From Sphingobium sp. EM0848 (GTDB lineage: Bacteria; Pseudomonadota; Alphaproteobacteria; Sphingomonadales; Sphingomonadaceae): a stretch of 64,000 nucleotides of DNA. The notes beneath the pieces are model-generated. The model ran no database searches. It worked only from the letters and a program-made list of their open reading frames with translations, and was not told where the DNA came from. The translations under genes and the position numbers were made by a program. This document shows, piece after piece, positions 1-64,000 of the stretch; position 1 is the stretch's first letter, and each line of letters opens with the position of its first letter. The stretch covers positions 310,001 to 374,000 of the forward strand of contig NZ_JABXWB010000005.1 of assembly GCF_013375555.1 (NCBI RefSeq), given 5' to 3'.

Positions 1-765
1 ATGGCCCGCTACGATCGCGACATGCATCTGCGCCAATATCTCGTCATAGGAAAGGCGGTCCTCCCCCTCCGACGCATTGAGCAGGCCGGTGAGGAAATCC
101 TCTTTCGGATCGGTGCGGCGCTTTTCCAGTTCGATGGCGACCGCCTCGTTCATCTTTTCGAGCGCCAAATTGGCCTTCTCCAGCCGTTCGGCGGTCGGTA
201 CGGTCGCCCCCACCCCTTCCATCAGCCAGGTCGCCCAGTTGCGCAGCTCCGGCGTCAGTTCGGGCGGCATGCCGAGCAGCTGGAACAACACGTCGCCGGT
301 CATGGCGCGCGATATGCCCTCGTTGAACTCCAGCTCGCCCTCGGCAATCATCTTGTCGACCAGCGATTCCGCACGGGCGCGGGCAAAGGGGCGGAAGCCC
401 TCGACGATCTTGCGGTTCAGCGCCTTCATCAGCAACGAGCGCAGGCGGGCATGGCGCTCGCCCTCGGTGCTGGTGATCCAGAGGTCCGAATATTTGACGA
501 GCGTGGGAATGCGCGCGTCCCATTGCTCCGGCGGGATCAGGTGAAAGACCGGGAACATGCGCCCATCATTGGTGACCGGGATGCGCCGCTGGAAGGCATC
601 GACCACATCGGCATGGCGGGTGATGAACCAGCATCGCGACTGCTCGCTCCAGAAGACCGGCGTCTGGTCGCGAATATGGTCGAGATCGTCGATCATCGCC
701 TTGCCGCGCTCACGCGGGGCGTTGGTCAGGTCGACATCCACATAGTCCTGCACGTTCATCTTCAT
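1..765 (-). CDS. cytochrome P450, N-terminal part (cut by window edge)
   Basis: The 255 visible residues read as a bacterial class I cytochrome P450: an N-terminal beta region, a C-helix-like WITSTEGERHARLR segment (the H-x-x-x-R heme propionate contact), and, at the very edge, the start of the I-helix (AIVAGH, where the family has A-G-x-E/D-T). The ExxR and heme-cysteine motifs lie outside the window. ATG at 765 has a purine-rich stretch directly before it, while ATG at 759 sits at a better distance, so the start could be six bases further in. It is the third gene of a leftward operon after an acyl-CoA dehydrogenase and a fused CoA-transferase. A hydroxylation role on the pathway substrate is inferred. 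Confidence 0.9.
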   Translation of the reverse strand, partial: MKMNVQDYVDVDLTNAPRERGKAMIDDLDHIRDQTPVFWSEQSRCWFITRHADVVDAFQRRIPVTNDGRMFPVFHLIPPEQWDARIPTLVKYSDLWITSTEGERHARLRSLLMKALNRKIVEGFRPFARARAESLVDKMIAEGELEFNEGISRAMTGDVLFQLLGMPPELTPELRNWATWLMEGVGATVPTAERLEKANLALEKMNEAVAIELEKRRTDPKEDFLTGLLNASEGEDRLSYDEILAQMHVAIVAGH

Positions 766-786
766 CCCTTCCCTTTTCTTATCCTG

Positions 787-2943
787 TCACGCCACGGCCT
801 GCTCTGTGTAGAGGCTCTCGATCGACTCCTCCGCATAGCCAAGCGCGGCCAGCATTTCCCGCGTATGCGCCCCCGGCATCGGCGCGGGCAGGTCATTGCC
901 CAGAGCCGAACGCGATAGGGAGAAAGCGGTGCCGATCTCGTTGATCTGGCCGAAGGCGGCATGCTGTGTCGCGCGGATGGTGCCGCGAGCGATCAGGTCC
1001 GGGTCAGTTAATATCTGCTGTTCCTTGCCGTCGCGGCAGGCCTCCACCCAGACACCATGGGGTTCGAGCGCGACCTTGAGCTGAGCATGGTCCAGCCGGC
1101 CGACACGGGCGGCGATCAGCCCTTCCTCCAGCTCGGGCAGGTCGAGGGCGTTGCGCAGGCCGGCGACGGCCCGCTCCCCCCGTGCGACGATGGCGACCCA
1201 GCCGTCCGCCGCTTCATACAGGCATTCGAGCGGAGTATAACCGCTAAGGCTCGCGCTCAGCGCCGGGATGCCGGCAAAGCTGCCATCGGGGCGCTGGATC
1301 AGTTCGGACAGCGTATAGATGCCCGCATTGCACAGCGGCGATTCCAGCGAGACGCTGCGCCCGGTGCGCTCACGGTGGAGCAGCGCCGCCATCACCGCGA
1401 CCGCGCCGATCATGCCGCCCGCAATGTCGACCAGATTGGTGCGGTTCCAGCGCGGATCATTGCCCGCACCCGCCGCCTTCACCTCATGACCGGTCCAGGC
1501 CTGCATCACCATGTCGAACCCGGCCTTGGCGGCGGCGGGACCTTCATTGCCGAAGGCAGGCGCCTCCAGCGCGATCAGCGCGGGATTGACCTGGCTGAGG
1601 CTCTGCGGATCGACACCCAGCCGCCTTGCGACGCCAGGGCGGAAATTGTTCATCACCACATCCGCGCCCGCGCACAGTTGCCGCACCACCTTCAGCCCAT
1701 CGGCATGTTTCAGGTCGACGCCGATCACCCGCTTGGCATGGTTTGCAACGGCGAAGGATTTGAAGATCGAGCGGTTGGGATCGCCCTGCTTGGCCTCGAC
1801 CTTGACCACGTCAGCGCCCAGATCAGCCAGCGCCACGCCCGCGAGCGGCCCTGCGACAAAGGCGCCGCAATCGACGACCCTCAGCCCTTCGAGCGGCTTG
1901 CGGCCCTTTTGCGCGCGCTTGGCCGCGCCCTCGCCCAGCGGCACGGCGGCGAAGGGCAGGCCGACATGACGGGTGCCGTCCGCTTCCGCTACGATGATGC
2001 GGTTATGGATGACCTGCGGGTCGGACCAGCAGGCGCCGGGCAACTGCACCTCCTCGGCGGGCAGGCCGCGTTCCCAGATGCGGGCGAGCAGATCGTCGCA
2101 ATCCTTCTTCGCCACATGAGCGGCCAGCAGATCGTAATCGCCGAAGAAATCCTTCCGGCTGCCGCCCGGTTTGGGCATGCCGCTGTCGCCGGGCAGGACG
2201 GTGGGATCATCAATCTCCAGCGCCTGATAGAAGCCATATTTTGACCCCGCCCCGCCGATCGCCATATGGATGAAGCGATCGTCGCGGGTGCGGAAGATGA
2301 GCGGCGCGACGCCGCGCGGGATGACGAAATCGGCCATGGGGGTCGGCTTTTCCAGTTTCGCCCAATAGGTGCCGATCCAGGGCAGCGCCCCTTCGAAGAG
2401 CGATGTGGTGACGAGCTGCCCCTGCCCCGATGCCTCCCGCTCGAACAGCGCGCCGAGGAGGCCGACCAACCCGTACAGGGCCGCGCCATAGGTGCCGGGC
2501 TCGAAGGCGTTGATGATCGGCCGGTCCGGTTCCTGTTCCCACACCAGCCCGCTGCGCACCTGCGCCAGCAATTCGGTCGATGGGCCGACATAGGCTGTGT
2601 CCGCAGGGCCGTCCGTCATGTCAAGGACGACCAGATGCGGATGCCGCGCCACCAGGTCGGCGGCATCGCGACGGCGGGGCAGGTCGGGATGATCCTCCCC
2701 GCCGATCAGGCAGGCATCGGCCTGCGCCAACAACCCTTCCAGCGCGTCCGGCGCGGCGCGGGCGGCCTTGCCGTGCCAGACCGCATAGGCGGGATAGATG
2801 GCCGCAAAAGGGTCTCCGCCCTGCGGCTCGATCCGGGTGACGCTCGCGCCGAGTTCGGCGAGCATCTTCGCCGTCAGCGCGGGGGCCATACCCACGCCCA
2901 GATCGACGATCTTGAGGCCTTCCAGCAAACCGGCTGCGCTCAT
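787..2943 (-). CDS. fused tandem family III CoA-transferase (CaiB/BaiF type)
   Basis: The 718 residues contain two CaiB/BaiF halves in tandem: the first from about 1 to 345, the second from about 352, where the N-terminal family pattern (LEGLRVVDCG) recurs. Single-domain family members are about 400 residues and work as interlocked dimers, so this is a covalent pseudo-dimer. In the second half an Asp near residue 504 (VDIAGG) aligns with the catalytic Asp of formyl-CoA transferase; the first half shows Thr at that place. The likely role is moving CoA from a thioester onto a pathway acid. The start at 2943 has a GGGGAGGAAG ribosome site. It lies between an acyl-CoA dehydrogenase (18 bases upstream) and the P450. 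Confidence 0.9.
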   Translation of the reverse strand: MSAAGLLEGLKIVDLGVGMAPALTAKMLAELGASVTRIEPQGGDPFAAIYPAYAVWHGKAARAAPDALEGLLAQADACLIGGEDHPDLPRRRDAADLVARHPHLVVLDMTDGPADTAYVGPSTELLAQVRSGLVWEQEPDRPIINAFEPGTYGAALYGLVGLLGALFEREASGQGQLVTTSLFEGALPWIGTYWAKLEKPTPMADFVIPRGVAPLIFRTRDDRFIHMAIGGAGSKYGFYQALEIDDPTVLPGDSGMPKPGGSRKDFFGDYDLLAAHVAKKDCDDLLARIWERGLPAEEVQLPGACWSDPQVIHNRIIVAEADGTRHVGLPFAAVPLGEGAAKRAQKGRKPLEGLRVVDCGAFVAGPLAGVALADLGADVVKVEAKQGDPNRSIFKSFAVANHAKRVIGVDLKHADGLKVVRQLCAGADVVMNNFRPGVARRLGVDPQSLSQVNPALIALEAPAFGNEGPAAAKAGFDMVMQAWTGHEVKAAGAGNDPRWNRTNLVDIAGGMIGAVAVMAALLHRERTGRSVSLESPLCNAGIYTLSELIQRPDGSFAGIPALSASLSGYTPLECLYEAADGWVAIVARGERAVAGLRNALDLPELEEGLIAARVGRLDHAQLKVALEPHGVWVEACRDGKEQQILTDPDLIARGTIRATQHAAFGQINEIGTAFSLSRSALGNDLPAPMPGAHTREMLAALGYAEESIESLYTEQAVA

Positions 2944-2961
2944 CAGACTTCCTCCCCTCGA

Positions 2962-4140
2962 TCAGCGCGTGTAGCGGCGGCCCAGAACATCCTTCATCAA
3001 TTCGGTCGCGCCGGCGAAGATGCGCTGCACGCGCGCGGCGGTGAACATGCGGCTGATCGGATGATCGTCCATCCACGCCTGTCCGCCCCAGAGCTGCACA
3101 CAATTGTCGAGCGTGCGGAATTCCAGTTCCGTCAACCAGATCTTCGCCATCGAGCTTTCGGCATCGGTGATGCTGTTGTTCACGACCTTGCGCAGCAGAG
3201 AATTATAGAAGGCGCGGCCGACGCGGATTTCCGTCTCCATCTGGGCAAGGACGAACTGGGTGTTCTGGAAGTCGATCAGCCGCTGACCGAACAGCTTGCG
3301 ATTCTGGCAATGTTCCAGCGTCATTTCGAACGCCCGCTGCGCCGCGCCGATGGAGCGGGCGACGATCTGCAACCGGTCGAGCGCCATATTGGGTACGAAC
3401 ATCGCCGCCGCACCATTTTCCGGGCCGACCAGATTGCTCACAGGCACGCGCACATCGTCGAAGAACAATTCGCCCGTGTCGCCGCCCTTGTAACCCTGCG
3501 TGATCATGCGGTGCTGGGTGAAGCCGGGCGTGCCCTTTTCCACGATGATCATGCTCATGCCCTTGGCCTTCAACTCCGGGGCGGTCTTGCACAGGACATA
3601 GACGATATCGGCCTTGGCGCCGTTGGAAATGTAGATCTTGCTGCCGTTGATGACCCATTCGTCGCCATCGCGAACCGCCGTGGTGCGCGCGGCAAAAGCG
3701 TCCGAGCCCGATTCCGCCTCCGTCATGCCCATGGCCTGCACGCAGTCGCCGGTCATGATGCGGGGAAAATAGGTCTGCTTCTGCTCCTCCGTACCATAGT
3801 CGACCAGGAAATTGGTGCAGATGTCCGTGCCGATAAAGGAGCCGGCCGTCGCACCCGCCGGGGAATAGCCCAGTTCTTCCGCCGCGACCATGATCGAGAA
3901 GCGATTCGCGCCGGGGCCGCCATAGGCTTCGGGGATGGTGGCGCCCAGGATCCCATATTCGCCCGCCTTGTTCCAGATCGCGCGGTCGGTCCCGGATTCT
4001 TCGAATTCGCGATAGCGCGGCTCCACCTCCCGCTCGAAATAGGCGCGCACGGTGGCGCGGAACATCTCCATTTCTTCGCCATAGGGGCTGTCTTCGGTCT
4101 CGAAATTCCGGGGGTCCAGCTTCAGGAAAACGCCGCTCAT
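2962..4140 (-). CDS. acyl-CoA dehydrogenase
   Basis: A full-length FAD-dependent acyl-CoA dehydrogenase of 392 residues, with the N-terminal helical domain, the central MTEAESGSD beta-domain signature and the C-terminal NRKLFGQ and QLWGGQAW segments. ATG at 4140 is preferred over 4146 because GGAGG stands six bases before it. The acid at the helix-G catalytic position (the LER of isovaleryl-CoA dehydrogenase) is Asp (LDR), and the other classical site (YEG) reads FAG, so this subunit has no Glu at either usual place. It is the first gene of the leftward operon with CoA-transferase and P450 and diverges from another acyl-CoA dehydrogenase gene. Electrons would go to ETF. Confidence 0.93.
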   Translation of the reverse strand: MSGVFLKLDPRNFETEDSPYGEEMEMFRATVRAYFEREVEPRYREFEESGTDRAIWNKAGEYGILGATIPEAYGGPGANRFSIMVAAEELGYSPAGATAGSFIGTDICTNFLVDYGTEEQKQTYFPRIMTGDCVQAMGMTEAESGSDAFAARTTAVRDGDEWVINGSKIYISNGAKADIVYVLCKTAPELKAKGMSMIIVEKGTPGFTQHRMITQGYKGGDTGELFFDDVRVPVSNLVGPENGAAAMFVPNMALDRLQIVARSIGAAQRAFEMTLEHCQNRKLFGQRLIDFQNTQFVLAQMETEIRVGRAFYNSLLRKVVNNSITDAESSMAKIWLTELEFRTLDNCVQLWGGQAWMDDHPISRMFTAARVQRIFAGATELMKDVLGRRYTR

Positions 4141-4256
4141 CCTCATCCTCCATTGCCGATACGCAGGTATCGGTCATGTTTTGCCGGTCGATGGACGCAC
4201 GAACTGGTCCGGCTGATTCCCTCGACGCGGTTTCACTATTGTGATGTAGCAGATGA

Positions 4257-4268
4257 TACGCTAGCGCA
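4257..4268. promoter_or_regulatory. putative operator, TACGCTAGCGCA
   Basis: The 12-base motif fits TAYGCWWGCRNA and has the 8-base palindrome CGCTAGCG at its core. It lies between two divergent acyl-CoA dehydrogenase genes, 29 bases before the rightward start. Related sites occur in other promoter gaps of this window. Confidence 0.5.
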
Positions 4269-4296
4269 ATATGAAAATCACTTGGGAGAGCGAGCC

Positions 4297-5511
4297 ATGG
4301 CGAATGAAGATCTGGTCCGGCAGGTAGAAGCCTTCATGCTGGAGCGGGTGATCCCGACAGAGCATGAGCATCATCAGCAGCTGCAGGCGGCGGAAAATCG
4401 CTGGACCTATACGCCGATCATGCGCCAGCTGCGGGCGGAAGCGAAGGAAAAGGGGCTGTGGCTGTTCCCCATGCCGGTCGAGCTGGGCGGGCGCGGCCTG
4501 TCGCTGATGGATTATGCGCCGATCTGCGAGATCATGAACTGGTGCAATCACGGGCCGGAAATCTTCAACTGCTATACCGGCACCATTTCCAACAGCACCG
4601 CCATGAACAACCATGCGTCGGCGGAACTCAAGGAGCGCTATCTGAAGCCTCTGGTGGCGGGGGATATCCGGTCCTGCATCTCCATCACCGAGCGCAACGT
4701 GCCTTCGTCCGACCCCACCGACCTCAAATTCGAGATCAGGCGCGAGGGTGACGACTATGTGTTGAACGGGGTCAAGAGCTGGGCGACCGGCGGGGCGATG
4801 GACGAATGCCGCTTCTTCCTGGTGTTGGGCGCGACCGATGTGAACGCACCGCGCCATGCGCGCCATTCGATGGTGCTGGTGCCGCGCGAGGCGGCGGGCC
4901 TCAGCCTCGGCCGGATCGAGACGGTGATGGGCTATGATGACGCACCCTTTGGCCATTGCGACCTGATCTTCGACAATGTCCGCATTCCCGCCAGCAACCT
5001 GATCGGCAAGGAAGGCGAAGGCTTTCTGATGATGCAAGCGACGCTGGGCGTCGGGCGCATCCAGCTCGGCATGGGCGCGATCGGCGCGGCGGAACGGGCG
5101 ATGATGGAAATGTGCAGCTGGGTGGAAAAGCGCATCATCGGCGGCCGTCCGCTGGTCGAGCGGCAGGTCGTGACCGATGCCATTGCCCGCAGCCGCATCG
5201 AGATCGACGCCTGCCGCGCCTTCATCGTGCAGACTGCGCGGCGGATGCAGGAGCAGGGCATGAAGGCGGTGCGCGGCGAGATCGCGCAATTGAAGGTGAT
5301 GGCGCCCGATGTGGCGCTGAAGGTGCTGGACCGGGCGATGCAGTTCCATGGCGGCGCGGGTCTCAGCTATGACACGCCGCTGCCGGAAATGTGGGCGCAT
5401 ATGCGCACCGTGCGGATCGGCGAAGGCGCCGACGAGGTGCATCGCGAAACCATCGCCAAGGTGGAACTGAAGCGGCAGGCCGAATGGCGTGCTGCCCGTG
5501 GCTGGAAGTGA
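4297..5511 (+). CDS. acyl-CoA dehydrogenase
   Basis: The 404-residue product has the acyl-CoA dehydrogenase fold: an N-terminal helical part, a beta domain with ITERNVPSSDP, and a C-terminal domain with MQFHGGAG near residue 350. The Glu at the classical MCAD-type catalytic position is visible as IGEGADEVH, while the alternative helix-G position is Gly. The start ATG at 4297 has GGGAGAG seven bases before it; an open frame continues far upstream but without a ribosome site. The N-terminal sequence is of the larger ACAD10/11-like type. It diverges from the neighbouring acyl-CoA dehydrogenase and is followed by the DUF35/thiolase pair. Confidence 0.92.
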   Translation: MANEDLVRQVEAFMLERVIPTEHEHHQQLQAAENRWTYTPIMRQLRAEAKEKGLWLFPMPVELGGRGLSLMDYAPICEIMNWCNHGPEIFNCYTGTISNSTAMNNHASAELKERYLKPLVAGDIRSCISITERNVPSSDPTDLKFEIRREGDDYVLNGVKSWATGGAMDECRFFLVLGATDVNAPRHARHSMVLVPREAAGLSLGRIETVMGYDDAPFGHCDLIFDNVRIPASNLIGKEGEGFLMMQATLGVGRIQLGMGAIGAAERAMMEMCSWVEKRIIGGRPLVERQVVTDAIARSRIEIDACRAFIVQTARRMQEQGMKAVRGEIAQLKVMAPDVALKVLDRAMQFHGGAGLSYDTPLPEMWAHMRTVRIGEGADEVHRETIAKVELKRQAEWRAARGWK

Positions 5512-5559
5512 TTCCTGTTGACGGGCACGCATTTGCCCATATAGTTCGTATGTGTATCA

Positions 5560-5571
5560 TAAACATGCAAA
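5560..5571. promoter_or_regulatory. putative operator, TAAACATGCAAA
   Basis: A variant of the shared palindromic motif (core CATGC, two positions off the strict consensus), 15 bases before the DUF35 start in the 75-base gap after the acyl-CoA dehydrogenase gene. Confidence 0.3.
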
Positions 5572-5586
5572 TCGAGAGTCGAGCCT

Positions 5587-6024
5587 ATGAGCCTCAGCAC
5601 TGATGCGCCGCGTCCGGCCTTTCCCTTCATCACCATCGATGCGGCGGGCCAGCCCAGCCTGATCGCCCAGAAATGCACTGCCTGCGGCGCGACCTATGCC
5701 GATAGCGAGCGGGTCGCCTGCGGACGCTGCGGCGGGCGGGCCGATGTGCTGGAGAGCTTCATTCCCGCCTCAGAGGGCGTGCTGCATTCGGCGGTGATCG
5801 TGCGGCGCGGCTTTCCGGGGGTGGAGGTGCCCTTCATCTCCGCCGTGGTCGATCTGGACGGCGGGCCAACGGTGAAGGGTACGCTGCGTCACACCGCCGG
5901 GTTCGAACCGGAACATGCCGCCCCCGGCCAGCGCGTGCGGGTGTGTTTCGACGATGCGCTGGGCCGCAAGGACAAGGACGGCAACAGCTATATCGCCCAT
6001 TATTTCGAACCGGTCTCGGCCTGA
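5587..6024 (+). CDS. DUF35 OB-fold / zinc-ribbon acyl-CoA-associated protein
   Basis: A 145-residue protein with an N-terminal rubredoxin-like zinc ribbon (CTACG near residue 28 and CGRCG near residue 44) followed by an OB-fold with the family ending (RVRVCFDDALGRKDKDG). Proteins of this family bind acyl-CoA and partner with SCP2-type thiolases or aldolases; the gene for such a thiolase starts 14 bases downstream. The partner inference is strong because the two genes are nearly contiguous and share a GAGGAG ribosome site overlapping the end of this gene. Confidence 0.88.
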   Translation: MSLSTDAPRPAFPFITIDAAGQPSLIAQKCTACGATYADSERVACGRCGGRADVLESFIPASEGVLHSAVIVRRGFPGVEVPFISAVVDLDGGPTVKGTLRHTAGFEPEHAAPGQRVRVCFDDALGRKDKDGNSYIAHYFEPVSA

Positions 6025-6037
6025 GGAGTGCCCTTTC

Positions 6038-7174
6038 ATGAGTGACATTTACATTGTGGGCATCCACATGATCGATTTCGGTCGCTACCCCCATCGCACG
6101 CCCGCGCAACTGGGCGCGCAGGCGGCGCTGGAGGCGCTGGACGAGGCCGGCATCACCATCAAGGACGTGCAGGCGGTCTTTTCGGGCAGCAATTACACAA
6201 CGATGATCGGTCAGCGCGTGTTGCAGCAGATCGGCCAGACCGGCGTGCAGATCGTCAATCTGGTCAATGCCTGCTCGACCGGCGCTTCGGCGGTGCGCAT
6301 GGCCTATACGGCGATCAAGGCGGGCGAGTTCGACACAGTGCTTTGCTTCGGCGTCGAGCAGATGACGGGGCTGGGCATGCTGGGCGGGGCGGCGCCGGGC
6401 GCGATCCCGACCGAGGGGATTTTGGGATCGGCCACCATGCCCGCGGTATTCGGGGAATCGGGCGTCGAATATATGGCGCGCACTGGCGCAGCCCAGGCGG
6501 ACTTCGCGCAGGTGGCGGTCAAGAACCATCACAATGCGACGATGAATCCCAAGGCCTTCCTGCGCAAGGAAACGCCGCTCGACATGGTGCTGGAGGCGGA
6601 GACGATCGCTTGGCCGCTGACCAAGCTGATGTGCTCGGTCAATGTCGACGGCGCGGCGGCGGCAGTGGTCATGTCGGAGGAGCAGGTGAAACGGCGCGGG
6701 CTGATGGATCGCGCGATCCGCATCCGTGGCTCGGCCATGGCTTCGGCGCCGTGGCAGGAGCGCGATCCGATCATGCACGATGTCAACGGGCCGACCCGAC
6801 TGGCGGCGCAGAAAGCCTATGCGATGGCAGGGGTCGATCCCAAGGATCTCGATCTGGTCGAGCTGCATGACTGCTTCGCCTCGGTCGAGTTGCAGCATTA
6901 TGAGAATCTGGGGCTGTGCGGCGAGGGCGAAGGCGTGCGGATGATCCGTGACGGGTCGACCGAGCTGGCCGGTTCGATCCCGGTCAATGCGTCGGGCGGG
7001 CTGCTGTCAAAGGGGCATCCGATCGCGGCAACGGGCATCGCGAACATGTATGAGATCGCCCTCCACCTGCGCGGTCAGGCGGGCGAGCGTCAGGTCAAGG
7101 GCGCGAAGATCGGCATGACCCATGTGGTTGGCCTCGGCACCAGCGCGGCGGTGCATATTTTCGAGAAAGCGTAA
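6038..7174 (+). CDS. SCP2-type thiolase (lipid-transfer-protein-like)
   Basis: The 378-residue product carries all three thiolase motifs: the nucleophilic Cys near residue 79 (NACSTG), HDCF near residue 277 and GHP near residue 327. The last two are typical of the SCP-x/lipid-transfer-protein branch. The nearby DUF35 gene recalls the Ltp2/DUF35 retro-aldolases of steroid side-chain breakdown, but those are reported to work without the Cys, so ordinary thiolysis or condensation is more likely here. ATG at 6038 follows a GAGGAG site. It ends 7 bases before a REP-like repeat. Confidence 0.9.
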   Translation: MSDIYIVGIHMIDFGRYPHRTPAQLGAQAALEALDEAGITIKDVQAVFSGSNYTTMIGQRVLQQIGQTGVQIVNLVNACSTGASAVRMAYTAIKAGEFDTVLCFGVEQMTGLGMLGGAAPGAIPTEGILGSATMPAVFGESGVEYMARTGAAQADFAQVAVKNHHNATMNPKAFLRKETPLDMVLEAETIAWPLTKLMCSVNVDGAAAAVVMSEEQVKRRGLMDRAIRIRGSAMASAPWQERDPIMHDVNGPTRLAAQKAYAMAGVDPKDLDLVELHDCFASVELQHYENLGLCGEGEGVRMIRDGSTELAGSIPVNASGGLLSKGHPIAATGIANMYEIALHLRGQAGERQVKGAKIGMTHVVGLGTSAAVHIFEKA

Positions 7175-7180
7175 AGCGTA

Positions 7181-7260
7181 ACGTCATCCCCGCGAAGGCG
7201 GGGATCCATCTCCCATAAACGCTCAGGAAATGGGTTCCCGCCCGCGCGGGAACGACGATT
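7181..7260. repeat. REP-like intergenic double hairpin
   Basis: Two stem-loops stand between convergent genes: an ATCCCCGC/GCGGGGAT stem at 7186-7205 and a GTTCCCGC/GCGGGAAC stem at 7234-7253. This is the form of the dispersed 'cgtcatccccgcgaaggcgggg' repeats common in sphingomonad genomes. It may also act as a terminator for both genes. Confidence 0.75.
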
Positions 7261-7266
7261 CCCTAT

Positions 7267-8034
7267 TCAGCGCTCCGTCCATTGCGGCCTGCGCTTCTCC
7301 ATGAAGGCGGCCATGCCCTCGGCGAAATCAGCGCTGGCCATGACCTGGGTACGCAGTGCGGCTTCCTGCCGGTCGAGCTCCTCCAGCGAGGCGCCTTCAA
7401 GGGTCATCTGGACGATCCGGCGGGAGGCTGTAACCGCGAGCGGGGCGCCCTCCAGCATCTGACCCGCGAGCCTGCGCGCGACGGAGAGCGCCTCACCTGC
7501 GGGCGCCAGTTCCGACACCAGACCCAGCGCATAGGCGCGGGCCGCATCGATCCGCTCGCCGGTCAGCGCGAGTTGCATGGCGATGGAGGCGGGCAGCTTG
7601 CGCGCCAGTTGCGTAAGGCCGCCACCCATGGCGGCTGCGCCAACCCTGGGTTCGGGGAGCGCGAAGGCGGCGCGCTCATCAGCGACGATGATGTCGCAGG
7701 CCAAAGCAATCTCGAAGCCGCCGCCCATCGCCAGACCATTGACGGCGGCAATCACCGGCTTGGTCCGGGCGCGGTTGTGGGTCAGCCCTCCCCCACCCTC
7801 CGGCGGCAGCGGACGATTGGTGCCCGCGACATAGGCCGAGATATCCGATCCGGCACAAAAGGCGCGGCCCGCGCCGGTCAAGATCGCGACGCGCAGAGCC
7901 GGGTCAGCCTCATAATCGCGAAAGATCGCGGCCATCTGTTCGTGCGATTCGGGAACCAGCGCATTCAGCTTTTCCGGATAGTTCATCGTCACGATCAGGA
8001 TCGGCCCGTCGCGCTCGATCAGGCAATAGTCCAT
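7267..8034 (-). CDS. enoyl-CoA hydratase/isomerase (crotonase family)
   Basis: A 255-residue crotonase with the oxyanion-hole pattern AFCAGSD and the GGGFEIALACD segment; two Glu residues (in GGGFEIAL and LPEPRVG) match the catalytic pair of the hydratases. ATG at 8034 is chosen over 8094 because AGGGGAG stands six bases before it and the resulting length matches the family. It is the second gene of a leftward pair after an SDR gene. Its precise reaction (hydration, isomerisation or C-C cleavage) cannot be told. Confidence 0.9.
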   Translation of the reverse strand: MDYCLIERDGPILIVTMNYPEKLNALVPESHEQMAAIFRDYEADPALRVAILTGAGRAFCAGSDISAYVAGTNRPLPPEGGGGLTHNRARTKPVIAAVNGLAMGGGFEIALACDIIVADERAAFALPEPRVGAAAMGGGLTQLARKLPASIAMQLALTGERIDAARAYALGLVSELAPAGEALSVARRLAGQMLEGAPLAVTASRRIVQMTLEGASLEELDRQEAALRTQVMASADFAEGMAAFMEKRRPQWTER

Positions 8035-8095
8035 CACCGGCTCCCCTATCAGATTGAAACCACCTCGGTTCGCTTCGAGCGGAGGTTTGGCCATT

Positions 8096-8938
8096 TCAAT
8101 AACGGCCGGGTGCGCTCAGCTTCGTGGCGGCGGGCTGGACGCCCTGGATACCGCAGCCGGTCCAGGCAATGACGTCGCCGGCCTGTTCCATCGCTTCGAG
8201 CGGCGGCAGGGCCGCATCCCAGAGCCGCGCCTGAATGCGGCGGCCGTTGATCCCGTCGGACGCATCCGAGGCGAGGAACGCCATGGGCGGCCCCATAATC
8301 TCCGGCGGCAGCACCGCCTTCCGGGGTAAGCCCATTTCATCGGTCATCCGCGACCCGCAGCCGCCGCCGGGAACCAGGACATTGGCGGTCACGCCGCTGC
8401 CCGCAAGGTCATTGGCCATGATCGCCGTTTCTGCCTCCAGCCCCGATTTGGACGCGCCGTAGAGCGAGCTGCGCAGCATCGTATCGAGGCTGGTCGTGTT
8501 CGCAACGATCCGACCCCAACCGCGCGCTTTCATCTGATCCACCAGCCGGATCGCGAGGATCATGGGCGCCACCGTGTTGATCGCCAGATAGCGCTCGATG
8601 ATCGTCCGGTCCGACCGCCAGAAGCGATAGGGATTGGTGAGATAGTCCTTCGACACCTCGTTGATCGCGATGCCGGCATTGTTGACGAGAATGTCAATCG
8701 TGCCGAAACGGTCGAGCGCGACATCGGCCAGCCGTTCCGCCTCCCCCGCCACGGCGAGGTCGGCAAGGACATAATCAACCTTCGCCACGCCCAATGCGCG
8801 GCATTCGGCAGCGGTCGCGATCAGCGTATCTTCGCTGCGGGAGGAGAGGAGCAGGCTGTGCCCATCCCTCGCCAGCGCATGGGCCATGACGCGCCCCAGT
8901 CCCCGGCCGCCGCCGGTTAGTAGAACTGTGCGGCTCAT
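8096..8938 (-). CDS. short-chain dehydrogenase/reductase
   Basis: A classical SDR of 280 residues: the cofactor motif TGGGRGLG at residues 8-15, NNAG near residue 90 and the catalytic YGASK near residue 159. It has a GAGGAGG ribosome site seven bases before the start. It precedes the enoyl-CoA hydratase gene with a gap of about 60 bases, suggesting a small operon for reduction or oxidation of a hydroxyl/keto group next to a hydration step. The substrate is unknown. Confidence 0.9.
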   Translation of the reverse strand: MSRTVLLTGGGRGLGRVMAHALARDGHSLLLSSRSEDTLIATAAECRALGVAKVDYVLADLAVAGEAERLADVALDRFGTIDILVNNAGIAINEVSKDYLTNPYRFWRSDRTIIERYLAINTVAPMILAIRLVDQMKARGWGRIVANTTSLDTMLRSSLYGASKSGLEAETAIMANDLAGSGVTANVLVPGGGCGSRMTDEMGLPRKAVLPPEIMGPPMAFLASDASDGINGRRIQARLWDAALPPLEAMEQAGDVIAWTGCGIQGVQPAATKLSAPGRY

Positions 8939-8959
8939 GATGGCGCCTCCTCAATTCAT

Positions 8960-9025
8960 TGTGTTCCTGCGCGGCAGGAATCCAGTTCAGACGGCAGGAC
9001 TGGACTCCTGCTTTCGCAGGAGTAG
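8960..9025. repeat. paired short hairpins (REP-like)
   Basis: Two stems lie in the gap before the SDR gene: TTCCTGC/GCAGGAA at 8964-8980 and ACTCCTGC/GCAGGAGT at 9004-9023, joined by a spacer. The arrangement resembles sphingomonad dispersed repeats; it could also end the rightward transcripts or affect the SDR promoter. Confidence 0.6.
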
Positions 9026-9038
9026 GTCGTGCGACAGG

Positions 9039-9145
9039 CTAGAGCATGTTCCGATCAGATTGAATCGCACCATGCTCTCATTATCTTTTGTTTTCCGCAT
9101 TTTCCGAGTCGTCAGATGATCCCATCTGACTAAAAAATGCTCTAG
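9039..9145. repeat. MITE-like intergenic repeat with CTAGAGCAT ends
   Basis: A 107-base element with 9-base inverted ends (CTAGAGCAT at 9039, ATGCTCTAG ending at 9145) and an internal GTCAGATG/CATCTGAC hairpin. The right end supplies the TAG stop codon of the large oxidoreductase gene. Its form matches a class of short dispersed elements seen in sphingomonad genomes. Confidence 0.6.
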
Positions 9146-12100
9146 GCGGCGGCTGCGACCGGCGCGTCCAGTGCGGCGACCTGCTTGGCGATTTCCGCCT
9201 CATAGAGCGCGACATTGGCGTCCTTCACATGGCCATAGCCCTTCACCATGTCGGGCAGTTCGGCGATGGCGGCGATCTGTGCCTGCGAACCGGGCGAGAG
9301 GCGCGGCAGCAGCCCTTCGATCAGCGTGCGATAGTCGGTGATCAGGCGGCGCTCCATCCTGCGCTCGGCGGTCTTGCCGAAAATGTCAAAAGCACCGCCG
9401 CGCAGGCCCTTCATCTTCGCCAGCAGTTTGAAGCCAGTGAAGATCCATGGGCCAAACTCTATCTTCTTCGGTTCGCCGCCGGGCTTGGCCGGGCGCGCGA
9501 TCAGCGGCGGGGCGAGCTGGACCTTGAGCTTATAATCGCCCTCGAAGCTCTGTTCCAGCCGCTCGCGAAACTCTGGCGCGCTGTAGAGGCGGGCGACCTC
9601 ATATTCATCCTTGTAGGACATGAGTTTGGAGAGAGTGCGCGCCACAGCCGTCGTGACCTTGAGGTCGCCGCCAAGCCCCGCCGCCGTTTCCGCCGCGCGG
9701 ACGCGGGCGACGAAATCGGCATAGCCCTGCGCATAGGCGGCATTCTGATAGTCGGTCAGATGCTGGATGCGACGGGCAAGCAGGCTGTCGAGATCCTGCG
9801 ACAACGGTTCCTGCGTCGAATGGATGCCGGTGCGGGCGATATAGTCCTGCAAGCGCGCCGGATCATGGGCCGCCAACCGCCCCCAGTTGAACACCTGAAG
9901 CGTCGATTTCACCTGCGATCCGTTGAGCTTGATCGCTTCCTCGATCGACGCGATGCTGAGCGGCACGAAGCCCTTCTGCACCGCATAGCCCAGCATGAAC
10001 ATGTTGGTGGTGATGCTGTCGCCCATCAGCTTGGTCGCGATCTGGGTGGCGTCGATGCCCTCGACATGATCGCCCACGACGCTGCGCAGGACTTCGAGCT
10101 GCTTTTCCGGACCGAAATTGATGGCGTTGTTCGACTGGAACTGCGCGGTCGGCACGACTTCGGTGTTGACGATGATCTGCGTGTCGGGCGCGACCATATC
10201 CAACGTCGCGGGGCTAGTGGTGACCACCATGTCGCAGCCGATGACGAGATCTGCCGACTGGTTCCAAAGGCGCGGCGCATGCAGCTGTTCGGGCGAGGGC
10301 GCGATGCGGATGTGGCTGAGAACACCGCCACCCTTTTGCGCCATGCCGGTCATGTCCATCACCGATGCGCCCTTGTTATCGAGATGCGCGGCCATGCCCG
10401 CAATCGCCGCGACGGTGAGGACGCCGGTGCCGCCAATACCGGTCAGCAGGATGTTGTAGACATCGTCATGCCGTGCTTTAGCGGGCGCCGGGATGACGCC
10501 GAAGACGCTGACCAGTTCCTCATCGCGGAAGGCCGCGCCGAACTTGCGCGGTTCGCCGCCCAGCACACTGACGAAGGAGGGGCAGAAGCCGTCCTGGCAG
10601 GAGAAATCCTTGTTGCACTGGGACTGGTCGATCTTGCGCTTGCGGCCGAATTCGGTGTCGACCGGCTGGACCGAGACGCAGTTGGATTTCTTGCTGCAAT
10701 CGCCGCAGCCTTCGCACACCTCCTGGTTGATGAAGACGCGCTTGGGCGGGTTGGGGAATTTGCCCCGCTTGCGCCGGCGCCGCTTTTCCGCCGCGCAGGT
10801 CTGGTCGTATATGATCGCGGAGACGCCGGGCATCTGCTGCATCTCGCGCTGGACCTCCTCCAGTTCGCGGCGGTGGCGGATGGTGGTGCCTTCGGGCCAG
10901 CGGATGCCGGCGGGATATTTGTCCGGCTCGTCCGTGACGATGACGATGGGCTTCACACCCTCCCAATAGACCTGGTTCGCCATGGATTCGACTGTCAGCG
11001 TGCCGTCCACCGGCTGACCGCCGGTCATGGCGACCGCGTCATTGTACAGCAGCTTGTAGGTCATCTTCGCCCCGCTCGCGACGGCGGCGCGGATGGCCAG
11101 AAGCCCTGAATGGAAATAGGTGCCGTCCCCGATATTCTGGAAGGCGTGCGGCACGTCGATGAAGGGGTGCAGCCCCGCCCAGAGCATCCCCTCCCCGCCC
11201 ATCTGCGCCGACCATTCGGTGGGACGATCCGGCATGAACATGGCGGAAAGGCCATGGCAACCGACGCCCGCGAAGGTCAGGCTACCATCCACCGTGCGGG
11301 TCGAGGTGTTATGCGGGCAACCGGAGCAGAAGAAGGCGGTGCGCATCAGGCCGGTCGGCTTGATGGCGTGCACTTTCGACTTGGCCTCGCGGATGCGGGT
11401 GATGCGCTCCTTCAGTGCCTCGTCGGCAATGCCCAGCGCCTCAATGCGAGCGATCAGCACATCGATGACAAGATGGACCGTGGTTTCGCCGAAATCGGGG
11501 ATCAGCCGCGCGCCGCTGGGGTCGGCTTTGCCGGTGATTCCGGGACGTTCATCCGCCCGCATCGCATAGAGCAGCGATATCAGCTGCTCCTCGATGAAGG
11601 CGCTCTTTTCCTCGACCACCAGCACCTCGCGATGGCGGCGAGCGAAGGCGGTCGTGCCCTCCGGCTCGATCGGGAAAGTCATGCCGAGCTTGTAGAGGCG
11701 GATGCCAAGCGCCCGCGCCCGGTTTTCATCAATACCCAGTTCGTTCAGTGCCTCGCGCACGTCGAGATAAGGCTTACCCGCCGTGACGATGCCCAGTTCG
11801 CGCCGGTCGCTATCGAAAATGATCTTGTCGAAACCATTGGCGCGGGCAAATGCCTGCGCGGCGGGCAGCTTATATTCCACCAGGCGCCGCTCGATAGGCA
11901 GCGGCATGATATCGCCCTTGATCTTGTTGACGCCGCCGGGAGGCATGTCGAAATCGGGCAGGACCGGCAGCGAGCGGGCAGGATCGACATCGACAGTTGA
12001 GGTCCGCTCGATCGTGTCGGTCACGACCTTGAAGGCGGTATAGACACCCGCGAAGCGCGACAGGCCCCAGCCAAGCAGACCATAGTCCAGATATTCCTGC

Positions 12101-12630
12101 GTATTCGCCGGGTAGAGGATGGGCATCAGCGCCGCCTTCCACACCGGGTCGGAGGAGGTGGCGGTGACGGTGGACTTCCCGCCTGTGTCATCGCCGCCGA
12201 TGACCAGCACGCCGCCATGCTTGGCGCTGCCCTCCAGATTGGCCTGGCGCATCACCTCAAAGCCGCGGTCGACGCCCAGATTCTTTGCATACCAGATGGC
12301 GAAGATGCCATCATATTTGGCCTGGTTATAATAATGCAGCCATTGGGTACCGCGGATCGAGGTCAGCGCCAGTTCCTCGTTCACGCCGGGCTGGAAGCGG
12401 ATATGATTTTCCTTGAGCAACGCGGAGGCGGCCCAGAGATTGCTGTCGTAAATGCCGAGCGGCGAACCACGATAACCGGTGATATAGCCTGCCGTGTTCA
12501 GCCCCGCCGCCAGATCGCGCTGGCGCTGCATCATCGGCAGGCGCACCAGCGCCTGGTTGGAGGAGATGTAGATCCTCCCTTCATCCTGCGTATATTTGTC
12601 GTCGAGACGGACGGCAGCAGTCTTTGTCAT
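9142..12630 (-). CDS. fused indolepyruvate ferredoxin oxidoreductase-type 2-oxoacid oxidoreductase
   Basis: The 1162-residue protein joins the alpha (IorA) and gamma (IorB) parts. The thiamine-diphosphate motif GDGTYFHSG is near residue 500, a ferredoxin-like cluster region (CEGCGDC) near 638, and the gamma domain begins with GIGGTGVLT near 730. Family members oxidatively decarboxylate 2-oxoacids to acyl-CoA, passing electrons to ferredoxin. It is the last gene of an operon that also encodes Rieske and extradiol dioxygenases, and its start overlaps the amidohydrolase stop (ATGA). A role on the 2-oxoacid released after ring cleavage, as in the sphingomonad estrogen route, is inferred. No ferredoxin gene is seen in the window. 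Confidence 0.92.
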   Translation of the reverse strand: MTKTAAVRLDDKYTQDEGRIYISSNQALVRLPMMQRQRDLAAGLNTAGYITGYRGSPLGIYDSNLWAASALLKENHIRFQPGVNEELALTSIRGTQWLHYYNQAKYDGIFAIWYAKNLGVDRGFEVMRQANLEGSAKHGGVLVIGGDDTGGKSTVTATSSDPVWKAALMPILYPANTQEYLDYGLLGWGLSRFAGVYTAFKVVTDTIERTSTVDVDPARSLPVLPDFDMPPGGVNKIKGDIMPLPIERRLVEYKLPAAQAFARANGFDKIIFDSDRRELGIVTAGKPYLDVREALNELGIDENRARALGIRLYKLGMTFPIEPEGTTAFARRHREVLVVEEKSAFIEEQLISLLYAMRADERPGITGKADPSGARLIPDFGETTVHLVIDVLIARIEALGIADEALKERITRIREAKSKVHAIKPTGLMRTAFFCSGCPHNTSTRTVDGSLTFAGVGCHGLSAMFMPDRPTEWSAQMGGEGMLWAGLHPFIDVPHAFQNIGDGTYFHSGLLAIRAAVASGAKMTYKLLYNDAVAMTGGQPVDGTLTVESMANQVYWEGVKPIVIVTDEPDKYPAGIRWPEGTTIRHRRELEEVQREMQQMPGVSAIIYDQTCAAEKRRRRKRGKFPNPPKRVFINQEVCEGCGDCSKKSNCVSVQPVDTEFGRKRKIDQSQCNKDFSCQDGFCPSFVSVLGGEPRKFGAAFRDEELVSVFGVIPAPAKARHDDVYNILLTGIGGTGVLTVAAIAGMAAHLDNKGASVMDMTGMAQKGGGVLSHIRIAPSPEQLHAPRLWNQSADLVIGCDMVVTTSPATLDMVAPDTQIIVNTEVVPTAQFQSNNAINFGPEKQLEVLRSVVGDHVEGIDATQIATKLMGDSITTNMFMLGYAVQKGFVPLSIASIEEAIKLNGSQVKSTLQVFNWGRLAAHDPARLQDYIARTGIHSTQEPLSQDLDSLLARRIQHLTDYQNAAYAQGYADFVARVRAAETAAGLGGDLKVTTAVARTLSKLMSYKDEYEVARLYSAPEFRERLEQSFEGDYKLKVQLAPPLIARPAKPGGEPKKIEFGPWIFTGFKLLAKMKGLRGGAFDIFGKTAERRMERRLITDYRTLIEGLLPRLSPGSQAQIAAIAELPDMVKGYGHVKDANVALYEAEIAKQVAALDAPVAAAA

Positions 12631-13622
12631 GTCGTTATGTCCAGCAAGCGGGCGGCATTGCCGCCGAGAATGGCTTTGCGATCGGCCTGCGATAGTCCGG
12701 TGGCCGCGAGGAAGCCGGGAAGGTCGGTCTGGCCGATTTCGGTGGGACCATCGCTGCCTGCGATGATCCGGTCCGCGCCGAAGCGGGCGGCCAGATAGGC
12801 AAGATTTTCGGGCGAGAAGACGACCGTGTCGTACCAGAAACGCCGGGCATAGGCGGTCGGCGGTTCCTTGAGCGCCGATTGCATGGCACCGGGGAATTTG
12901 CGCCAGACCAGTTCCATCCGGTCAATTACCGAACCGATCATGCCGCCGCCATGGGCGAAGACGATCTGAAGATGGGGGAAGCGCGCGAAAATGTCGGTCG
13001 CCATGAACCCGGCGAGCGCCATCGTCCCTTCATAGGGGATGCCTACCACCGCGCCCATCAGCGCCGGACCTTCGATCCGCTCCAGCCCGCCCGGCTTGAT
13101 GCCGTGGATGAAGAGGGGAAGATTGTGGCGCTGCGCCTGTTCCAGCACCGGATGGAAGCATTCTGCGGCGATGGACTGGCCGTTCACATGGCTGCCAAGG
13201 AAAATCCCCGACAGGCCGAGCGCCGCGACCTCTGCCACCTGTGCCGCCGCCCGCGCCGGGTCTTGCAGGGCGAGGATGCCCATGGCCTTGATCCGCCCGC
13301 CCGAACGGGCCGCCATGTCCGCGCCCGCCCGGTTGATCGCGTCGGTCAGGATCAGGCCAGCTTCCGGCGCGAGCCAATAGGAGAAAAGTTCGGGCAGCGG
13401 CGAGATGACCTGTACATCGACACCGGCCGCATCCATGGCGGCGATCCGCCGATCCACATCCCAATAGAGCGGTTCGAAATCGCGGAACTTGCTATCCCCC
13501 ACGAACAGGGTCGCGCCGCCATCCGCCGCCGGGCGCAGGGTCGGCCAAGCGGGTTCTGCGATCCCGGCGGGCTTTGCCGGGAAAGCGGCAGGGATGAAAT
13601 GGGTGTGAAAGTCGATGACCAT
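12627..13622 (-). CDS. amidohydrolase 2 family (ACMSD-like decarboxylase/hydrolase)
   Basis: A 331-residue TIM-barrel metal enzyme: HTH at residues 6-8, a metal His in FIHG near residue 162, another in FAHGGG near 215, and the metal Asp in AGSDG near 285. The family includes decarboxylases of aromatic and ring-cleavage acids and some hydrolases. It lies between an SDR gene (stop and start directly abut) and the oxidoreductase gene (4-base overlap), so the three are translationally coupled. Removal of a carboxyl or hydrolysis after meta-cleavage is inferred. Confidence 0.88.
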   Translation of the reverse strand: MVIDFHTHFIPAAFPAKPAGIAEPAWPTLRPAADGGATLFVGDSKFRDFEPLYWDVDRRIAAMDAAGVDVQVISPLPELFSYWLAPEAGLILTDAINRAGADMAARSGGRIKAMGILALQDPARAAAQVAEVAALGLSGIFLGSHVNGQSIAAECFHPVLEQAQRHNLPLFIHGIKPGGLERIEGPALMGAVVGIPYEGTMALAGFMATDIFARFPHLQIVFAHGGGMIGSVIDRMELVWRKFPGAMQSALKEPPTAYARRFWYDTVVFSPENLAYLAARFGADRIIAGSDGPTEIGQTDLPGFLAATGLSQADRKAILGGNAARLLDITT

Positions 13623-14411
13623 TCACATCATCCACTGTGCGCCGTTGATCGAATGAATCTGGCCGTTGACAGCGCCGGCATCGTCGCTGGCGAGGAAGGC
13701 CACATAGGCGGCAACCTCGCGCATTTCGGTGAAGCGCTGGGAGGGGATTTCCCGCTTGGCGACTTCGCGGGGATGGACGCTCATCTTATATTTGGCGAGC
13801 GTCGCCGGATCGTCGGACATCATCGCCTGCAAATCCTCGGTTAGCACGCCGCCGGGCGAAACGACGTTGAAGGTCACGCCCTCCTTGGCGAACTCGAAGG
13901 CCAGCCCCGTCACCAGCGCATGCACCCCACCCTTGGCGGCGTTGTATCCGGCATGGCTGTAGGTGCCGGTGTGGACCGAATCCGCGCCAATATTGATGAC
14001 GCGGCCATGCTGCCGCCCGATCATGCCGGGCAGGAAGGCGCGGGTGCACCAGATGGTGGTCCAGAGGTTGCGGTCGATCGTCTGGCGCAGCGTTTCGGCC
14101 GTATGCTCCAGAAAGGGGCGAATGACGCCCCCGCCCGCATTATTGACCAATATGTCCGCCCGGCCATGCGCCTCCAGCGTCGCGGCGAGCAGTGCCTGCG
14201 CGCCCTCCTCCTTGCTGAGATCGGCGGCATGGGCGATGGCGCGGGGCGATCCGGCCGCTTCAAGCTCGGCGCACAGCCCTTCCAGCGCGTCGCCGTTGAT
14301 GTCCGACAGGACGAGCGCAGCGCCCTCCTGTGCCAGCCTTGTCGCTATGGCCTTGCCAATGCCCCGCGCCGATCCGGTGACGACGGCGATTTTTTCCTGG
14401 AGATTGCCCAT
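13623..14411 (-). CDS. short-chain dehydrogenase/reductase
   Basis: A 262-residue SDR with TGSARGIG near residue 12, NNAGGG near 90 and the catalytic YNAAK near 154. In an operon with Rieske and extradiol dioxygenases it could be the cis-dihydrodiol dehydrogenase that forms the catechol, though a later alcohol dehydrogenase role is equally possible. Its stop codon is directly followed by the amidohydrolase start. Confidence 0.9.
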   Translation of the reverse strand: MGNLQEKIAVVTGSARGIGKAIATRLAQEGAALVLSDINGDALEGLCAELEAAGSPRAIAHAADLSKEEGAQALLAATLEAHGRADILVNNAGGGVIRPFLEHTAETLRQTIDRNLWTTIWCTRAFLPGMIGRQHGRVINIGADSVHTGTYSHAGYNAAKGGVHALVTGLAFEFAKEGVTFNVVSPGGVLTEDLQAMMSDDPATLAKYKMSVHPREVAKREIPSQRFTEMREVAAYVAFLASDDAGAVNGQIHSINGAQWMM

Positions 14412-14415
14412 CGCG

Positions 14416-15327
14416 TCAGCCCGTCACCAGACCGGGGAATTTCCCGGCATGAACGGTTTCGGGTACCGCATCCCACAGGTCGAGATTGGCCGGGTCCGCC
14501 GACATGCGGCGTGGTTCGCGCGCGCCGTCTTCTGGGAACTGCTCCATGCCCAGCGTATATTCCCATACGAAATAGTCGGGGTCGTAAATATAAAGGTGAA
14601 TACTGCCCGATGTGGGATGACGACCAATGCCGAACTGAATCTGCACATCGAATCGCTTGATTCGGTTGAACAGCTTGCCGATGTCGTCAATCTCATTGAC
14701 CATGAAGGCCAGGTGATGGAAGGTCGGCCGGGGTGCCGGGAATTGCAGCGGCGCGAAGCTGTGATGGTTGGGATTGGGCCAGGCGCGCAGCAGCGATGCC
14801 TTCCACCCCTCCAGATAGTCGGAGACGAGGAAGCCCATATTCTCGACCATATAGTCGGTCACGGCCTTGCAGTCGGGAATGACCAGCCCGTAATGTTTGC
14901 CGCCCTGAAAATTGGTGAGGGTGTTGGTGCGCGGGACGGTGGTGTAGTTCATCCGCGCATAATATTCCCACACGGTATTGAGCTGCGGCTCGACAATGCG
15001 GAAGGCCCGCTCGAGGCCCAGCATGTTCGCCTCTTCCTGCGGAATGAGCTGCGGCGACAGGCCGATGCGCTGATAATGGGCCAGCGCCCTGTCCAGATCT
15101 TCCTCACTTTCCAGTTCCCAGGCCGACCGGACGAAGCCCGGCTGGTCCGCCGGTATCAGCATGATGTCATGATGCGACGGGCCGATACGGAAGAAGCGGG
15201 CGCCCTTGTCGCCCTCCCCCGACTGGTCCATGCCGAAAACTTCGGTCGCGAAGGTCGTGGACTTTTCAATGTCGCTGACATTGAGCGCAAGATAGCCGAG
15301 ACGGCGGTAACGGAAATCGACACCCAT
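14416..15327 (-). CDS. type I extradiol (VOC-family) ring-cleavage dioxygenase
   Basis: The 303-residue product has two VOC modules like BphC. The metal ligands expected of type I extradiol enzymes are visible: His near 144 (KHYG), His near 203 (FHHL) and Glu near 254 (WEY). The acid-base His near 187 (NHHSF) is also there, so the active site looks complete. It would open a catechol next to the hydroxyls. It lies 17 bases after the Rieske beta subunit gene and 4 bases before the SDR gene. The C-terminus is longer than usual by about 30 residues. Confidence 0.9.
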   Translation of the reverse strand: MGVDFRYRRLGYLALNVSDIEKSTTFATEVFGMDQSGEGDKGARFFRIGPSHHDIMLIPADQPGFVRSAWELESEEDLDRALAHYQRIGLSPQLIPQEEANMLGLERAFRIVEPQLNTVWEYYARMNYTTVPRTNTLTNFQGGKHYGLVIPDCKAVTDYMVENMGFLVSDYLEGWKASLLRAWPNPNHHSFAPLQFPAPRPTFHHLAFMVNEIDDIGKLFNRIKRFDVQIQFGIGRHPTSGSIHLYIYDPDYFVWEYTLGMEQFPEDGAREPRRMSADPANLDLWDAVPETVHAGKFPGLVTG

Positions 15328-15344
15328 TTTATTGCCCTTTGCCG

Positions 15345-15833
15345 TTACAGGATGATGGTAAGCCGCCCCTGATTATAGAGGCTGTTGAGATCGAGCACGC
15401 AGCGTTTGTGGCGAATACGCACGCCATCGCCGGTCTGGACGAGGGTGAAGAAAGCCTCGCCCATATAGATGGTACTGGTATCCTCCTTGGTGCGGAACAC
15501 CGCGAAATTGGCCCGCGCCCTGGTTTCGTCGCCCTCCCCACCCAGCACGCGGACATTGGAAATCATGTGCCGGGTTTTGGAACGGGGATATTCGGCGTGG
15601 GCCGTCTTCTTGGTCAGGCGGACGGCGCGGCCCCGGATGCGGTCGATCCTGTCGGAGATCAGGAACAGCGTGTTGCGCGCGTCCGCCCCCACCGGATCGT
15701 CGCAGGCGGGCGACGTCACCTCATAGAGCGAATCCTCGGTATAGAGGTTCGCCCATGCCTCCGTCTGCCAGGCGTCGAGCAACTCCGCCTCGTGGAACAG
15801 AAAATCCTCTACCTCTGCGCGGTTCATCGTCAT
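15345..15833 (-). CDS. aromatic-ring-hydroxylating dioxygenase beta subunit
   Basis: The 162-residue product is a SnoaL/NTF2-like small subunit (RAEVEDFLFHEAELLD at the start, LYEV and ISNVRV further in), the usual partner of a Rieske alpha subunit, whose gene lies directly upstream 17 bases away. ATG at 15833 is preferred; 15827 is possible. Beta subunits are structural and help to set substrate range. No dedicated ferredoxin or reductase gene for the dioxygenase is seen nearby. Confidence 0.9.
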   Translation of the reverse strand: MTMNRAEVEDFLFHEAELLDAWQTEAWANLYTEDSLYEVTSPACDDPVGADARNTLFLISDRIDRIRGRAVRLTKKTAHAEYPRSKTRHMISNVRVLGGEGDETRARANFAVFRTKEDTSTIYMGEAFFTLVQTGDGVRIRHKRCVLDLNSLYNQGRLTIIL

Positions 15834-15850
15834 TTTTCTTATCCGTTCGC

Positions 15851-17179
15851 TTATGCTTCCAGCGTGTCGATGCCGCGCATCACGCGATCCCACATGGTCC
15901 AATAGGCCTGCATCTGAATCTCATCGTCGGGCGGCCCTTCGGCGTAGAGCGGGTTGGCCGCCTTGCCAAAGCCCTTGGAGATTTCACTCCATTCAATCGG
16001 CGTGTGGTCGGCCGCGTCCTGGCAGATTTCCAGCATTTCAATGTCGTCGGGCGACCCGAAACCGGCCGGGCCGAGGAAGGAAACGAAATTGTCGAGCCGC
16101 AGCGCACGAAGCTGTTCGCTCTCATCATCCGGTCCCATCGCCCAGGCGGTGACGCGAATCTTGTTTTCCGATTCCGGCTCGATGATGCGGACCGTGACGG
16201 ACAGAATGTCGTTGATGACGAGATTGGGGAAGATCACCAGATTCTTCTGCGTTTCCGCAATATATTTGGCGCGCTCTTCCCCCAGACGGCTGACCAGATT
16301 GGCGTAGCGCGCCTCAATCTCATCCTTGACGTCCGGCCCCATGGAGGGCAGCCATTGCGCCACCGGGCGGCCGGTCGGCACATAGCTGTCCAGCACTGCA
16401 TGTCCATTGCCCAGCGCCCGCGCGCAACCGGCGCTGTTATAAGTCGCCAGCGTCTTGTCGATCAGCCCTTCGCCCGGCGTGCCGAGCATCTGGTCGCGCA
16501 GATAGTCGAAGTAAGAGGCATGGACGGGGAAGAGATGATAGCCGTCATAGCTATTCTCGCAGAGCAGCTTGTAATTGGCGCGGATCGAATAGGTATGCTC
16601 GCCCGACAGGATGATCTGCTGCCCTTCGGTCTGGTCCATCAGCGCGTCGATCTGGTCGCGGGCGCCGTCCAGATAATCGTAGAGGCTGATCGCTTTCGGA
16701 TTGTAATTGACGAACCAGAAGCCGCGATATTGCTCCAGCCGCTCGACCGAACGCAGGTTGAGGTGGCCGTCCTCATTGATCCCCTCGGCATAGCCGGTCT
16801 GGGCATTTTGCGAGATCAGATTGCCTTCGGAGCTGAAGACCCAGCCATGATAGGGGCAGGTGAAGTTGCGCGCATTGCCATGGCGTTCGCGGCACACTTT
16901 CGCCGCGCGATGGGTGCATGTGTTGTAATGGGCGCGCACATCGCCCTTCTTGTCGCGGATGAAGATCAGGTCGCGTCCGCCGACCCGGCGGGAGAAATAG
17001 TCGCCCTTCTTCTTCAATTCCGTGTCGTGGCCGACATAGAGCCAGCATTTGGAGAAAATCTGCCGCTTCTCCTCCTCGAAAACCTCTGCGCTGCGATAAG
17101 CGTTGCGGTGGACGCGAAAACTACCCTTTTCAGGATCTGCCTTCACCAATTCCTCGCGGACTGGATCATACAGGGCCAT
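15851..17179 (-). CDS. Rieske dioxygenase alpha subunit
   Basis: The 442-residue product has a Rieske centre (CTH near residue 86, CPYH near 107) and a catalytic domain with mononuclear iron ligands: two His in DGYHLFPVH near 210 and an Asp near 376 (SPDD). Start 17179 is chosen because AAGGAGAG precedes it; an in-frame upstream ATG lacks such a site. It is the first gene of a six-gene leftward operon (alpha, beta, extradiol dioxygenase, SDR, amidohydrolase, 2-oxoacid oxidoreductase). It would add O2 to an aromatic ring or oxidise an alkyl group. Confidence 0.93.
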   Translation of the reverse strand: MALYDPVREELVKADPEKGSFRVHRNAYRSAEVFEEEKRQIFSKCWLYVGHDTELKKKGDYFSRRVGGRDLIFIRDKKGDVRAHYNTCTHRAAKVCRERHGNARNFTCPYHGWVFSSEGNLISQNAQTGYAEGINEDGHLNLRSVERLEQYRGFWFVNYNPKAISLYDYLDGARDQIDALMDQTEGQQIILSGEHTYSIRANYKLLCENSYDGYHLFPVHASYFDYLRDQMLGTPGEGLIDKTLATYNSAGCARALGNGHAVLDSYVPTGRPVAQWLPSMGPDVKDEIEARYANLVSRLGEERAKYIAETQKNLVIFPNLVINDILSVTVRIIEPESENKIRVTAWAMGPDDESEQLRALRLDNFVSFLGPAGFGSPDDIEMLEICQDAADHTPIEWSEISKGFGKAANPLYAEGPPDDEIQMQAYWTMWDRVMRGIDTLEA

Positions 17180-17225
17180 GTCTCTCTCCTTATCTGGTCG
17201 AATCCGACCATTCACCCGCACATGA

Positions 17226-17237
17226 TACGCATGCGAA
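17226..17237. promoter_or_regulatory. putative operator, TACGCATGCGAA
   Basis: Strict match to TAYGCWWGCRNA with CGCATGCG palindrome, 47 bases upstream of the Rieske alpha start and in the only gap before that six-gene operon. Confidence 0.5.
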
Positions 17238-17272
17238 CCTTTTTCGCAACAGGCTTTTGGCCTCTATTTCAA

Positions 17273-18193
17273 TTAATCGACGGCCAGCACGATCTTGCCC
17301 CGGATATGTCCCGCCATGCTGGCACGCAGGGCGTCGGCGGCCTGGGGGAAGGGGTAAGTCGCCGCAATCTCGACCTTGAGCGCACCCTGCTCGACAAGCA
17401 CTGCAATCTCGCGCAACTGGCCGCCATTGGGTCGCACGCGCACCTTATAGGCACGGACGCCATCGACCTCCTCGACATCGGGCGCTTTGGGACCGCCGGC
17501 GATGCGGATAACCGATCCGCCCGGCTTCACCAGCGACCAGAGGCCGCTTTCCTGGGAATTGCCGACCAGGTCGAGCAGGATGTCGACGTCCTGCGCCCGG
17601 CCCTCGACCGGCTCGCTGCGGAAGTCGACGACGTCATCAGCGCCGAGCGACCGGACATAAGCGGCATTCGCCGTCGAGGCTGTGCCGCTGACGCGGCCGC
17701 CCTTGGCCTTGACGATCTGCACCGCCACCGTCCCCACACCGCCCGCCGCATTATGAACCAGCACATGCAGGCCGGAGAGGTCGCGCCCGTCCGCCAGCAA
17801 TCCCTGCCAGGCGGTGAGCGCCACCAGCGGCAGGCTGGCCGCCTCCCTCGCGCGCAAGCCCTTGGGGCTGACGGCGCAGGCCGCCGCATCGACCAGGATC
17901 GACTCGGCATAGCCGCCCATCAGCCCGGGATGGGCAAAGACCGGATCACCCTCGCTCCAGCCTTCGACGCCATCCCCCACCGCGTCCACGATTCCAGCAA
18001 CGTCGCCGCCCGGCACGAGAGGCAGCGGCGGAAGCACTGGGGCTTTTCCGCTCAACAGCTTCCAGTCCACCGGATTGACCCCGATCCCCTGCACGCGCAG
18101 GCGGATCTGGCCCGGTCCCGGCTCCTGCTGGTCGACCTCATCAATGACCAGCCTGTCCGGTCCGCCGAACTCATGGGCGCGGATGATCTTCAT
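17273..18193 (-). CDS. zinc-independent MDR alcohol dehydrogenase / quinone oxidoreductase family
   Basis: A 306-residue medium-chain reductase: GroES-like N-terminal domain with PGGDVAGIV near residue 60 and a Rossmann segment NAAGGVGTVAVQ near 150. No structural or catalytic zinc cysteines are present, as in NADPH:quinone reductase or enoyl reductase types. A GGGAGG ribosome site precedes the start. It follows an SDR gene in a two-gene leftward unit. Reduction of a C=C bond conjugated to a carbonyl is a reasonable guess. Confidence 0.87.
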   Translation of the reverse strand: MKIIRAHEFGGPDRLVIDEVDQQEPGPGQIRLRVQGIGVNPVDWKLLSGKAPVLPPLPLVPGGDVAGIVDAVGDGVEGWSEGDPVFAHPGLMGGYAESILVDAAACAVSPKGLRAREAASLPLVALTAWQGLLADGRDLSGLHVLVHNAAGGVGTVAVQIVKAKGGRVSGTASTANAAYVRSLGADDVVDFRSEPVEGRAQDVDILLDLVGNSQESGLWSLVKPGGSVIRIAGGPKAPDVEEVDGVRAYKVRVRPNGGQLREIAVLVEQGALKVEIAATYPFPQAADALRASMAGHIRGKIVLAVD

Positions 18194-18207
18194 GGGGACC
18201 TCCCGCT

Positions 18208-19110
18208 TCAGGGATTGACGAAAGAGTCGCGTTCGATGCCGGCATTGTAACCGGCAGCGGCGAGCGCATGGCGCAGCGGGCCTTCAACCTCCTTCGCATC
18301 GCGCGACGCGGCGGCGCGGGGACCATGTTTCCAGCCATCGCCCACCGTATAGCCAAAGCCCCAGACCTCCGCGAAGATTCGGCCGGTGATGTCGCTGGCC
18401 GCCGGGCTGGACAGGAAGGCCACTAGGGCGGCGATCCATTCAGGGTCGCGCCGTTCCAGCATTTCGCCGGACACTTCGCGCAGGCTTTCGGTCATGCGGG
18501 TCTGGGCGCGAGGCGCGAGCGCATTCACGGTCACGCCGATGCGCGACAGCTCGCGCGCGGTGATCAGTGTGAAGGAGGCGATGCCGGCCTTCGCCGCGCC
18601 ATAATTGGCCTGCCCGATATTGCCGAACAGCCCAGAACCGGAGCTGGTGTTGATGATTCGCGCATCGCGCTGGCGCCCGGCCTTGCTTTCAAGGCGCCAA
18701 TAATTGGCGGCATGATGGCAGGGCGCGAAAGTGCCCTTCAGATGCACCTTGATCACCATGTCCCAGTCTTCCTCGGTCATGTTGACCATCATGCGGTCGC
18801 GCAAAATGCCCGCATTATTGACCAATATGTCCAGCCCGCCGAACGTGTCGATGGCCTGTTGGATCATGCCCTGCGCCTGTTCCCAGTCGGACACGTCGGC
18901 GCCGTTGACCACTGCCTCACCGCCAGCCTTGCGGATTTCCTCGACCACTTCCTGCGCGGGGCTCAGATCGGCACCCACGCCCGACGCCGTGCCGCCCAGA
19001 TCATTGACGACGACCTTCGCGCCTTCCTCCGCCAGCTTGAGCGCATAGGCGCGGCCTACACCGCGCCCTGCCCCCGTCACGATCGCCACCCGTCCTTCAC
19101 AAATGCCCAT
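18208..19110 (-). CDS. short-chain dehydrogenase (17beta-HSD4 / hydroxyacyl-CoA dehydrogenase-like)
   Basis: About 300 residues with TGAGRGVGRAYAL, VVVNDLGG, NNAGILRDR and the catalytic YGAAK near residue 169. The VNDLGG and ILRDRM features are typical of the peroxisomal multifunctional enzyme type 2 dehydrogenase group, which acts on 3-hydroxyacyl-CoA or steroid hydroxyls. Starts at 19110, 19122 and a GTG at 19131 are in frame; a GGAGAGG stretch favours 19110 although the spacing is short. It diverges from the AttH/CrtC-like gene. Confidence 0.87.
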   Translation of the reverse strand: MGICEGRVAIVTGAGRGVGRAYALKLAEEGAKVVVNDLGGTASGVGADLSPAQEVVEEIRKAGGEAVVNGADVSDWEQAQGMIQQAIDTFGGLDILVNNAGILRDRMMVNMTEEDWDMVIKVHLKGTFAPCHHAANYWRLESKAGRQRDARIINTSSGSGLFGNIGQANYGAAKAGIASFTLITARELSRIGVTVNALAPRAQTRMTESLREVSGEMLERRDPEWIAALVAFLSSPAASDITGRIFAEVWGFGYTVGDGWKHGPRAAASRDAKEVEGPLRHALAAAGYNAGIERDSFVNP

Positions 19111-19155
19111 TGGCCTCTCCATGCGTTTCACAAAAAATAGGACACATCATAATTG

Positions 19156-19167
19156 TAATGTTGCAAA
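19156..19167. promoter_or_regulatory. weak putative operator, TAATGTTGCAAA
   Basis: A loose variant of the shared motif in the divergent gap between the SDR gene and the rightward operon starting at 19236; three positions differ from the strict consensus, so this is the weakest of the set. Confidence 0.2.
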
Positions 19168-19235
19168 CTATATGCATCACGGCTTATTTGAGCATGACGG
19201 GCCTGTCAACGGGCAGCCGCGCCGGAGGAAGAGAG

Positions 19236-20477
19236 ATGGCCGAAGAGATATTCGAGAAAATGGCGCTGACGCCGGCGGACGAATATCCGTTCCATGCAAC
19301 GCCTTATCCCATGTCCTATGTTCCCAACTCCGACCCGGCCTGGGACGATGGCTATTATTTCCTGGCCTATGATCTGGAGTCGGGCGCATCGATCTGGACC
19401 GGCATGCGGGTCGCGCCGAACAGCAATATCATCGGCGGCTATGTGAACAGCAATATCCGGGGCGTGCAGCGCGCATTGCGCCTCAGCCGCATCTGGCGCG
19501 ACGATTTTTCGGTCGCCATCGGCCCGCTGCGATTCGAATTTGTCGAGCCGTTAAAGACCATCCGCCTCATCTGCGAGCCCAATGAATCGCAGATTGCCTT
19601 CGACATCATGTGGCGGGGCCTATCCCCCTGCCATCTTGCCATGCATCACCGCGCGGTGCGGGCCGGGCGCTTCACCACCGACCAGAGCCGCTATCATCAG
19701 GTCGGGCGCTGCACCGGCTGGATGGAGATCGCCGGCCAACGGTTCGACATGCCCGAAAGCCAGCCCTGGGGCGGATCGCGCGACCGGTCCTGGGGTGTTT
19801 ATGAAAGCCGTCCGCCGTTGGGCGTCGCGCCGCAATGGCTGCCGCCTGTCGATGTGCCCAGCATTCCCCGTGCGCTGAGATTTTCCTGCTTCCTCGAAGC
19901 GGAGGACCTTTCCGCCTATTTCCATTTCCATGAGGGGCCGGATGGCGAGCGGACCGTGCTGAACGACGCATTCGGCGTGCCGTTCGAAGGGTCGATCGAC
20001 CATGGCTGGGACGGCGGCAAGCTGGAACTGACCGATTACGACCATCGGCTCAACTGGCGGCCGGGCACCCGGTCGGTGACCGATGGCGTTGTAACGCTGA
20101 AGGATGTGAAGGGCGAAAGCTGGACGGTCGCCATCGACTGTCTCCACCCGCCCCATGTGCTGGGCCAGATCGGCTATCATGTCGGGGCCTGGCACGACGG
20201 CGGCACGATCCATAGCTGGCACGGCCGCAGTCCGGCGATGGAATGGGACGAATATGACTTCTCGCAGCAACCTTGCGAGCATCGCTTCCCCGGCAATGGC
20301 GAAACCAAGACCGTCTATGGCGTCGAACATTATGCCCGCATCACGCTGACCGCGCCAGATGGCAGGATGCGCCATGGCCGCGCCCAGTTTGAAGTGTTCC
20401 TGAACGGCCGCTACGCCCCTTATGGCTTTGAAGCGCAGGGCAATCACGGCGGCCTCACTGGGCGAGGCATCGCCTGA
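19236..20477 (+). CDS. conserved hypothetical protein, possibly AttH/CrtC-like (DUF7064/7065-like)
   Basis: A 413-residue protein, rich in Trp, Tyr and His, without signal peptide or membrane segments. The pattern of short beta-strand-like segments (WTGMRVAP, GWMEIAG, WGVYESRPP, YGVEHYARIT) resembles the lipocalin-like AttH/CrtC fold found beside terpenoid and steroid catabolic genes in related bacteria. This assignment is from memory of the pattern and is tentative. ATG at 19236 has GGAGGAAGAGAG before it. It heads a rightward operon with two acyl-CoA dehydrogenases, a MaoC hydratase and an MFS transporter, which suggests a catabolic enzyme or binding role. Confidence 0.8.
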   Translation: MAEEIFEKMALTPADEYPFHATPYPMSYVPNSDPAWDDGYYFLAYDLESGASIWTGMRVAPNSNIIGGYVNSNIRGVQRALRLSRIWRDDFSVAIGPLRFEFVEPLKTIRLICEPNESQIAFDIMWRGLSPCHLAMHHRAVRAGRFTTDQSRYHQVGRCTGWMEIAGQRFDMPESQPWGGSRDRSWGVYESRPPLGVAPQWLPPVDVPSIPRALRFSCFLEAEDLSAYFHFHEGPDGERTVLNDAFGVPFEGSIDHGWDGGKLELTDYDHRLNWRPGTRSVTDGVVTLKDVKGESWTVAIDCLHPPHVLGQIGYHVGAWHDGGTIHSWHGRSPAMEWDEYDFSQQPCEHRFPGNGETKTVYGVEHYARITLTAPDGRMRHGRAQFEVFLNGRYAPYGFEAQGNHGGLTGRGIA

Positions 20478-20505
20478 CCCGCTTTTCCGACATGGAGACA
20501 GACCT

Positions 20506-21654
20506 GTGAAGACCCTACCGCGCCCGATCTATGGCGAAGAACATGAGATGTACCGCGAGGCAGTGCGCCGTTTCATCGACAGTGAAATCACCCCCTATCA
20601 CCGCCAATGGGAGGAGGATGGCGTCGTGTCGCGGGAGGTATGGCGCAAGGCGGGAGCAGCGGGCTTCCTCTGCTCCAACGCGCCGGAACAGTTCGGCGGC
20701 GCGGGGGCGGACTATAAATATAATGCCGTCTTCACCGAGGAACTGGGCTATGCCGGGGCGACCGGGCCGGGTTTTGCCGTTCATTCGGACATGGCGGCCA
20801 ACTACATCCTGAATTTTGCGAGCGAGGATCAGAAGGCGCGCTGGATACCGGGCATGGTATCGGGTGAATGCATCGCCGCGCTGGGTCTTAGCGAACCAGG
20901 CGCGGGCAGCGACCTCAAGGCCATCAAGACCAACGCCGTGCGCGACGGCGACGATTATGTGATCAACGGGCAGAAGACCTATATTTCCAACGGTCAGCTC
21001 GCCGACATCGTAATCCTTGCCTGCAAAACCGATCCGGCGGCAGGCGCACGCGGCATGACCTTCATCGTGGTGGAAACCGACCGGCCGGGCTTTTCGCGCG
21101 GGCGCAATCTGGAGAAATTCGGCCTGCTCGCGCAGGACACGTCCGAACTCTTCTTTTCCGACGTCCGCGTGCCCGTCGCCAACCGCATCGGCGCGGAGGG
21201 ACAAGGCATGGGCATCGCCATGCACAATCTGGCCGAGGAGCGCCTGTCCATCGCCGTCCATGCCATCGGCATGTGCAAGGGGATGCTGGACACGACCATC
21301 GCCTATACCAAGGATCGAATGATCTTCGGCAAACCGGTGTCTGATTTCCAGAACACCCGGTTCAAGATCGCCGAACTGGCCGCACAGACCCAGGCGATGC
21401 AGGTGTTCGTCGACCGCTGTGTCGAACTGGCGACCGAAGGCACGCTTGACGGCGAAAGCGCCGCCATGGCCAAGATGCTGGCGGGCGAACTGCAATGGCG
21501 GATCGCTGACGAATGTCTGCAATTTTACGGGGGCGCCGGCTATATGCTCGAATATCCCATCGCCCACGCTTTCATCGACAGCCGCATCCGCAAAATTGCG
21601 GGCGGATCATCCGAGGTGATGCGCGAAATCATCAGCCGCAAGCTCTTCTCCTGA
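20506..21654 (+). CDS. acyl-CoA dehydrogenase
   Basis: A 382-residue acyl-CoA dehydrogenase with LSEPGAGSDL, RMIFGKPV and QFYGGAGYM segments. GTG at 20506 is taken as the start: GGAGA stands seven bases before it, and the N-terminus then matches relatives (PRPIYGEEHEMYREAVR). The helix-G catalytic position has Glu (AEER), as in isovaleryl- and long-chain-type enzymes; the YEG position reads AGG. It is followed 11 bases later by another acyl-CoA dehydrogenase, and the two may form a heteromer as in steroid beta-oxidation. Confidence 0.92.
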   Translation: MKTLPRPIYGEEHEMYREAVRRFIDSEITPYHRQWEEDGVVSREVWRKAGAAGFLCSNAPEQFGGAGADYKYNAVFTEELGYAGATGPGFAVHSDMAANYILNFASEDQKARWIPGMVSGECIAALGLSEPGAGSDLKAIKTNAVRDGDDYVINGQKTYISNGQLADIVILACKTDPAAGARGMTFIVVETDRPGFSRGRNLEKFGLLAQDTSELFFSDVRVPVANRIGAEGQGMGIAMHNLAEERLSIAVHAIGMCKGMLDTTIAYTKDRMIFGKPVSDFQNTRFKIAELAAQTQAMQVFVDRCVELATEGTLDGESAAMAKMLAGELQWRIADECLQFYGGAGYMLEYPIAHAFIDSRIRKIAGGSSEVMREIISRKLFS

Positions 21655-21665
21655 GAGGGACAGTC

Positions 21666-22832
21666 ATGGAAATCGAACTGAATGAAGTCCAGCAATCGGT
21701 CCGCGACGGCGTTGGTCGCATCGTCGATCAATTTGGCGACGAATATTGGTCGAAACTCGACCAGAGTGGCGATTTTCCTCATGAATTCCATGCCGCGCTG
21801 GCCAAGGCGGGCTATCTGGGCATCACCATGCCGGAGGAATTGGGCGGATCGGGCCTGGGCGTTACCGAAGCGGCGATCATGATGAACCGGATCTGTCAGG
21901 GCTCTGGTGGTTATTCAGCGGCGTCAACCATCCATTTGAACCTTTTCGGACCGCATGCCGTCGTCGTCTTCGGTACGCCGGAACAGAAGGAGCGGATGTT
22001 GAAGCCCCTGATCGCCGGGACCGATAAGGCCTGTTTCGGCGTGACCGAACCCGATGCGGGTCTGGATACGACCAGCATCAAGACGTTCGCGACCAAGGTG
22101 CCGGGTGGATACCGCATCACCGGGCGAAAAATCTGGACATCATCGGGTCAGGTCGCGAACAAGATCGTGATCCTCGCGCGCACCACGCCCAAGGATCAGT
22201 GCAAACGGCCGACCGATGGCATGAGCTTCTTCTACACCGATCTCGATCACAGCAAGATCGAGGTCCGGCGCATCCCGAAAATGGGCCGCAATGCCGTCGA
22301 TTCCAATGCGACCTTCATCGACGATTATTTCGTGCCGGATGAAGATTTGATCGGAGAAGAAGGCAAGGGCTTTCATTACGTTCTGCACTCGCTCAACCCG
22401 GAGCGTATCCTTGTCGCGTCGGAGGCGGTGGGCAATGGGCAGGGCGCGCTGAAGCGGATCGCCCAATATGCGCAGGACCGCCATGTTTTCGGGCGGCCAA
22501 TCGGCATGAATCAGGGCATCCAGCATCCACTTGCGGAAAGCTGGATGGCGCTGGAATCCGCCTTCTGGATGGTGATGCGCGCAGGCTGGCTCTACGATAA
22601 CGGCAAAAGCTGCGGGGCGGAGGCGAACAGCGCCAAATTCCTGGCTGCCCGCGCCGGGTTCGACGCCTGCACCCGCGCCGTGATGTTCCATGGCGGCATG
22701 GGCTATTCCAAGGAATATCAGGTCGAACGGCTGTTCCGCGAAAGCATCTTGCTGCGCATCGCGCCTGTTACCGAACAGATGATCATGAGCTTCATCGGCG
22801 AGAAAGTTCTCGGCCTGCCGAAAAGCTATTGA
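21666..22832 (+). CDS. acyl-CoA dehydrogenase
   Basis: A 388-residue acyl-CoA dehydrogenase: VTEPDAGLDT in the beta domain, DRHVFGRPIG and MFHGGMGYSKEY in the C-terminal domain. Glu is present at the helix-G catalytic position (NPER). The C-terminal end (LLRIAPVTEQMIM) departs from the common GTSEI pattern. It starts 11 bases after its neighbour and lies 10 bases before the MaoC gene. Confidence 0.92.
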   Translation: MEIELNEVQQSVRDGVGRIVDQFGDEYWSKLDQSGDFPHEFHAALAKAGYLGITMPEELGGSGLGVTEAAIMMNRICQGSGGYSAASTIHLNLFGPHAVVVFGTPEQKERMLKPLIAGTDKACFGVTEPDAGLDTTSIKTFATKVPGGYRITGRKIWTSSGQVANKIVILARTTPKDQCKRPTDGMSFFYTDLDHSKIEVRRIPKMGRNAVDSNATFIDDYFVPDEDLIGEEGKGFHYVLHSLNPERILVASEAVGNGQGALKRIAQYAQDRHVFGRPIGMNQGIQHPLAESWMALESAFWMVMRAGWLYDNGKSCGAEANSAKFLAARAGFDACTRAVMFHGGMGYSKEYQVERLFRESILLRIAPVTEQMIMSFIGEKVLGLPKSY

Positions 22833-22842
22833 GAGGGACCCC

Positions 22843-23709
22843 ATGGATCTTCAGAAAGTCGTCACCCGGGTCTTTCCCGATACCGAGCAGGCCTATAGCG
22901 CCAAGGACACGATCCTCTACGCGCTGGGCGTAGGTTTCGGATCGGAACCGCTTGATCCCAAACATATTGATTATCTGTTCGAGGAGCGGCTGAAGGCATC
23001 GCCCACCTATGCCAATGTGCTGGGTCATCCGGGCATGTGGATGCGCGATCCACGCTATGGCATTGACTGGAAGAAGCTGCTCCACGCCGAACAGCGGCTG
23101 GAAATGCATGGCACTTTGGCGCCCGAGGGCCGGATCATCGGCAAACATTTCATCATGGGCGTGCGCGATCTGGGCGAGCGCGGGGCGATGGTGCATCAGC
23201 GCAAATATGTGATCGACGCGAACAGCGGGGAGAAGATCGCAACGGTCACCAACACGCTGATGATGCGCGGCGACGGCGGTTGCGGCGATTGGGGCGAGGT
23301 ACCGGCGGAATTGGAAAAGCTGCCCGAAACAGCGCCCCACAGCGCGCTGGAGGTGCAGGCGACCGAAATCCAGCCGCTCATCTATCGCCTCTCGGGCGAT
23401 CTCAACCCGCTGCATATCGATCCTGAAGTCGCGAAGATCGGCGGCTTCCCCCGTCCGATCCTGCATGGCCTGTCGACCAAAGGCATGGCGGGCTATGCTC
23501 TGCTGCGCCACTTCTGCGATTTCGTGCCCGAGCGGCTGGGATCGATGGCGGTGCGCTTCAGCCGTCCGGTGCTGCCGGGCGATCGCATCCGCTTTGAATT
23601 TTGGGGCGGATTGTCCAGTGGGGGGGCGGGCACGGTCCGCTTCCGGGCGGTGGTGCCCAATCGTGACAATCTGATGGTGCTCGATCGCTGTACCGCTGAG
23701 ATCGGATGA
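22843..23709 (+). CDS. MaoC-type (R)-enoyl-CoA hydratase
   Basis: A 288-residue double hot-dog protein. The C-terminal half has the hydratase-2 motif near residues 180-210, with the Asp and His of SGDLNPLHIDP and then GGFPRPILHGL. It would add water to a trans-2-enoyl-CoA made by the preceding acyl-CoA dehydrogenases. Eukaryotic and actinobacterial relatives act on steroid side chains. Its stop overlaps the MFS start (ATGA), so the two are coupled. Confidence 0.92.
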   Translation: MDLQKVVTRVFPDTEQAYSAKDTILYALGVGFGSEPLDPKHIDYLFEERLKASPTYANVLGHPGMWMRDPRYGIDWKKLLHAEQRLEMHGTLAPEGRIIGKHFIMGVRDLGERGAMVHQRKYVIDANSGEKIATVTNTLMMRGDGGCGDWGEVPAELEKLPETAPHSALEVQATEIQPLIYRLSGDLNPLHIDPEVAKIGGFPRPILHGLSTKGMAGYALLRHFCDFVPERLGSMAVRFSRPVLPGDRIRFEFWGGLSSGGAGTVRFRAVVPNRDNLMVLDRCTAEIG

Positions 23710-24974
23710 CGGGCAACGTGACGCGGGCCGCGCCGTGGATCGCCCTGGCCCTGCTCGCGGCGATGAACCTGATGAACTATTATGACCGCCTGCTGGTGGT
23801 CGTGCTGTCGCAACCGCTGCGGGTGGAATTCAGCCTCAGCGATACCCAATATGCGCTACTGACGGGACCGGCCTTCGTGCTGGTCTATGCGGTTGCCAGC
23901 CTCCTTTTCGGGCGGTTGGCCGACAGCCATGGCCGGCGGTGGCTGATCGCCTTCGTCATCGCGCTGTGGAGCGGGATGACGGCGCTCTGCGGTTTCGCGA
24001 AAAGCTTTGCCCTGCTCGCCATGGCACGCGCGGGCGTGGGCATTGGCGAGGGCGGCGCCAATCCGGCGGGCATGTCACTGCTGAGCGATCATTTCCCGCC
24101 GCAGCGCCGGTCGCTGGCCCTCGCACTGTTCCAGGTCGGCGGCAATATTGGCATGTTGGCCAGCTTCATGGCGGCGAGCTGGATCGCGGCCCATCATGGC
24201 TGGCGTGCGGCCTTCTGGGTGGGGGCGGTGCCAGGGCTGGTGCTGGCAGTGCTGATCTTCTGCTTCATGCCCGACGCGCAACGCGGTCAATATGATGGTG
24301 AGACGCAGGCGCCCATCCCCTTCGCCCGGACCATGGCGCAGCTCTGGCATAACAAAGCCTATGTCTGGCTGTGCTGGGCCGCGTCTTTCGGCGTGTTCAG
24401 CAGTCTGGGCATGCTGATCTGGCTTCCGCAATATTTCATCCGCCTGCATGGCATGGATCAGGCACAGGTCGGCTTTCTCTTCGGACCCGCCGCCAGCTTC
24501 GGGCTGATCATCGGCATGGTGATCGGCGGCTGGCTGGGCAACCGGCTGGCGGTGCGGCATCTGGCGGCGCCGGTGTGGCTCTGCATTGCCGCCAATCTGT
24601 TGCTGGTGCCCGTATTGCTGACCATGTTGTGGAGCCGGTCGACCAGCCTGGCCCTGCTGGCCTGCTTCATCGGCATGGGGCTGGCGGTAGTCTATGCCCC
24701 CGCCTTTCAGGCGACGATGCAGAGCGTCTGCGCGCCGCGCCAGCGCGGCATGGCGGGGGCCTGCTCCAATGTGCTGAATGCGCTGATCGGACAGGGACTG
24801 ATCCCGCTGTTCGTCGGCATGGTGAGCGACGGGTTGATGCCCGCTCTCGGCGCGCAAAGCCTGCGTTGGGCGCTGACGGCCGCGACGGGCTTCACATTGG
24901 TATCGGGGCTGCTGTTCATCCTTGCATATCGCCATGCGCGGCGGTTGTTCGATGAGCGCAGCTCCCCTCCCTGA
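23706..24974 (+). CDS. MFS transporter
   Basis: A 422-residue membrane protein with about twelve hydrophobic segments and the MFS motif A region (GRLADSHGRRW) after the second segment. The N-terminus (MNYYDRLLVVVLSQPL...LSDTQYALLTGPAF) is that of the Spinster-like group frequent in sphingomonads. Last gene of the operon starting at 19236. It likely moves a pathway substrate or product across the inner membrane. Its stop codon lies in the loop of a hairpin. Confidence 0.9.
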   Translation: MTGNVTRAAPWIALALLAAMNLMNYYDRLLVVVLSQPLRVEFSLSDTQYALLTGPAFVLVYAVASLLFGRLADSHGRRWLIAFVIALWSGMTALCGFAKSFALLAMARAGVGIGEGGANPAGMSLLSDHFPPQRRSLALALFQVGGNIGMLASFMAASWIAAHHGWRAAFWVGAVPGLVLAVLIFCFMPDAQRGQYDGETQAPIPFARTMAQLWHNKAYVWLCWAASFGVFSSLGMLIWLPQYFIRLHGMDQAQVGFLFGPAASFGLIIGMVIGGWLGNRLAVRHLAAPVWLCIAANLLLVPVLLTMLWSRSTSLALLACFIGMGLAVVYAPAFQATMQSVCAPRQRGMAGACSNVLNALIGQGLIPLFVGMVSDGLMPALGAQSLRWALTAATGFTLVSGLLFILAYRHARRLFDERSSPP

Positions 24975-24987
24975 AGGGAGGGGAGCT
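24960..24987. terminator. hairpin terminator between convergent genes
   Basis: A perfect 12-base stem (AGCTCCCCTCCC / GGGAGGGGAGCT) with a TGAA loop that contains the MFS stop codon. It separates the MFS gene from the convergent GST gene; only a short T run follows. Confidence 0.7.
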
Positions 24988-25016
24988 TTGAACGCTATGT
25001 CCGTTCTCCACCCCCG

Positions 25017-25640
25017 TCACGCCGCCATCAGTGCGCTGTCGTCAATCGCCTGTACCCGCTGCCATGCCGGCCGCGCCGTACAGCGCGCCAGCCAGTCGCT
25101 GATCACCGGGAAGGCGCTCATATCAATGCGCGGGGCGATGCCTGCGATCGGGAAAGCCGTGTTGATGTCGCCCAGCGTAAAGCTGTCCCCGGCAACATAG
25201 GCATTGCCCGCCGCCAGATGCTTTTCCAGCGCGCCCAGCGTATCGGCCACCTCCTTGAGGCAGGCCCCGACAAGGCCGCCATCAGGCGCTTCGCCCGCCT
25301 GCCCGGCGCGGCGGATTTCGCGCACCATCACGGTGAAATGAAACTCCACCTCGGTAATCGCCCAGCTGGTCCACTGGTCCATCCGCGCCCGCGCCCGTGC
25401 ATCGGTCGGCAGCAGAGCATTCGACGTCAGCGTCGCCAGATAGGCGGTGATCGCGACCGACTCGGTCAGGACGAAATCGCCATCGACCAGCACCGGCACC
25501 TTGCCCATCGGGTTGAGCGCGAGGAAGCTGTCCGCCTTGCTGTCGGGCACCGCGACCTGGGTATAGGGCAGCCCCAATTCCTCCAGCGCCCAGAGGCAAC
25601 GGGCAACGCGGCTCGGCTTGGTTCCATAAATTGTCAGCAT
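25017..25640 (-). CDS. glutathione S-transferase family protein
   Basis: A 207-residue GST: thioredoxin-fold N-terminal half with KPSRVARCLWALEEL and the glutathione-binding LNPMGKVPVL and ESVAI segments (the cis-Pro and Ser that hold glutathione), followed by an all-helical C-terminal half. GGGAGAGAG precedes the start. It may detoxify reactive intermediates or act as a glutathione-dependent isomerase or lyase in the pathway; the sequence does not decide. It diverges from the acyl-CoA dehydrogenase at 25727. Confidence 0.9.
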   Translation of the reverse strand: MLTIYGTKPSRVARCLWALEELGLPYTQVAVPDSKADSFLALNPMGKVPVLVDGDFVLTESVAITAYLATLTSNALLPTDARARARMDQWTSWAITEVEFHFTVMVREIRRAGQAGEAPDGGLVGACLKEVADTLGALEKHLAAGNAYVAGDSFTLGDINTAFPIAGIAPRIDMSAFPVISDWLARCTARPAWQRVQAIDDSALMAA

Positions 25641-25684
25641 GTCTCTCTCCCGGCTTGACCGCGATTTAACACGCTGGTTTAATA

Positions 25685-25696
25685 TATGCTAGCGAA
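25685..25696. promoter_or_regulatory. putative operator, TATGCTAGCGAA
   Basis: Strict match to TAYGCWWGCRNA in the 86-base divergent gap between the GST gene and the acyl-CoA dehydrogenase operon at 25727. Confidence 0.5.
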
Positions 25697-25726
25697 TAAG
25701 ATCAGCCATGGAGAGGACGCACCGGC

Positions 25727-26908
25727 ATGACCGGCAACAACTATGATGATTGGCGCCGTCGTTCGCCCTTTTACGGCGAAACCCACGAAGCCCTGTCCAG
25801 CAGCGTTCGCGCCTTCATCGCGCGGGAGGCGACGCCTCATGTCGAGGCCTGGGAAGAGGCCGGCATCGTGCCCCGCGCCTTTCACGAGAAAGCGGGTGCA
25901 GCAGGCTTGCTGGGCCTCGGCTTTCCCGAGCAACTGGGCGGCACGGCAGAGGGGATCGACAGTTTCCACAAGCTGGTGCTGGTCGATGAAACCGCGCGCT
26001 GCGGGTCGGGCGGCGTGCAGTCCGGCCTCTTCACCCATGCCGTCGCCATGCCGCTGCTGATCGAGCATGGCGATCCGGACCTCGCCGCATCGGTTGCGCC
26101 GCGCATCCTGGCCGGGCTGGATATCCTCGCCATCGCTATTACCGAGCCTTCGGGCGGGTCGGATGTCGCCGCGCTCAAGACCGGCGTACGGCGGGAGGGC
26201 GATACCTTCATCGTCAACGGATCAAAGACCTTCATCTCCAACGGCATGCGCGCCGACTGGTTCGTGACCGCCGTGCGCACCGGTGGCCCCGGCATGGGGG
26301 GTATCTCCATGCTGCTGATCCCCGGCGATAGCCCCGGCCTGACTCGCACGTCGCTCAAGAAGATGGGCTGGCATGCGGGCGATACGGCGACGCTGCATTT
26401 CGACGATGTGCGTGTACCCGTGCACCATCTGCTGGGGCAGGAGAATAAGGGCTTCAAGCCGATCCTGCGCAATTTCAATTGGGAGCGGATACAGGCGGCC
26501 CAGCAGTGCACCGCCTTCGCCCGCATCGCGCATGAGGAGGCGGTGGACTGGGCAAACCAGCGCGAAACCTTCGGGCAGAAACTGGGATCGCATCCGGTGA
26601 TCCGGTCAAAACTGGCCGACATGAAGCGGCGGATCGACACGACGCAGGCTTCGGTCGACCTCAACACATGGCAGTTTGACCAAGGACTCGATTCCGCGTC
26701 CGACATTGCCCTGCTGAAAGTGCAGGCGACCCGCATGTTCGAACAGGTACTGCGCGAAGCGGCGCAGGTGCTGGGCGGTGCCAGCTTCATCCGGGGCACC
26801 CTCACCGAACGCATTTACCGCGAAGTCCGCGTCGTCGCCATCGGCGGCGGGTCGGAGGAAATCTTGCTTGATCTGGCCGGGCGGCAGCTTGGCTATGGTG
26901 CATCATAA
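25727..26908 (+). CDS. acyl-CoA dehydrogenase
   Basis: A 393-residue acyl-CoA dehydrogenase: ITEPSGGSDV in the beta domain, RETFGQKLG, and AQVLGGASF in place of the usual QxxGGxGY. The helix-G position has Glu (WER), while the YEG position reads IGG. The start has GGAGAGG nine bases before. First gene of a four-gene rightward operon; the next gene is a second acyl-CoA dehydrogenase lacking this Glu, as expected for a catalytic plus non-catalytic heteromer. Confidence 0.92.
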   Translation: MTGNNYDDWRRRSPFYGETHEALSSSVRAFIAREATPHVEAWEEAGIVPRAFHEKAGAAGLLGLGFPEQLGGTAEGIDSFHKLVLVDETARCGSGGVQSGLFTHAVAMPLLIEHGDPDLAASVAPRILAGLDILAIAITEPSGGSDVAALKTGVRREGDTFIVNGSKTFISNGMRADWFVTAVRTGGPGMGGISMLLIPGDSPGLTRTSLKKMGWHAGDTATLHFDDVRVPVHHLLGQENKGFKPILRNFNWERIQAAQQCTAFARIAHEEAVDWANQRETFGQKLGSHPVIRSKLADMKRRIDTTQASVDLNTWQFDQGLDSASDIALLKVQATRMFEQVLREAAQVLGGASFIRGTLTERIYREVRVVAIGGGSEEILLDLAGRQLGYGAS

Positions 26909-26919
26909 AGGGAGTGGAC

Positions 26920-28071
26920 ATGGCTTATCAGACGACGGAATCCCTCTGGACCCCGGAACATCAGATCTTCCGGGAAACGGTGCGCCACTTCATCGCGACG
27001 GAAGTGGAGCCGAATGTCGACCAGTGGGTGGAGAATCATGCCATTCCCCGCAGCTTCTGGCTGAAGGCGGCGCAAGCTGGCATTTTGGGCGTGGACATTC
27101 CCGAAGCCTATGGCGGTCCGGGCGGCGACTTCCTGCACCGGCTCGTGATCGCGGAGGAGATCGGCTACAGCCCGGCGGGCGCGGCGATGGCACCATCGCT
27201 GATCGCGGACGGCACCTGTGAAATCCTCTATCGCTCCGCCAATGAGGAGCAGCGGCGGAAATATCTGCCGCCGATGGTGCGCGGCGAGATGCTGTTCGGC
27301 CTCGCCATTACCGAGCCGGACAGCGGCAGCGACGTGTCCTCCATCCGCACCACCGCGCGGCGCGATGGCGACGACTATGTCATCACCGGCGCCAAGACCT
27401 ATATTTCGCAATCCTCGATCGCCGACGCCTTCATGGTCGTCGCCCGCACCGGGGACGAGCCGGGTTCCAAGGGGCTGTCGATGATCATTGTCGAGGCCGA
27501 CCGGCCCGGCTTCAAGCGCGGGCGGGCACTCAAGAAGATGGGCGTCAATGCCTCCAACACGGGCGAAATCAGCTTTGACGAGGTCCGCGTGCCCGTCACC
27601 AACCTGCTGGGCGAGGAAGGGCGCGGCATGGCGTTGTGCCTGGGCGGGGTGAATATGGACCGGATCACCTGGCCGCTCATCGCGCATGCCGCCTCGCAGC
27701 GTGCGCTCGAGGAGACCACCGAGTTCGTGAAGAACCGCAAGGCTTTCGGCCAGACCATCTTCGATTTCCAGAACACGCAGTTCAAGCTGGCCGAAATGAA
27801 GACCGAACTGGCAGTGGGCCGCGCCTTTCTGGACGAGGTAATCCGAGACTATCAGGCGCATGGCAAGCTCGACACGCTGAAATGCGCGATGGCGAAGATG
27901 TGGCTGCCGGAAATGGAAGCGCGTATCATGGATACATGCGTGCAATTGCATGGTGGTGCAGGCTATATGGACGAATATCCGATATCACGGCTCTATACTG
28001 CTGCCCGGCTGCATCGTATCTTTGCCGGAACGGCCGAGATCATGCGTGTGATCGTCGCACGGTCACTCTGA
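26920..28071 (+). CDS. acyl-CoA dehydrogenase
   Basis: A 383-residue acyl-CoA dehydrogenase with ITEPDSGSDV, NRKAFGQ and QLHGGAGYMDEY. ATG at 26920 is chosen over an in-frame GTG at 26914, which lies inside the AAGGGAG ribosome site. The helix-G site has Asp (MDR) and the YEG site reads FAG, so no Glu is at either usual catalytic place. Its stop overlaps the EthD start (TGATG), indicating coupled translation. Confidence 0.92.
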   Translation: MAYQTTESLWTPEHQIFRETVRHFIATEVEPNVDQWVENHAIPRSFWLKAAQAGILGVDIPEAYGGPGGDFLHRLVIAEEIGYSPAGAAMAPSLIADGTCEILYRSANEEQRRKYLPPMVRGEMLFGLAITEPDSGSDVSSIRTTARRDGDDYVITGAKTYISQSSIADAFMVVARTGDEPGSKGLSMIIVEADRPGFKRGRALKKMGVNASNTGEISFDEVRVPVTNLLGEEGRGMALCLGGVNMDRITWPLIAHAASQRALEETTEFVKNRKAFGQTIFDFQNTQFKLAEMKTELAVGRAFLDEVIRDYQAHGKLDTLKCAMAKMWLPEMEARIMDTCVQLHGGAGYMDEYPISRLYTAARLHRIFAGTAEIMRVIVARSL

Positions 28072-28436
28072 TGTTCAAGGTCATGCTGTTAGCGAAGAAA
28101 CGCCCCGACATCAGTTTCGAGGCGTTTCGCGACTATTATTCCAACCATCATGTGCATCTGATGAACCGGCTGCTGGCGCATGGCGCGGCGGTGCATCGGC
28201 GCAATTTCGTGCAGCATCCCGATCCGGCGCATCCCGGCGACTATGATGTGATTTCGGAGGTCTTTTACGAGGATCGGGCAACGGCGGAGGCGACCATGCG
28301 CGAAATGGCCGATCCAGAGGTCCATCGGCAGCGGATCGAGGATGAGAGAAAATTCCTGATACCGGAATCGGTGCGGGTCTTCATGGTCGAAACCGACACC
28401 AGCCTGTTCCGCCCGTTGAAGGAGCTGACGCCGTGA
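28071..28436 (+). CDS. EthD-domain dimeric alpha-beta barrel protein
   Basis: A 121-residue ferredoxin-like-fold protein with an N-terminal strand (FKVMLLAKKRPDISFEAFRDYY) and a His-rich SNHHVHLM segment, as in EthD and related small catabolic proteins. Members of this group include cyclases, decarboxylases and heme-degrading types, so the reaction is not set by family. It overlaps both neighbours (TGATG at its start, GTGA at its end). Confidence 0.82.
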   Translation: MFKVMLLAKKRPDISFEAFRDYYSNHHVHLMNRLLAHGAAVHRRNFVQHPDPAHPGDYDVISEVFYEDRATAEATMREMADPEVHRQRIEDERKFLIPESVRVFMVETDTSLFRPLKELTP

Positions 28437-29101
28437 ATGTTTCGGAAGCAGTGACGAGCCGGCGGTCGATCCGCCAGTTCCTGCTCGATCCCGTCGATCG
28501 GGCCGTGTTGGAGCGGGTTCTGGAAAAGGCGCAGCGCGCCCCGTCCGGCGGCAATCTGCAACCCTGGAACGTCCATGTGGTGAGCGGCACGGCGCTCAAC
28601 CGGCTATGCGGTGCGCTGGCAAAGGTGCTGCCGCAGGGGCGCGCGGGGCATAGCGGCGAATATGCCATCTACCCGGCCGATCTGGCGGATCGCTACAGCG
28701 ACAGCCGCTATGAGGTAGGCGAGAGCATGTATGCCGCGCTGGGCGTGACGCGGGACGACAAGCAGGGGCGTCTTGCCCAGTTCGCCCGCAATTACCGGGC
28801 CTTCGGTGCGCCGGTACTGATGCTGGTGCACACACCGCGCTATATGGGGCCGCCGCAATGGGCCGATATCGGCATGTGGTTGCAGACGGTCATGCTGCTG
28901 CTACGCGAGGAAGGGCTGGACAGTTGCGCGCAGGAGGCATGGGCCGTCTATCAGAAGCAGATCCGCGAGCATGTCGCGATCCCGGGCGACCATATCTTCT
29001 TTTGCGGCATTTCGGTCGGCTATCGCGATCCCGACGCACCGGTGAACAGTTTTCCCGTCGCGCGTACTCCGCTGAAGCAAGTCGTCACATTCGTCGAGTG
29101 A
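28433..29101 (+). CDS. nitroreductase-family FMN oxidoreductase
   Basis: A 222-residue protein with the family's N-terminal SRRSIRQF, the FMN-binding RAPSGGNLQPW near residue 38, and the C-terminal GISVGYRDP. GTG at 28433 is the start, overlapping the EthD stop, with GGAG eight bases before. In catabolic operons such enzymes may reduce or dehydrogenate enones or quinones; nitro substrates need not be involved. Followed directly by a strong hairpin. Confidence 0.88.
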   Translation: MNVSEAVTSRRSIRQFLLDPVDRAVLERVLEKAQRAPSGGNLQPWNVHVVSGTALNRLCGALAKVLPQGRAGHSGEYAIYPADLADRYSDSRYEVGESMYAALGVTRDDKQGRLAQFARNYRAFGAPVLMLVHTPRYMGPPQWADIGMWLQTVMLLLREEGLDSCAQEAWAVYQKQIREHVAIPGDHIFFCGISVGYRDPDAPVNSFPVARTPLKQVVTFVE

Positions 29102-29103
29102 AG

Positions 29104-29136
29104 CAAGGCGCGATGAGCCTGACTCATCGCGCCTTG
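29104..29136 (+). terminator. hairpin at operon end
   Basis: A perfect 14-base stem (CAAGGCGCGATGAG / CTCATCGCGCCTTG) with a 5-base loop, three bases after the nitroreductase stop. No T-tract follows, so it may be an attenuating or 3'-end-protecting structure. Confidence 0.7.
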
Positions 29137-29543
29137 GTCAAGCCCGCGCAGCGCTTGAGAGAAACCCGCTTGTGATCGGTCGAAGACCGGACACGATGGT
29201 ATGAGAAACGCGTCAGCGCATTCGGATATCCGGCTCTATCCGGTCATTCCAATTGGGTTGGCAAAAGGCCCTGTCGTCTGACAGGGCCTTTTCAGATGGG
29301 GTCGATTTTTCTGTGCGATCCGAAGGCTTGGCGATATCGGCGCAGGCGTACAGATAGGACTGATCTTCCGCTGTCAGCGCATATATCCGGCAAATCCAGT
29401 CCACACCCCATGCCAGATAATTCATGACTATGACCCTCTCCCGATCAAAGATCGTCCGCCAGCCGCCATGCTTGTGGTCGACTCTGACGGGCATATGATA
29501 AATATGCTTACTAAAAAAGCAATGCTGTTCTCAACGAGCCTCA
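29137..29543. other. intergenic region between convergent genes
   Basis: It holds a second hairpin (29263-29292, listed separately) and no gene that can be supported. A 70-codon leftward frame (29425 to 29213) has a plausible GGGAGAGGG ribosome site but runs through that hairpin and shows no recognisable family. The 3' side near 29500 is AT-rich. Confidence 0.5.
29263..29292. terminator. bidirectional terminator hairpin
   Basis: A perfect 13-base inverted repeat (AAAAGGCCCTGTC / GACAGGGCCTTTT, loop GTCT). The A-run before and T-run after make it a good intrinsic terminator in both directions, between the nitroreductase operon and the convergent TonB receptor gene. Confidence 0.85.
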
Positions 29544-31796
29544 TCATCGTCCGCCCAGCTTGAACCCCAGCGTCACGCCATAGGTCCGCGGCGGCGCGTA
29601 AAAGGCATTGTCGCCGATCCCCGAGACGGTCACATTCTGGAAATAGCGCTCATCCGTCACATTGTTCATGAACAGCGCCAGCCTCCATCGCTCATCGGGC
29701 GCGGACAGGCTGAGGCGCATGTTGAGCACGCCATAGGCATCCTGCTTCACATCCTTGCGATTGCCCGGGTCCCAGTAAAAGCCGCCGTTGAACAGATAAT
29801 TGGCGCTGAACCCGGCCTGCAAGCCACCCACCGGCCGTTCATAATCGACGCCCAGATTGATCGTGACCGGCGGCGCGTTGACCAGTTGATTGCCCGAGGC
29901 GTCGGTGATGGTTTCCACATTGCCGAAGGGCGCAACGGTGCGCGGCGTATAGATGCGCGCATTTTTGAACTCGCTATATTCGCTGTCGAGCAGCGACAGG
30001 CCCATGCGGAATTGCAGGTCGCCGGTCTGCACCGGCGGGGCGATGATCGCCTCCGCATCCAGACCGTAGATGCGCGCCTGCGCTGCATTGTAGATGAAGC
30101 TCGCCCCGGCGATCAGGCGGTTGAGCTGCAAATCCTTATAATCATAATAGAAGCCCGACATGTTGAGCCGCAATGTCCGGCCCAGCAGGTCGGATTTGAA
30201 CCCGGCTTCGAACGCATCGATCGTTTCCGGCCGGGCAGGCGGGAAATAGGGACCACCTAGGTTGAAGATGCCGCTCTTGAACCCCCGACTGTAGGAGGCA
30301 TAGAGCAGCACATCGCGGCTCAGCTGATGGTCGATCGCCAGCCGCCAGGTCAACTTCTTAAAAGCCACATTGTTGGAAAAGGCCCCGTCCGGAAAGGCCG
30401 CACTGACCGGCCGTGTCGGGTTGTCGTCCGTCGTGTTGATGACCGTCCCCGCGCCCAGCGGATGCCCGGCCAGCGCGATCGTCTCGCCATCCAGCGTGCG
30501 TTCGTCACGGGTATAGCGGACGCCCGCCGTCAGCCGCGTGCTGTCGGTCAGCCTGTAGGTGCCCTGCACGAAAGCGGCATAGCTGTCGGTCGTGACATCG
30601 TCATAAATGGCACTGTTGAGCGCGGCCGTGGCGCTGCGTACCGCCAGCGGTTCGAACGCCGCCTTGGAATGGAAATAGAACAGCCCCGCCGTATATTCCA
30701 ACCGCCCAGTCGTGCCGATCAACACCAGTTCCTGCTGGAAAGATCGGGTCGATTCATTGAGGATCGCGTCGACTAGCGATAAGGGCGAGGCATCCTGATC
30801 GTAACGGCTGTCATTTTGATAATCCCTGTAGGCGGTCGTGCTTTTCAGCGTCGCATCGCCGACCTGCCACTCGCCCACCAGCGACACGCCCCATTGCTTG
30901 AACGTGCCGAAGGAGGTCAGATTGCTGATCGTTCCATAGTCATTGCCGTCGAAACTATAGCCGCCGGTGGTGCGCGTGCCGGGATAGATGATGCGCACAT
31001 TGCCAATGTCGGAATCGCGATGCGTATAGTCGCCGGTCAGGCGAAAGTTCAGCGTATCGCTCGGCTCGAACAACAGCGAGCCGCGCACGCCCCATTCTTC
31101 CTTCCGGTTCACCTGCTCACCCGCAACGCCCGGCGTCGATCCGCTGTTGCGACCATAGCCCTTATTCTGGTTGACATAGACCGCCGCCAGATCGACCGCG
31201 ATCCTGTCACTGAGGCCCGCGGTGCCATAGACCTTGGCGGAATAGGTGTCGTAATTGGCATAGCCAATCTCGCCATCCAGCATGGCGTCGTGAGATGGCT
31301 TCTTGGTGATGATCTGGATGAGACCACCGGTCGCGTTGCGACCGAACAGCGTGCCCTGCGGCCCCTTCAACACCTCGATCCGCTCGATATTGTTGAAGAT
31401 CAGATTCACGCCGGAGAGCGCTGCGATATAGACGCCGTCGACATAAGTGGCGACGCCGGATTCATCGCCGGGTGCGGAGTTTTTCGAGCCCACGCCGCGC
31501 AGATAGGGGGCGATGGTGCTACGCTCCCCGCCAAGCGTCAGGCCGGGCGTCACATTGGCGAGTTGCGTCGTGCCCTCGATCCCCGCCTTCACCAGACCGT
31601 CAGCGGTGATCGCCGCGATGGCGATCGGCACTTTCTGCAAGGATTCCGAACGCCGCTGCGCCGTGACGACGATATCGCCGATCGCGCCCTGCTCCGGCGC
31701 CTGCGCATCGGACGCTTGCGCCCTTGCCGGCATTGTCGTTACGATAGCGGAACCTGCCGTCAGCACAGCCAGAAAATGACGCAGTTTCACCGACAT
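29544..31796 (-). CDS. TonB-dependent outer-membrane receptor
   Basis: A 750-residue receptor: signal peptide of about 27 residues (ending PARAQA), a plug domain starting with GDIVVTAQRRSESLQKVP, the plug motif RIEVLKGPQGTLFGRNATGG near residue 145, and a long beta-barrel ending VTLGFKLGGR. GGGAGG precedes the start. Such receptors bring hydrophobic or bulky substrates across the outer membrane using TonB energy; the position beside the catabolic operons suggests import of the pathway substrate. It may be co-transcribed after nothing else, since the hydrolase upstream has its own gap. Confidence 0.94.
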   Translation of the reverse strand: MSVKLRHFLAVLTAGSAIVTTMPARAQASDAQAPEQGAIGDIVVTAQRRSESLQKVPIAIAAITADGLVKAGIEGTTQLANVTPGLTLGGERSTIAPYLRGVGSKNSAPGDESGVATYVDGVYIAALSGVNLIFNNIERIEVLKGPQGTLFGRNATGGLIQIITKKPSHDAMLDGEIGYANYDTYSAKVYGTAGLSDRIAVDLAAVYVNQNKGYGRNSGSTPGVAGEQVNRKEEWGVRGSLLFEPSDTLNFRLTGDYTHRDSDIGNVRIIYPGTRTTGGYSFDGNDYGTISNLTSFGTFKQWGVSLVGEWQVGDATLKSTTAYRDYQNDSRYDQDASPLSLVDAILNESTRSFQQELVLIGTTGRLEYTAGLFYFHSKAAFEPLAVRSATAALNSAIYDDVTTDSYAAFVQGTYRLTDSTRLTAGVRYTRDERTLDGETIALAGHPLGAGTVINTTDDNPTRPVSAAFPDGAFSNNVAFKKLTWRLAIDHQLSRDVLLYASYSRGFKSGIFNLGGPYFPPARPETIDAFEAGFKSDLLGRTLRLNMSGFYYDYKDLQLNRLIAGASFIYNAAQARIYGLDAEAIIAPPVQTGDLQFRMGLSLLDSEYSEFKNARIYTPRTVAPFGNVETITDASGNQLVNAPPVTINLGVDYERPVGGLQAGFSANYLFNGGFYWDPGNRKDVKQDAYGVLNMRLSLSAPDERWRLALFMNNVTDERYFQNVTVSGIGDNAFYAPPRTYGVTLGFKLGGR

Positions 31797-31826
31797 CAGC
31801 CCATCCTCCCAGAAACAATTTTTTAG

Positions 31827-31838
31827 TTTGCTAGATTA
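31827..31838. promoter_or_regulatory. putative operator, TAATCTAGCAAA (minus strand)
   Basis: A variant of the shared motif with two positions off the consensus, 31 bases upstream of the TonB receptor start, in an AT-rich stretch suited to a promoter. Confidence 0.3.
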
Positions 31839-31874
31839 TGATATGCTGACAATCAATATAATAATGCATATCCG

Positions 31875-32747
31875 TCAAATGGATGCGTCGGCCCCGTCCT
31901 GACCGAAGCGGATGCGCCGCAAAAAATCCACCACGCTGTCGTTGAAGGCATCATTGCGGTCGCCCGCGACCATATGGCCTGCCTCGGGCACGCCATGCAC
32001 CTCCGTCTGCGGCACCAGCCGCACCAGTTCGGCCACCCCGGCATCATCGACAATGTCGCTGCGCCCGCCGCGCACCAACAGGGTGGGAATATGGACATGG
32101 CTTGCCGCTGCCAGCAATTGCTCGGTCCAGCCGGGCGGCTCCGCTGTCGGCCGAACGGCCATCATGCGCGGGTCCCAATGCCAATAAAGCCGGCCATCCT
32201 CGCGGGCGCGCAGATTCTTCATCAGCCCCGACGGGTCGCGCCGCGTCTTGCGCTCGGGATTATAGGCAGCCACAGCGGCAAAGGCTTCCTCCAGATTGGC
32301 AAAGCCATCATCATGGGCGCGCATGAAGCGTTGGATTTTCTCCACCCCGCCCGGCGCTGGCCGCAATACGATGTCGACCAGCACCAGCGCGGTCACCTGC
32401 GGAAGCAGCCCGTTGCCCACCGCATGGAAGCTGGTCATGCCGCCCATCGAAGCGCCCACCAGCGCGACCGGCCGCGCATCGCCCAGCACGAACTGCAAAT
32501 CCGCCCCGCGCGCGCCGAGCGAATAATCGCCACTGTCCGACCAGCTGCTGTCGCCATGCCCACGCGCGTCGAAATTGATCACACGATAGCCCTCGCCGAT
32601 CAACCGGCGCATCGCCCCTGCCCAGCTATGGCGCGTCTGTCCGCCGCCATGCAGCAAGGCAATGGTCGGCGCCTCCTCGGGACCGCCAACATCTGCGATC
32701 AGCGTCAGCCCGTCCGGGGTCCGAAATTCACGGCGGCTTATGTCCAT
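31875..32747 (-). CDS. alpha/beta hydrolase
   Basis: A 290-residue alpha/beta hydrolase: oxyanion region LLHGGGQTRHSW near residue 33, nucleophile elbow GASMGG near residue 99, acid Asp in GGRSD near residue 230 and His in EAGHM near 258. ATG at 32747 has GGAGGAAAGGG before it; an in-frame TTG two codons upstream is less likely. It could cleave an ester, a lactone or a ring-fission carbon bond. No signal peptide is seen. Confidence 0.9.
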   Translation of the reverse strand: MDISRREFRTPDGLTLIADVGGPEEAPTIALLHGGGQTRHSWAGAMRRLIGEGYRVINFDARGHGDSSWSDSGDYSLGARGADLQFVLGDARPVALVGASMGGMTSFHAVGNGLLPQVTALVLVDIVLRPAPGGVEKIQRFMRAHDDGFANLEEAFAAVAAYNPERKTRRDPSGLMKNLRAREDGRLYWHWDPRMMAVRPTAEPPGWTEQLLAAASHVHIPTLLVRGGRSDIVDDAGVAELVRLVPQTEVHGVPEAGHMVAGDRNDAFNDSVVDFLRRIRFGQDGADASI

Positions 32748-32802
32748 GGTCAAACCCTTTCCTCCCCCCGGCCCTGACCTTGCCTACAGCCCCTCATGAA
32801 AA

Positions 32803-32814
32803 TATGCTAGCGTA
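32803..32814. promoter_or_regulatory. putative operator, TATGCTAGCGTA
   Basis: The most symmetric copy of the motif (only one pair breaks the 12-base palindrome). It lies 56 bases before the hydrolase start and 3 bases beyond the end of the CoA-transferase gene. Confidence 0.5.
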
Positions 32815-32816
32815 CT

Positions 32817-34961
32817 TTATAAGACCGAGGCACGACGCGCAGCCTGTTCAGCCAAAATCTCGGCATCATGTTCGCCCACGCCATGCAAAGGGACATAGTT
32901 GCCCAAGGGCGAACGGGACAGGCTGAAGCATGGTCCCAGATCCTTCATCCGGCCCATGACGGGATGATCCGAAATCCGCACCATGCCCCGCGCCGCCAAC
33001 GCCTCATTGCCCAGCATACGGGCCTCCCCATCCCGCACGCAGATTTCCGCCCCGATCCCGGCGTCCCGAAGCATCGCAATCGCGTCCGCCATGGACAGCG
33101 GCGCCAACATCGCGCCGATGGCAGCCTGCGTGGGTTCGGCAAGACCTGTCATCGCCGACAGGGCGTGCCGGACCTTTTCCCCACGCGCCGATAGCGCAAT
33201 CCAACCGTCGCGGGCAGGATAGAAGCCCTCCCGCGGATGGATCGCCGTTCCGCTGTCGTTGATCGGGTCAGCGCCTGCAAATTGCCCATCAGGCAGACGG
33301 ATGAGTTCCGACAGCAGGAAAAGCCCGGCATTGATCAGCGGCATTTCCATCCGGCTTCCCCCACCATCCCGCCGCCGCGCGTACAGGGCGCAGAGCAGGC
33401 CGATCGCGCCCAGCGTGCCCGCCGCGAAATCGACCATCGACAGCCGGTTCCATAGTGGCTGCCGCAGCTTTGCTCCGCGCCGGATTTCGATCCCCGCGCG
33501 CTGCTCCAACCCTGTCACCGCCTGCATCACCATGTCGAACCCGGCACGCTGTGCGCTGGGGCCGTCCGATCCATAGGCCGGGCTCTCCAATATGATGAGG
33601 TCGGGTTGCAAGGATGCCAGTGTCTCGGCATCGATGCCCAGCCGATGCGAGACGCCGGAACGGAAATTGCTGGTGACGATATGGGCGTCGACCGCGAGCG
33701 ACTGCGCGGTGTTCAGCCCTTCGCGGTCTTTCAGGTCCAGCGCGATGCCGCGCTTGCCCCGGTTGGAGGCGATATAGCCGCGGATCAATCCACGGCTGGG
33801 ATCGCCGCTCGGCGGCTCGACCTTCACCACATCCGCGCCCAGACCCGTCAACAGTTGCGAAGCCAGCGGCCCAGCAACATAGGCGCCGAAGTCGACCACT
33901 CTGATGCCTTCGAGCGGGCGCTGCCCAACGGGCAAAGGGCGCGGCTTGCCTGCGGCTGTTCGGGTGGCGCGCATGGGCAAGCCTACAGAGTCGACCCCTT
34001 CGGCATGGCGGACGATCACCCCGTTGCGGATGATCTGCGGATCGTCCCAGCACGCGCCGGGCGCCAGAACCGGCTCGGCTGGCAAGCCCTCCGCCCATAG
34101 CGCCTGCAACAGCGCATCCCGCTGCCACAAGGCGCAACGGGACGCGATCAGGTCGATATCCCCATAGAAATTACGCGGATCACCGCCCGGCCGGGGCATG
34201 CCGCTGTCTCCGGGCAATACCGTCGGATCATCAATGCCCAGCAGGCGATAGAGCTTATATTTCGACCCCGCAGCGCCGATCACCAGATGGAGGAATTGCC
34301 CGTCCGCACATTGGAAGATCAGCGGCATCGCATCCTTGGGCGTGATGAAGGCGGCCGCCGGTGTCGGCTTCTCTATGTCCATCCAGAACATCGGCAGCCA
34401 GCTGATCGCGCCTTCCAGCAGGGACGTCCGCACGACCTGCCCCAAGCCACTGCTCTCCCGCTCGATCAGCGCCGCAAGCCCGCCGAGCAGCGCCTGAAAG
34501 GCTGCACCGATATTCGCCGGCGCAAAGGCCATGGCAAGCGGCCGATCCGGATAATGTTCGAAGGCCAGCCCAGAAAGCGCCTGCGCCAGAAATTCGCTCG
34601 ACGGGCGGCCCGCGCCTTCCATATCCGGTGGATTGCCATCGATGCGGATGGTGATGAGACGCGGATGGGACGAAGCATCGACCGTGAAGGGCGTCACGTC
34701 GGGATGATCCTCTCCCCCGATGAGGCACAGATCGGCGCTCGCCAGAAGCGTTTCCCTGTCATCCATCCCGCATAAGTGGCCACCTGCATGCCAAGTCCGG
34801 TAGGCGGGATAGAGCGCCTCATAAGCGACGTCGCCCACCGGCGGAACGCGCCAGACTTCGGCACCGGCATCGGCCAGGAACTTGGCCACCAGGGCAGCGG
34901 CCATGCCCGATCCCAGATCGAGGACTTTCAATCCTTTCAGATATGACCCGGCTTCATTCAT
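32817..34961 (-). CDS. fused tandem family III CoA-transferase (CaiB/BaiF type)
   Basis: A 714-residue paralogue of the protein at 787-2943, with the same two-half layout (second half from about residue 352, LEGIRVVDFGAYVAG). The catalytic Asp is seen in the second half near residue 510 (VDFAAG); the aligned place in the first half is Asn. GGGAGGTGAGGG precedes the start. It is the last gene of a leftward TonB receptor, acyl-CoA dehydrogenase and CoA-transferase unit. Two such paralogues suggest two activation or CoA-exchange steps. Confidence 0.9.
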   Translation of the reverse strand: MNEAGSYLKGLKVLDLGSGMAAALVAKFLADAGAEVWRVPPVGDVAYEALYPAYRTWHAGGHLCGMDDRETLLASADLCLIGGEDHPDVTPFTVDASSHPRLITIRIDGNPPDMEGAGRPSSEFLAQALSGLAFEHYPDRPLAMAFAPANIGAAFQALLGGLAALIERESSGLGQVVRTSLLEGAISWLPMFWMDIEKPTPAAAFITPKDAMPLIFQCADGQFLHLVIGAAGSKYKLYRLLGIDDPTVLPGDSGMPRPGGDPRNFYGDIDLIASRCALWQRDALLQALWAEGLPAEPVLAPGACWDDPQIIRNGVIVRHAEGVDSVGLPMRATRTAAGKPRPLPVGQRPLEGIRVVDFGAYVAGPLASQLLTGLGADVVKVEPPSGDPSRGLIRGYIASNRGKRGIALDLKDREGLNTAQSLAVDAHIVTSNFRSGVSHRLGIDAETLASLQPDLIILESPAYGSDGPSAQRAGFDMVMQAVTGLEQRAGIEIRRGAKLRQPLWNRLSMVDFAAGTLGAIGLLCALYARRRDGGGSRMEMPLINAGLFLLSELIRLPDGQFAGADPINDSGTAIHPREGFYPARDGWIALSARGEKVRHALSAMTGLAEPTQAAIGAMLAPLSMADAIAMLRDAGIGAEICVRDGEARMLGNEALAARGMVRISDHPVMGRMKDLGPCFSLSRSPLGNYVPLHGVGEHDAEILAEQAARRASVL

Positions 34962-34983
34962 CCCTCACCTCCCCCATCGCTGA

Positions 34984-36135
34984 TCAGATCGACTTTGCAA
35001 TCGCATTTTTCTGAATTTCCGACGTTCCCAGGAAGATGCGGTGAATACGAGAGGTAGTGAAGATTCCCGAAATCGGCGTTTCCACCGCCAGACCCATGCC
35101 GCCATGCAGTTGCAGGCACCGGTCCGCGACGCTGAACTCCAGTTCCGATGCCGCGAGCTTTGCCATGGCCGACTCCGCCGGGGCCAGCGTGCCCAGCTGT
35201 ATCTTGTCCAGACATTGATCGACAAAGGGTCGCAGCGTTGCAATTCCGGTCTTCATCTCGGCCAGCGCGTGCTGCGTGGCCTGAAAGTCGAAGATGCTCT
35301 GACCGAAAGCCTTGCGGTTGCGCACATAATCGACGGTCAGGTCGAAGGCGAGTTCGGCACCCGCCAGAAAGCGGCACGCCTGCGCCACCCGCATGTCGGT
35401 GATGACCTTGAGGACATTGGGCAGAGCCGCCGAATCCCCTTCTCCGACCAGCCGGTCAGCGGGAACGCGCACATCTTCCAGAAACAACTCGATCTCCGCG
35501 CCGCAGCCTCTGTGGATGGTTTCGATCGGCTTGCTCTTATTCACACCGGGCATGCTGGCGTCGATCAGGAATATGCCCGCGCCCGGCTTGCCGCTGCCCT
35601 CATCGATTAGCGCGTAGGTCGGCAGCAAATTGCAGTGGACGCCGTTGGTCACCCATAGTTTCGCGCCGTTGATGACATAGTCACCGCCATCCCGCCGGGC
35701 GACGGTGCGGATCGCACGCAGGTCGCTGCCCGCCTGCGCCTCGGTGAAACAGGCCTCCGCGATCACATCGCCGGATGCATAGCGCGGCAACCACGCCTTT
35801 TTCTGGGCTTCCGTGCCGCCCGCATAGATGAGATAGCTGGAACTGTCGGTGCTCAGCCCTCCGCCCATGCTGATGCCGCCCAGCGAATAGCCGGCCTCTT
35901 CATGCAAGATCGCATGATGCAGGAAGTCGCCGCCCATACCGCCATATTCAGTCGGTATCCCCGCCTGCAAAATCCCATATTCGCCCGCCTTGCGGAAAAT
36001 ATCGCGGTCATAAATGCCGTCACGTTCCCACTGTTTATAATGGGGATCGACTTCGGTTCGGAAGAAGCGGCGGACCGTCTGCCGGAATTGCTCATGTTCC
36101 GGCGTAAAAACAGGGCGCTCCTGCATGGCCAGCAT
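34984..36135 (-). CDS. acyl-CoA dehydrogenase with unusual active site
   Basis: A 383-residue acyl-CoA dehydrogenase with FTEAQAGSDL, NRKAFGQ and QLHGGMGLAVE. Counting back from the NRKAF motif, the helix-G catalytic position is Met (DMR) and the YEG position reads FLG, so neither usual Glu is present. It may be a non-catalytic partner subunit or use another base. It lies between a TonB receptor gene and the fused CoA-transferase gene in one leftward unit. Confidence 0.92.
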   Translation of the reverse strand: MLAMQERPVFTPEHEQFRQTVRRFFRTEVDPHYKQWERDGIYDRDIFRKAGEYGILQAGIPTEYGGMGGDFLHHAILHEEAGYSLGGISMGGGLSTDSSSYLIYAGGTEAQKKAWLPRYASGDVIAEACFTEAQAGSDLRAIRTVARRDGGDYVINGAKLWVTNGVHCNLLPTYALIDEGSGKPGAGIFLIDASMPGVNKSKPIETIHRGCGAEIELFLEDVRVPADRLVGEGDSAALPNVLKVITDMRVAQACRFLAGAELAFDLTVDYVRNRKAFGQSIFDFQATQHALAEMKTGIATLRPFVDQCLDKIQLGTLAPAESAMAKLAASELEFSVADRCLQLHGGMGLAVETPISGIFTTSRIHRIFLGTSEIQKNAIAKSI

Positions 36136-36161
36136 AGATAATGTCTCCCGTAAGATGCGGA

Positions 36162-38369
36162 TCAGTCGAAATGATAGGACAGGGTGAAGCCATAGGTACG
36201 CGGTTCCGCCGCACTATAGAGGCGTCCGGCCGAGGTGCTGTTCGCCCCGGCAAAATACTGCTCGTTCGTCAGATTCTTGCCCCACAGACGCAAGCCAAGC
36301 CGCTGGTCCGCCGACCGCCAGCCGAGCGACGCGCTGAGCAGCCCATAGGGATTTTGCGCAATCGAATGATCCGGTTCGAAATAGAAGCGAGCGGTATGGA
36401 AATAGCTGAGATTGAACAGCAGATCGCTGCCGTTCGCCAGATTCAGCGTGTAGTTGGCCGCCACATTGACGGTCATCGGCGGCGAAAAGATCATCCGGTT
36501 GCCGGAAAAATCGCATCCGCCCGCCACTTGCGTCTGCCCGCCGGGCGCATTGGCGGGATAATCGATGATCGCACAGGTCGCCGCCGCCCCATTGGGGGAG
36601 AAATGCGGACCATTGCGGAAATCCTTATATTTGGCGTCCAGAAGCGACAGGCCGCCGGTCAAACTGAGCCCCTCCACCGGCATGGCGGTCACTTCCAGTT
36701 CGGCGCCATTGACCCTTGCCTTGGCGGCGTTCACCGTGATGGCCGTCGTGCCCAATATTTGCGTGACCTGGATATCGGAATAATCATAATGGAAAGCTGA
36801 AATATTGACGCGCAAATGTCGGTCGAACCAGTCGGTCTTCAATCCGACTTCATAGGCATCCAATATCTCGGGAGCGACGGCTGGATTGAAATAGCTGGTG
36901 ACGTCGTACACGCCGCTCTTGAACCCGCGATTATAGGAGACATAGGCCATCACATCATTGGTGAAGCGATGATCCAGCGAAAGACGCCATGTCATCTTGT
37001 TGAAATCGGTGTCGCCCTTGGCGGACAGGGTCTGGATGCCGTTGACGGTCGTGCGTCCCTCGATCTTCCGCTTGTCCGCCGTGTAGCGAAGTCCCGCCGT
37101 CAGGCTGGTGCGGTCGAACAGCTCGAAGGTGGCCTGACCGTACAGAGCAAAGGACTGGGTGCTTTGCCGCGAATTGACATATTGCTGCGTCGTCGTTCCG
37201 ATCAGAACGCCCTGAGGCGCATAGCCGGTCTTGTCGTTGAAGTAGAAGGCACCCAAAATCCATCGCACCGGTGCTTTCGGCGCTGACTTCAACTGCAATT
37301 CCTGAGAGAAAGTATCGACTTCCGTTGCCAGAGTGACAGCTGTGCGCGGCACCACGGACGCATCGAGATCATAAAGGACGTCCTGCCGGACCGAACGATA
37401 GGAGGTGATGCTTGTGATATTCAGACCGCCGAAATCCTGATCCACGCGGAGACTTCCGCCCTGGGCGTCGACCTTGTTCCGGGCATCGACGTTGTTGTTG
37501 ACATTATAGAAGCCAGCATTGGCCGTAGCGCCTGCTGTCACGGTTCCGGGAACGGCTGTTCTCAGGACGCCTTGATCGCCGTTGAACCTGTCAATGTCAG
37601 CGGCCAGCAATATCCGGGTGTCCGGACCCGGCGTCCATAGCAGCTTCGCCCGCGCCGAGATGTCCGAATAGGTATAGACCTCCTTGCCCGTCGCGATATT
37701 GCGGCCCCAGCCTTTATTGCGGTCCGCAATATGGCCGGCAAAATTGACCGACAGATTGTCGCTTATCCCGCCCGAAGCATAGGCATTGGCGACGACGGTA
37801 TCGTAATTGGCATAGGTCAGATCCATATCCATCGCCGGTGTCGCGGTCGGATCACGGGTTATGACATGCAGCACGCCACCTACGGCATTTCGGCCGAACA
37901 AGGTCCCTTGCGGACCTCGCAAGACTTCGATCCGCTCAATATTGTTGAAGTCGAACACTGTTGCGACATTGCTTGGAATATAGACATTATCCACATAGGT
38001 CGCGACGGACGGTTCATTCGACGGAGACGCCGCAGCGGCGCCGATCCCTCGCAAAAAAGGCGTATTGGATGTCGCACTGCGCACGAGAACCAGACTGGGC
38101 ACGGCTTCGTTCAGAGCCTTGAGGTCCGACAGGCCGCGCGCCGCGACCAGATCGGCCGATACGGCGGTGACCGACGCGGGGACATCCTGCAACCGTTCTT
38201 CGCGGCGGTTGGCCGTAACCACAATATCGGCAATGCTGCCGTCACGGCCTTCAGTCACGCTCGTCTTCGGCCCCTCCTGGGCGGATGCGGCATGGGCGTG
38301 AATGGCAAAAGCAAAAATGGCGCATCCAGCCATTTGGCGCGCGCGTAGGCATCCGAAATATCTCGGCAT
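36162..38369 (-). CDS. TonB-dependent outer-membrane receptor
   Basis: A 735-residue receptor: signal peptide of about 30 residues (ending HAASAQ), plug start ADIVVTANRREERLQDVP, plug motif RIEVLRGPQGTLFGRNAVGG near residue 150, and a beta-barrel ending GFTLSYHFD. AGGAGGGG precedes the start. A different barrel from the receptor at 29544 points to a different ligand or conformer. It heads a unit with an acyl-CoA dehydrogenase and a fused CoA-transferase. Confidence 0.94.
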   Translation of the reverse strand: MPRYFGCLRARQMAGCAIFAFAIHAHAASAQEGPKTSVTEGRDGSIADIVVTANRREERLQDVPASVTAVSADLVAARGLSDLKALNEAVPSLVLVRSATSNTPFLRGIGAAAASPSNEPSVATYVDNVYIPSNVATVFDFNNIERIEVLRGPQGTLFGRNAVGGVLHVITRDPTATPAMDMDLTYANYDTVVANAYASGGISDNLSVNFAGHIADRNKGWGRNIATGKEVYTYSDISARAKLLWTPGPDTRILLAADIDRFNGDQGVLRTAVPGTVTAGATANAGFYNVNNNVDARNKVDAQGGSLRVDQDFGGLNITSITSYRSVRQDVLYDLDASVVPRTAVTLATEVDTFSQELQLKSAPKAPVRWILGAFYFNDKTGYAPQGVLIGTTTQQYVNSRQSTQSFALYGQATFELFDRTSLTAGLRYTADKRKIEGRTTVNGIQTLSAKGDTDFNKMTWRLSLDHRFTNDVMAYVSYNRGFKSGVYDVTSYFNPAVAPEILDAYEVGLKTDWFDRHLRVNISAFHYDYSDIQVTQILGTTAITVNAAKARVNGAELEVTAMPVEGLSLTGGLSLLDAKYKDFRNGPHFSPNGAAATCAIIDYPANAPGGQTQVAGGCDFSGNRMIFSPPMTVNVAANYTLNLANGSDLLFNLSYFHTARFYFEPDHSIAQNPYGLLSASLGWRSADQRLGLRLWGKNLTNEQYFAGANSTSAGRLYSAAEPRTYGFTLSYHFD

Positions 38370-38435
38370 TTATCCCCTCCTGTTACCGGCCATCATGATG
38401 TCCTGAGCATGGTCCGATTCTCAGCATGTGCATAA

Positions 38436-38447
38436 TATACAAGCATA
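38436..38447. promoter_or_regulatory. putative operator, TATACAAGCATA
   Basis: One position off the TAYGCWWGCRNA consensus and nearly palindromic; 67 bases upstream of the TonB receptor start, in the gap shared with the tandem GntR regulator gene. Confidence 0.4.
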
Positions 38448-38598
38448 CCATTATACGCAATAGGCTGGGCGCGACGCCTCCGAATTAATTAATATATTGT
38501 TTTATATGATTATTTCCAATTTCCGTCCGGCAGGGCTGTACCGTCTAGGCTTTAAACAGCACACTATTAAAGCATATAGAGTCGCTTCCGACTCGTTC

Positions 38599-38617
38599 GA
38601 CCGATTGACGATCGGTC
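38599..38617. promoter_or_regulatory. perfect inverted repeat before the regulator gene
   Basis: GACCGAT / ATCGGTC with a 5-base spacer, 22 bases before the GntR-type start. It has the size of a dimer operator and might serve self-regulation, or it may form a hairpin in the leader. Confidence 0.4.
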
Positions 38618-38639
38618 CATCTCGCGGCATGGTCGCAGC

Positions 38640-39965
38640 ATGGGGAAGCTCAGCGCTCAGATTGCGCGATCAATCAGCGAACAGATTGCGAAGGCTGGCT
38701 GGCCGGTTGGGGAAATCATCGCCACCGAGGCTGAACTGATCCGCAATTTTAGCGTCAGTCGTGCCGTGCTGCGCGAGGCGCTCGGCCTGATCGAGCTGCA
38801 TGGTATCGGCACCATGAAGGCGGGCAAAGGCGGGGGGCTGCTCGTCACGGCCCCGGCCTATGAAGCCAATGTCGGGGAGTTGGCTGCCTTTCTGGAAGTG
38901 TCCGATGTCCGCATCCACGACCTGATCGAGGTCTGGCAGCTTTTGGAAGCCAAAGCCGTCGAACTGGCCATCCTGCATCTGGATGAGGAAGGCACCGATC
39001 AGATCGCCGCGTTCCGGGAGAATTTCGCGGCGCCTTTTGGCGATGTTGTGGAAGAATCCACGAAATTCAGACAATTTTGGGCGCTGATCGCAAAATTGTC
39101 ACGCAACCCGATACTGATGACGTTGATCGATGCATTTCAGCTTTCCCTGTCGGGTTTGAGTGTCGCTCGACTCCATCAGCCGGAAAATCTCGCGCACCAT
39201 CTCCACCAGTCGCGAGGAACCAAGCGTGCCATCATTGATGGCATCCTATCCTGCGACAGCTTCACGGCGTTGACTGCGCTGCGGCAGGATTTCCTCAACC
39301 AATATCGTGCGGTCGAGCGGTCGCAAATCGCCACGATGAGCCGGATCGCGACGGACGATGCCCGCGGCGACCGCAAATTGCCGCGATGGATCGCTTTCAA
39401 GATCAGTCGGCAGATTGCGGAACTCGGCCTGCAACCCGGCGATTCCATGGGTTCGGAATCCGCACTCCTCCTGCAATTTGGCGTGAGTCGCTCCGTGCTG
39501 CGCGAAGCCATACGCATGTTGGAAGCGCATTCTGTCGTCGAAACCCGGCGGGGCAAAGGTGGGGGTCTGCGTGTCGCGCTGCCTGATCCCGGCCCTGCCT
39601 CTGCCGCTGCGGTCCGTTTCCTCATGACGCTCCCGATCACGCGCGAGCATGTCTTTGAAATCCGCTATGCGCTGGAGATTCGCGCGGCCGGGATGGCGGC
39701 GAAGAATGAGGCACACATCCAGGCTGCCCATGAGACGCACAACTCAGCTGCGCTGTTTCAAGCCATCATCGAAAGCTCAGGCAATAATGTGATGATTTTC
39801 GTCTCAGGGATCATCCATCAGATTTTATCGGAATTGGATGCCCAGCCCACTTCGGACTATTTACAGGACTATGAAAAGATCATCGGATCGATTTGCGAGG
39901 GCGACGCGGCGGGCGCCCGACGGCAGATGAAATTCCATCTCGACCGTTCATCGCGGCATTTGTGA
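38640..39965 (+). CDS. tandem FadR/GntR-type transcriptional regulator (two DNA-binding heads)
   Basis: The 441-residue protein is two GntR units in a row. The first winged helix spans residues 1-70 (EAELIRNFSVSRAVLREAL...GKGGGLLV); the second begins near residue 245 (ESALLLQFGVSRSVLREAI...GKGGGLRVA). Each is followed by a helical FCD-like region, the second one shortened. FadR-type regulators are about 240 residues and bind as dimers, so this is a covalent dimer. The FCD metal-binding His pattern is incomplete in the first half. The ribosome site before 38640 is weak. It may control the surrounding catabolic operons. Confidence 0.9.
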   Translation: MGKLSAQIARSISEQIAKAGWPVGEIIATEAELIRNFSVSRAVLREALGLIELHGIGTMKAGKGGGLLVTAPAYEANVGELAAFLEVSDVRIHDLIEVWQLLEAKAVELAILHLDEEGTDQIAAFRENFAAPFGDVVEESTKFRQFWALIAKLSRNPILMTLIDAFQLSLSGLSVARLHQPENLAHHLHQSRGTKRAIIDGILSCDSFTALTALRQDFLNQYRAVERSQIATMSRIATDDARGDRKLPRWIAFKISRQIAELGLQPGDSMGSESALLLQFGVSRSVLREAIRMLEAHSVVETRRGKGGGLRVALPDPGPASAAAVRFLMTLPITREHVFEIRYALEIRAAGMAAKNEAHIQAAHETHNSAALFQAIIESSGNNVMIFVSGIIHQILSELDAQPTSDYLQDYEKIIGSICEGDAAGARRQMKFHLDRSSRHL

Positions 39966-41315
39966 GACCATTGCTTCCTGCTCGGCAACGGCGCGAGCAA
40001 AGGCATGGCGGCCGAGCAGCGCGAAAGGCAGGCCGATCGCGATCAGCATCAGCAGCGTGAGGGTGATGGACAGACCCAACTGGTTCGGGTCTTTCACGAT
40101 CCTGTCGCCGATCAGGCCTACGATGAGCGGACCGAGGCCGAAGCCCAGCGCATTATAGGTGATCAGGAAAATTGCCGACACGACGCCCCGGCGGTCGGCT
40201 GGCGTCGGCAATTGCACGCCGCCAAAGGCCGTAGGGCCAGCGGCGCAAAGGCTGAAATAGGCCAAGCCATAAGCGACAGCAGCGACGACCAGCGATGGAG
40301 CCAGCGCGAACAGGCTGGCGAACAGGACCGCCGCCAGCATCACTCCGGCCAGGATCAGCGGCTGGGCGCCGGCAATATGGCGTCGGCCGAGGTCATCATT
40401 CAGCCAACCGCCGAACAGATGGCCGACAGGTCCGGCCAGCAAGCCCGTCAGGCCGACAAGACCGCTCGCAGCGGTGACATCCAGTCCATGATCCCGGACA
40501 TAGAAGCTGACCGACCAAGCGGCGATCGCGGCGGTCATCCCCGTCGTCATGCCAAACGGGATGAACAGCGCCGCATAGGCCCAGCGATGACGCCAGACAT
40601 GGACGAACCCGCTGGCGATGCCCGCGCGCGGCCCTGTCGGAGCCATGCGCGGCGGCTCTCGAACCAAGAGCAGGAACAGCAACGAAAAGCCAAGGCCAGC
40701 CAAACCTGCGGTCATGAATACCGAATTCCACGGATCAAGCGTGCGGACACCCGCGACCCTCAACCCTCCATTCGCGACAAACCAGGCCAGCAGCATACCC
40801 CCGCCGCCGAAAGCCACAGCTCGGCCAAAGGACCCACCCATCGAAAAGATCGAAACACCCCGGCTGAGCCTGTCGCGCGAGAAACAGGCCGTGATCATCG
40901 ACATGGCGCAGGGAATCAGCGCCGCCTCGCCCAAGCCAACCATCAACCGGGCGGCCATCAATTCCGCGAAACTGCGGGAAAGGCCACACCCTATCGTCGC
41001 CAGGCTCCAGCAGACAAGGCCGCCCGTCACCGTCAGCTTGCGATTGGCGATATCGGCCAGCCGCCCGAACGGAACGCTGGCGATCAGGAACATCATCACG
41101 AACGCTGGTCCCTGAAGCATGCCCAACTGGGTATCGCTGAGCATCAGCCCGCGCTTCACATCCTCCATCAGCACGCTCAGCAGATAGCGGTCGAGGATCG
41201 ACAGCAGATAGGCGATCGACAACATGCCAGCGACGAACCAAGCATAGCCTCCGGTCTGGGCCGGCGCCATATCGGCGCTGAAGAGCTTGTCCGCTACCGA
41301 TCCTGAGCTTGCCAT
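39948..41315 (-). CDS. MFS transporter
   Basis: A 455-residue protein with about twelve hydrophobic segments, GRLADIANRKL as motif A, and the same LSDTQ...GPAF start as the other MFS protein here. GGAAGGAGATGT precedes the start. Its 3' end overlaps the regulator gene by 18 bases, in opposite direction. Upstream, 24 bases away, is the LysR gene, and both could share a promoter. Probably transports a small carboxylic acid or the substrate of the neighbouring LuxE/LuxC-like pair. Confidence 0.9.
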   Translation of the reverse strand: MASSGSVADKLFSADMAPAQTGGYAWFVAGMLSIAYLLSILDRYLLSVLMEDVKRGLMLSDTQLGMLQGPAFVMMFLIASVPFGRLADIANRKLTVTGGLVCWSLATIGCGLSRSFAELMAARLMVGLGEAALIPCAMSMITACFSRDRLSRGVSIFSMGGSFGRAVAFGGGGMLLAWFVANGGLRVAGVRTLDPWNSVFMTAGLAGLGFSLLFLLLVREPPRMAPTGPRAGIASGFVHVWRHRWAYAALFIPFGMTTGMTAAIAAWSVSFYVRDHGLDVTAASGLVGLTGLLAGPVGHLFGGWLNDDLGRRHIAGAQPLILAGVMLAAVLFASLFALAPSLVVAAVAYGLAYFSLCAAGPTAFGGVQLPTPADRRGVVSAIFLITYNALGFGLGPLIVGLIGDRIVKDPNQLGLSITLTLLMLIAIGLPFALLGRHAFARAVAEQEAMVSQMPR

Positions 41316-41339
41316 ACATCTCCTTCCGCGCTTGAGCGC

Positions 41340-42281
41340 CTATCGGCTGCACGCCGCTTCTATTTCGCTTTTCAGCCAGTTCAGCCCCGGGTCCTTGTCG
41401 AAGCGCCGATGCCAGGTCTGCCTGATCGGAAAGGCGCCGAAATCGAACGGGGATTCGGTCATCGCCAGCGCGTAACGCGCCAACATCGGTTCGGCGATCC
41501 GCCGGGGTAAGACCGCGATCAGATCACTCTGTTCGATGATCGAGGGAGCGACCAGAAAATCGCCTATCGTCATGGCAATGCGTCGTGTCACGCGCTGGCT
41601 TGCCAGCGCCTGATCTATCGCCCCCAACGCGCCGAAGGGCGAGATGTGGAGATGCGCGCAGTGCAGGAAATCGTCGCGCGACAGTCCACCAGAGAGGGCC
41701 GGATGTCCCGCGCGTGCCACACAGACCGCCTCGTCGGCGTACAGCGGGGAGGACGCCAGAAAATTAGGCGGATGGGGCGGTTCGCTGCCCACATAAAGAT
41801 CGATCCCGCCATTTTCGATCATCTGTCCGCAGCTGCGGGCGTTCGATGGCTGCACCACCAGTCGAACATGCGGCGCACCCGCTGTCATCCGACGCGCCAG
41901 GGCAGGCATCACCACCGCCGCGACATAGTCGGTCATGCCCAGTGTGAAGCGCTGGGTGGAAGTCGCCGGATCGAATTGCGCGCTGGGGACCAGCAAGGTC
42001 CGAATGTCCCGAAGGACAGCAGCCACCGGCCCCGCCAGAGCCTCGGCATGCGCAGTCGGCTGCATGCCCTGCGGCGTTCGCACGAACAGCGGATCGTGCA
42101 GCAATAACCGCAACCGGGACAGCGCATGGCTGACCGCCGACTGGGTCAGATGCAGCCGCTCGGCGGCGCGCGACACGCTCTGTTCGATCAGGATCATGTC
42201 GAAAACGACCAGCAGATTGAGGTCCAGGCCGGAAAGATTGACGTCGCGCACGGCCGTTGATCGAGATGCCGATCCCGTCAT
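41340..42281 (-). CDS. LysR-family transcriptional regulator
   Basis: A 313-residue LysR regulator: winged helix-turn-helix at about residues 17-75 (SVSRAAERLHLTQSAVSHALSRLR) and a periplasmic-binding-like effector domain (FTLGMTDYVAAVVMP; TIGDFLVAPSIIEQSDLIAVLPRR) typical of the NodD/LinR group. It diverges from the LuxE/LuxC-like genes, the usual layout for a LysR activator and its target. Confidence 0.93.
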   Translation of the reverse strand: MTGSASRSTAVRDVNLSGLDLNLLVVFDMILIEQSVSRAAERLHLTQSAVSHALSRLRLLLHDPLFVRTPQGMQPTAHAEALAGPVAAVLRDIRTLLVPSAQFDPATSTQRFTLGMTDYVAAVVMPALARRMTAGAPHVRLVVQPSNARSCGQMIENGGIDLYVGSEPPHPPNFLASSPLYADEAVCVARAGHPALSGGLSRDDFLHCAHLHISPFGALGAIDQALASQRVTRRIAMTIGDFLVAPSIIEQSDLIAVLPRRIAEPMLARYALAMTESPFDFGAFPIRQTWHRRFDKDPGLNWLKSEIEAACSR

Positions 42282-42495
42282 GTCCTGAACCTCGTCCCAT
42301 TGGCTGGCCCGTCGATCTTGCCGGTGCGATGCCTTGTTCGCCGGAAACCTGCCTCACGCAAAAGGATATAGCAAGCTAGTTAATGATCATCTGAATTACT
42401 ATGAATCCGCTGCATGATCGGAATGACAAACCATCACTGGCTCACACCCTTCCGCCGCCCTTACTGTGCGCCCCACAACATCAGGAGGCGAGAGG
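42282..42495. promoter_or_regulatory. divergent promoter region LysR / LuxE-like gene
   Basis: It carries an AT-rich centre near 42368-42405 with TAGCAAGCTAGTTAATGATCATCT, split here as TAGCAAGCTA and TTAATGATCAT, which offers short inverted repeats of LysR-box size. AGGAGG lies eight bases before the rightward ATG. Confidence 0.4.
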
Positions 42496-43947
42496 ATGGC
42501 GACAGCAGCGGTTCAGGGATCGGCCAGCGTCGATCATGACAGGCTCAAGGCCGAACCCCACAGGTTGATCGAACTCACGATCACGGAGAAATTTTCCTTC
42601 GACCGCGACGAACTGGAGGCGATCCAGCTGGCGGGACTGAAGAAGCGCTTCAACGACCTGCTGCCGCATGTTCAGGTGCTGCAACGCTTTGCCGAGGAAC
42701 AGGGACTGAGCGAAATCACCAGTCTGGAAGATGGCGCGCTGCTGTTGTTCCCGCACACCATGTATAAAAGCTATCCAGCCTCCGCGATCGAGAAGAACCG
42801 CTATGATCAGATGACCCGCTGGGTCGGAACGCTGACCGCCATCGACCTTGACCATGTCGACAGCAGCGCCTGCCGATCGATCGACGACTGGATCGACCTG
42901 CTCGATGCCCAGACCGACATCCGCATGCGCCATTCATCCGGCACGACCGGCAAGCTGTCCTTCGTGCCCATGGCAACGGTCGAAACCCGATCCTCCGTCA
43001 TCGGCATAAGGCGGTCGTTCGAGGGCTTTGGCGATGAACCCGATGCCGGGGTCGAAGGTCTGGGCACGCTGCCCCTCATCGCCTTCGGCTATCGCCATGG
43101 CTCGCAAAGCTTCCCCCGCTCTGTCGATGCGATCATCGAGCATTTTTACGGCGGGGACGCAAGCCGGGTCCTCTGCCTCAATCCCGGCCGGATCAGCGCC
43201 GACGTCGCCTCGCTCGCCGGCCGGCTGGAGGGCGCGCGGGCCAAGGGCACGCTGGGGCAGAAACAGCTCGCACCGGGCCTGATCGACCGGCGCGAGCAAT
43301 TCCTGCGTGAACAGGCGGAAGCACCCCGGCATCTCGATCGCTTCTTCGAGCGCTGCGCCGATGAGTTTCGCGGCCAGCGCGTCGTGCTGAACGGGGTCTT
43401 GCCGCCGGTGGTCGATACAGCCGTCAAGGGGTTGGAGCGCAAGCTGGAGGGGCTGTTCGCCCGTGACAGCCTGTTCTTCATCGCCGGGGGCACAAAGGGC
43501 CAGTCGCTGCCAGCGGATTATCGGGAACAGGTGACGCGCTTTACCGGCGTGCCCTTCCCCCGGCCGGGCTATGGCATGACGGAGGGGGTTTCCGCGATCA
43601 CGCGCATGTGCCCAGCGGGCCATTATCATATCGTGCCGAACCTGATCCCCTATCTGCTCGATCCGGATAGCGGTCAGCCACTGCCGCGCGCGGGCACGCA
43701 TACGGGACGTCTGGGGATCATCGATCTGGGCACCCAGACGCGCTGGGGCGGCTTCCTGACCGGTGACGAGGTCACACTGAACCATGGCGGCCTCAGCCCC
43801 TGCGATTGCGGCCGCAAGGGCGCGTTCATCCAGGGTGAGATCCGCCGCTACAGCGAATTGCGCGGCGGCGACGACAAGATCACCTGCGCGGGGGCGCCCG
43901 GCATCGCCGACAAGGCGCTCGACTTCATGGCCACCATTGCGGGCTGA
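42496..43947 (+). CDS. LuxE-like acyl-protein synthetase (adenylate-forming)
   Basis: The 483-residue product belongs to the adenylate-forming group: phosphate loop SSGTTGK near residue 146, GYGMTEG near 357, TGDE near 422 and GGDDKI near 472. The region and its pairing with a LuxC-like gene match LuxE, which activates a carboxylic acid as acyl-AMP and holds it on a Cys; candidate cysteines are in CDCGRKG near 436 and ITCAG near 476. It is longer than luminous-bacteria LuxE (about 370) at the N-terminus. ATG at 42496 has AGGAGGCGAGAGG before it. Confidence 0.87.
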   Translation: MATAAVQGSASVDHDRLKAEPHRLIELTITEKFSFDRDELEAIQLAGLKKRFNDLLPHVQVLQRFAEEQGLSEITSLEDGALLLFPHTMYKSYPASAIEKNRYDQMTRWVGTLTAIDLDHVDSSACRSIDDWIDLLDAQTDIRMRHSSGTTGKLSFVPMATVETRSSVIGIRRSFEGFGDEPDAGVEGLGTLPLIAFGYRHGSQSFPRSVDAIIEHFYGGDASRVLCLNPGRISADVASLAGRLEGARAKGTLGQKQLAPGLIDRREQFLREQAEAPRHLDRFFERCADEFRGQRVVLNGVLPPVVDTAVKGLERKLEGLFARDSLFFIAGGTKGQSLPADYREQVTRFTGVPFPRPGYGMTEGVSAITRMCPAGHYHIVPNLIPYLLDPDSGQPLPRAGTHTGRLGIIDLGTQTRWGGFLTGDEVTLNHGGLSPCDCGRKGAFIQGEIRRYSELRGGDDKITCAGAPGIADKALDFMATIAG

Positions 43948-43972
43948 CCATTGACCAAAGGACCAATATCCC

Positions 43973-45442
43973 ATGATCACTCATGTTCCGCTGATCATCC
44001 GCGGCCGCATCATTGAGGATGCCGATCTGGAATTTGGCGGGCGGCGCAACGGCCTCGCCTTCACCACGCCCGACGTCCGGCAACATCTGGACGCGCTGAC
44101 GCTCGATGATCCCGCCGCGCTGGCGGACATCCATGCGCTGAAATCCGAGGAGATATTCGACTATCTCGCCGCGCTGGGCGAGGAACTGGTGCTGGACAGG
44201 AACCCCTATCTTCAGGAAGCCTTCGAGCTTTCGGCGCAATCGTCCGGGCTTTCGGCGGGCATCGTCCATCATCTCTACAGCACGCTGGGCAGCCTGTTTG
44301 CCAAGCCCTTCGTGCGCGAGCTGGCGGAAAATGCCATCGGCCTCCGCTATCTGGACGGTTGGGTCGAACGGAAGATGGCGAGCGGCTGCGTCTGCAACAT
44401 CCGTGCTTTCGGCGCGCGCACTGCCCATGTACTGGCCGGCAATGTGCCCATGCCCTCCGCGCTGGGTGTGATCCGCAACGCCATCACCCGCAGCGACGCG
44501 ATTTTCAAGACGCCGTCCAATGACCCGATCACCGCTGCGGCAATCGGCCGGACGATGATCCGCATGGCGCCGGACCATCCGGTGACCAGACATCTGACGA
44601 TCGCCTATTGGAAGGGCGGCGATGAAAGCATCGAATCCCATCTCTACAATCCCACCCGGATCGAGAAGATCATCGCTTGGGGCGGCCAAGCCTCGATCAC
44701 CCATATTTCCCGCTATATCCAGCCGGGGATCGACCTGATCACGATGGACCCCAAGCTGTCCTCATCGATCATCGGCGCGGCGGCGTTCGAGGATGAGGCG
44801 ACCATGGCCAAAGTCGCGGAACGGGCCGCGCTGGACGTCGCCTATTTCAACCAGCAGGCCTGCGCCAGCGCGCGGGTCATCTATCTGGAAAGCGGTACGA
44901 GCGACGACGGCCTGGCAAAAGCCAACCGCTTCGGAGAGCTGCTGTTCGATGCGATCCAGAATCTGCCGAGGACGTGCAGCGGTCCGGGCGCGATCGATGC
45001 GGAGCTGCTGGAGGAAATGCAGAGCCTCAAAATGGTGAGCAACGACCACCGCATCATCGGCGGCGGGGAAGAAGGGGCCGTGATCATCTCCCAGATGGAC
45101 GAGCCGGTCGATTTCGCCCCGCTGCTCAACAATCGCGTGGTCAATCTGGTCCCGGTCGATGATCTCGACGTGCCGATCCGCTCCGTCACCGCCTATACGC
45201 AGACGATCGGCGTTTATCCCGACCGGCTCAAGGCCAGCCTCCGCGACCGGCTGGTGTTCAATGGTGCGCAGCGGATCGTCTCGCTCGGCTATGCGTGCAA
45301 GGCGGCGATGGCCGGGCCGCATGACGGCATGGAACCTCTGCGCCGCATGTGCAAATGGATCAGCGACGAGACGAGCGATCCAAACATCGTGCCGTTGCTG
45401 TCGCATGTCCGGCCTGTTGTCGCACCCGCGCATGAGCGCTGA
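43973..45442 (+). CDS. LuxC-like acyl-CoA / acyl-protein reductase
   Basis: A 489-residue member of the LuxC (acyl-CoA reductase) branch of the aldehyde dehydrogenase superfamily. The catalytic Cys is visible near residue 297 (NQQACASARVI), and ITHISRY and TGSD-like dinucleotide regions precede it. With the LuxE-like neighbour it would reduce an acid, via an acyl-enzyme, to an aldehyde with NADPH. No luciferase (luxAB) genes are present. It starts 25 bases after the LuxE-like stop. Confidence 0.88.
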   Translation: MITHVPLIIRGRIIEDADLEFGGRRNGLAFTTPDVRQHLDALTLDDPAALADIHALKSEEIFDYLAALGEELVLDRNPYLQEAFELSAQSSGLSAGIVHHLYSTLGSLFAKPFVRELAENAIGLRYLDGWVERKMASGCVCNIRAFGARTAHVLAGNVPMPSALGVIRNAITRSDAIFKTPSNDPITAAAIGRTMIRMAPDHPVTRHLTIAYWKGGDESIESHLYNPTRIEKIIAWGGQASITHISRYIQPGIDLITMDPKLSSSIIGAAAFEDEATMAKVAERAALDVAYFNQQACASARVIYLESGTSDDGLAKANRFGELLFDAIQNLPRTCSGPGAIDAELLEEMQSLKMVSNDHRIIGGGEEGAVIISQMDEPVDFAPLLNNRVVNLVPVDDLDVPIRSVTAYTQTIGVYPDRLKASLRDRLVFNGAQRIVSLGYACKAAMAGPHDGMEPLRRMCKWISDETSDPNIVPLLSHVRPVVAPAHER

Positions 45443-45647
45443 TCAGCCCTTTTTGCATGCTGATCCACAAGCTGGGCGGACATTGAAAAAGCTGCCGGTC
45501 GGCCTTCGGGTCGATTCCCGCCGGGCCGGTCTCCACGAAGGCATTGCAACTCGCAGGCCATTCCCCGCGATCAAACCGGCACAGAAAATCCCGCAAGGAA
45601 CCACAAAGCTCGATAATTCTAGCTTTTAAACCGGCACAGTAACCGGC

Positions 45648-46150
45648 ATGAATGTATTCACGATGGAGCCCATGGTGCCGGAAGAGGCCGCTCGCGGCCT
45701 TGAGGATGGCGCAGTGACGCTGATCGCCGAAGCTAACAGACTGGTCGGTCGCATTCACCCCATCTTACAGGAAGCGGTGGGGACGCACGTCCGCTCCATG
45801 AACTGCTATTATTCTAACCTCGTCGAAGGGCACGACACCCATCCGCGCGGCATCGACCGCGCCCTTGCCAATGATTTCTCCGTCGAGCCGCGAAAGCGAG
45901 AACTCCAGCAAGAGGCGTTGGCCCATATTCATGTCCAGCGCCTGATCGACGAGGGGCGCGATCTGGACCTCTGGCCGGACGGGGGAATATGCGGCATGGC
46001 TGCATCGCGAATTCTGTAGGCTCCTGCCGCCGGAAATACTCTGGGTTGGCAATCCCGGCACGGGTGAGCGCCTTCCCTTGGTCCCAGGCGAATGGTGTGA
46101 CCGGCAGGTGATTGTCGGGAGGCATATGCCACCGGATCCTGACGAACTCC
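45648..46150 (+). pseudogene. Fic-family protein, frameshifted and truncated
   Basis: The first 110 codons read as a Fic N-terminal region, including the self-inhibiting helix motif (S-x-x-x-E-G in YYSNLVEGH). Near 45980-45995 the frame shifts; the next frame continues the family sequence (EYAAWLHREFCRLLPP ... GRHMPPDPDELP). It then breaks off before the catalytic HPFxxGNGR motif, which cannot be found downstream. It cannot make an active AMP-transferase. Confidence 0.75.
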
Positions 46151-46321
46151 CACGCTCTGGCGAGGTGTGCGCTCTATGGCCAGCTTCACCCGTATATGAG
46201 CGGCCAGCGCTGACGCTCCGACAGAAGGCATGCCGGATCAAAAGCCGATCTAGCTGTCAACGGCGGTCGGATTTTAGGCCAGCGTGGCAGAGTAAAAACA
46301 GGCCATTGAGAGTGCGCGCTG

Positions 46322-46358
46322 ATATGCAAAGGGCCCCGATTGGGGGCCTTTGCATATT
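46322..46358. terminator. long hairpin in the decay zone
   Basis: ATATGCAAAGG...CCTTTGCATAT with GC-rich inner stem (GGCCCC/GGGGGCC, loop CGATT) followed by TTT. It is strong enough to stop transcription from either side. Confidence 0.6.
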
Positions 46359-46402
46359 TGGCGTTTCCCGGGGGAGCCGGAGGCGGCGTGGGTGGCCTAT
46401 TT

Positions 46403-46790
46403 TTACTCTGTCCCAGCCGCGCGGCGGGCGGACTTCTTAAGGCGGAAGCTATCACCATTCATGGTGAGGATGCTGACATGATGGGTGAGCCGATCGAGCG
46501 GCGCGCCGGTGAACCGTTCAGACCCCAGAACCTGTGTCCAGTCCTCGAACGGGAGGTTGGACGTGACGATCGCTCGTAGCTCTGCGAGAAGGTCTCGAAC
46601 GATAGCTCCGCCCCCGTTCAGTTCGTCGACGATGAGCAGCTTCACAGCCGCCAGGTCGCGCTGCGTCTTGAGCAGCCGCTTTTCGTCCCTGGCTTCCGTC
46701 AACTGGTTCACCAGTGCTGCGGCGGTCGTGAACGCGACAGTGAAACCTTTCTGGCAGGCCGCCTGCTTCAGGTCGTCCGAGACAATGGCC
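46403..46790 (-). pseudogene. istB: IS21-family istB ATPase remnant
   Basis: The leftward reading gives IstB-like pieces: LVNQLTEARDEKRLLKTQRDLAAVKLLIVDEL, then a broken stretch, then VTSNLPFEDWTQVLGSERFTGAPLDRLTHHV and an ending like the family's. The Walker B region (LLIVDEL) survives but the segment after it is short and altered, and the Walker A part is missing. No istA is seen. The element is dead. Confidence 0.75.
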
Positions 46791-46887
46791 CCTGGCCGCT
46801 GATCATGGCCGAGAATTTCAGGACGCCGAAGAGGTCATCGCCACGACCTCCGGCTCCATACCCTAAGGGGTGACATTGGCCGGGGAC

Positions 46888-47310
46888 ATGATCGGACTCA
46901 ACCCGGTGTTCCGCGGCTATCTCGCGCGTGGCGGCACCTGATTCTATCCGGAGATCGAGGATTGCTATTATAACAGCCGCTTCCTCGAACTGATCCCCAA
47001 CTATTGGGATTGCCAATATGCGGAGCCGGAAACCTTCCTCTTCAACATTCAGGGACCGACGTCGATCAGCGGACCGCCGCATCTGGACGGAACGGTCTTC
47101 CGTGGCATGACCATCGAAAACACGCCGCTCTGGTTGCTGCTGACCATGGCCAAGTCCCGCCTGTTCGACCGGTGGTGCTCGGAAAAGGGGCAGATCAGCT
47201 GGGACTTATCGCTTCGCCCGCTCTGGAGCGCAACCAGGGTCATATCTGCCGTTAGCGTTGGCACTCCCATTTTCTCCGACGTGCCAGCCGACAATTCAGC
47301 GACGATGTAG
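46888..47310 (+). pseudogene. broken gene of unknown family with an HxD motif
   Basis: An open frame with one in-frame TGA (after residue 17) reads as a real protein fragment: YYNSRFLELIPNYWDC, FNIQGPTSISGPPHLDGTVFRGM and WLLLTMAKSRLFDRW. The HLD could be the first two metal ligands of a 2-oxoglutarate-type oxygenase, but this is only a guess. The sequence loses sense after about 47210. I do not recognise the family. Confidence 0.45.
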
Positions 47311-47720
47311 CAAGCCTGAAACCAATCATTCCCGCGCATCCAACCGCGACTGACGGCGCGACCTCGGTGATCTTCAACAAAAAAACGCTTTTTTTGACAA
47401 GTAGTTACCTGTATTTAATAATATTGTTCAAAAAAATGTCCATCTTATCCAATGACTTGATAATTCATTTGACAAAATTAGAAAGGACGCATGATTTTTA
47501 TTTGCGATTAAATTCGGTCATTTAAGAAAATATCCGGCGGGGCGTTACTTTGCTGCGGCAGATTGTGTCCATAACCACTTTTTCACCATGTTTTTTCATG
47601 TGTAAGAAGGCGGCGGCGGGGTAATAAGCTGCGTTCATTTAATCTGCGTTCGCACGACATGCGGACCGGTTTGGTTCGTTTGTCACGCGCTGCCGAATGT
47701 CGGAAACAAGGACGAGAGCT
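47311..47720. other. AT-rich gap before the RTX gene
   Basis: The stretch 47380-47550 is much richer in A and T than the rest of the window, with several A and T runs, and looks like a promoter or silenced (H-NS-like protein target) region. No gene could be supported. A weak AAGGA ribosome site lies before 47721. Confidence 0.5.
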
Positions 47721-48155
47721 ATGGGCAAACCGATCAAGGCGAATTCCACCACCGCAGGCAATGATATAATCAAGGGCAGTTCGGGCAGCGATTATATCGA
47801 CGCCGGGGCCGGTAACGACACGCTGACCGGTGGCGGCGGAGCAGATACCTTCGTTTTTCATATCGGCAGTGGGCATGACGTCGTCACTGACTTCAACCAA
47901 GCCCAGGGGGATCACCTGCTGTTCGATTTCGGCAGCTATTCCCAGTCGATGGTGACGGGCAATCTCTATGATGGAGAGACGTGGTGGAATGCCGGCCACA
48001 CCGCGCAATTCACGGTTTCGGCTCTGGACACGAATAGCGATGGCCATATCGACAGCACGATGATCTCGATCGCGACCAGCGGCAGCACCGATAGCGTGAC
48101 GCTGCTTGGCGTGATGCCATCGGATATTTCCGGATCGTCACTGATCGGTGGCTGA
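47721..48155 (+). CDS. small RTX-type calcium-binding protein
   Basis: A 144-residue protein beginning with nonapeptide-type repeats (GNDIIKGSSGSDYIDAGAGN...GGGGADTFVF), the calcium-binding RTX pattern, then a Trp- and Asp-rich C-terminal part resembling the C-terminal ends of type I-secreted proteins (DVVTDFNQAQGDHLLFD). ATG at 47721 is chosen over 47697 on ribosome-site grounds. It may be a secreted small RTX protein or the remaining tail of a larger one. It converges on the giant gene. Confidence 0.8.
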   Translation: MGKPIKANSTTAGNDIIKGSSGSDYIDAGAGNDTLTGGGGADTFVFHIGSGHDVVTDFNQAQGDHLLFDFGSYSQSMVTGNLYDGETWWNAGHTAQFTVSALDTNSDGHIDSTMISIATSGSTDSVTLLGVMPSDISGSSLIGG

Positions 48156-48177
48156 TCCAGTAGGATCGCCAAAAGAC

Positions 48178-48205
48178 ATAAGGGGCGGCCCAAGCCACCC
48201 CTTAT
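48178..48205. terminator. bidirectional terminator hairpin
   Basis: ATAAGGGG(C)GGC / GCC(A)CCCCTTAT with a CCAA loop, between the convergent RTX gene and the giant-protein 3' end; flanked by A- and T-rich bases. Confidence 0.8.
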
Positions 48206-48215
48206 TATCTCTGCT

Positions 48216-49064
48216 TCATATAAGGTCGGCTCCGACCATGTTCGTCACGCCAACCAGTTGGATGAGCGCGGTGATGCCCACCCCATTATTGTCGTAGGCG
48301 AGATAGCCGTTGCCGCCAAAGGAATCGAAATAGAAGTCGACGCTGCCATTGAGTTTGGTGTCCGCCGCGGCGATGAACGCAGCGAGATTGGTGGCGTGCG
48401 TGACCGTCTCAGCCGCGAACGAACCGCTGATGCTGGCGAAATCAAGCTTGTCCGTGCCGGAGGTAAATCCGGACACTATTCTCGTCGGTTGCGTTGGCAA
48501 GGAGTCTGTGTCCAAGGAACTAATACCCGTCAGGTCGAACAACCCGGAACCATTCACGACAACCGAAAAATCATCCACCGTCGTCGAGACAGCGCCGGGG
48601 AAAATATCCCGGTCATAGTCAGTGACTTGGGCAGAAAAATCGAACTGCTGATCGGGAATGACCGTCGATTGCGAAATCGAATAGGCGCCCAGGTCGAACG
48701 CACCCTGGATATTGGTAATCAGCGCCGTGTCGTGGACCGTCTTGGTGTCGAACTCGATCCGCATATTGGACTGCATGCCCGTGAGGTCCACGAAACTCAG
48801 GCCCTGGCCGCTCACCAAGCCATTGAACGCTGAAGCAACGACGCCGGTCGTCGCGCTGTCGACACTATGGTGCAATGGGTCGCCATCGCTCACATAATCC
48901 CATTGTTCGACCAAAGTCTCCTTGAACCCGGACTGCGTGTTCGGATCGACCGTTTTCGCGTCAACCTGATACACGCGTACCGACGTAATCGGCACGCTGG
49001 TCGCCCCGGCGATCGGATTGAGCGCGAAATCCCGATTTTCTGACGTAGGGCTATCGTCAAGCGC
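48216..49064 (-). pseudogene. C-terminal fragment of the giant repeat protein, cut off by IS1380
   Basis: Read leftward from the IS edge, 282 codons continue the giant protein: ALDDSPTSENRDFALNPIAGATS, then beta-rich sequence, and a final part (FTSGTDKLDF...GNGYLAYDNNGVG...VGADLI) with the composition of type I secretion signals. An internal ATG at 48995 opens a 259-codon frame, but it has no good ribosome site. Removing the IS and one CTAG joins this piece in frame to the codons ending at 50713. Confidence 0.85.
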
Positions 49065-49067
49065 TAG

Positions 49068-50711
49068 CCCGCCTTATTCGTGACGCTCTCCCTTCTGCCG
49101 CTCACTGGCCTTTTGCACCATCGGGCTTATGATCAGGACAAGCGATCATGCTGCGTCTATTTCAGCGCGAGTGTCTGATAGGCTTTCGGATTGAGGGACG
49201 GGGCTTTGCGGTTCGGCGGCGCGGCCGCGCGGGCTATGTCTGGGTGGCCCTGAGCGCGGTGGCGATGGTCCGGAACACGGCGGCGTCGGGACAGGCCGAA
49301 GCGAAGGCGACCCGGACGCGGGAGGCGGTTTCGATGACGCGGGCGGCGATCTTGAGAAGCCGCAGGCGCAGGGTTGCGAACTCGGCGGTGGCGAGCGCGG
49401 TGGTCTTGGGGATGACCTGCTGGATGCGCCACATTAGCCAGTAGGCCGCGGTGTGCAGAATGAGCCGCATCTGATTTGCGTTGGCTGATCGGCACGAAGT
49501 GCGATCACTGCTGAGCTGTGTCTTGTGCTGTTTGATCAGGTTCTCGGCCTGGCCGCGGGCGCAATAGAGGCTGTCGTAGATGTGTTCAGCGGAGCCTTCT
49601 GCCAGGGAAGTGACGACATAGCGGATATCCATGCCCATGATGCTGGCTTCGATCCGGGTTACGACGCGGCGCTGGCATTTCCAGCTTTTCGCCCCATAGC
49701 GGATCTCGGCATAGCTGCGCAGGACAACCCGGTCTTGCTCGGCGCGCTTGACGGCGCAGGCATCAGCGGCAGCGACAATGTCTGTATTGGCGCGCAGCGC
49801 GGCATTGGTGGGAAGGCCGAAGACATAGTCGATGCCGTGCGCCTCGCAGAAGGCCATGACCTCTGGCCGGCCATAATGCCCATCGCCGCGGATGGTGATG
49901 TGCGTTTGCGGCCAATGCCGACGGATATGCCGGACAAGCCGTCGAATGTGCCCCGCAGCCTCCGCGCCTGACGGCGTCTTGCCGGTACGCAGCAGCATGG
50001 CGACCGGCCGTCCCGTCGCCGTGTCATAGATGTGGATCGGCAGGAAGCAGCGCTCGCCGTGATGGCCGTTCCAGAACGAAAGCTGTTGGTAGCCATGCAC
50101 GACATCACACGTATCATCGATGTCCAGTATCACCGCCTTGGGCGGCTCGGGGTAGCTGGCGCAGTAGATGCCGACCATCGCGACCAGCATCCGCGCCAAT
50201 TCGCGCGTGGTCGGCGCATTCTCCCAGCGGCTCATTGTCGGCTGGCTCGCCAGGCCTGCGCCTGAACCCAACAGTTTGCCCAGCGCCAGGCGAAAGCCTG
50301 GGTCGTCGCGCAGGGCGTCGAGATCATCGGCATCCTCGTAGCCGCAGGCAATAGCCAAAACCCGCGCTCGCAGAATGTCATCGAGCCTGTGGGTCACACG
50401 GGAAGGATCGCGCGGATCGGCAATGCAGGTGGCGAGCTGCCGGCAGATACCCATCTCGCGCTCGGCTTGCGCCAGTAGCAAAACCCCGCCGTCCGAGGTC
50501 AACCGGCCACCATCAAAGGCGGCCGTGACTTTCTTGCGCGCGACCGCTGGAAACGAAATCAGAGGCGCGCTATCGTCGCCCCCGGCGGGTGTGGCCTGTG
50601 GCATTTTTTGCCTCGTTGCAGGTTGGTCTAGACATCCAATTTCCTACAACAAGACAAAGTCTTACGCCACTCCCGCCACCCCTTCACGTCCAGCCTCATG
50701 AATACGACGGG
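49068..50711. mobile_element. IS1380-family insertion sequence, copy 1
   Basis: A 1644-base element with imperfect inverted ends (CCCGYC-TATTC pattern at both sides) and a 4-base direct repeat CTAG at 49064-49067 and 50712-50715. It carries one leftward transposase gene. Copy 2 has the same length once its IS66 insertion is subtracted. Confidence 0.88.
49234..50604 (-). CDS. IS1380-family transposase
   Basis: A 456-residue transposase. The DDE-type core is visible: ILDIDDTCDVVHGYQ near residue 160, IRGDGHYGRPE near 245 and a later Glu region in CARGQAENLIKQHK near 355. The protein sequence is identical to that of copy 2 at 58248-59618. It reads in the same direction as the giant gene it interrupts. 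Confidence 0.95.
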   Translation of the reverse strand: MPQATPAGGDDSAPLISFPAVARKKVTAAFDGGRLTSDGGVLLLAQAEREMGICRQLATCIADPRDPSRVTHRLDDILRARVLAIACGYEDADDLDALRDDPGFRLALGKLLGSGAGLASQPTMSRWENAPTTRELARMLVAMVGIYCASYPEPPKAVILDIDDTCDVVHGYQQLSFWNGHHGERCFLPIHIYDTATGRPVAMLLRTGKTPSGAEAAGHIRRLVRHIRRHWPQTHITIRGDGHYGRPEVMAFCEAHGIDYVFGLPTNAALRANTDIVAAADACAVKRAEQDRVVLRSYAEIRYGAKSWKCQRRVVTRIEASIMGMDIRYVVTSLAEGSAEHIYDSLYCARGQAENLIKQHKTQLSSDRTSCRSANANQMRLILHTAAYWLMWRIQQVIPKTTALATAEFATLRLRLLKIAARVIETASRVRVAFASACPDAAVFRTIATALRATQT

Positions 50712-53700
50712 CTAGGTTCTCGTTGGTGTGATGGAAGGCCTCGATCTTCATGCCGACGAAGGGATTGCCCTGAAGTTGTGCTTGCACCGCCGTCACGGAC
50801 GCCGTCCTGACTTCGAGCAGACCCGTGAATTTGATGCTGTCCGCATCATCAGCCGTCGTCGATGTCAGCCCTCCGGACCCATTGGGCAGGCCCGACGTCG
50901 AGCTGACATAAGGATTATCGACATAGACGAAGAAAGCGGCATCGCCCCGCGTGTCGGCGCCCGCGGGATTGAAGGTGCCGCCCTCGAACGCCTGATTGGA
51001 CACACCGATCGTCGCACCGCTGATCTGCGAGGCGCTGGATGTGTTGATGGTCTGACTGGTGTTGCTGTAGCTATTGTCCGCCTTCAGGTTGACGCCCTGG
51101 GCGATGATCAGCACACCGCCGTCTGGCAGGGTGTCATCTGCTTTGGTCACCGTGCCCTTGGTATCTATATTCCCTTCATTGGCGGCGATCAGCCCGAACA
51201 GATTTTGATTCGCGGGCATGTTGCCAAAGTCAAAGTCGAAGCTGAGATTGGGAGCAGTCTGCTGCGCGGTAAAGGTATAGCTACCGGCACCGCCCTGATC
51301 ACCAAGGACGATCTGGTAAAGGGGATTCGCGGTACCCGCCGTCGAATAATAATTGACCGTCGTGCCGTCAGCCGAGAGCACGGCGTGAATGCCAGGGAAC
51401 AGGGTCGTCATTGCCGCGGAGAATGGCGAATCGGCGTCTCCCGTGTAGGAAGTGAAAGTGTATGTCTTGGTACCCGCCGCGGACTGGTTGGTTGCGTTGT
51501 TCTCGTCGAAGCCCACCGAGCCGTTGAGCGAACTGCTCACCGAACTGCCGTTGGTGAAATCGACCACGCCACTGATGATCTGGGCCGCGATAATCGGGGA
51601 ATCGTCATCGACGGTGATCACCAGCTTCTCTGCCGCAGCCGTCGCGGTGTCATTGTCGCCATCGACCACCTGAAGGACCGAGCCGAGATTGAGGGTGATC
51701 TCATTCTCGAACGCAGTTCCGGCGGGCGGCGCCGCGTGGTCAAGCTGGTCTACGAGGGTGAAGGTATAATCGCTGTTGTTGGTCCCGCTCAGTGCCAGGG
51801 TGAAGACTGTGCGATCGACAAGGGGATCGAAACCCGCGCCGCTGACCTCGACATAGCCGGTCAGCGTCTGGGTGACCGTATTGACATTGTAGACGATAGT
51901 GCCGCCCTTGGATGTCAGGACCGCCGGGAGGCCGCTTGTGTCTGTGGAAAGCTGATAGCTCTTCACGCCGTCACTGCCACCGGCGAAGATCCCGGCGATA
52001 CTGCCGGTTGCGCTTCTCGCTGACGTAGGATCATCACCCGGACCGCCCGGATTGCCCGTCACGACGATTGCACCGTCCTCGTCAACATTCGCAGTCACTG
52101 CTGTGCCATTGGCGTTCGGCCCGTCGTCGTCAAACCTGAACAGGTCGCCGACATTATTGTCGGAGTCGGCGATGCTGTCGCCGTCACCGTCGGTACGGGT
52201 GACACTCATCTGCACCGCTGCCGCAAGCAGGGTGATTGTTTCGTCATAGGAGGCGCCGCCGGTCGGATGATTGAGCGACAGATATTGGGCGATGAACGCC
52301 TCGCCAGTGCTGCTGTCGACCGCCAGGGCGAAGGCGATGTCGCCATTGGCGTTCGCCGTATCACCGCCGGCAAGCTCATTGCCGACCCTGCCGAGGATCA
52401 GACCAGCGGTCGCCCCGGAGCCGTTGTAGAGGAAGATCTGGGTACCGCCTGTCGTCGAGACGCCTGAATAGGTACCGTCGCTGACGCTGAGCGCATAGCT
52501 GAGCGGAACCGTCCCTGCGCCATCCGATCCAAAGCTGCCGGTCGGGGTGGTCAGCAGCGAGCCGCCGCTGCGCGCAAAGCCGATCGCATTACCGGTGTCC
52601 TTGGGCGTGACGTCCAGGTCGCCGGTACTGACCACGCCCGAGAACAGGCTGTCCACGGTCGGGCCGCTGCTGCCGGCGATGAAGGCGCTGCCAGCCACAT
52701 CCTTGTCGGCCGGATCGGCACCGCCATTCTGTACCCCCGGCGTCTCGTCATGCTGGACGAAATTGGTGCTTGGCGTCGCCGCCACGGTCGGCCCGTCGTC
52801 ATCGAACTTGAACAGGTCGCCGACATTATTGTCGGAATCGACAGCCGTGTCGCCGTCGCCATCGGTACGGGTGACGCTCATCTGCACCGCTGCCGCGAGC
52901 AGGGTGATCGTTTCGTCATAGGAGGCGCCGCCGGTCGGATGATTGAGCGACAGATATTGGGCGATGAACGCCTCGCCGGTGGTGGAGCCCACCGCCAGGG
53001 CAAAGGCGATGTCGCCATTGGCGTTCGCCGTATCGCTGCCGGCCAGCTCATTGCCGACCCTGCCGAGGATCAGACCAGCGGTCGCCCCGGAGCCGTTGTA
53101 GAGGAAGATCTGGGTGCCGCCTGTCGTCGAGACACCCGAATAGGTACCGTCGCTGACGCTGAGCGCATAGCTGAGCGGAACCGTCCCTGCGCCATCCGAT
53201 CCAAAGCTGCCGGTCGGGGTGGTCAGCAGCGAGCCGCCGCTGCGCGCAAAGCCGATCGCATTGCCGGTGTCCTTGGGCGTGACGTCCGGGTCGCCGGTGC
53301 TGACCACGCCGGAGAACAGGCTGCCCACGGTCGGGCCGCTGCTGCCGGTGATGAAGGCGCTGCCGGCCACATCCTTGTCGGCCGGATCGGCGCCGCCATT
53401 CTGTACCCCCGGCGTCTCGTCATGCTGGACGAAATTGGTGCTCGGCACCGCCGCCACCGTCGGCCCGTCGTCATCGAACTTGAACAGGTCGCCGACATTA
53501 TTGTCGGAATCGACAGCCGTGTCGCCGTCGCCGTCGGTACGGGTGACGCTCATCTGTACCGCCGCTGCGAGCAAGGTGATCGTCTCGTCGTTCGAGCCGA
53601 TGTTCCCGTGACTGAGCGACAGATATTGGGCGATGAACGCCTCGCCAGTGGTACTACCGACCGCCAGGGCGAAGGCGATAGCGCCGTTGGCGTTGGCGGT

Positions 53701-56154
53701 GTCGCCACCGGCCAGCTCATTGCCGACCCTGCCGAGGATCAGACCAGCGGTCGCCCCGGAGCCGTTGTAGAGGAAGATCTGGGTACCGCCTGTCGTCGAG
53801 ACGCCTGAATAGGTACCGTCGCTGACGCTGAGCGCATAGCTGAGCGGAACCGTCCCTGCGCCATCCGATCCGAAGCTGCCGGTCGGGGTGGTCAGCAGCG
53901 AGCCGCCGCTGCGCGCAAAGCCGATCGCATTGCCGGTGTCCTTGGGCGTGACGTCCGGATCGCCGGTGCTGACCACGCCCGAGAACAGGCTGTCCACGGT
54001 CGGACCACTGCTGCCGGCGATGAAGGCGCTGCCCGCGACATCCTTGTCATCCGCATCGGCACCGCCATTCTGCACGCCTGCCGTTTCGTCATGCTGGACG
54101 AAATTGGTGCTTGGCGTCGCCGCCACGGTCGGCCCGTCGTCATCGAACTTGAACAGGTCGCCGACATTATTGTTGGAATCGACAGCCGTGTCGCCGTCGC
54201 CATCGGTACGGGTGACGCTCATCTGCACCGCTGCCGCAAGCAGGGTGATCGTTTCGTCATAGGAGGCGCCGCCGGTCGGATGATTGAGCGACAGATATTG
54301 GGCGATGAACGCCTCGCCAGTGCTGCTGTCGACCGCCAGGGCGAAGGCGATGTCGCCATTGGCGTTCGCCGTATCACCGCCGGCAAGCTCATTGCCGACC
54401 CTGCCGAGGATCAGACCAGCGGTCGCCCCGGAGCCGTTGTAGAGGAAGATCTGGGTACCGCCTGTCGTCGAGACGCCTGAATAGGTACCGTCGCTGACGC
54501 TGAGCGCATAGCTGAGCGGAACCGTCCCTGCGCCATCCGATCCAAAGCTGCCGGTCGGGGTGGTCAGCAGCGAGCCGCCGCTGCGCGCAAAGCCGATCGC
54601 ATTACCGGTGTCCTTGGGCGTGACGTCCAGGTCGCCGGTACTGACCACGCCCGAGAACAGGCTGTCCACGGTCGGGCCGCTGCTGCCGGCGATGAAGGCG
54701 CTGCCAGCCACATCCTTGTCGGCCGGATCGGCACCGCCATTCTGTACCCCCGGCGTCTCGTCATGCTGGACGAAATTAGTGCTTGGCACCGCCGCCACTG
54801 TCGGCCCGTCGTCCTGGAAGATAAGCTGGGCGCCGATATCCGCACGGGCACTGTTCGGCTGGTCGATATCAAAACCGCCAATGTCGAACTTTTCACCCGC
54901 TCCGGAACCCAGCAGCACTTGGTCGTGAACTGCGCCCTGGCCGTTATATTGGGTGTACCATTTGATGGTGTAATTATCGTTGAGGTTCGAGACAGTATAA
55001 ACGCCATTACTGTCGGCAACAGGGTTGGTGATCAACTGCACCAATGCCCCGTTGGCATCGCGAACCTCGATCCGCAATATGGGCACGGCCGTGCCGTTAC
55101 CAAGCGCGCTCGCGCCACTTGGCGGGGTTGGGTCGAACGCGGCTCCATCAAGGCTATTGTCGCCATTGAAAGCCTTGATCGTCAGCACGGCCAGGTTGTT
55201 GCCGGACACTTGAACGATCTTGGTCGATGCGGCGCCAACCTCGATCCTGCTCGTGAAATCGATATTGGCAACATTATCCGCTTCATTGGCATCCAGGGCT
55301 GCGCCGACAAAGTTGGCGTTCGCGCCCGAAACATAGGTGAAGTAGGCAGCCTCGCCCGGGTTGAAATTCTGGTCATTGACGCCGATCGTGACGCTGCCCC
55401 CACCCTTCGAAGTGTTGATGGTGTCGCTGGTGTTGCTGAATCCGGTTCCGACCGGGTCGGGATTTGCGCCGATCACAACAATTGCATTGGTGGTGGTCCC
55501 GACCATGCCGAACAGATTGTTGCCTGACGGCAGGGTGCTGAAATCGAAATGGGTCGTCGTACCGGCCGAGACGCCCAGCGTGTCGAAGAGATTGACCGGG
55601 TCATCATAATTGCTTGGAAAATCGGGATTCTTGATGGCTTCGAACTGGACCATCCAGACCTTCGCCTGCGTCAGCCCGGCGTTCGGGTCCAGCAGCAGGG
55701 CGAAGACGAGGTGGCCGCTGCTGTCATAGCCCAGCGCGGCCCTGCTACCCAGTACCGGGTCGGCGAACAGACGAATGTCGCCGCCGTCGACGGAATCGAA
55801 TGTGGTGAGAACGCCGGCGCTGAAATTGGCCACACCGGTCCAAACCGGAAGCGCGCCGCCGCTGCCATCGTCGAAGCCGAGGCTGTTCACCGTGCCGCCA
55901 GCGGCGTCGACGCTGATGAAGTTGTCAGCCGTTTTGGCAATGCCGTTTGCAGTCGCGAACGAAGCGCTCAGCGCAAGTTGGCCGGCTCCCGTGCCGAACA
56001 GGCGATTGTAGAATGCCAGAACGTCGGCATCGGTCGTGGCCGCCGCCTGGAGATCGCTAAAAGCGATGTCATTGCCAGTGTCGGACGTAGCCGGCGTCTG
56101 AAGGCCGAGTGATTCATCTAGAATCGCGGTTCCGGTGATTGTGATCGATGCCAT
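50662..56154 (-). CDS. giant repeat protein (DUF5801/VCBS-like), N-terminal 1814 residues, 3' end cut by IS1380
   Basis: The frame starts at 56154 (GAGGGGACC before ATG) and runs 1830 codons; the last 16 are IS sequence. The protein has no classical signal peptide. An Ala/Gly/Asp/Thr-rich N-terminal part is followed by four near-identical modules of 223-224 residues (about 451-1346), each opening with VQHDETPGVQNGGAD-type sequence and closing with TRTDGDGD and FKFDDDGP. Further VCBS-like beta modules follow. With the C-terminal piece at 48216-49064 the intact protein would be 2096 residues. It resembles type I-secreted surface adhesins; no secretion genes are in the window. Confidence 0.88.
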   Translation of the reverse strand: MASITITGTAILDESLGLQTPATSDTGNDIAFSDLQAAATTDADVLAFYNRLFGTGAGQLALSASFATANGIAKTADNFISVDAAGGTVNSLGFDDGSGGALPVWTGVANFSAGVLTTFDSVDGGDIRLFADPVLGSRAALGYDSSGHLVFALLLDPNAGLTQAKVWMVQFEAIKNPDFPSNYDDPVNLFDTLGVSAGTTTHFDFSTLPSGNNLFGMVGTTTNAIVVIGANPDPVGTGFSNTSDTINTSKGGGSVTIGVNDQNFNPGEAAYFTYVSGANANFVGAALDANEADNVANIDFTSRIEVGAASTKIVQVSGNNLAVLTIKAFNGDNSLDGAAFDPTPPSGASALGNGTAVPILRIEVRDANGALVQLITNPVADSNGVYTVSNLNDNYTIKWYTQYNGQGAVHDQVLLGSGAGEKFDIGGFDIDQPNSARADIGAQLIFQDDGPTVAAVPSTNFVQHDETPGVQNGGADPADKDVAGSAFIAGSSGPTVDSLFSGVVSTGDLDVTPKDTGNAIGFARSGGSLLTTPTGSFGSDGAGTVPLSYALSVSDGTYSGVSTTGGTQIFLYNGSGATAGLILGRVGNELAGGDTANANGDIAFALAVDSSTGEAFIAQYLSLNHPTGGASYDETITLLAAAVQMSVTRTDGDGDTAVDSNNNVGDLFKFDDDGPTVAATPSTNFVQHDETAGVQNGGADADDKDVAGSAFIAGSSGPTVDSLFSGVVSTGDPDVTPKDTGNAIGFARSGGSLLTTPTGSFGSDGAGTVPLSYALSVSDGTYSGVSTTGGTQIFLYNGSGATAGLILGRVGNELAGGDTANANGAIAFALAVGSTTGEAFIAQYLSLSHGNIGSNDETITLLAAAVQMSVTRTDGDGDTAVDSDNNVGDLFKFDDDGPTVAAVPSTNFVQHDETPGVQNGGADPADKDVAGSAFITGSSGPTVGSLFSGVVSTGDPDVTPKDTGNAIGFARSGGSLLTTPTGSFGSDGAGTVPLSYALSVSDGTYSGVSTTGGTQIFLYNGSGATAGLILGRVGNELAGSDTANANGDIAFALAVGSTTGEAFIAQYLSLNHPTGGASYDETITLLAAAVQMSVTRTDGDGDTAVDSDNNVGDLFKFDDDGPTVAATPSTNFVQHDETPGVQNGGADPADKDVAGSAFIAGSSGPTVDSLFSGVVSTGDLDVTPKDTGNAIGFARSGGSLLTTPTGSFGSDGAGTVPLSYALSVSDGTYSGVSTTGGTQIFLYNGSGATAGLILGRVGNELAGGDTANANGDIAFALAVDSSTGEAFIAQYLSLNHPTGGASYDETITLLAAAVQMSVTRTDGDGDSIADSDNNVGDLFRFDDDGPNANGTAVTANVDEDGAIVVTGNPGGPGDDPTSARSATGSIAGIFAGGSDGVKSYQLSTDTSGLPAVLTSKGGTIVYNVNTVTQTLTGYVEVSGAGFDPLVDRTVFTLALSGTNNSDYTFTLVDQLDHAAPPAGTAFENEITLNLGSVLQVVDGDNDTATAAAEKLVITVDDDSPIIAAQIISGVVDFTNGSSVSSSLNGSVGFDENNATNQSAAGTKTYTFTSYTGDADSPFSAAMTTLFPGIHAVLSADGTTVNYYSTAGTANPLYQIVLGDQGGAGSYTFTAQQTAPNLSFDFDFGNMPANQNLFGLIAANEGNIDTKGTVTKADDTLPDGGVLIIAQGVNLKADNSYSNTSQTINTSSASQISGATIGVSNQAFEGGTFNPAGADTRGDAAFFVYVDNPYVSSTSGLPNGSGGLTSTTADDADSIKFTGLLEVRTASVTAVQAQLQGNPFVGMKIEAFHHTNENLARRIHEAGREGVAGVA
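52118..54802 (-). repeat. four tandem 669-672-base coding repeats
   Basis: Unit edges fall at 52118, 52790, 53462, 54131 and 54803; periods are 672, 672, 669 and 672 bases, all in frame. Units 1 and 4 appear identical over several hundred bases, so homogenisation is recent. The third unit (53462-54130) has a variant segment (SHGNIGSN in place of NHPTGGASY), giving the three-base difference. Confidence 0.9.
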
Positions 56155-56407
56155 TTGAGGTCCCCTCGGGTCTAAGCCGACATGTCGAGAACTCTTGCAG
56201 GCGAGCAGAAATGTGGTGCTTGCCCAAGCAAATGGGCATCGGCTTCAGCCCGTCGGGCAAAGCAGCATGCGCAGTAGATGGTGCCATTGAATGGTGCGGT
56301 TCAGATGTTTGGTCGAGCCGCCAGCATCAATTAGGCCGGGCAAACCATCCGCGCATGGCACGTTCCCTCGCCTCAAATTGAGTTCAGCGATTAAGCCAGT
56401 CAACAAT
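56155..56407. other. upstream region of the giant gene
   Basis: Non-coding as far as can be seen; it should hold the giant gene's promoter. IS1380 copy 2 sits 257 bases before the start codon and may have separated distal control sequences from the gene. Confidence 0.5.
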
Positions 56408-56454
56408 CTAACCCGTCGTATTCATGAGGCTGGACGTGAAGGGGTGGCGGGAGT

Positions 56455-58174
56455 GTAAGCGGGGCAAATTTCCGGGCAGGGGGACTGGACAAGGTTGGTT
56501 TGGCGTGATTCACACTGCCGATGACTTCGGGCAACGACATTGGCGGTACAAGAGGCGAGGAGGATATTCGTCGGGTTGTTGCTGCGCTGGTTGAGCGTTG
56601 CGACCGTCTGGAAGCGACGAACCAGGATCTGCTGATCGAGAGGGCGGCTGACAAGCTGGAGATCCAGGCATTACGGGACGAGATTGCGCGATTGAAGGGC
56701 GATCCGCCGCGTCCCCGCTTCAAGTCGAAGCCATCGGGGATGGAGAAGTCGACGTCACCGACACCGGGGAAGAAGCGGAGCAAGCGGAGGCGTGGGGCGG
56801 TGCAATCGAAGCTCACCGTCAGCCGGGATGTGACGCTGAAAGCGGCAGTTCCTGATGGCTCACGTTTCAAGGGTTACGAAGACGTCTTGGTGCAGGATCT
56901 TCGGCTTGAAGTTGACGTCATCCGCTATCGTCGCGAGATTTGGCGGGGTCCTGATGGTAAGCGGATCGCAGCAGAGTTGCCGGCGGGCATTTTGGGAGGC
57001 TTTGGCCCCGAGCTACGGCGCTTTATCACGGCGGGTCATTTCCAAGGTCAGATCACCAGCGAACGGCTGTGCTCGATGTTGAACGGGATGGGTTTGGCCA
57101 TTTCCAAACGCCAGGTCGTACGACTGCTCAGCCGTGGGCTCGACGATCTGGTTGCCGAAGATCGGGCGATTTTAGCCACGGGGATTTCCACGGCGCAATG
57201 GATCAATGTCGACGACACTTCCGCTCCGCATGCTCGCAAGAATGGGTATGTCACCCATCTTGGGGATCGGCGCTTCGCGGTGTTTCGCAGCAGCTTTTCC
57301 AAATCGCGGCGCAATTTTCTCAATCTTCTTCAGGCGGGCATCAGCCATTTTGTCGTCAACGACGAAGCGCTAGCCAAAATGCGCGAGATGAACCTCGCGT
57401 CCGAACCGATTGCCGTGCTGGAAGCCCACGAAGCCAAGCATTTTGAGAGCCCCGAGGCGTGGCAGGCGCATCTTTGCGCGCTGGGCTTTGACAAGTTGAG
57501 CGTCACGCCCGATCCCACCAAGGTCGCGACCGAAGGCGCGCTATGGGGCGCCCTTTGCGAACAAGGTCTGCTCGGCGACACAGCTATCGTCTCCGATGGC
57601 GCCGGTCAGTTCCGCGTCGGCAGCAACCATGCGTTGTGCTGGGTACATGCAGAAAGGCTGGTCCACAAACTCCATCCCCGCTCGAAGAAAGATCGTGAAG
57701 CGCTCGAACTCATCCGCACGTTGATCTGGTGGTTCTACGCCGATCTCAAAGCCTGGCAAAAGCATCCGGATCCCAAACGGGGCCGTGCCCTCAGGGTTCG
57801 TTTTGACCGGATCTTTGCCCGCAAAACCGGCTTTGTGATGCTCGATCGGCAATTGGCACGCCTCTACCGCCAGAAAAACGATCTCCTGCGCGTTCTGACA
57901 CGTCCCGAAATCCCGTTGCATACCAACGGTTCGGAAAACGATATCCGCAGCTTTGTCACCAAGCGCAAAATTTCCGGTGGCACCGTTAGCGAACAAGGAC
58001 GGATCGCTCGCGACATCATGCTCGGCCTGATCAAAACCTGTGCCAAGCTTGGCGTCTCCTTCTACCAATTCCTCGGTGATCGCTTCGCCGTTCCCGGCGC
58101 GCCATCCGTTCCATGGCTGCCGGACCTCGTCAGCGCCGCTCCCGCCTGACCGCCCGGGAGTTTGCCCCGCTTAC
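56455..58174. mobile_element. IS66-family insertion sequence
   Basis: A 1720-base element with matching inverted ends (GTAAGCGGGGCAAA...CCGGGC) inside the left end of IS1380 copy 2. The target sequence GGCGGGAGT is duplicated at 56446-56454 and 58175-58183 (9 bases seen; 8 is the family norm). It carries one gene only, as in the ISBst12-type subgroup without tnpA and tnpB. Confidence 0.88.
56521..58149 (+). CDS. IS66-family transposase (TnpC-like)
   Basis: A 542-residue transposase with an N-terminal coiled-coil-like region (residues 25-60), a basic linker (PGKKRSKRRRG), and a DDE core: WINVDDTSAPH near residue 221, VSDGAGQF near 358, and the terminal Glu in HTNGSENDIRSFV near 475. It ends 25 bases before the right inverted end. 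Length fits full-size IS66 TnpC, so it may be active. Confidence 0.94.
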   Translation: MTSGNDIGGTRGEEDIRRVVAALVERCDRLEATNQDLLIERAADKLEIQALRDEIARLKGDPPRPRFKSKPSGMEKSTSPTPGKKRSKRRRGAVQSKLTVSRDVTLKAAVPDGSRFKGYEDVLVQDLRLEVDVIRYRREIWRGPDGKRIAAELPAGILGGFGPELRRFITAGHFQGQITSERLCSMLNGMGLAISKRQVVRLLSRGLDDLVAEDRAILATGISTAQWINVDDTSAPHARKNGYVTHLGDRRFAVFRSSFSKSRRNFLNLLQAGISHFVVNDEALAKMREMNLASEPIAVLEAHEAKHFESPEAWQAHLCALGFDKLSVTPDPTKVATEGALWGALCEQGLLGDTAIVSDGAGQFRVGSNHALCWVHAERLVHKLHPRSKKDREALELIRTLIWWFYADLKAWQKHPDPKRGRALRVRFDRIFARKTGFVMLDRQLARLYRQKNDLLRVLTRPEIPLHTNGSENDIRSFVTKRKISGGTVSEQGRIARDIMLGLIKTCAKLGVSFYQFLGDRFAVPGAPSVPWLPDLVSAAPA

Positions 58175-58247
58175 GGCGGGAGTGGCGTAAGACTTTGTCT
58201 TGTTGTAGGAAATTGGATGTCTAGACCAACCTGCAACGAGGCAAAAA

Positions 58248-59618
58248 ATGCCACAGGCCACACCCGCCGGGGGCGACGATAGCGCGCCTCTGATTTCGTT
58301 TCCAGCGGTCGCGCGCAAGAAAGTCACGGCCGCCTTTGATGGTGGCCGGTTGACCTCGGACGGCGGGGTTTTGCTACTGGCGCAAGCCGAGCGCGAGATG
58401 GGTATCTGCCGGCAGCTCGCCACCTGCATTGCCGATCCGCGCGATCCTTCCCGTGTGACCCACAGGCTCGATGACATTCTGCGAGCGCGGGTTTTGGCTA
58501 TTGCCTGCGGCTACGAGGATGCCGATGATCTCGACGCCCTGCGCGACGACCCAGGCTTTCGCCTGGCGCTGGGCAAACTGTTGGGTTCAGGCGCAGGCCT
58601 GGCGAGCCAGCCGACAATGAGCCGCTGGGAGAATGCGCCGACCACGCGCGAATTGGCGCGGATGCTGGTCGCGATGGTCGGCATCTACTGCGCCAGCTAC
58701 CCCGAGCCGCCCAAGGCGGTGATACTGGACATCGATGATACGTGTGATGTCGTGCATGGCTACCAACAGCTTTCGTTCTGGAACGGCCATCACGGCGAGC
58801 GCTGCTTCCTGCCGATCCACATCTATGACACGGCGACGGGACGGCCGGTCGCCATGCTGCTGCGTACCGGCAAGACGCCGTCAGGCGCGGAGGCTGCGGG
58901 GCACATTCGACGGCTTGTCCGGCATATCCGTCGGCATTGGCCGCAAACGCACATCACCATCCGCGGCGATGGGCATTATGGCCGGCCAGAGGTCATGGCC
59001 TTCTGCGAGGCGCACGGCATCGACTATGTCTTCGGCCTTCCCACCAATGCCGCGCTGCGCGCCAATACAGACATTGTCGCTGCCGCTGATGCCTGCGCCG
59101 TCAAGCGCGCCGAGCAAGACCGGGTTGTCCTGCGCAGCTATGCCGAGATCCGCTATGGGGCGAAAAGCTGGAAATGCCAGCGCCGCGTCGTAACCCGGAT
59201 CGAAGCCAGCATCATGGGCATGGATATCCGCTATGTCGTCACTTCCCTGGCAGAAGGCTCCGCTGAACACATCTACGACAGCCTCTATTGCGCCCGCGGC
59301 CAGGCCGAGAACCTGATCAAACAGCACAAGACACAGCTCAGCAGTGATCGCACTTCGTGCCGATCAGCCAACGCAAATCAGATGCGGCTCATTCTGCACA
59401 CCGCGGCCTACTGGCTAATGTGGCGCATCCAGCAGGTCATCCCCAAGACCACCGCGCTCGCCACCGCCGAGTTCGCAACCCTGCGCCTGCGGCTTCTCAA
59501 GATCGCCGCCCGCGTCATCGAAACCGCCTCCCGCGTCCGGGTCGCCTTCGCTTCGGCCTGTCCCGACGCCGCCGTGTTCCGGACCATCGCCACCGCGCTC
59601 AGGGCCACCCAGACATAG
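58248..59618 (+). CDS. IS1380-family transposase
   Basis: The second, protein-identical copy of the 456-residue transposase, in opposite orientation to copy 1. The coding region and everything inside the IS right of 58175 are intact; the IS66 insertion is upstream of the gene, about 30 bases inside the IS left end, so it may disturb the promoter or supply a new one, and it separates the left end from the rest. Confidence 0.95.
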   Translation: MPQATPAGGDDSAPLISFPAVARKKVTAAFDGGRLTSDGGVLLLAQAEREMGICRQLATCIADPRDPSRVTHRLDDILRARVLAIACGYEDADDLDALRDDPGFRLALGKLLGSGAGLASQPTMSRWENAPTTRELARMLVAMVGIYCASYPEPPKAVILDIDDTCDVVHGYQQLSFWNGHHGERCFLPIHIYDTATGRPVAMLLRTGKTPSGAEAAGHIRRLVRHIRRHWPQTHITIRGDGHYGRPEVMAFCEAHGIDYVFGLPTNAALRANTDIVAAADACAVKRAEQDRVVLRSYAEIRYGAKSWKCQRRVVTRIEASIMGMDIRYVVTSLAEGSAEHIYDSLYCARGQAENLIKQHKTQLSSDRTSCRSANANQMRLILHTAAYWLMWRIQQVIPKTTALATAEFATLRLRLLKIAARVIETASRVRVAFASACPDAAVFRTIATALRATQT

Positions 59619-59788
59619 CCCGCGCGGCCGCGCCGCCGAACCGCAAAGCCCCGTCCCTCAATCCGAAAGCCTATCAGACACTCGCGCTGAAATAGACGCA
59701 GCATGATCGCTTGTCCTGATCATAAGCCCGATGGTGCAAAAGGCCAGTGAGCGGCAGAAGGGAGAGCGTCACGAATAAGGCGGGCTAA

Positions 59789-60293
59789 GGCATGTTTGAG
59801 GTTGAGTGCAGCCACCCAAGCCTCAATCACACGCTAAACACGACTCGAAGGTAAACCGATTTTTAGTCAATGAACCAATATTTCATAATTTAATGAAGGT
59901 GTTGCCTCCTGTAAGTAGCAGTCTGAATATGCGCCCAAGCGAAAATCTATTCAATTCACCAGGTGCAATATACCCGAGGAATCTGCCTCGTGCATCGACA
60001 GATATAATCTTTTTTTGCGCCATGGTATCTACCTATCCCACAACCTGCTCCAGAACAGGCTCCTTTCTGACTCCGCTCCGCGTCAACGGACCTTCCAGAG
60101 GCCGGCTGATGCTGACAGCCTTGACCATGATGATGATGGAACTTGGCTTCGGGCCGGGCCTGTTCGTGTCGTGGTCAGGCATCGATATTGTCGCGGGAAC
60201 AGCGGGTGTCATCCTTACCATTCTGTTCATTGCCCAGGCGCCTGTGACCGGGCGGCAACTGGCCCGACAAGATGCAAGGCATCGATAGTTCAG
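59789..60293. other. degenerate region right of the IS1380 copy
   Basis: An open frame (59806-60288) exists but its N-terminal half looks like translated intergenic DNA. The last part (RLMLTALTMM...GLGFGPGLF-like...GVILTILFIAQAPV) recalls the C-terminal end of an MFS transporter, interrupted. I would treat it as a remnant; no intact gene is supported. Confidence 0.35.
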
Positions 60294-60516
60294 CTATTCC
60301 ACTGTTGGATGGATCCTCGAGAGAATGGCATTTATCTTTTCCTGCGTGATACGCCCCTTCTCCAAATCTCGCGCAAGGCGCTTAGCAGCGTAGCCCTTCC
60401 CGCGTTCGGCTGCTTCGATACCGCGGTCGATTAATCTTTGCCTTCGCGGCTGCGAACGCAATGCCGGTTCCCACGGTGCGAGCGCCGATGACGCCAATCC
60501 GTGTGAAGCGTGTCTT
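60294..60516 (-). pseudogene. remnant of the 3-hydroxyacyl-CoA dehydrogenase domain of a FadJ-like gene
   Basis: After the stop codon of the hydratase part, the same strand reads a Rossmann start in which GAGTMGTG has become GARTVGTG (GVIGARTVGTGIAFAAAKA). A frameshift follows, and another frame carries on the family sequence (IDRGIEAAERGKGYAAKRL ... ILSRIHPTVE) before it ends. The rest of the dehydrogenase is missing. Confidence 0.75.
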
Positions 60517-61458
60517 CTAGATATTCTTTGGGCGAGCGAAAAGACCGTCCGCTTTGCCCTTGTTTACGAACATCGTGCGGATCAGGCTTCGTGCGACGGG
60601 GTCGATCATCAGCTGGACGAAATACTTTGCTTCGACCTGAAGCGCCTTGTCCATCGGAAGTTGCAACCCCTCATAGAGCGCCGAAGCGATTTTTTCCGGC
60701 GCGGGCATGTTCCCAAATGCCGCTGCCCGCGTAGTCGCATTGGTGCCAATGAACATAGTGCGGAACTCGGGAGTGAGGGTATCGTCACCCCCAGGTACCT
60801 TAAAGTCCTTGCGGTCCCACGGTTGGACGGGATCGCCACACTCGCGCAACCACCGCTTGGCGACCTTCATCAGTTCCTCGCGCGGGACCACCGCATGCAC
60901 GACGCCCAAATCCAAAGCCTTAGCTGGCGAGATCTGACGACCCTGCATAAGAAGCGGAAGAGAAGCTGCAAGACCAATAAGGCGAGGAAGGCGCTGCGTA
61001 CCGCCGCCTCCCGGGAGCAGCCCGACCTGAACTTCGGGAAGGCCCAGCGCGATCTTCGGATCATCCGCCACGACACGATAGTGGCAGGCCAAAGCAATCT
61101 CCAGTCCACCGCCTAGCGCTAAGCCGTTGATGGCGCATGCAACGGGCTTTCCAGCGGTCTCCAGCCAGCGTAGCAGGCGCGAGAAAGACGAGAACATATG
61201 GATCGCGTCCTCCGACGGCATTGCCGCGACATCGATGCCTCCACTTAGCATCTTGAGATCGCCACCTGCTACGAAGCTGTCCTTTCCGGACGTGATGACA
61301 ACGCCCTTCACCGCTTCATCCGTCATTGCGCGACGAAGAGTGCTTTCCAGGGCGTTGGACAAGGTCGCGCCAAGGACGTTCATTTTCGAATCAGGAAGAT
61401 CCAGCACTAATGCGCAAAGACCGTCCGAATCTACGTTATAGCTGACTACTTCGCTCAT
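60517..61458 (-). CDS. enoyl-CoA hydratase domain of a FadJ-like protein (gene cut by TAG)
   Basis: The 313 residues match the N-terminal crotonase half of a fatty-acid oxidation alpha subunit: GGDLKMLSGG oxyanion loop, ALGGGLEIALACHYRV and LPEVQVGLLPGGGGTQRLPR with both catalytic Glu positions intact. A TAG at 60517 stops it where the 3-hydroxyacyl-CoA dehydrogenase half should begin, and that half is broken. It might still make a stand-alone hydratase, but a pseudogene is likely. ATG at 61458 has GAAGGG before it; an upstream in-frame extension belongs to the preceding thiolase remnant. Confidence 0.7.
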   Translation of the reverse strand: MSEVVSYNVDSDGLCALVLDLPDSKMNVLGATLSNALESTLRRAMTDEAVKGVVITSGKDSFVAGGDLKMLSGGIDVAAMPSEDAIHMFSSFSRLLRWLETAGKPVACAINGLALGGGLEIALACHYRVVADDPKIALGLPEVQVGLLPGGGGTQRLPRLIGLAASLPLLMQGRQISPAKALDLGVVHAVVPREELMKVAKRWLRECGDPVQPWDRKDFKVPGGDDTLTPEFRTMFIGTNATTRAAAFGNMPAPEKIASALYEGLQLPMDKALQVEAKYFVQLMIDPVARSLIRTMFVNKGKADGLFARPKNI

Positions 61459-61469
61459 ATGTGTGCCCT

Positions 61470-61620
61470 TCAAGCAACCCGTTCCAGCACCATCGCGATG
61501 CCCATTCCGCCCGCCGCGCGGAGCGTGGCCATACCAAGACGACGCTCCATCTCCGTCGATCAGCGTACCCACAATCATCGCTCCGGTGGCGCCTATGGGA
61601 GCGAAGCCCGCCCTTCGCTC
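61470..61620 (-). pseudogene. thiolase (FadA-like) C-terminal remnant
   Basis: Leftward sequence gives PIGATGAMIVGTLID in one frame and, after a frameshift, ATLRAAGGMGIAMVLERVA and a stop in another. This is the C-terminal end of acetyl-CoA acyltransferases, directly upstream of the FadJ-like gene as in many fad operons. The rest of the thiolase and the sequence up to 61860 are not recognisable. Confidence 0.75.
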
Positions 61621-61860
61621 GTAGCTGAGACGTTCCGTGGGCCAGTTCTGAAACGCCCATTCTTCGAACAGGCCGTTGAACATGAGCTGCCATCAACTGA
61701 GATGGCTTGGCCTTTGGTTCACTCCCTTACGAAATGCGAATATTGCAACCGTGACCACAGTATCTCGAACCTCGCCGAGCCGCAGTGAGGTCCGACAGAA
61801 TGAACGTCTTCTTGAGAAACAAACGCATGCGCGATCGCCGCCCGCCTGAAGTTGTCATGC

Positions 61861-63597
61861 TCAGGGACGAGAATACACGTACTGTCCTTCTTTCAAGGTA
61901 GCCGATACTTTTACGTCCATCAGTTGTTCCGGCGGAATAGCGAGAGGGTCGCGGTCGAGAATAACGAGATCTGCCATTTTCCCCTTTTCCAGGGTGCCCT
62001 TCGTGGCCTCTTCATGCAGTTCGTAGGCAGCGTTGCGCGTAACTTCCAGCAGAGCCTCATAAGGGGTGACCCGCTCCTCCGGACCGAGGATGTCGTTCGA
62101 CCGGGTCCGGCGTGTCACCGCCGACCAGATAAGCCGAATCATGTCGGGCGGAACCACCGGGGAATCGTTATGAATGGTCGGATGCAGCCCAAGATCGAAC
62201 GCATCGCGCTGGGGCGAGATATGTTCGGCACGCGGCAATCCCAACGTCACCTCGCGGTGCCAATCGCCCCAGTAGAAAGTGTGCGCGGCGAAGAAGGACG
62301 GCTCGATGTCCAGCGCCTTCATCTCTTTCAACTGGTCGACGCGCGCGGTCTGGGAATGGATCGCGATCGTGCGTTGCAACGGCTTGCCGCTAGCCTGCCC
62401 TACTGCCCGGACGCTGTCGATCAACTGCTGGATTGCCGCGTCGCCGTTGACGTGGACGAAGACCTGCCAATCGTGATCTGCCGCCTTGCGCAACAGCCCC
62501 TGCAGGACGTCGTCCGGAATCTGCCGATAGCCGCTATAGTCGTTCTCGCGCCCCGGAGGCACGATATGATAAGGATGGGTCAGCCACGCGGTGCGCCCCT
62601 GCGGCGAGCCGTCGGCCAGGATCTTTACCCCCGCTGCGCGCAAATGCTGCGTGTATGTCCGCGCAAAGGGAACCTGGTCCAGCCCCGTCGGCCAGGCCTG
62701 CATCAGCGGCAGGGCATGAATATCGAGAAAGAGCGCATTTCGCTTCGCAGCCGCCTGGAGCAGGGTCCATGTCTCAGGCAGGGAGGCGCCATCCTGCGCC
62801 GTGGTCAAGCCGTTACTGGCATAGATTTCCTGCGCTTTTTTGAGCTGCTCTATTTGTTTTTCCAGAGTGGGGCGCGGGGTAACGGCATAAGCAACAAAGA
62901 TAGCGCTTTCCTCGACCACCCCCGAGGCCGTCTTGCCGTCGGCTTCGCGCCGGATAACGCCGCCCGGCGGATCACGTTCGGGATGCAGCATCCCTGTCAG
63001 TTCCAGCGCCTTTGTGTTCATCGCCGCAAGGTGCCCCGAGACGTGGCCGAGTATGATGGGGCGGTCGGCGGAAACGGCATCCAGCTCCTGACGCGTCGGA
63101 TGGCGCCTTTCTGTAAGCTCGGCATCGTCGTAGCCCATGCCCATCAACCAGCCGTCCGGATGAGTCTGCGCATATTGGCGCAGGGCGCCCTGAAGACTCG
63201 CGATGTCCTTGACCGTGCCTACGGGGGGGGGCTGCAGCGCGGCAAGATCGGCCTGCTGCGCAAGGCCGGTGATATGGCCATGCGCATCGATGAAACCAGG
63301 TAGCAGGGTCTTGCCATGAAGGTCGACCACCTTGGTCGCACTTCCGCGCATACGCTGGATCTCAGCTTCGCTGCCCACCGCGATGATCTTGCCATTCCTC
63401 ACGGCCAGCGCCTGCGCGCGCGCATCGGGCGCCGTCATCGGGACAATATTTCCGTTCACAAACAGGATATCCGCTTTTCCCGCTGCAAGGGCCTGCAACG
63501 GCACCGTGGCTAGCAGGGTCGCCAGCGCCACGCTCACCGCGCTTCCGGCTATTGCAGCCCTTTGCTTCCTGCCAACTTTCAAGGGGATTGCAAACAT
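61861..63597 (-). CDS. exported amidohydrolase (YtcJ-like)
   Basis: The 578-residue product has an N-terminal signal peptide (hydrophobic SVALATLLATVPLQ, cleavage after ALA-type residues near 45) and a metal-dependent amidohydrolase domain: DAHGH near residue 105, HVNGDAA near 375, IHSQ near 405 and HNDSP near 470. YtcJ-like enzymes hydrolyse amides or cyclic urea-type bonds; the substrate is unknown. ATG at 63597 has GGGAGGAA six bases before it; in-frame starts upstream lack this. Periplasmic location is inferred from the signal. Confidence 0.88.
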   Translation of the reverse strand: MFAIPLKVGRKQRAAIAGSAVSVALATLLATVPLQALAAGKADILFVNGNIVPMTAPDARAQALAVRNGKIIAVGSEAEIQRMRGSATKVVDLHGKTLLPGFIDAHGHITGLAQQADLAALQPPPVGTVKDIASLQGALRQYAQTHPDGWLMGMGYDDAELTERRHPTRQELDAVSADRPIILGHVSGHLAAMNTKALELTGMLHPERDPPGGVIRREADGKTASGVVEESAIFVAYAVTPRPTLEKQIEQLKKAQEIYASNGLTTAQDGASLPETWTLLQAAAKRNALFLDIHALPLMQAWPTGLDQVPFARTYTQHLRAAGVKILADGSPQGRTAWLTHPYHIVPPGRENDYSGYRQIPDDVLQGLLRKAADHDWQVFVHVNGDAAIQQLIDSVRAVGQASGKPLQRTIAIHSQTARVDQLKEMKALDIEPSFFAAHTFYWGDWHREVTLGLPRAEHISPQRDAFDLGLHPTIHNDSPVVPPDMIRLIWSAVTRRTRSNDILGPEERVTPYEALLEVTRNAAYELHEEATKGTLEKGKMADLVILDRDPLAIPPEQLMDVKVSATLKEGQYVYSRP

Positions 63598-63649
63598 CGT
63601 ATTCCTCCCTGGCATTCTCGATTCCGTGACTTTACGCTTCTTGTTTGCT

Positions 63650-64000
63650 TCACGCTTCACGCTTCACCGCGCTTACGGCGAGGGCCCGCCGATCAACCTT
63701 GTCCAGGGCATTGAGCGGCAGCGCATTCATGAACAATATGCCCCGCGGAACCTTGTAGCGGGCGATCTTCCCGGCGAAGTGTTCGATAAGCGTGGCTGCG
63801 TCCGTCGCCTGCCCCTTGCGCAAGACCACCGCCAGCAGCAGCACTTCGCCCAGCCGATCATCGGGAACGCCGAATGCCGCCGCCTGGTCGACCGCCGGAT
63901 GGGTCAGCGCCACGGCCTCGACCTCGGCACAGCCGATATTCTCTCCGCCGGAAATGACGATGTTCTTCTTCCGGTCGACGACATGGAGATAGCCATCGGC
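63650..64000 (-). CDS. AMP-forming acyl-CoA synthetase, C-terminal part (cut by window edge)
   Basis: The 116 visible residues are the C-terminal lid domain of an ANL-superfamily ligase: hinge region VDRKKNIVISGGENIGCAEVE near the edge, and the catalytic Lys near the end (NALDKVDR). It makes acyl-CoA from an acid, ATP and CoA. The start lies outside the window. Its last codons are made by three tandem copies of the heptamer GCTTCAC (plus-strand 63647-63667). It precedes the amidohydrolase gene by about 50 bases. Confidence 0.9.
   Translation of the reverse strand, partial: ADGYLHVVDRKKNIVISGGENIGCAEVEAVALTHPAVDQAAAFGVPDDRLGEVLLLAVVLRKGQATDAATLIEHFAGKIARYKVPRGILFMNALPLNALDKVDRRALAVSAVKREA

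Follow-up and report, generated by a model that had tools for sequence, protein, structure and literature searches.

Catabolic island and its core operon

The DNA analysed here (the window: 64,000 nucleotides, G000:C5:310001-374000, within a 5.64 Mb genome) carries a catabolic island that we read, with somewhat better than even confidence, as a mosaic module combining cmt/opa-type ring opening, decarboxylation, conversion to a CoA thioester by a 2-oxoacid:ferredoxin oxidoreductase (IOR), β-oxidation, and dehydroxylation by a kinase/lyase system. The island is a genuine gene set, the majority of its listed genes being borne out by Pfam and NCBIfam models, and, as judged by sequence comparison, is distinct from the estrogen (edc) clusters.

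The core of the island is an eight-gene operon on the minus strand, running from position 19131 down to 9142, in which neighbouring genes overlap or sit at most 51 bases apart. In operon order it encodes a short-chain dehydrogenase of the PRK07791 type (SDR_c, 18208-19131; NF005861, 380.9 bits against a cut-off of 373), a proposed 3-hydroxyacyl-CoA dehydrogenase; a QOR-type medium-chain reductase (17273-18193; Pfam, PDB comparison and NCBIfam), a proposed enone reductase; the α subunit (15851-17221; Rieske motif from residue 102, HxxxxH at 229) and β subunit (15345-15902; likely start 15833 or 15827) of a Rieske dioxygenase; a two-domain type I extradiol dioxygenase (14416-15327); a second short-chain dehydrogenase (SDR_b, 13623-14411), a proposed cis-dihydrodiol dehydrogenase that is BenD-like and under the cut-off of the BenD model; an ACMSD-type amidohydrolase (12627-13622), a proposed ring-carboxylate decarboxylase; and the fused, indolepyruvate-type IOR (9142-12630; NF009589, 1510 bits against a cut-off of 816). 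The first-pass annotation, made from the letters, had already named both Rieske subunits, a complete extradiol dioxygenase and the oxidoreductase, and Pfam and NCBIfam models confirmed them, with an alignment also supporting the extradiol enzyme. It had, however, set the Rieske enzyme at the head of the operon, where the α subunit gene is in fact third, after those of the SDR and the QOR.

Divergent to the core, across a promoter region at 19132-19235, lies a plus-strand operon with a lyase-like gene, PSL1 (19236-20477; NCBIfam, without a Pfam match), and acyl-CoA dehydrogenases 3 (20422-21654) and 4 (21666-22832, in an ORF from 21513). Farther along the plus strand are genes for a MaoC hydratase of the MFE-2 hydratase-2 type (22843-23709), an MFS transporter (23706-24974), acyl-CoA dehydrogenases 5 (25727-26908) and 6 (26914-28071), an EthD-domain protein (28071-28436, start inferred) and a nitroreductase-family protein (28433-29101); a glutathione S-transferase family gene (25017-25640) is on the minus strand. 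These assignments come from Pfam/NCBIfam scans. At the other end of the window, the minus strand carries a cytochrome P450 gene (1-765), a fused family III CoA-transferase (787-2943; PF02515, 348.7 bits in two stretches), acyl-CoA dehydrogenase 1 (2962-4146; Pfam), an enoyl-CoA hydratase/isomerase (7267-8094; Pfam/NCBIfam) and a further short-chain dehydrogenase, a (8096-8938; Pfam). On the plus strand are acyl-CoA dehydrogenase 2 (4297-5511, with an inferred start, at the C-terminal end of ORF 2266-5511), a DUF35/ChsH2-like OB-fold protein (5587-6024; PF01796, 39.7 bits) and an SCP2/BbsB-type thiolase (6038-7174; ORF from 5915, domain start near 6038). The minus-strand ORF 4261-5532, picked by length and a weak codon score (18), was rejected, as it has no Pfam match and the plus strand there encodes an acyl-CoA dehydrogenase.

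Among the other genes named at first pass, the MaoC protein and the DUF35/thiolase pair (5587-7174) were likewise confirmed by Pfam and NCBIfam. The P450 gene is real and cut by the window edge: 255 initial codons fall inside, and the full gene (G000:C5:309518-310765) encodes 415 aa; its homologues, 79-88% identical, lie close to the core in G011, G036 and G212, and comparison with solved structures gave generic matches only. The annotation had given positions 1 to 29101 more than one CoA-transferase and seven acyl-CoA dehydrogenases; this stretch holds one CoA-transferase fusion, the second being at 32817-34961, and six acyl-CoA dehydrogenases, the seventh being at 34984-36135. This minus-strand pair (32817-36135) and TonB-dependent receptor 1 (29544-31796, minus strand) were assigned to the island from position alone. 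An α/β hydrolase is encoded at 31875-32753; it failed as a relative of cmt-type hydrolases.

Distribution of the core

An alignment search of the named genome collection with the extradiol sequence returned 15 loci. Eight of them have all or most of the core, namely those of Sphingobium sp. Leaf26, Sphingomonas formosensis, Novosphingobium lentum, a Hirschia MAG, Sandaracinobacteroides sayramensis, Acidocella aquatica, an Acetobacteraceae MAG and Sphingosinicella terrae, and Massilia cavernae has part of the core on a 5-kb contig. In the remaining six, the extradiol enzyme is 56-62% identical and the surroundings are different; P450 and Rieske genes occur in L022, L024 and L025, and neither occurs in L021, L023 and L026. 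G036 was a tenth other genome with the core, giving 11 module loci with the window included. The core thus extends beyond Sphingomonadales, reaching Acidocella, Hirschia and Massilia, and its order is largely kept in the 10 other genomes, sometimes with one gene missing, a recurrence that is more than chance. SDR_b was found near the core in nine of the 11 module loci and not in those of Acidocella and the Acetobacteraceae MAG, and acyl-CoA dehydrogenase 3 is present in 10 of 11. The surrounding window genes are largely conserved in several sphingomonads; fewer adjoin the core in Acidocella.

At E 1e-60, and counting the window, the extradiol enzyme was matched in 11 of 397 family genomes (at 82% identity or more in four), in 7 of 385 class genomes and in 2 of 398 phylum genomes; apart from the window itself, none of the class and phylum matches exceeded 42% identity. 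The distribution of the trait is sporadic.

Front end and the cmt/opa pathways

The front end of the core, on sequence and gene content, matches ring opening as in p-cumate and o-phthalate (cmt/opa) degradation. The p-cumate cmt pathway uses Rieske α and β subunits, a dihydrodiol dehydrogenase, an extradiol dioxygenase and a decarboxylase of the cleavage product, and the window holds Rieske α/β, SDR, extradiol and decarboxylase genes together, as a cmt/opa pathway requires. The opa cluster of Pseudomonas sp. PTH10, as far as PMC6362003 was drawn on, shares the Rieske α/β subunits, a dihydrodiol dehydrogenase, an extradiol enzyme for a 2,3-dihydroxy-aryl-carboxylate and a decarboxylase which, like the window's, belongs to the ACMSD family (PMC6362003). 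Unlike both systems, the window has an IOR and β-oxidation genes replacing the hydrolase/dehydrogenase and the hydroxypentadienoate lower pathway, and its operon has no ferredoxin gene of its own; a ferredoxin probe found a match in one of the 11 module loci (L017). The closest NCBIfam model of the Rieske α subunit is BenA, at 268 bits, far under the cut-off of 781; the BenA reaction is a 1,2- and not a 2,3-dioxygenation. In the extradiol enzyme, H145, H205 and E256 are invariant in alignment A1, and alignment to HPCD points to them as the metal ligands.

The likeness to cmt/opa was judged via cmt-like loci from plasmids and genomes rather than the opa and cmt proteins themselves. The plasmid relatives L029, L030 and L031 (L031 unannotated) have extradiol enzymes 38-40% identical to that of the window and the order Rieske α, Rieske β, extradiol, SDR; the decarboxylase candidate is an amidohydrolase in L029 and a class II aldolase in L030 and L031, and all three also have a C-C-hydrolase-type α/β hydrolase and lower-pathway genes. 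L028 and L110 are more distant (extradiol 28-29% identical) and differ in gene order, L028 having a class II aldolase and L110 an amidohydrolase and two VOC genes.

The window amidohydrolase, which the first-pass annotation had called an ACMSD-like hydrolase, does belong to the ACMSD family, matching ACMSD structures along almost all of its length (E 1e-43); it is more likely a decarboxylase than a hydrolase. In an alignment of 18 rows out of 27 collected, with repeats left out, the equivalents of the HxH motif, His177, His228, Asp294 and Arg239 were kept in 18 of 18, and that of Arg51 in 17 of 18, the exception being the paralogue L032. The window protein retains both arginines, which in ACMSD have been tied to the two substrate carboxylates in the portion of PMC11650718 used; it has no Trp at the position matching Trp194. 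There is also precedent in the assays of E. coli extracts described in the consulted part of PMC6362003, where OpaC produced 3-carboxy-2-hydroxymuconate semialdehyde and the ACMSD-family OpaD decarboxylated it; in another strain, the cleavage product of 2,3-dihydroxybenzoate is decarboxylated by a class II aldolase (PMC6362003). Weak matches to LigY (E 1e-5) and 4-oxalomesaconate hydratase (E 1e-3) were also observed. The first-pass annotation made no mention of a cmt/opa-like front end or of a phosphosteroid-lyase-like gene.

IOR in place of a C-C hydrolase

Gene content was surveyed in 41 loci with identity thresholds of our own choosing, most loci being covered for about 10 kb on each side and that of Massilia for 5 kb in total. 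The ACMSD-type gene and the IOR were each present in 11 of 11 module loci, and within the stretches covered no C-C hydrolase, FAH or acetaldehyde dehydrogenase/aldolase gene was found in any of the 11; hydrolases farther away or more diverged may escape such flanks and thresholds. Outside the module, 12 loci combine Rieske α and extradiol genes with one or other decarboxylase (L028-L031, L104-L106, L110, L118, L121, L122 and L124); L028, L029, L030 and L110 among them had supplied probes. These loci showed a hydrolase in 11 of 12, FAH in 6, acetaldehyde dehydrogenase/aldolase in 7, and an IOR only in L030. This count leaves aside L119 and L120, which adjoin each other in a single genome and are each short of one gene, and the loci lacking Rieske α or a decarboxylase (L021-L026, L032, L102, L107-L109 and L123).

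The top PDB matches of the QOR were an oxidoreductase and an alcohol-dehydrogenase-superfamily protein, followed by quinone oxidoreductases (1yb5, 5a3j), with 4ida lower; proteins of the 5a3j and 4ida types are enone reducers. We infer that an IOR exit would be sensible mainly where, as in estrogens, the ketone carbon sits in a long chain or in another ring.

Comparison with estrogen clusters

Ring cleavage followed by IOR-type oxidation had been likened at first pass to the edc route, and the resemblance stands. In the edc cluster of Novosphingobium (Caenibius) tardaugens, as presented in the sections of PMC7793797 used here, extradiol cleavage precedes IOR-type oxidative decarboxylation, as is also proposed for the window; metabolites support the action of EdcC after ring cleavage (section 11), and a P450, thiolase/ChsH2-like proteins, MaoC, acyl-CoA dehydrogenases and a TonB receptor are common to both. 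In contrast to the cluster in those sections of PMC7793797, the window has a Rieske oxygenase and a candidate ring-carboxylate decarboxylase, and no VOC gene between the extradiol and IOR genes. The earlier remark that the edc scheme includes no Rieske enzyme proved sound, as none appears in the published cluster as given there (PMC7793797) or in four edc-like loci.

These four loci were recognised by their layout (compare the same parts of PMC7793797), and the sequence comparison was made with them and not with EdcB itself. All four have an IOR and an extradiol gene, and none has Rieske or ACMSD-type genes. The window extradiol is 25-26% identical to that of two of them; the other two gave no match at that threshold, and other probes found their extradiol gene at 27-29%. 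In an extradiol tree of 34 of the 52 rows, with repeats not used and long branches flagged, five enzymes encoded next to an IOR, including two of the edc-like loci, split from the other 29 with 100/100 support. A tree of IORs, built from 36 of 62 rows after setting aside repeats, the interrupted gene of G036 and some additional IORs of the family, placed nine module sequences in one clade (100/100) and the four edc-like ones in another (98/95), the sister group of the module being eight IORs from other surroundings. The window therefore has an EdcC-like feature, an IOR in one cluster with a ring-cleavage enzyme, though outside the edc-like clade, and lacks an EdcB-type extradiol, its own enzyme falling in a separate clade. 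Orthology to edc was not borne out, and with sequence identity, trees and gene content all against it, the edc assignment was dropped. By title and abstract, no characterised cluster with this gene set was found in the literature searched, which includes few subscription papers.

Phosphosteroid-lyase-like proteins and kinases

PSL1 exceeds the curated NCBIfam cut-off of the Rv3169 family (226.5 bits against 150) and is, by sequence, a member of the Rv3169/25-phosphosteroid lyase family, with phosphate elimination a putative function. Its predicted model (pLDDT 69.5, moderate) has a fold that fits the lyase family; structure matches were to the lyase, AttH and the hydratase/cyclase group, lower rows being taken as background. 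In the left flank, 7-11 kb off the window, are a second lyase-family gene (PSL2) and two kinase-like genes (APH1 and APH2). This kinase-lyase cassette is near the core in seven of the 11 loci, the stretches of the other four being short, and it adjoins the core even in Acidocella. At 79% identity or more, PSL2 was found in the four module genomes only, among 249. A third protein over the Rv3169-family cut-off is encoded on C1, away from the island, and the family is therefore not island-specific.

In the anaerobic degradation of sterols, a 25-hydroxysteroid kinase and a 25-phosphosteroid lyase act (PMC8449060 and PMC11061730, in the parts consulted; PDB 9fzn, 9g2i and 9g4c); the island differs from that system in having oxygenases. 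The kinase-like proteins match phosphotransferases generally, and their likeness to the 25-hydroxysteroid kinase is of this general kind, with orthology not implied.

Proposed pathway and alternatives

The individual reactions, their order and the substrate class are inferred from the genes described above. The Rieske oxygenase would dihydroxylate a carboxylated aromatic ring beside that carboxylate, SDR_b would re-aromatise this diol, yielding a 2,3-dihydroxy-aryl-carboxylate, the extradiol enzyme would cut the ring beside the second hydroxyl, as in the cmtC/opaC type, and the ACMSD-type enzyme would strip the former ring carboxylate. The IOR, replacing a C-C hydrolase, would oxidatively decarboxylate the 2-oxo acid to R-CO-CH=CH-CH2-CO-SCoA. 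The QOR, which would reduce the enone of this product, is placed after the IOR because, by chemical reasoning, IOR action on a decarboxylated 2-hydroxy-6-oxo-dienoate gives an enone thioester. Acyl-CoA dehydrogenases, MaoC, SDR_c and the DUF35/thiolase pair would then carry out β-oxidation of the chain, leaving R as an acyl-CoA, and a kinase with a phospho-alcohol lyase (PSL1; PSL2, APH1 and APH2) would take a hydroxyl, probably tertiary, off the substrate or its side chain. Counting against this scheme, SDR_b is away from the core in two of 11 loci and ferredoxin in 10 of 11, BenA is the nearest Rieske model, and ACMSD Trp194 is not kept.

The substrate may be an aryl-carboxylate, perhaps isoprenoid, that is ring-opened, decarboxylated and made a CoA thioester directly. 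The proposed class is an isoprenoid-derived p-alkyl or fused-ring benzoate; its isoprenoid nature is a lead taken from the lyase family and from how large the β-oxidation set is, and seven acyl-CoA dehydrogenases could shorten the chains of many substrates. A polycyclic, terpenoid or steroid-type compound may also fit. A tertiary alcohol and a para-substituted ring carboxylate would suit bisabolanes, as well as abietanes whose isopropyl group is oxidised; a bisabolane acid and a C-ring abietane derivative serve as candidates only. It is a tentative possibility, and one that we consider rather doubtful, that the island encodes an undescribed aerobic isoprenoid pathway in which ATP-dependent phosphorylation, followed by loss of the phosphate, eliminates a hydroxyl in the manner of anaerobic sterol breakdown, and an aryl-carboxylate is formed, opened by the cmt/opa route and passed through the IOR thioester, so that the ring would leave as acetyl-CoA units and CO2 and the remainder as an activated acyl-CoA.

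An alternative would be a pathway for p-cumate or p-cymene, a simple monoterpenoid, with R an isopropyl group lost as isobutyryl-CoA and the other genes serving unrelated neighbouring pathways. The front-end gene content common to cmt/opa-like loci and the fewer surrounding genes in Acidocella speak for it; nevertheless, much of the large surround is kept in several sphingomonads, the kinase-lyase cassette adjoins the core even in Acidocella, and 11 of the 12 cmt-like survey loci have the hydrolase, which makes this explanation unlikely. Less probable again is a variant estrogen/steroid 4,5-seco (edc) pathway with the Rieske enzyme taking over ring A hydroxylation. Its low extradiol identity (25-26% to two edc-like loci) in another clade, the separate IOR clade, a ring-carboxylate decarboxylase without a role in the edc scheme and the Rieske and ACMSD-type genes seen in none of four edc-like loci outweigh the IOR after extradiol cleavage, the P450, DUF35/thiolase, MaoC and TonB receptors as in edc, and the phosphosteroid-lyase homologue.

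Similarly improbable is that the ACMSD-like protein is a LigY-like zinc C-C hydrolase, or a hydratase, acting on the cleavage product, with some other 2-oxo acid as the IOR substrate. The weak LigY and 4-oxalomesaconate hydratase matches fit this, but the best, near full-length match is ACMSD, both carboxylate-binding arginines are present, and opaD, in the part of PMC6362003 used, offers a precedent for decarboxylation. If the mosaic module is correct, the estrogen-type oxidative-decarboxylation exit would be modular, able to follow a ring-opening front end of another type, and the kinase/phospho-lyase dehydration of anaerobic sterol degradation may serve oxygenase-based catabolism as well. 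Marker genes are gained for a rare trait scattered across several orders, and the Rv3169 family, whose function is unknown, gains a concrete, testable setting.

Divergent promoter and left flank

The divergent promoter region was compared in nine aligned loci. Judged by eye, a palindrome is clean in just two of them, L013 and L014; its copies in the window (19135-19154) and L017 are imperfect, and in L018, L019 and L027 it is unclear; a conserved 22-mer lies at 19151-19172. Scanned across the window, the palindrome pattern and the 22-mer each matched solely the source site, so no regulon could be drawn, and the palindrome pattern also matched in 16 of 100 shuffles.

Left of the window, similar genes that relatives also keep with the core extend to about C5:291169. 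Amid these catabolic genes, an eighth gene for an acyl-CoA dehydrogenase is broken by an IS21-type element (C5:305954-308304); its pieces match residues 1-85 (80%) and 75-383 (92%) of the intact G011 protein, suggesting that this strain may have an impaired pathway. The gene is unbroken elsewhere (G011).

Related clusters in other genomes

Loci outside the module-bearing set also carried a relative of the island's extradiol dioxygenase (60–62%), accompanied by a P450 and Rieske alpha/beta genes, in stretches of 6.6–16.9 kb from Acidocella and from two MAGs, one of them of Acetobacteraceae (L022, L024 and L025). Within these stretches, gene-content scoring found neither the decarboxylase nor the fused 2-oxoacid:ferredoxin oxidoreductase (IOR). 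On a plasmid of Sphingopyxis macrogoltabida (L030, 16195–21587), a cluster resembling those for p-cumate ring opening (cmt-like) and bearing a hydrolase had an IOR next to it, together with a second pair of Rieske genes, which is possibly an intermediate arrangement. Another cmt-like cluster, which includes an amidohydrolase as well as two VOC genes, was observed on a conjugative plasmid of Pseudosulfitobacter pseudonitzschiae (L110, 1871–16738), a plasmid with many similar records among the matches listed. The IOR gene of one module-bearing relative, G036, was matched as three overlapping pieces (L096, 8605–12100), probably reflecting frameshifts or an assembly error.

Genomic surroundings of the island

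A whole-genome search of Sphingobium sp. EM0848 (G000) gave 13 Ring_hydroxyl_A matches, including the window's own and two that were pieces of a single frame, which leaves about 11 other genes of the Rieske alpha type outside the island. Left of the window, in the stretch G000:C5:304904–308566, one of the island's acyl-CoA dehydrogenase genes was interrupted by an IS21-type element; the counterpart of this gene was unbroken in the relative G011. Within the window (42466–45442), a LuxC-type acyl-CoA reductase had as its neighbour an ORF of 493 aa that gave no Pfam match. Further along, two transposase genes of 1371 bases each, at 49234–50604 (minus strand) and 58248–59618 (plus strand), were inverted relative to each other and identical on base comparison (1371/1371), enclosing an 1830-aa DUF5801 repeat protein (50662–56154) and an IS66-type transposase (56521–58149).
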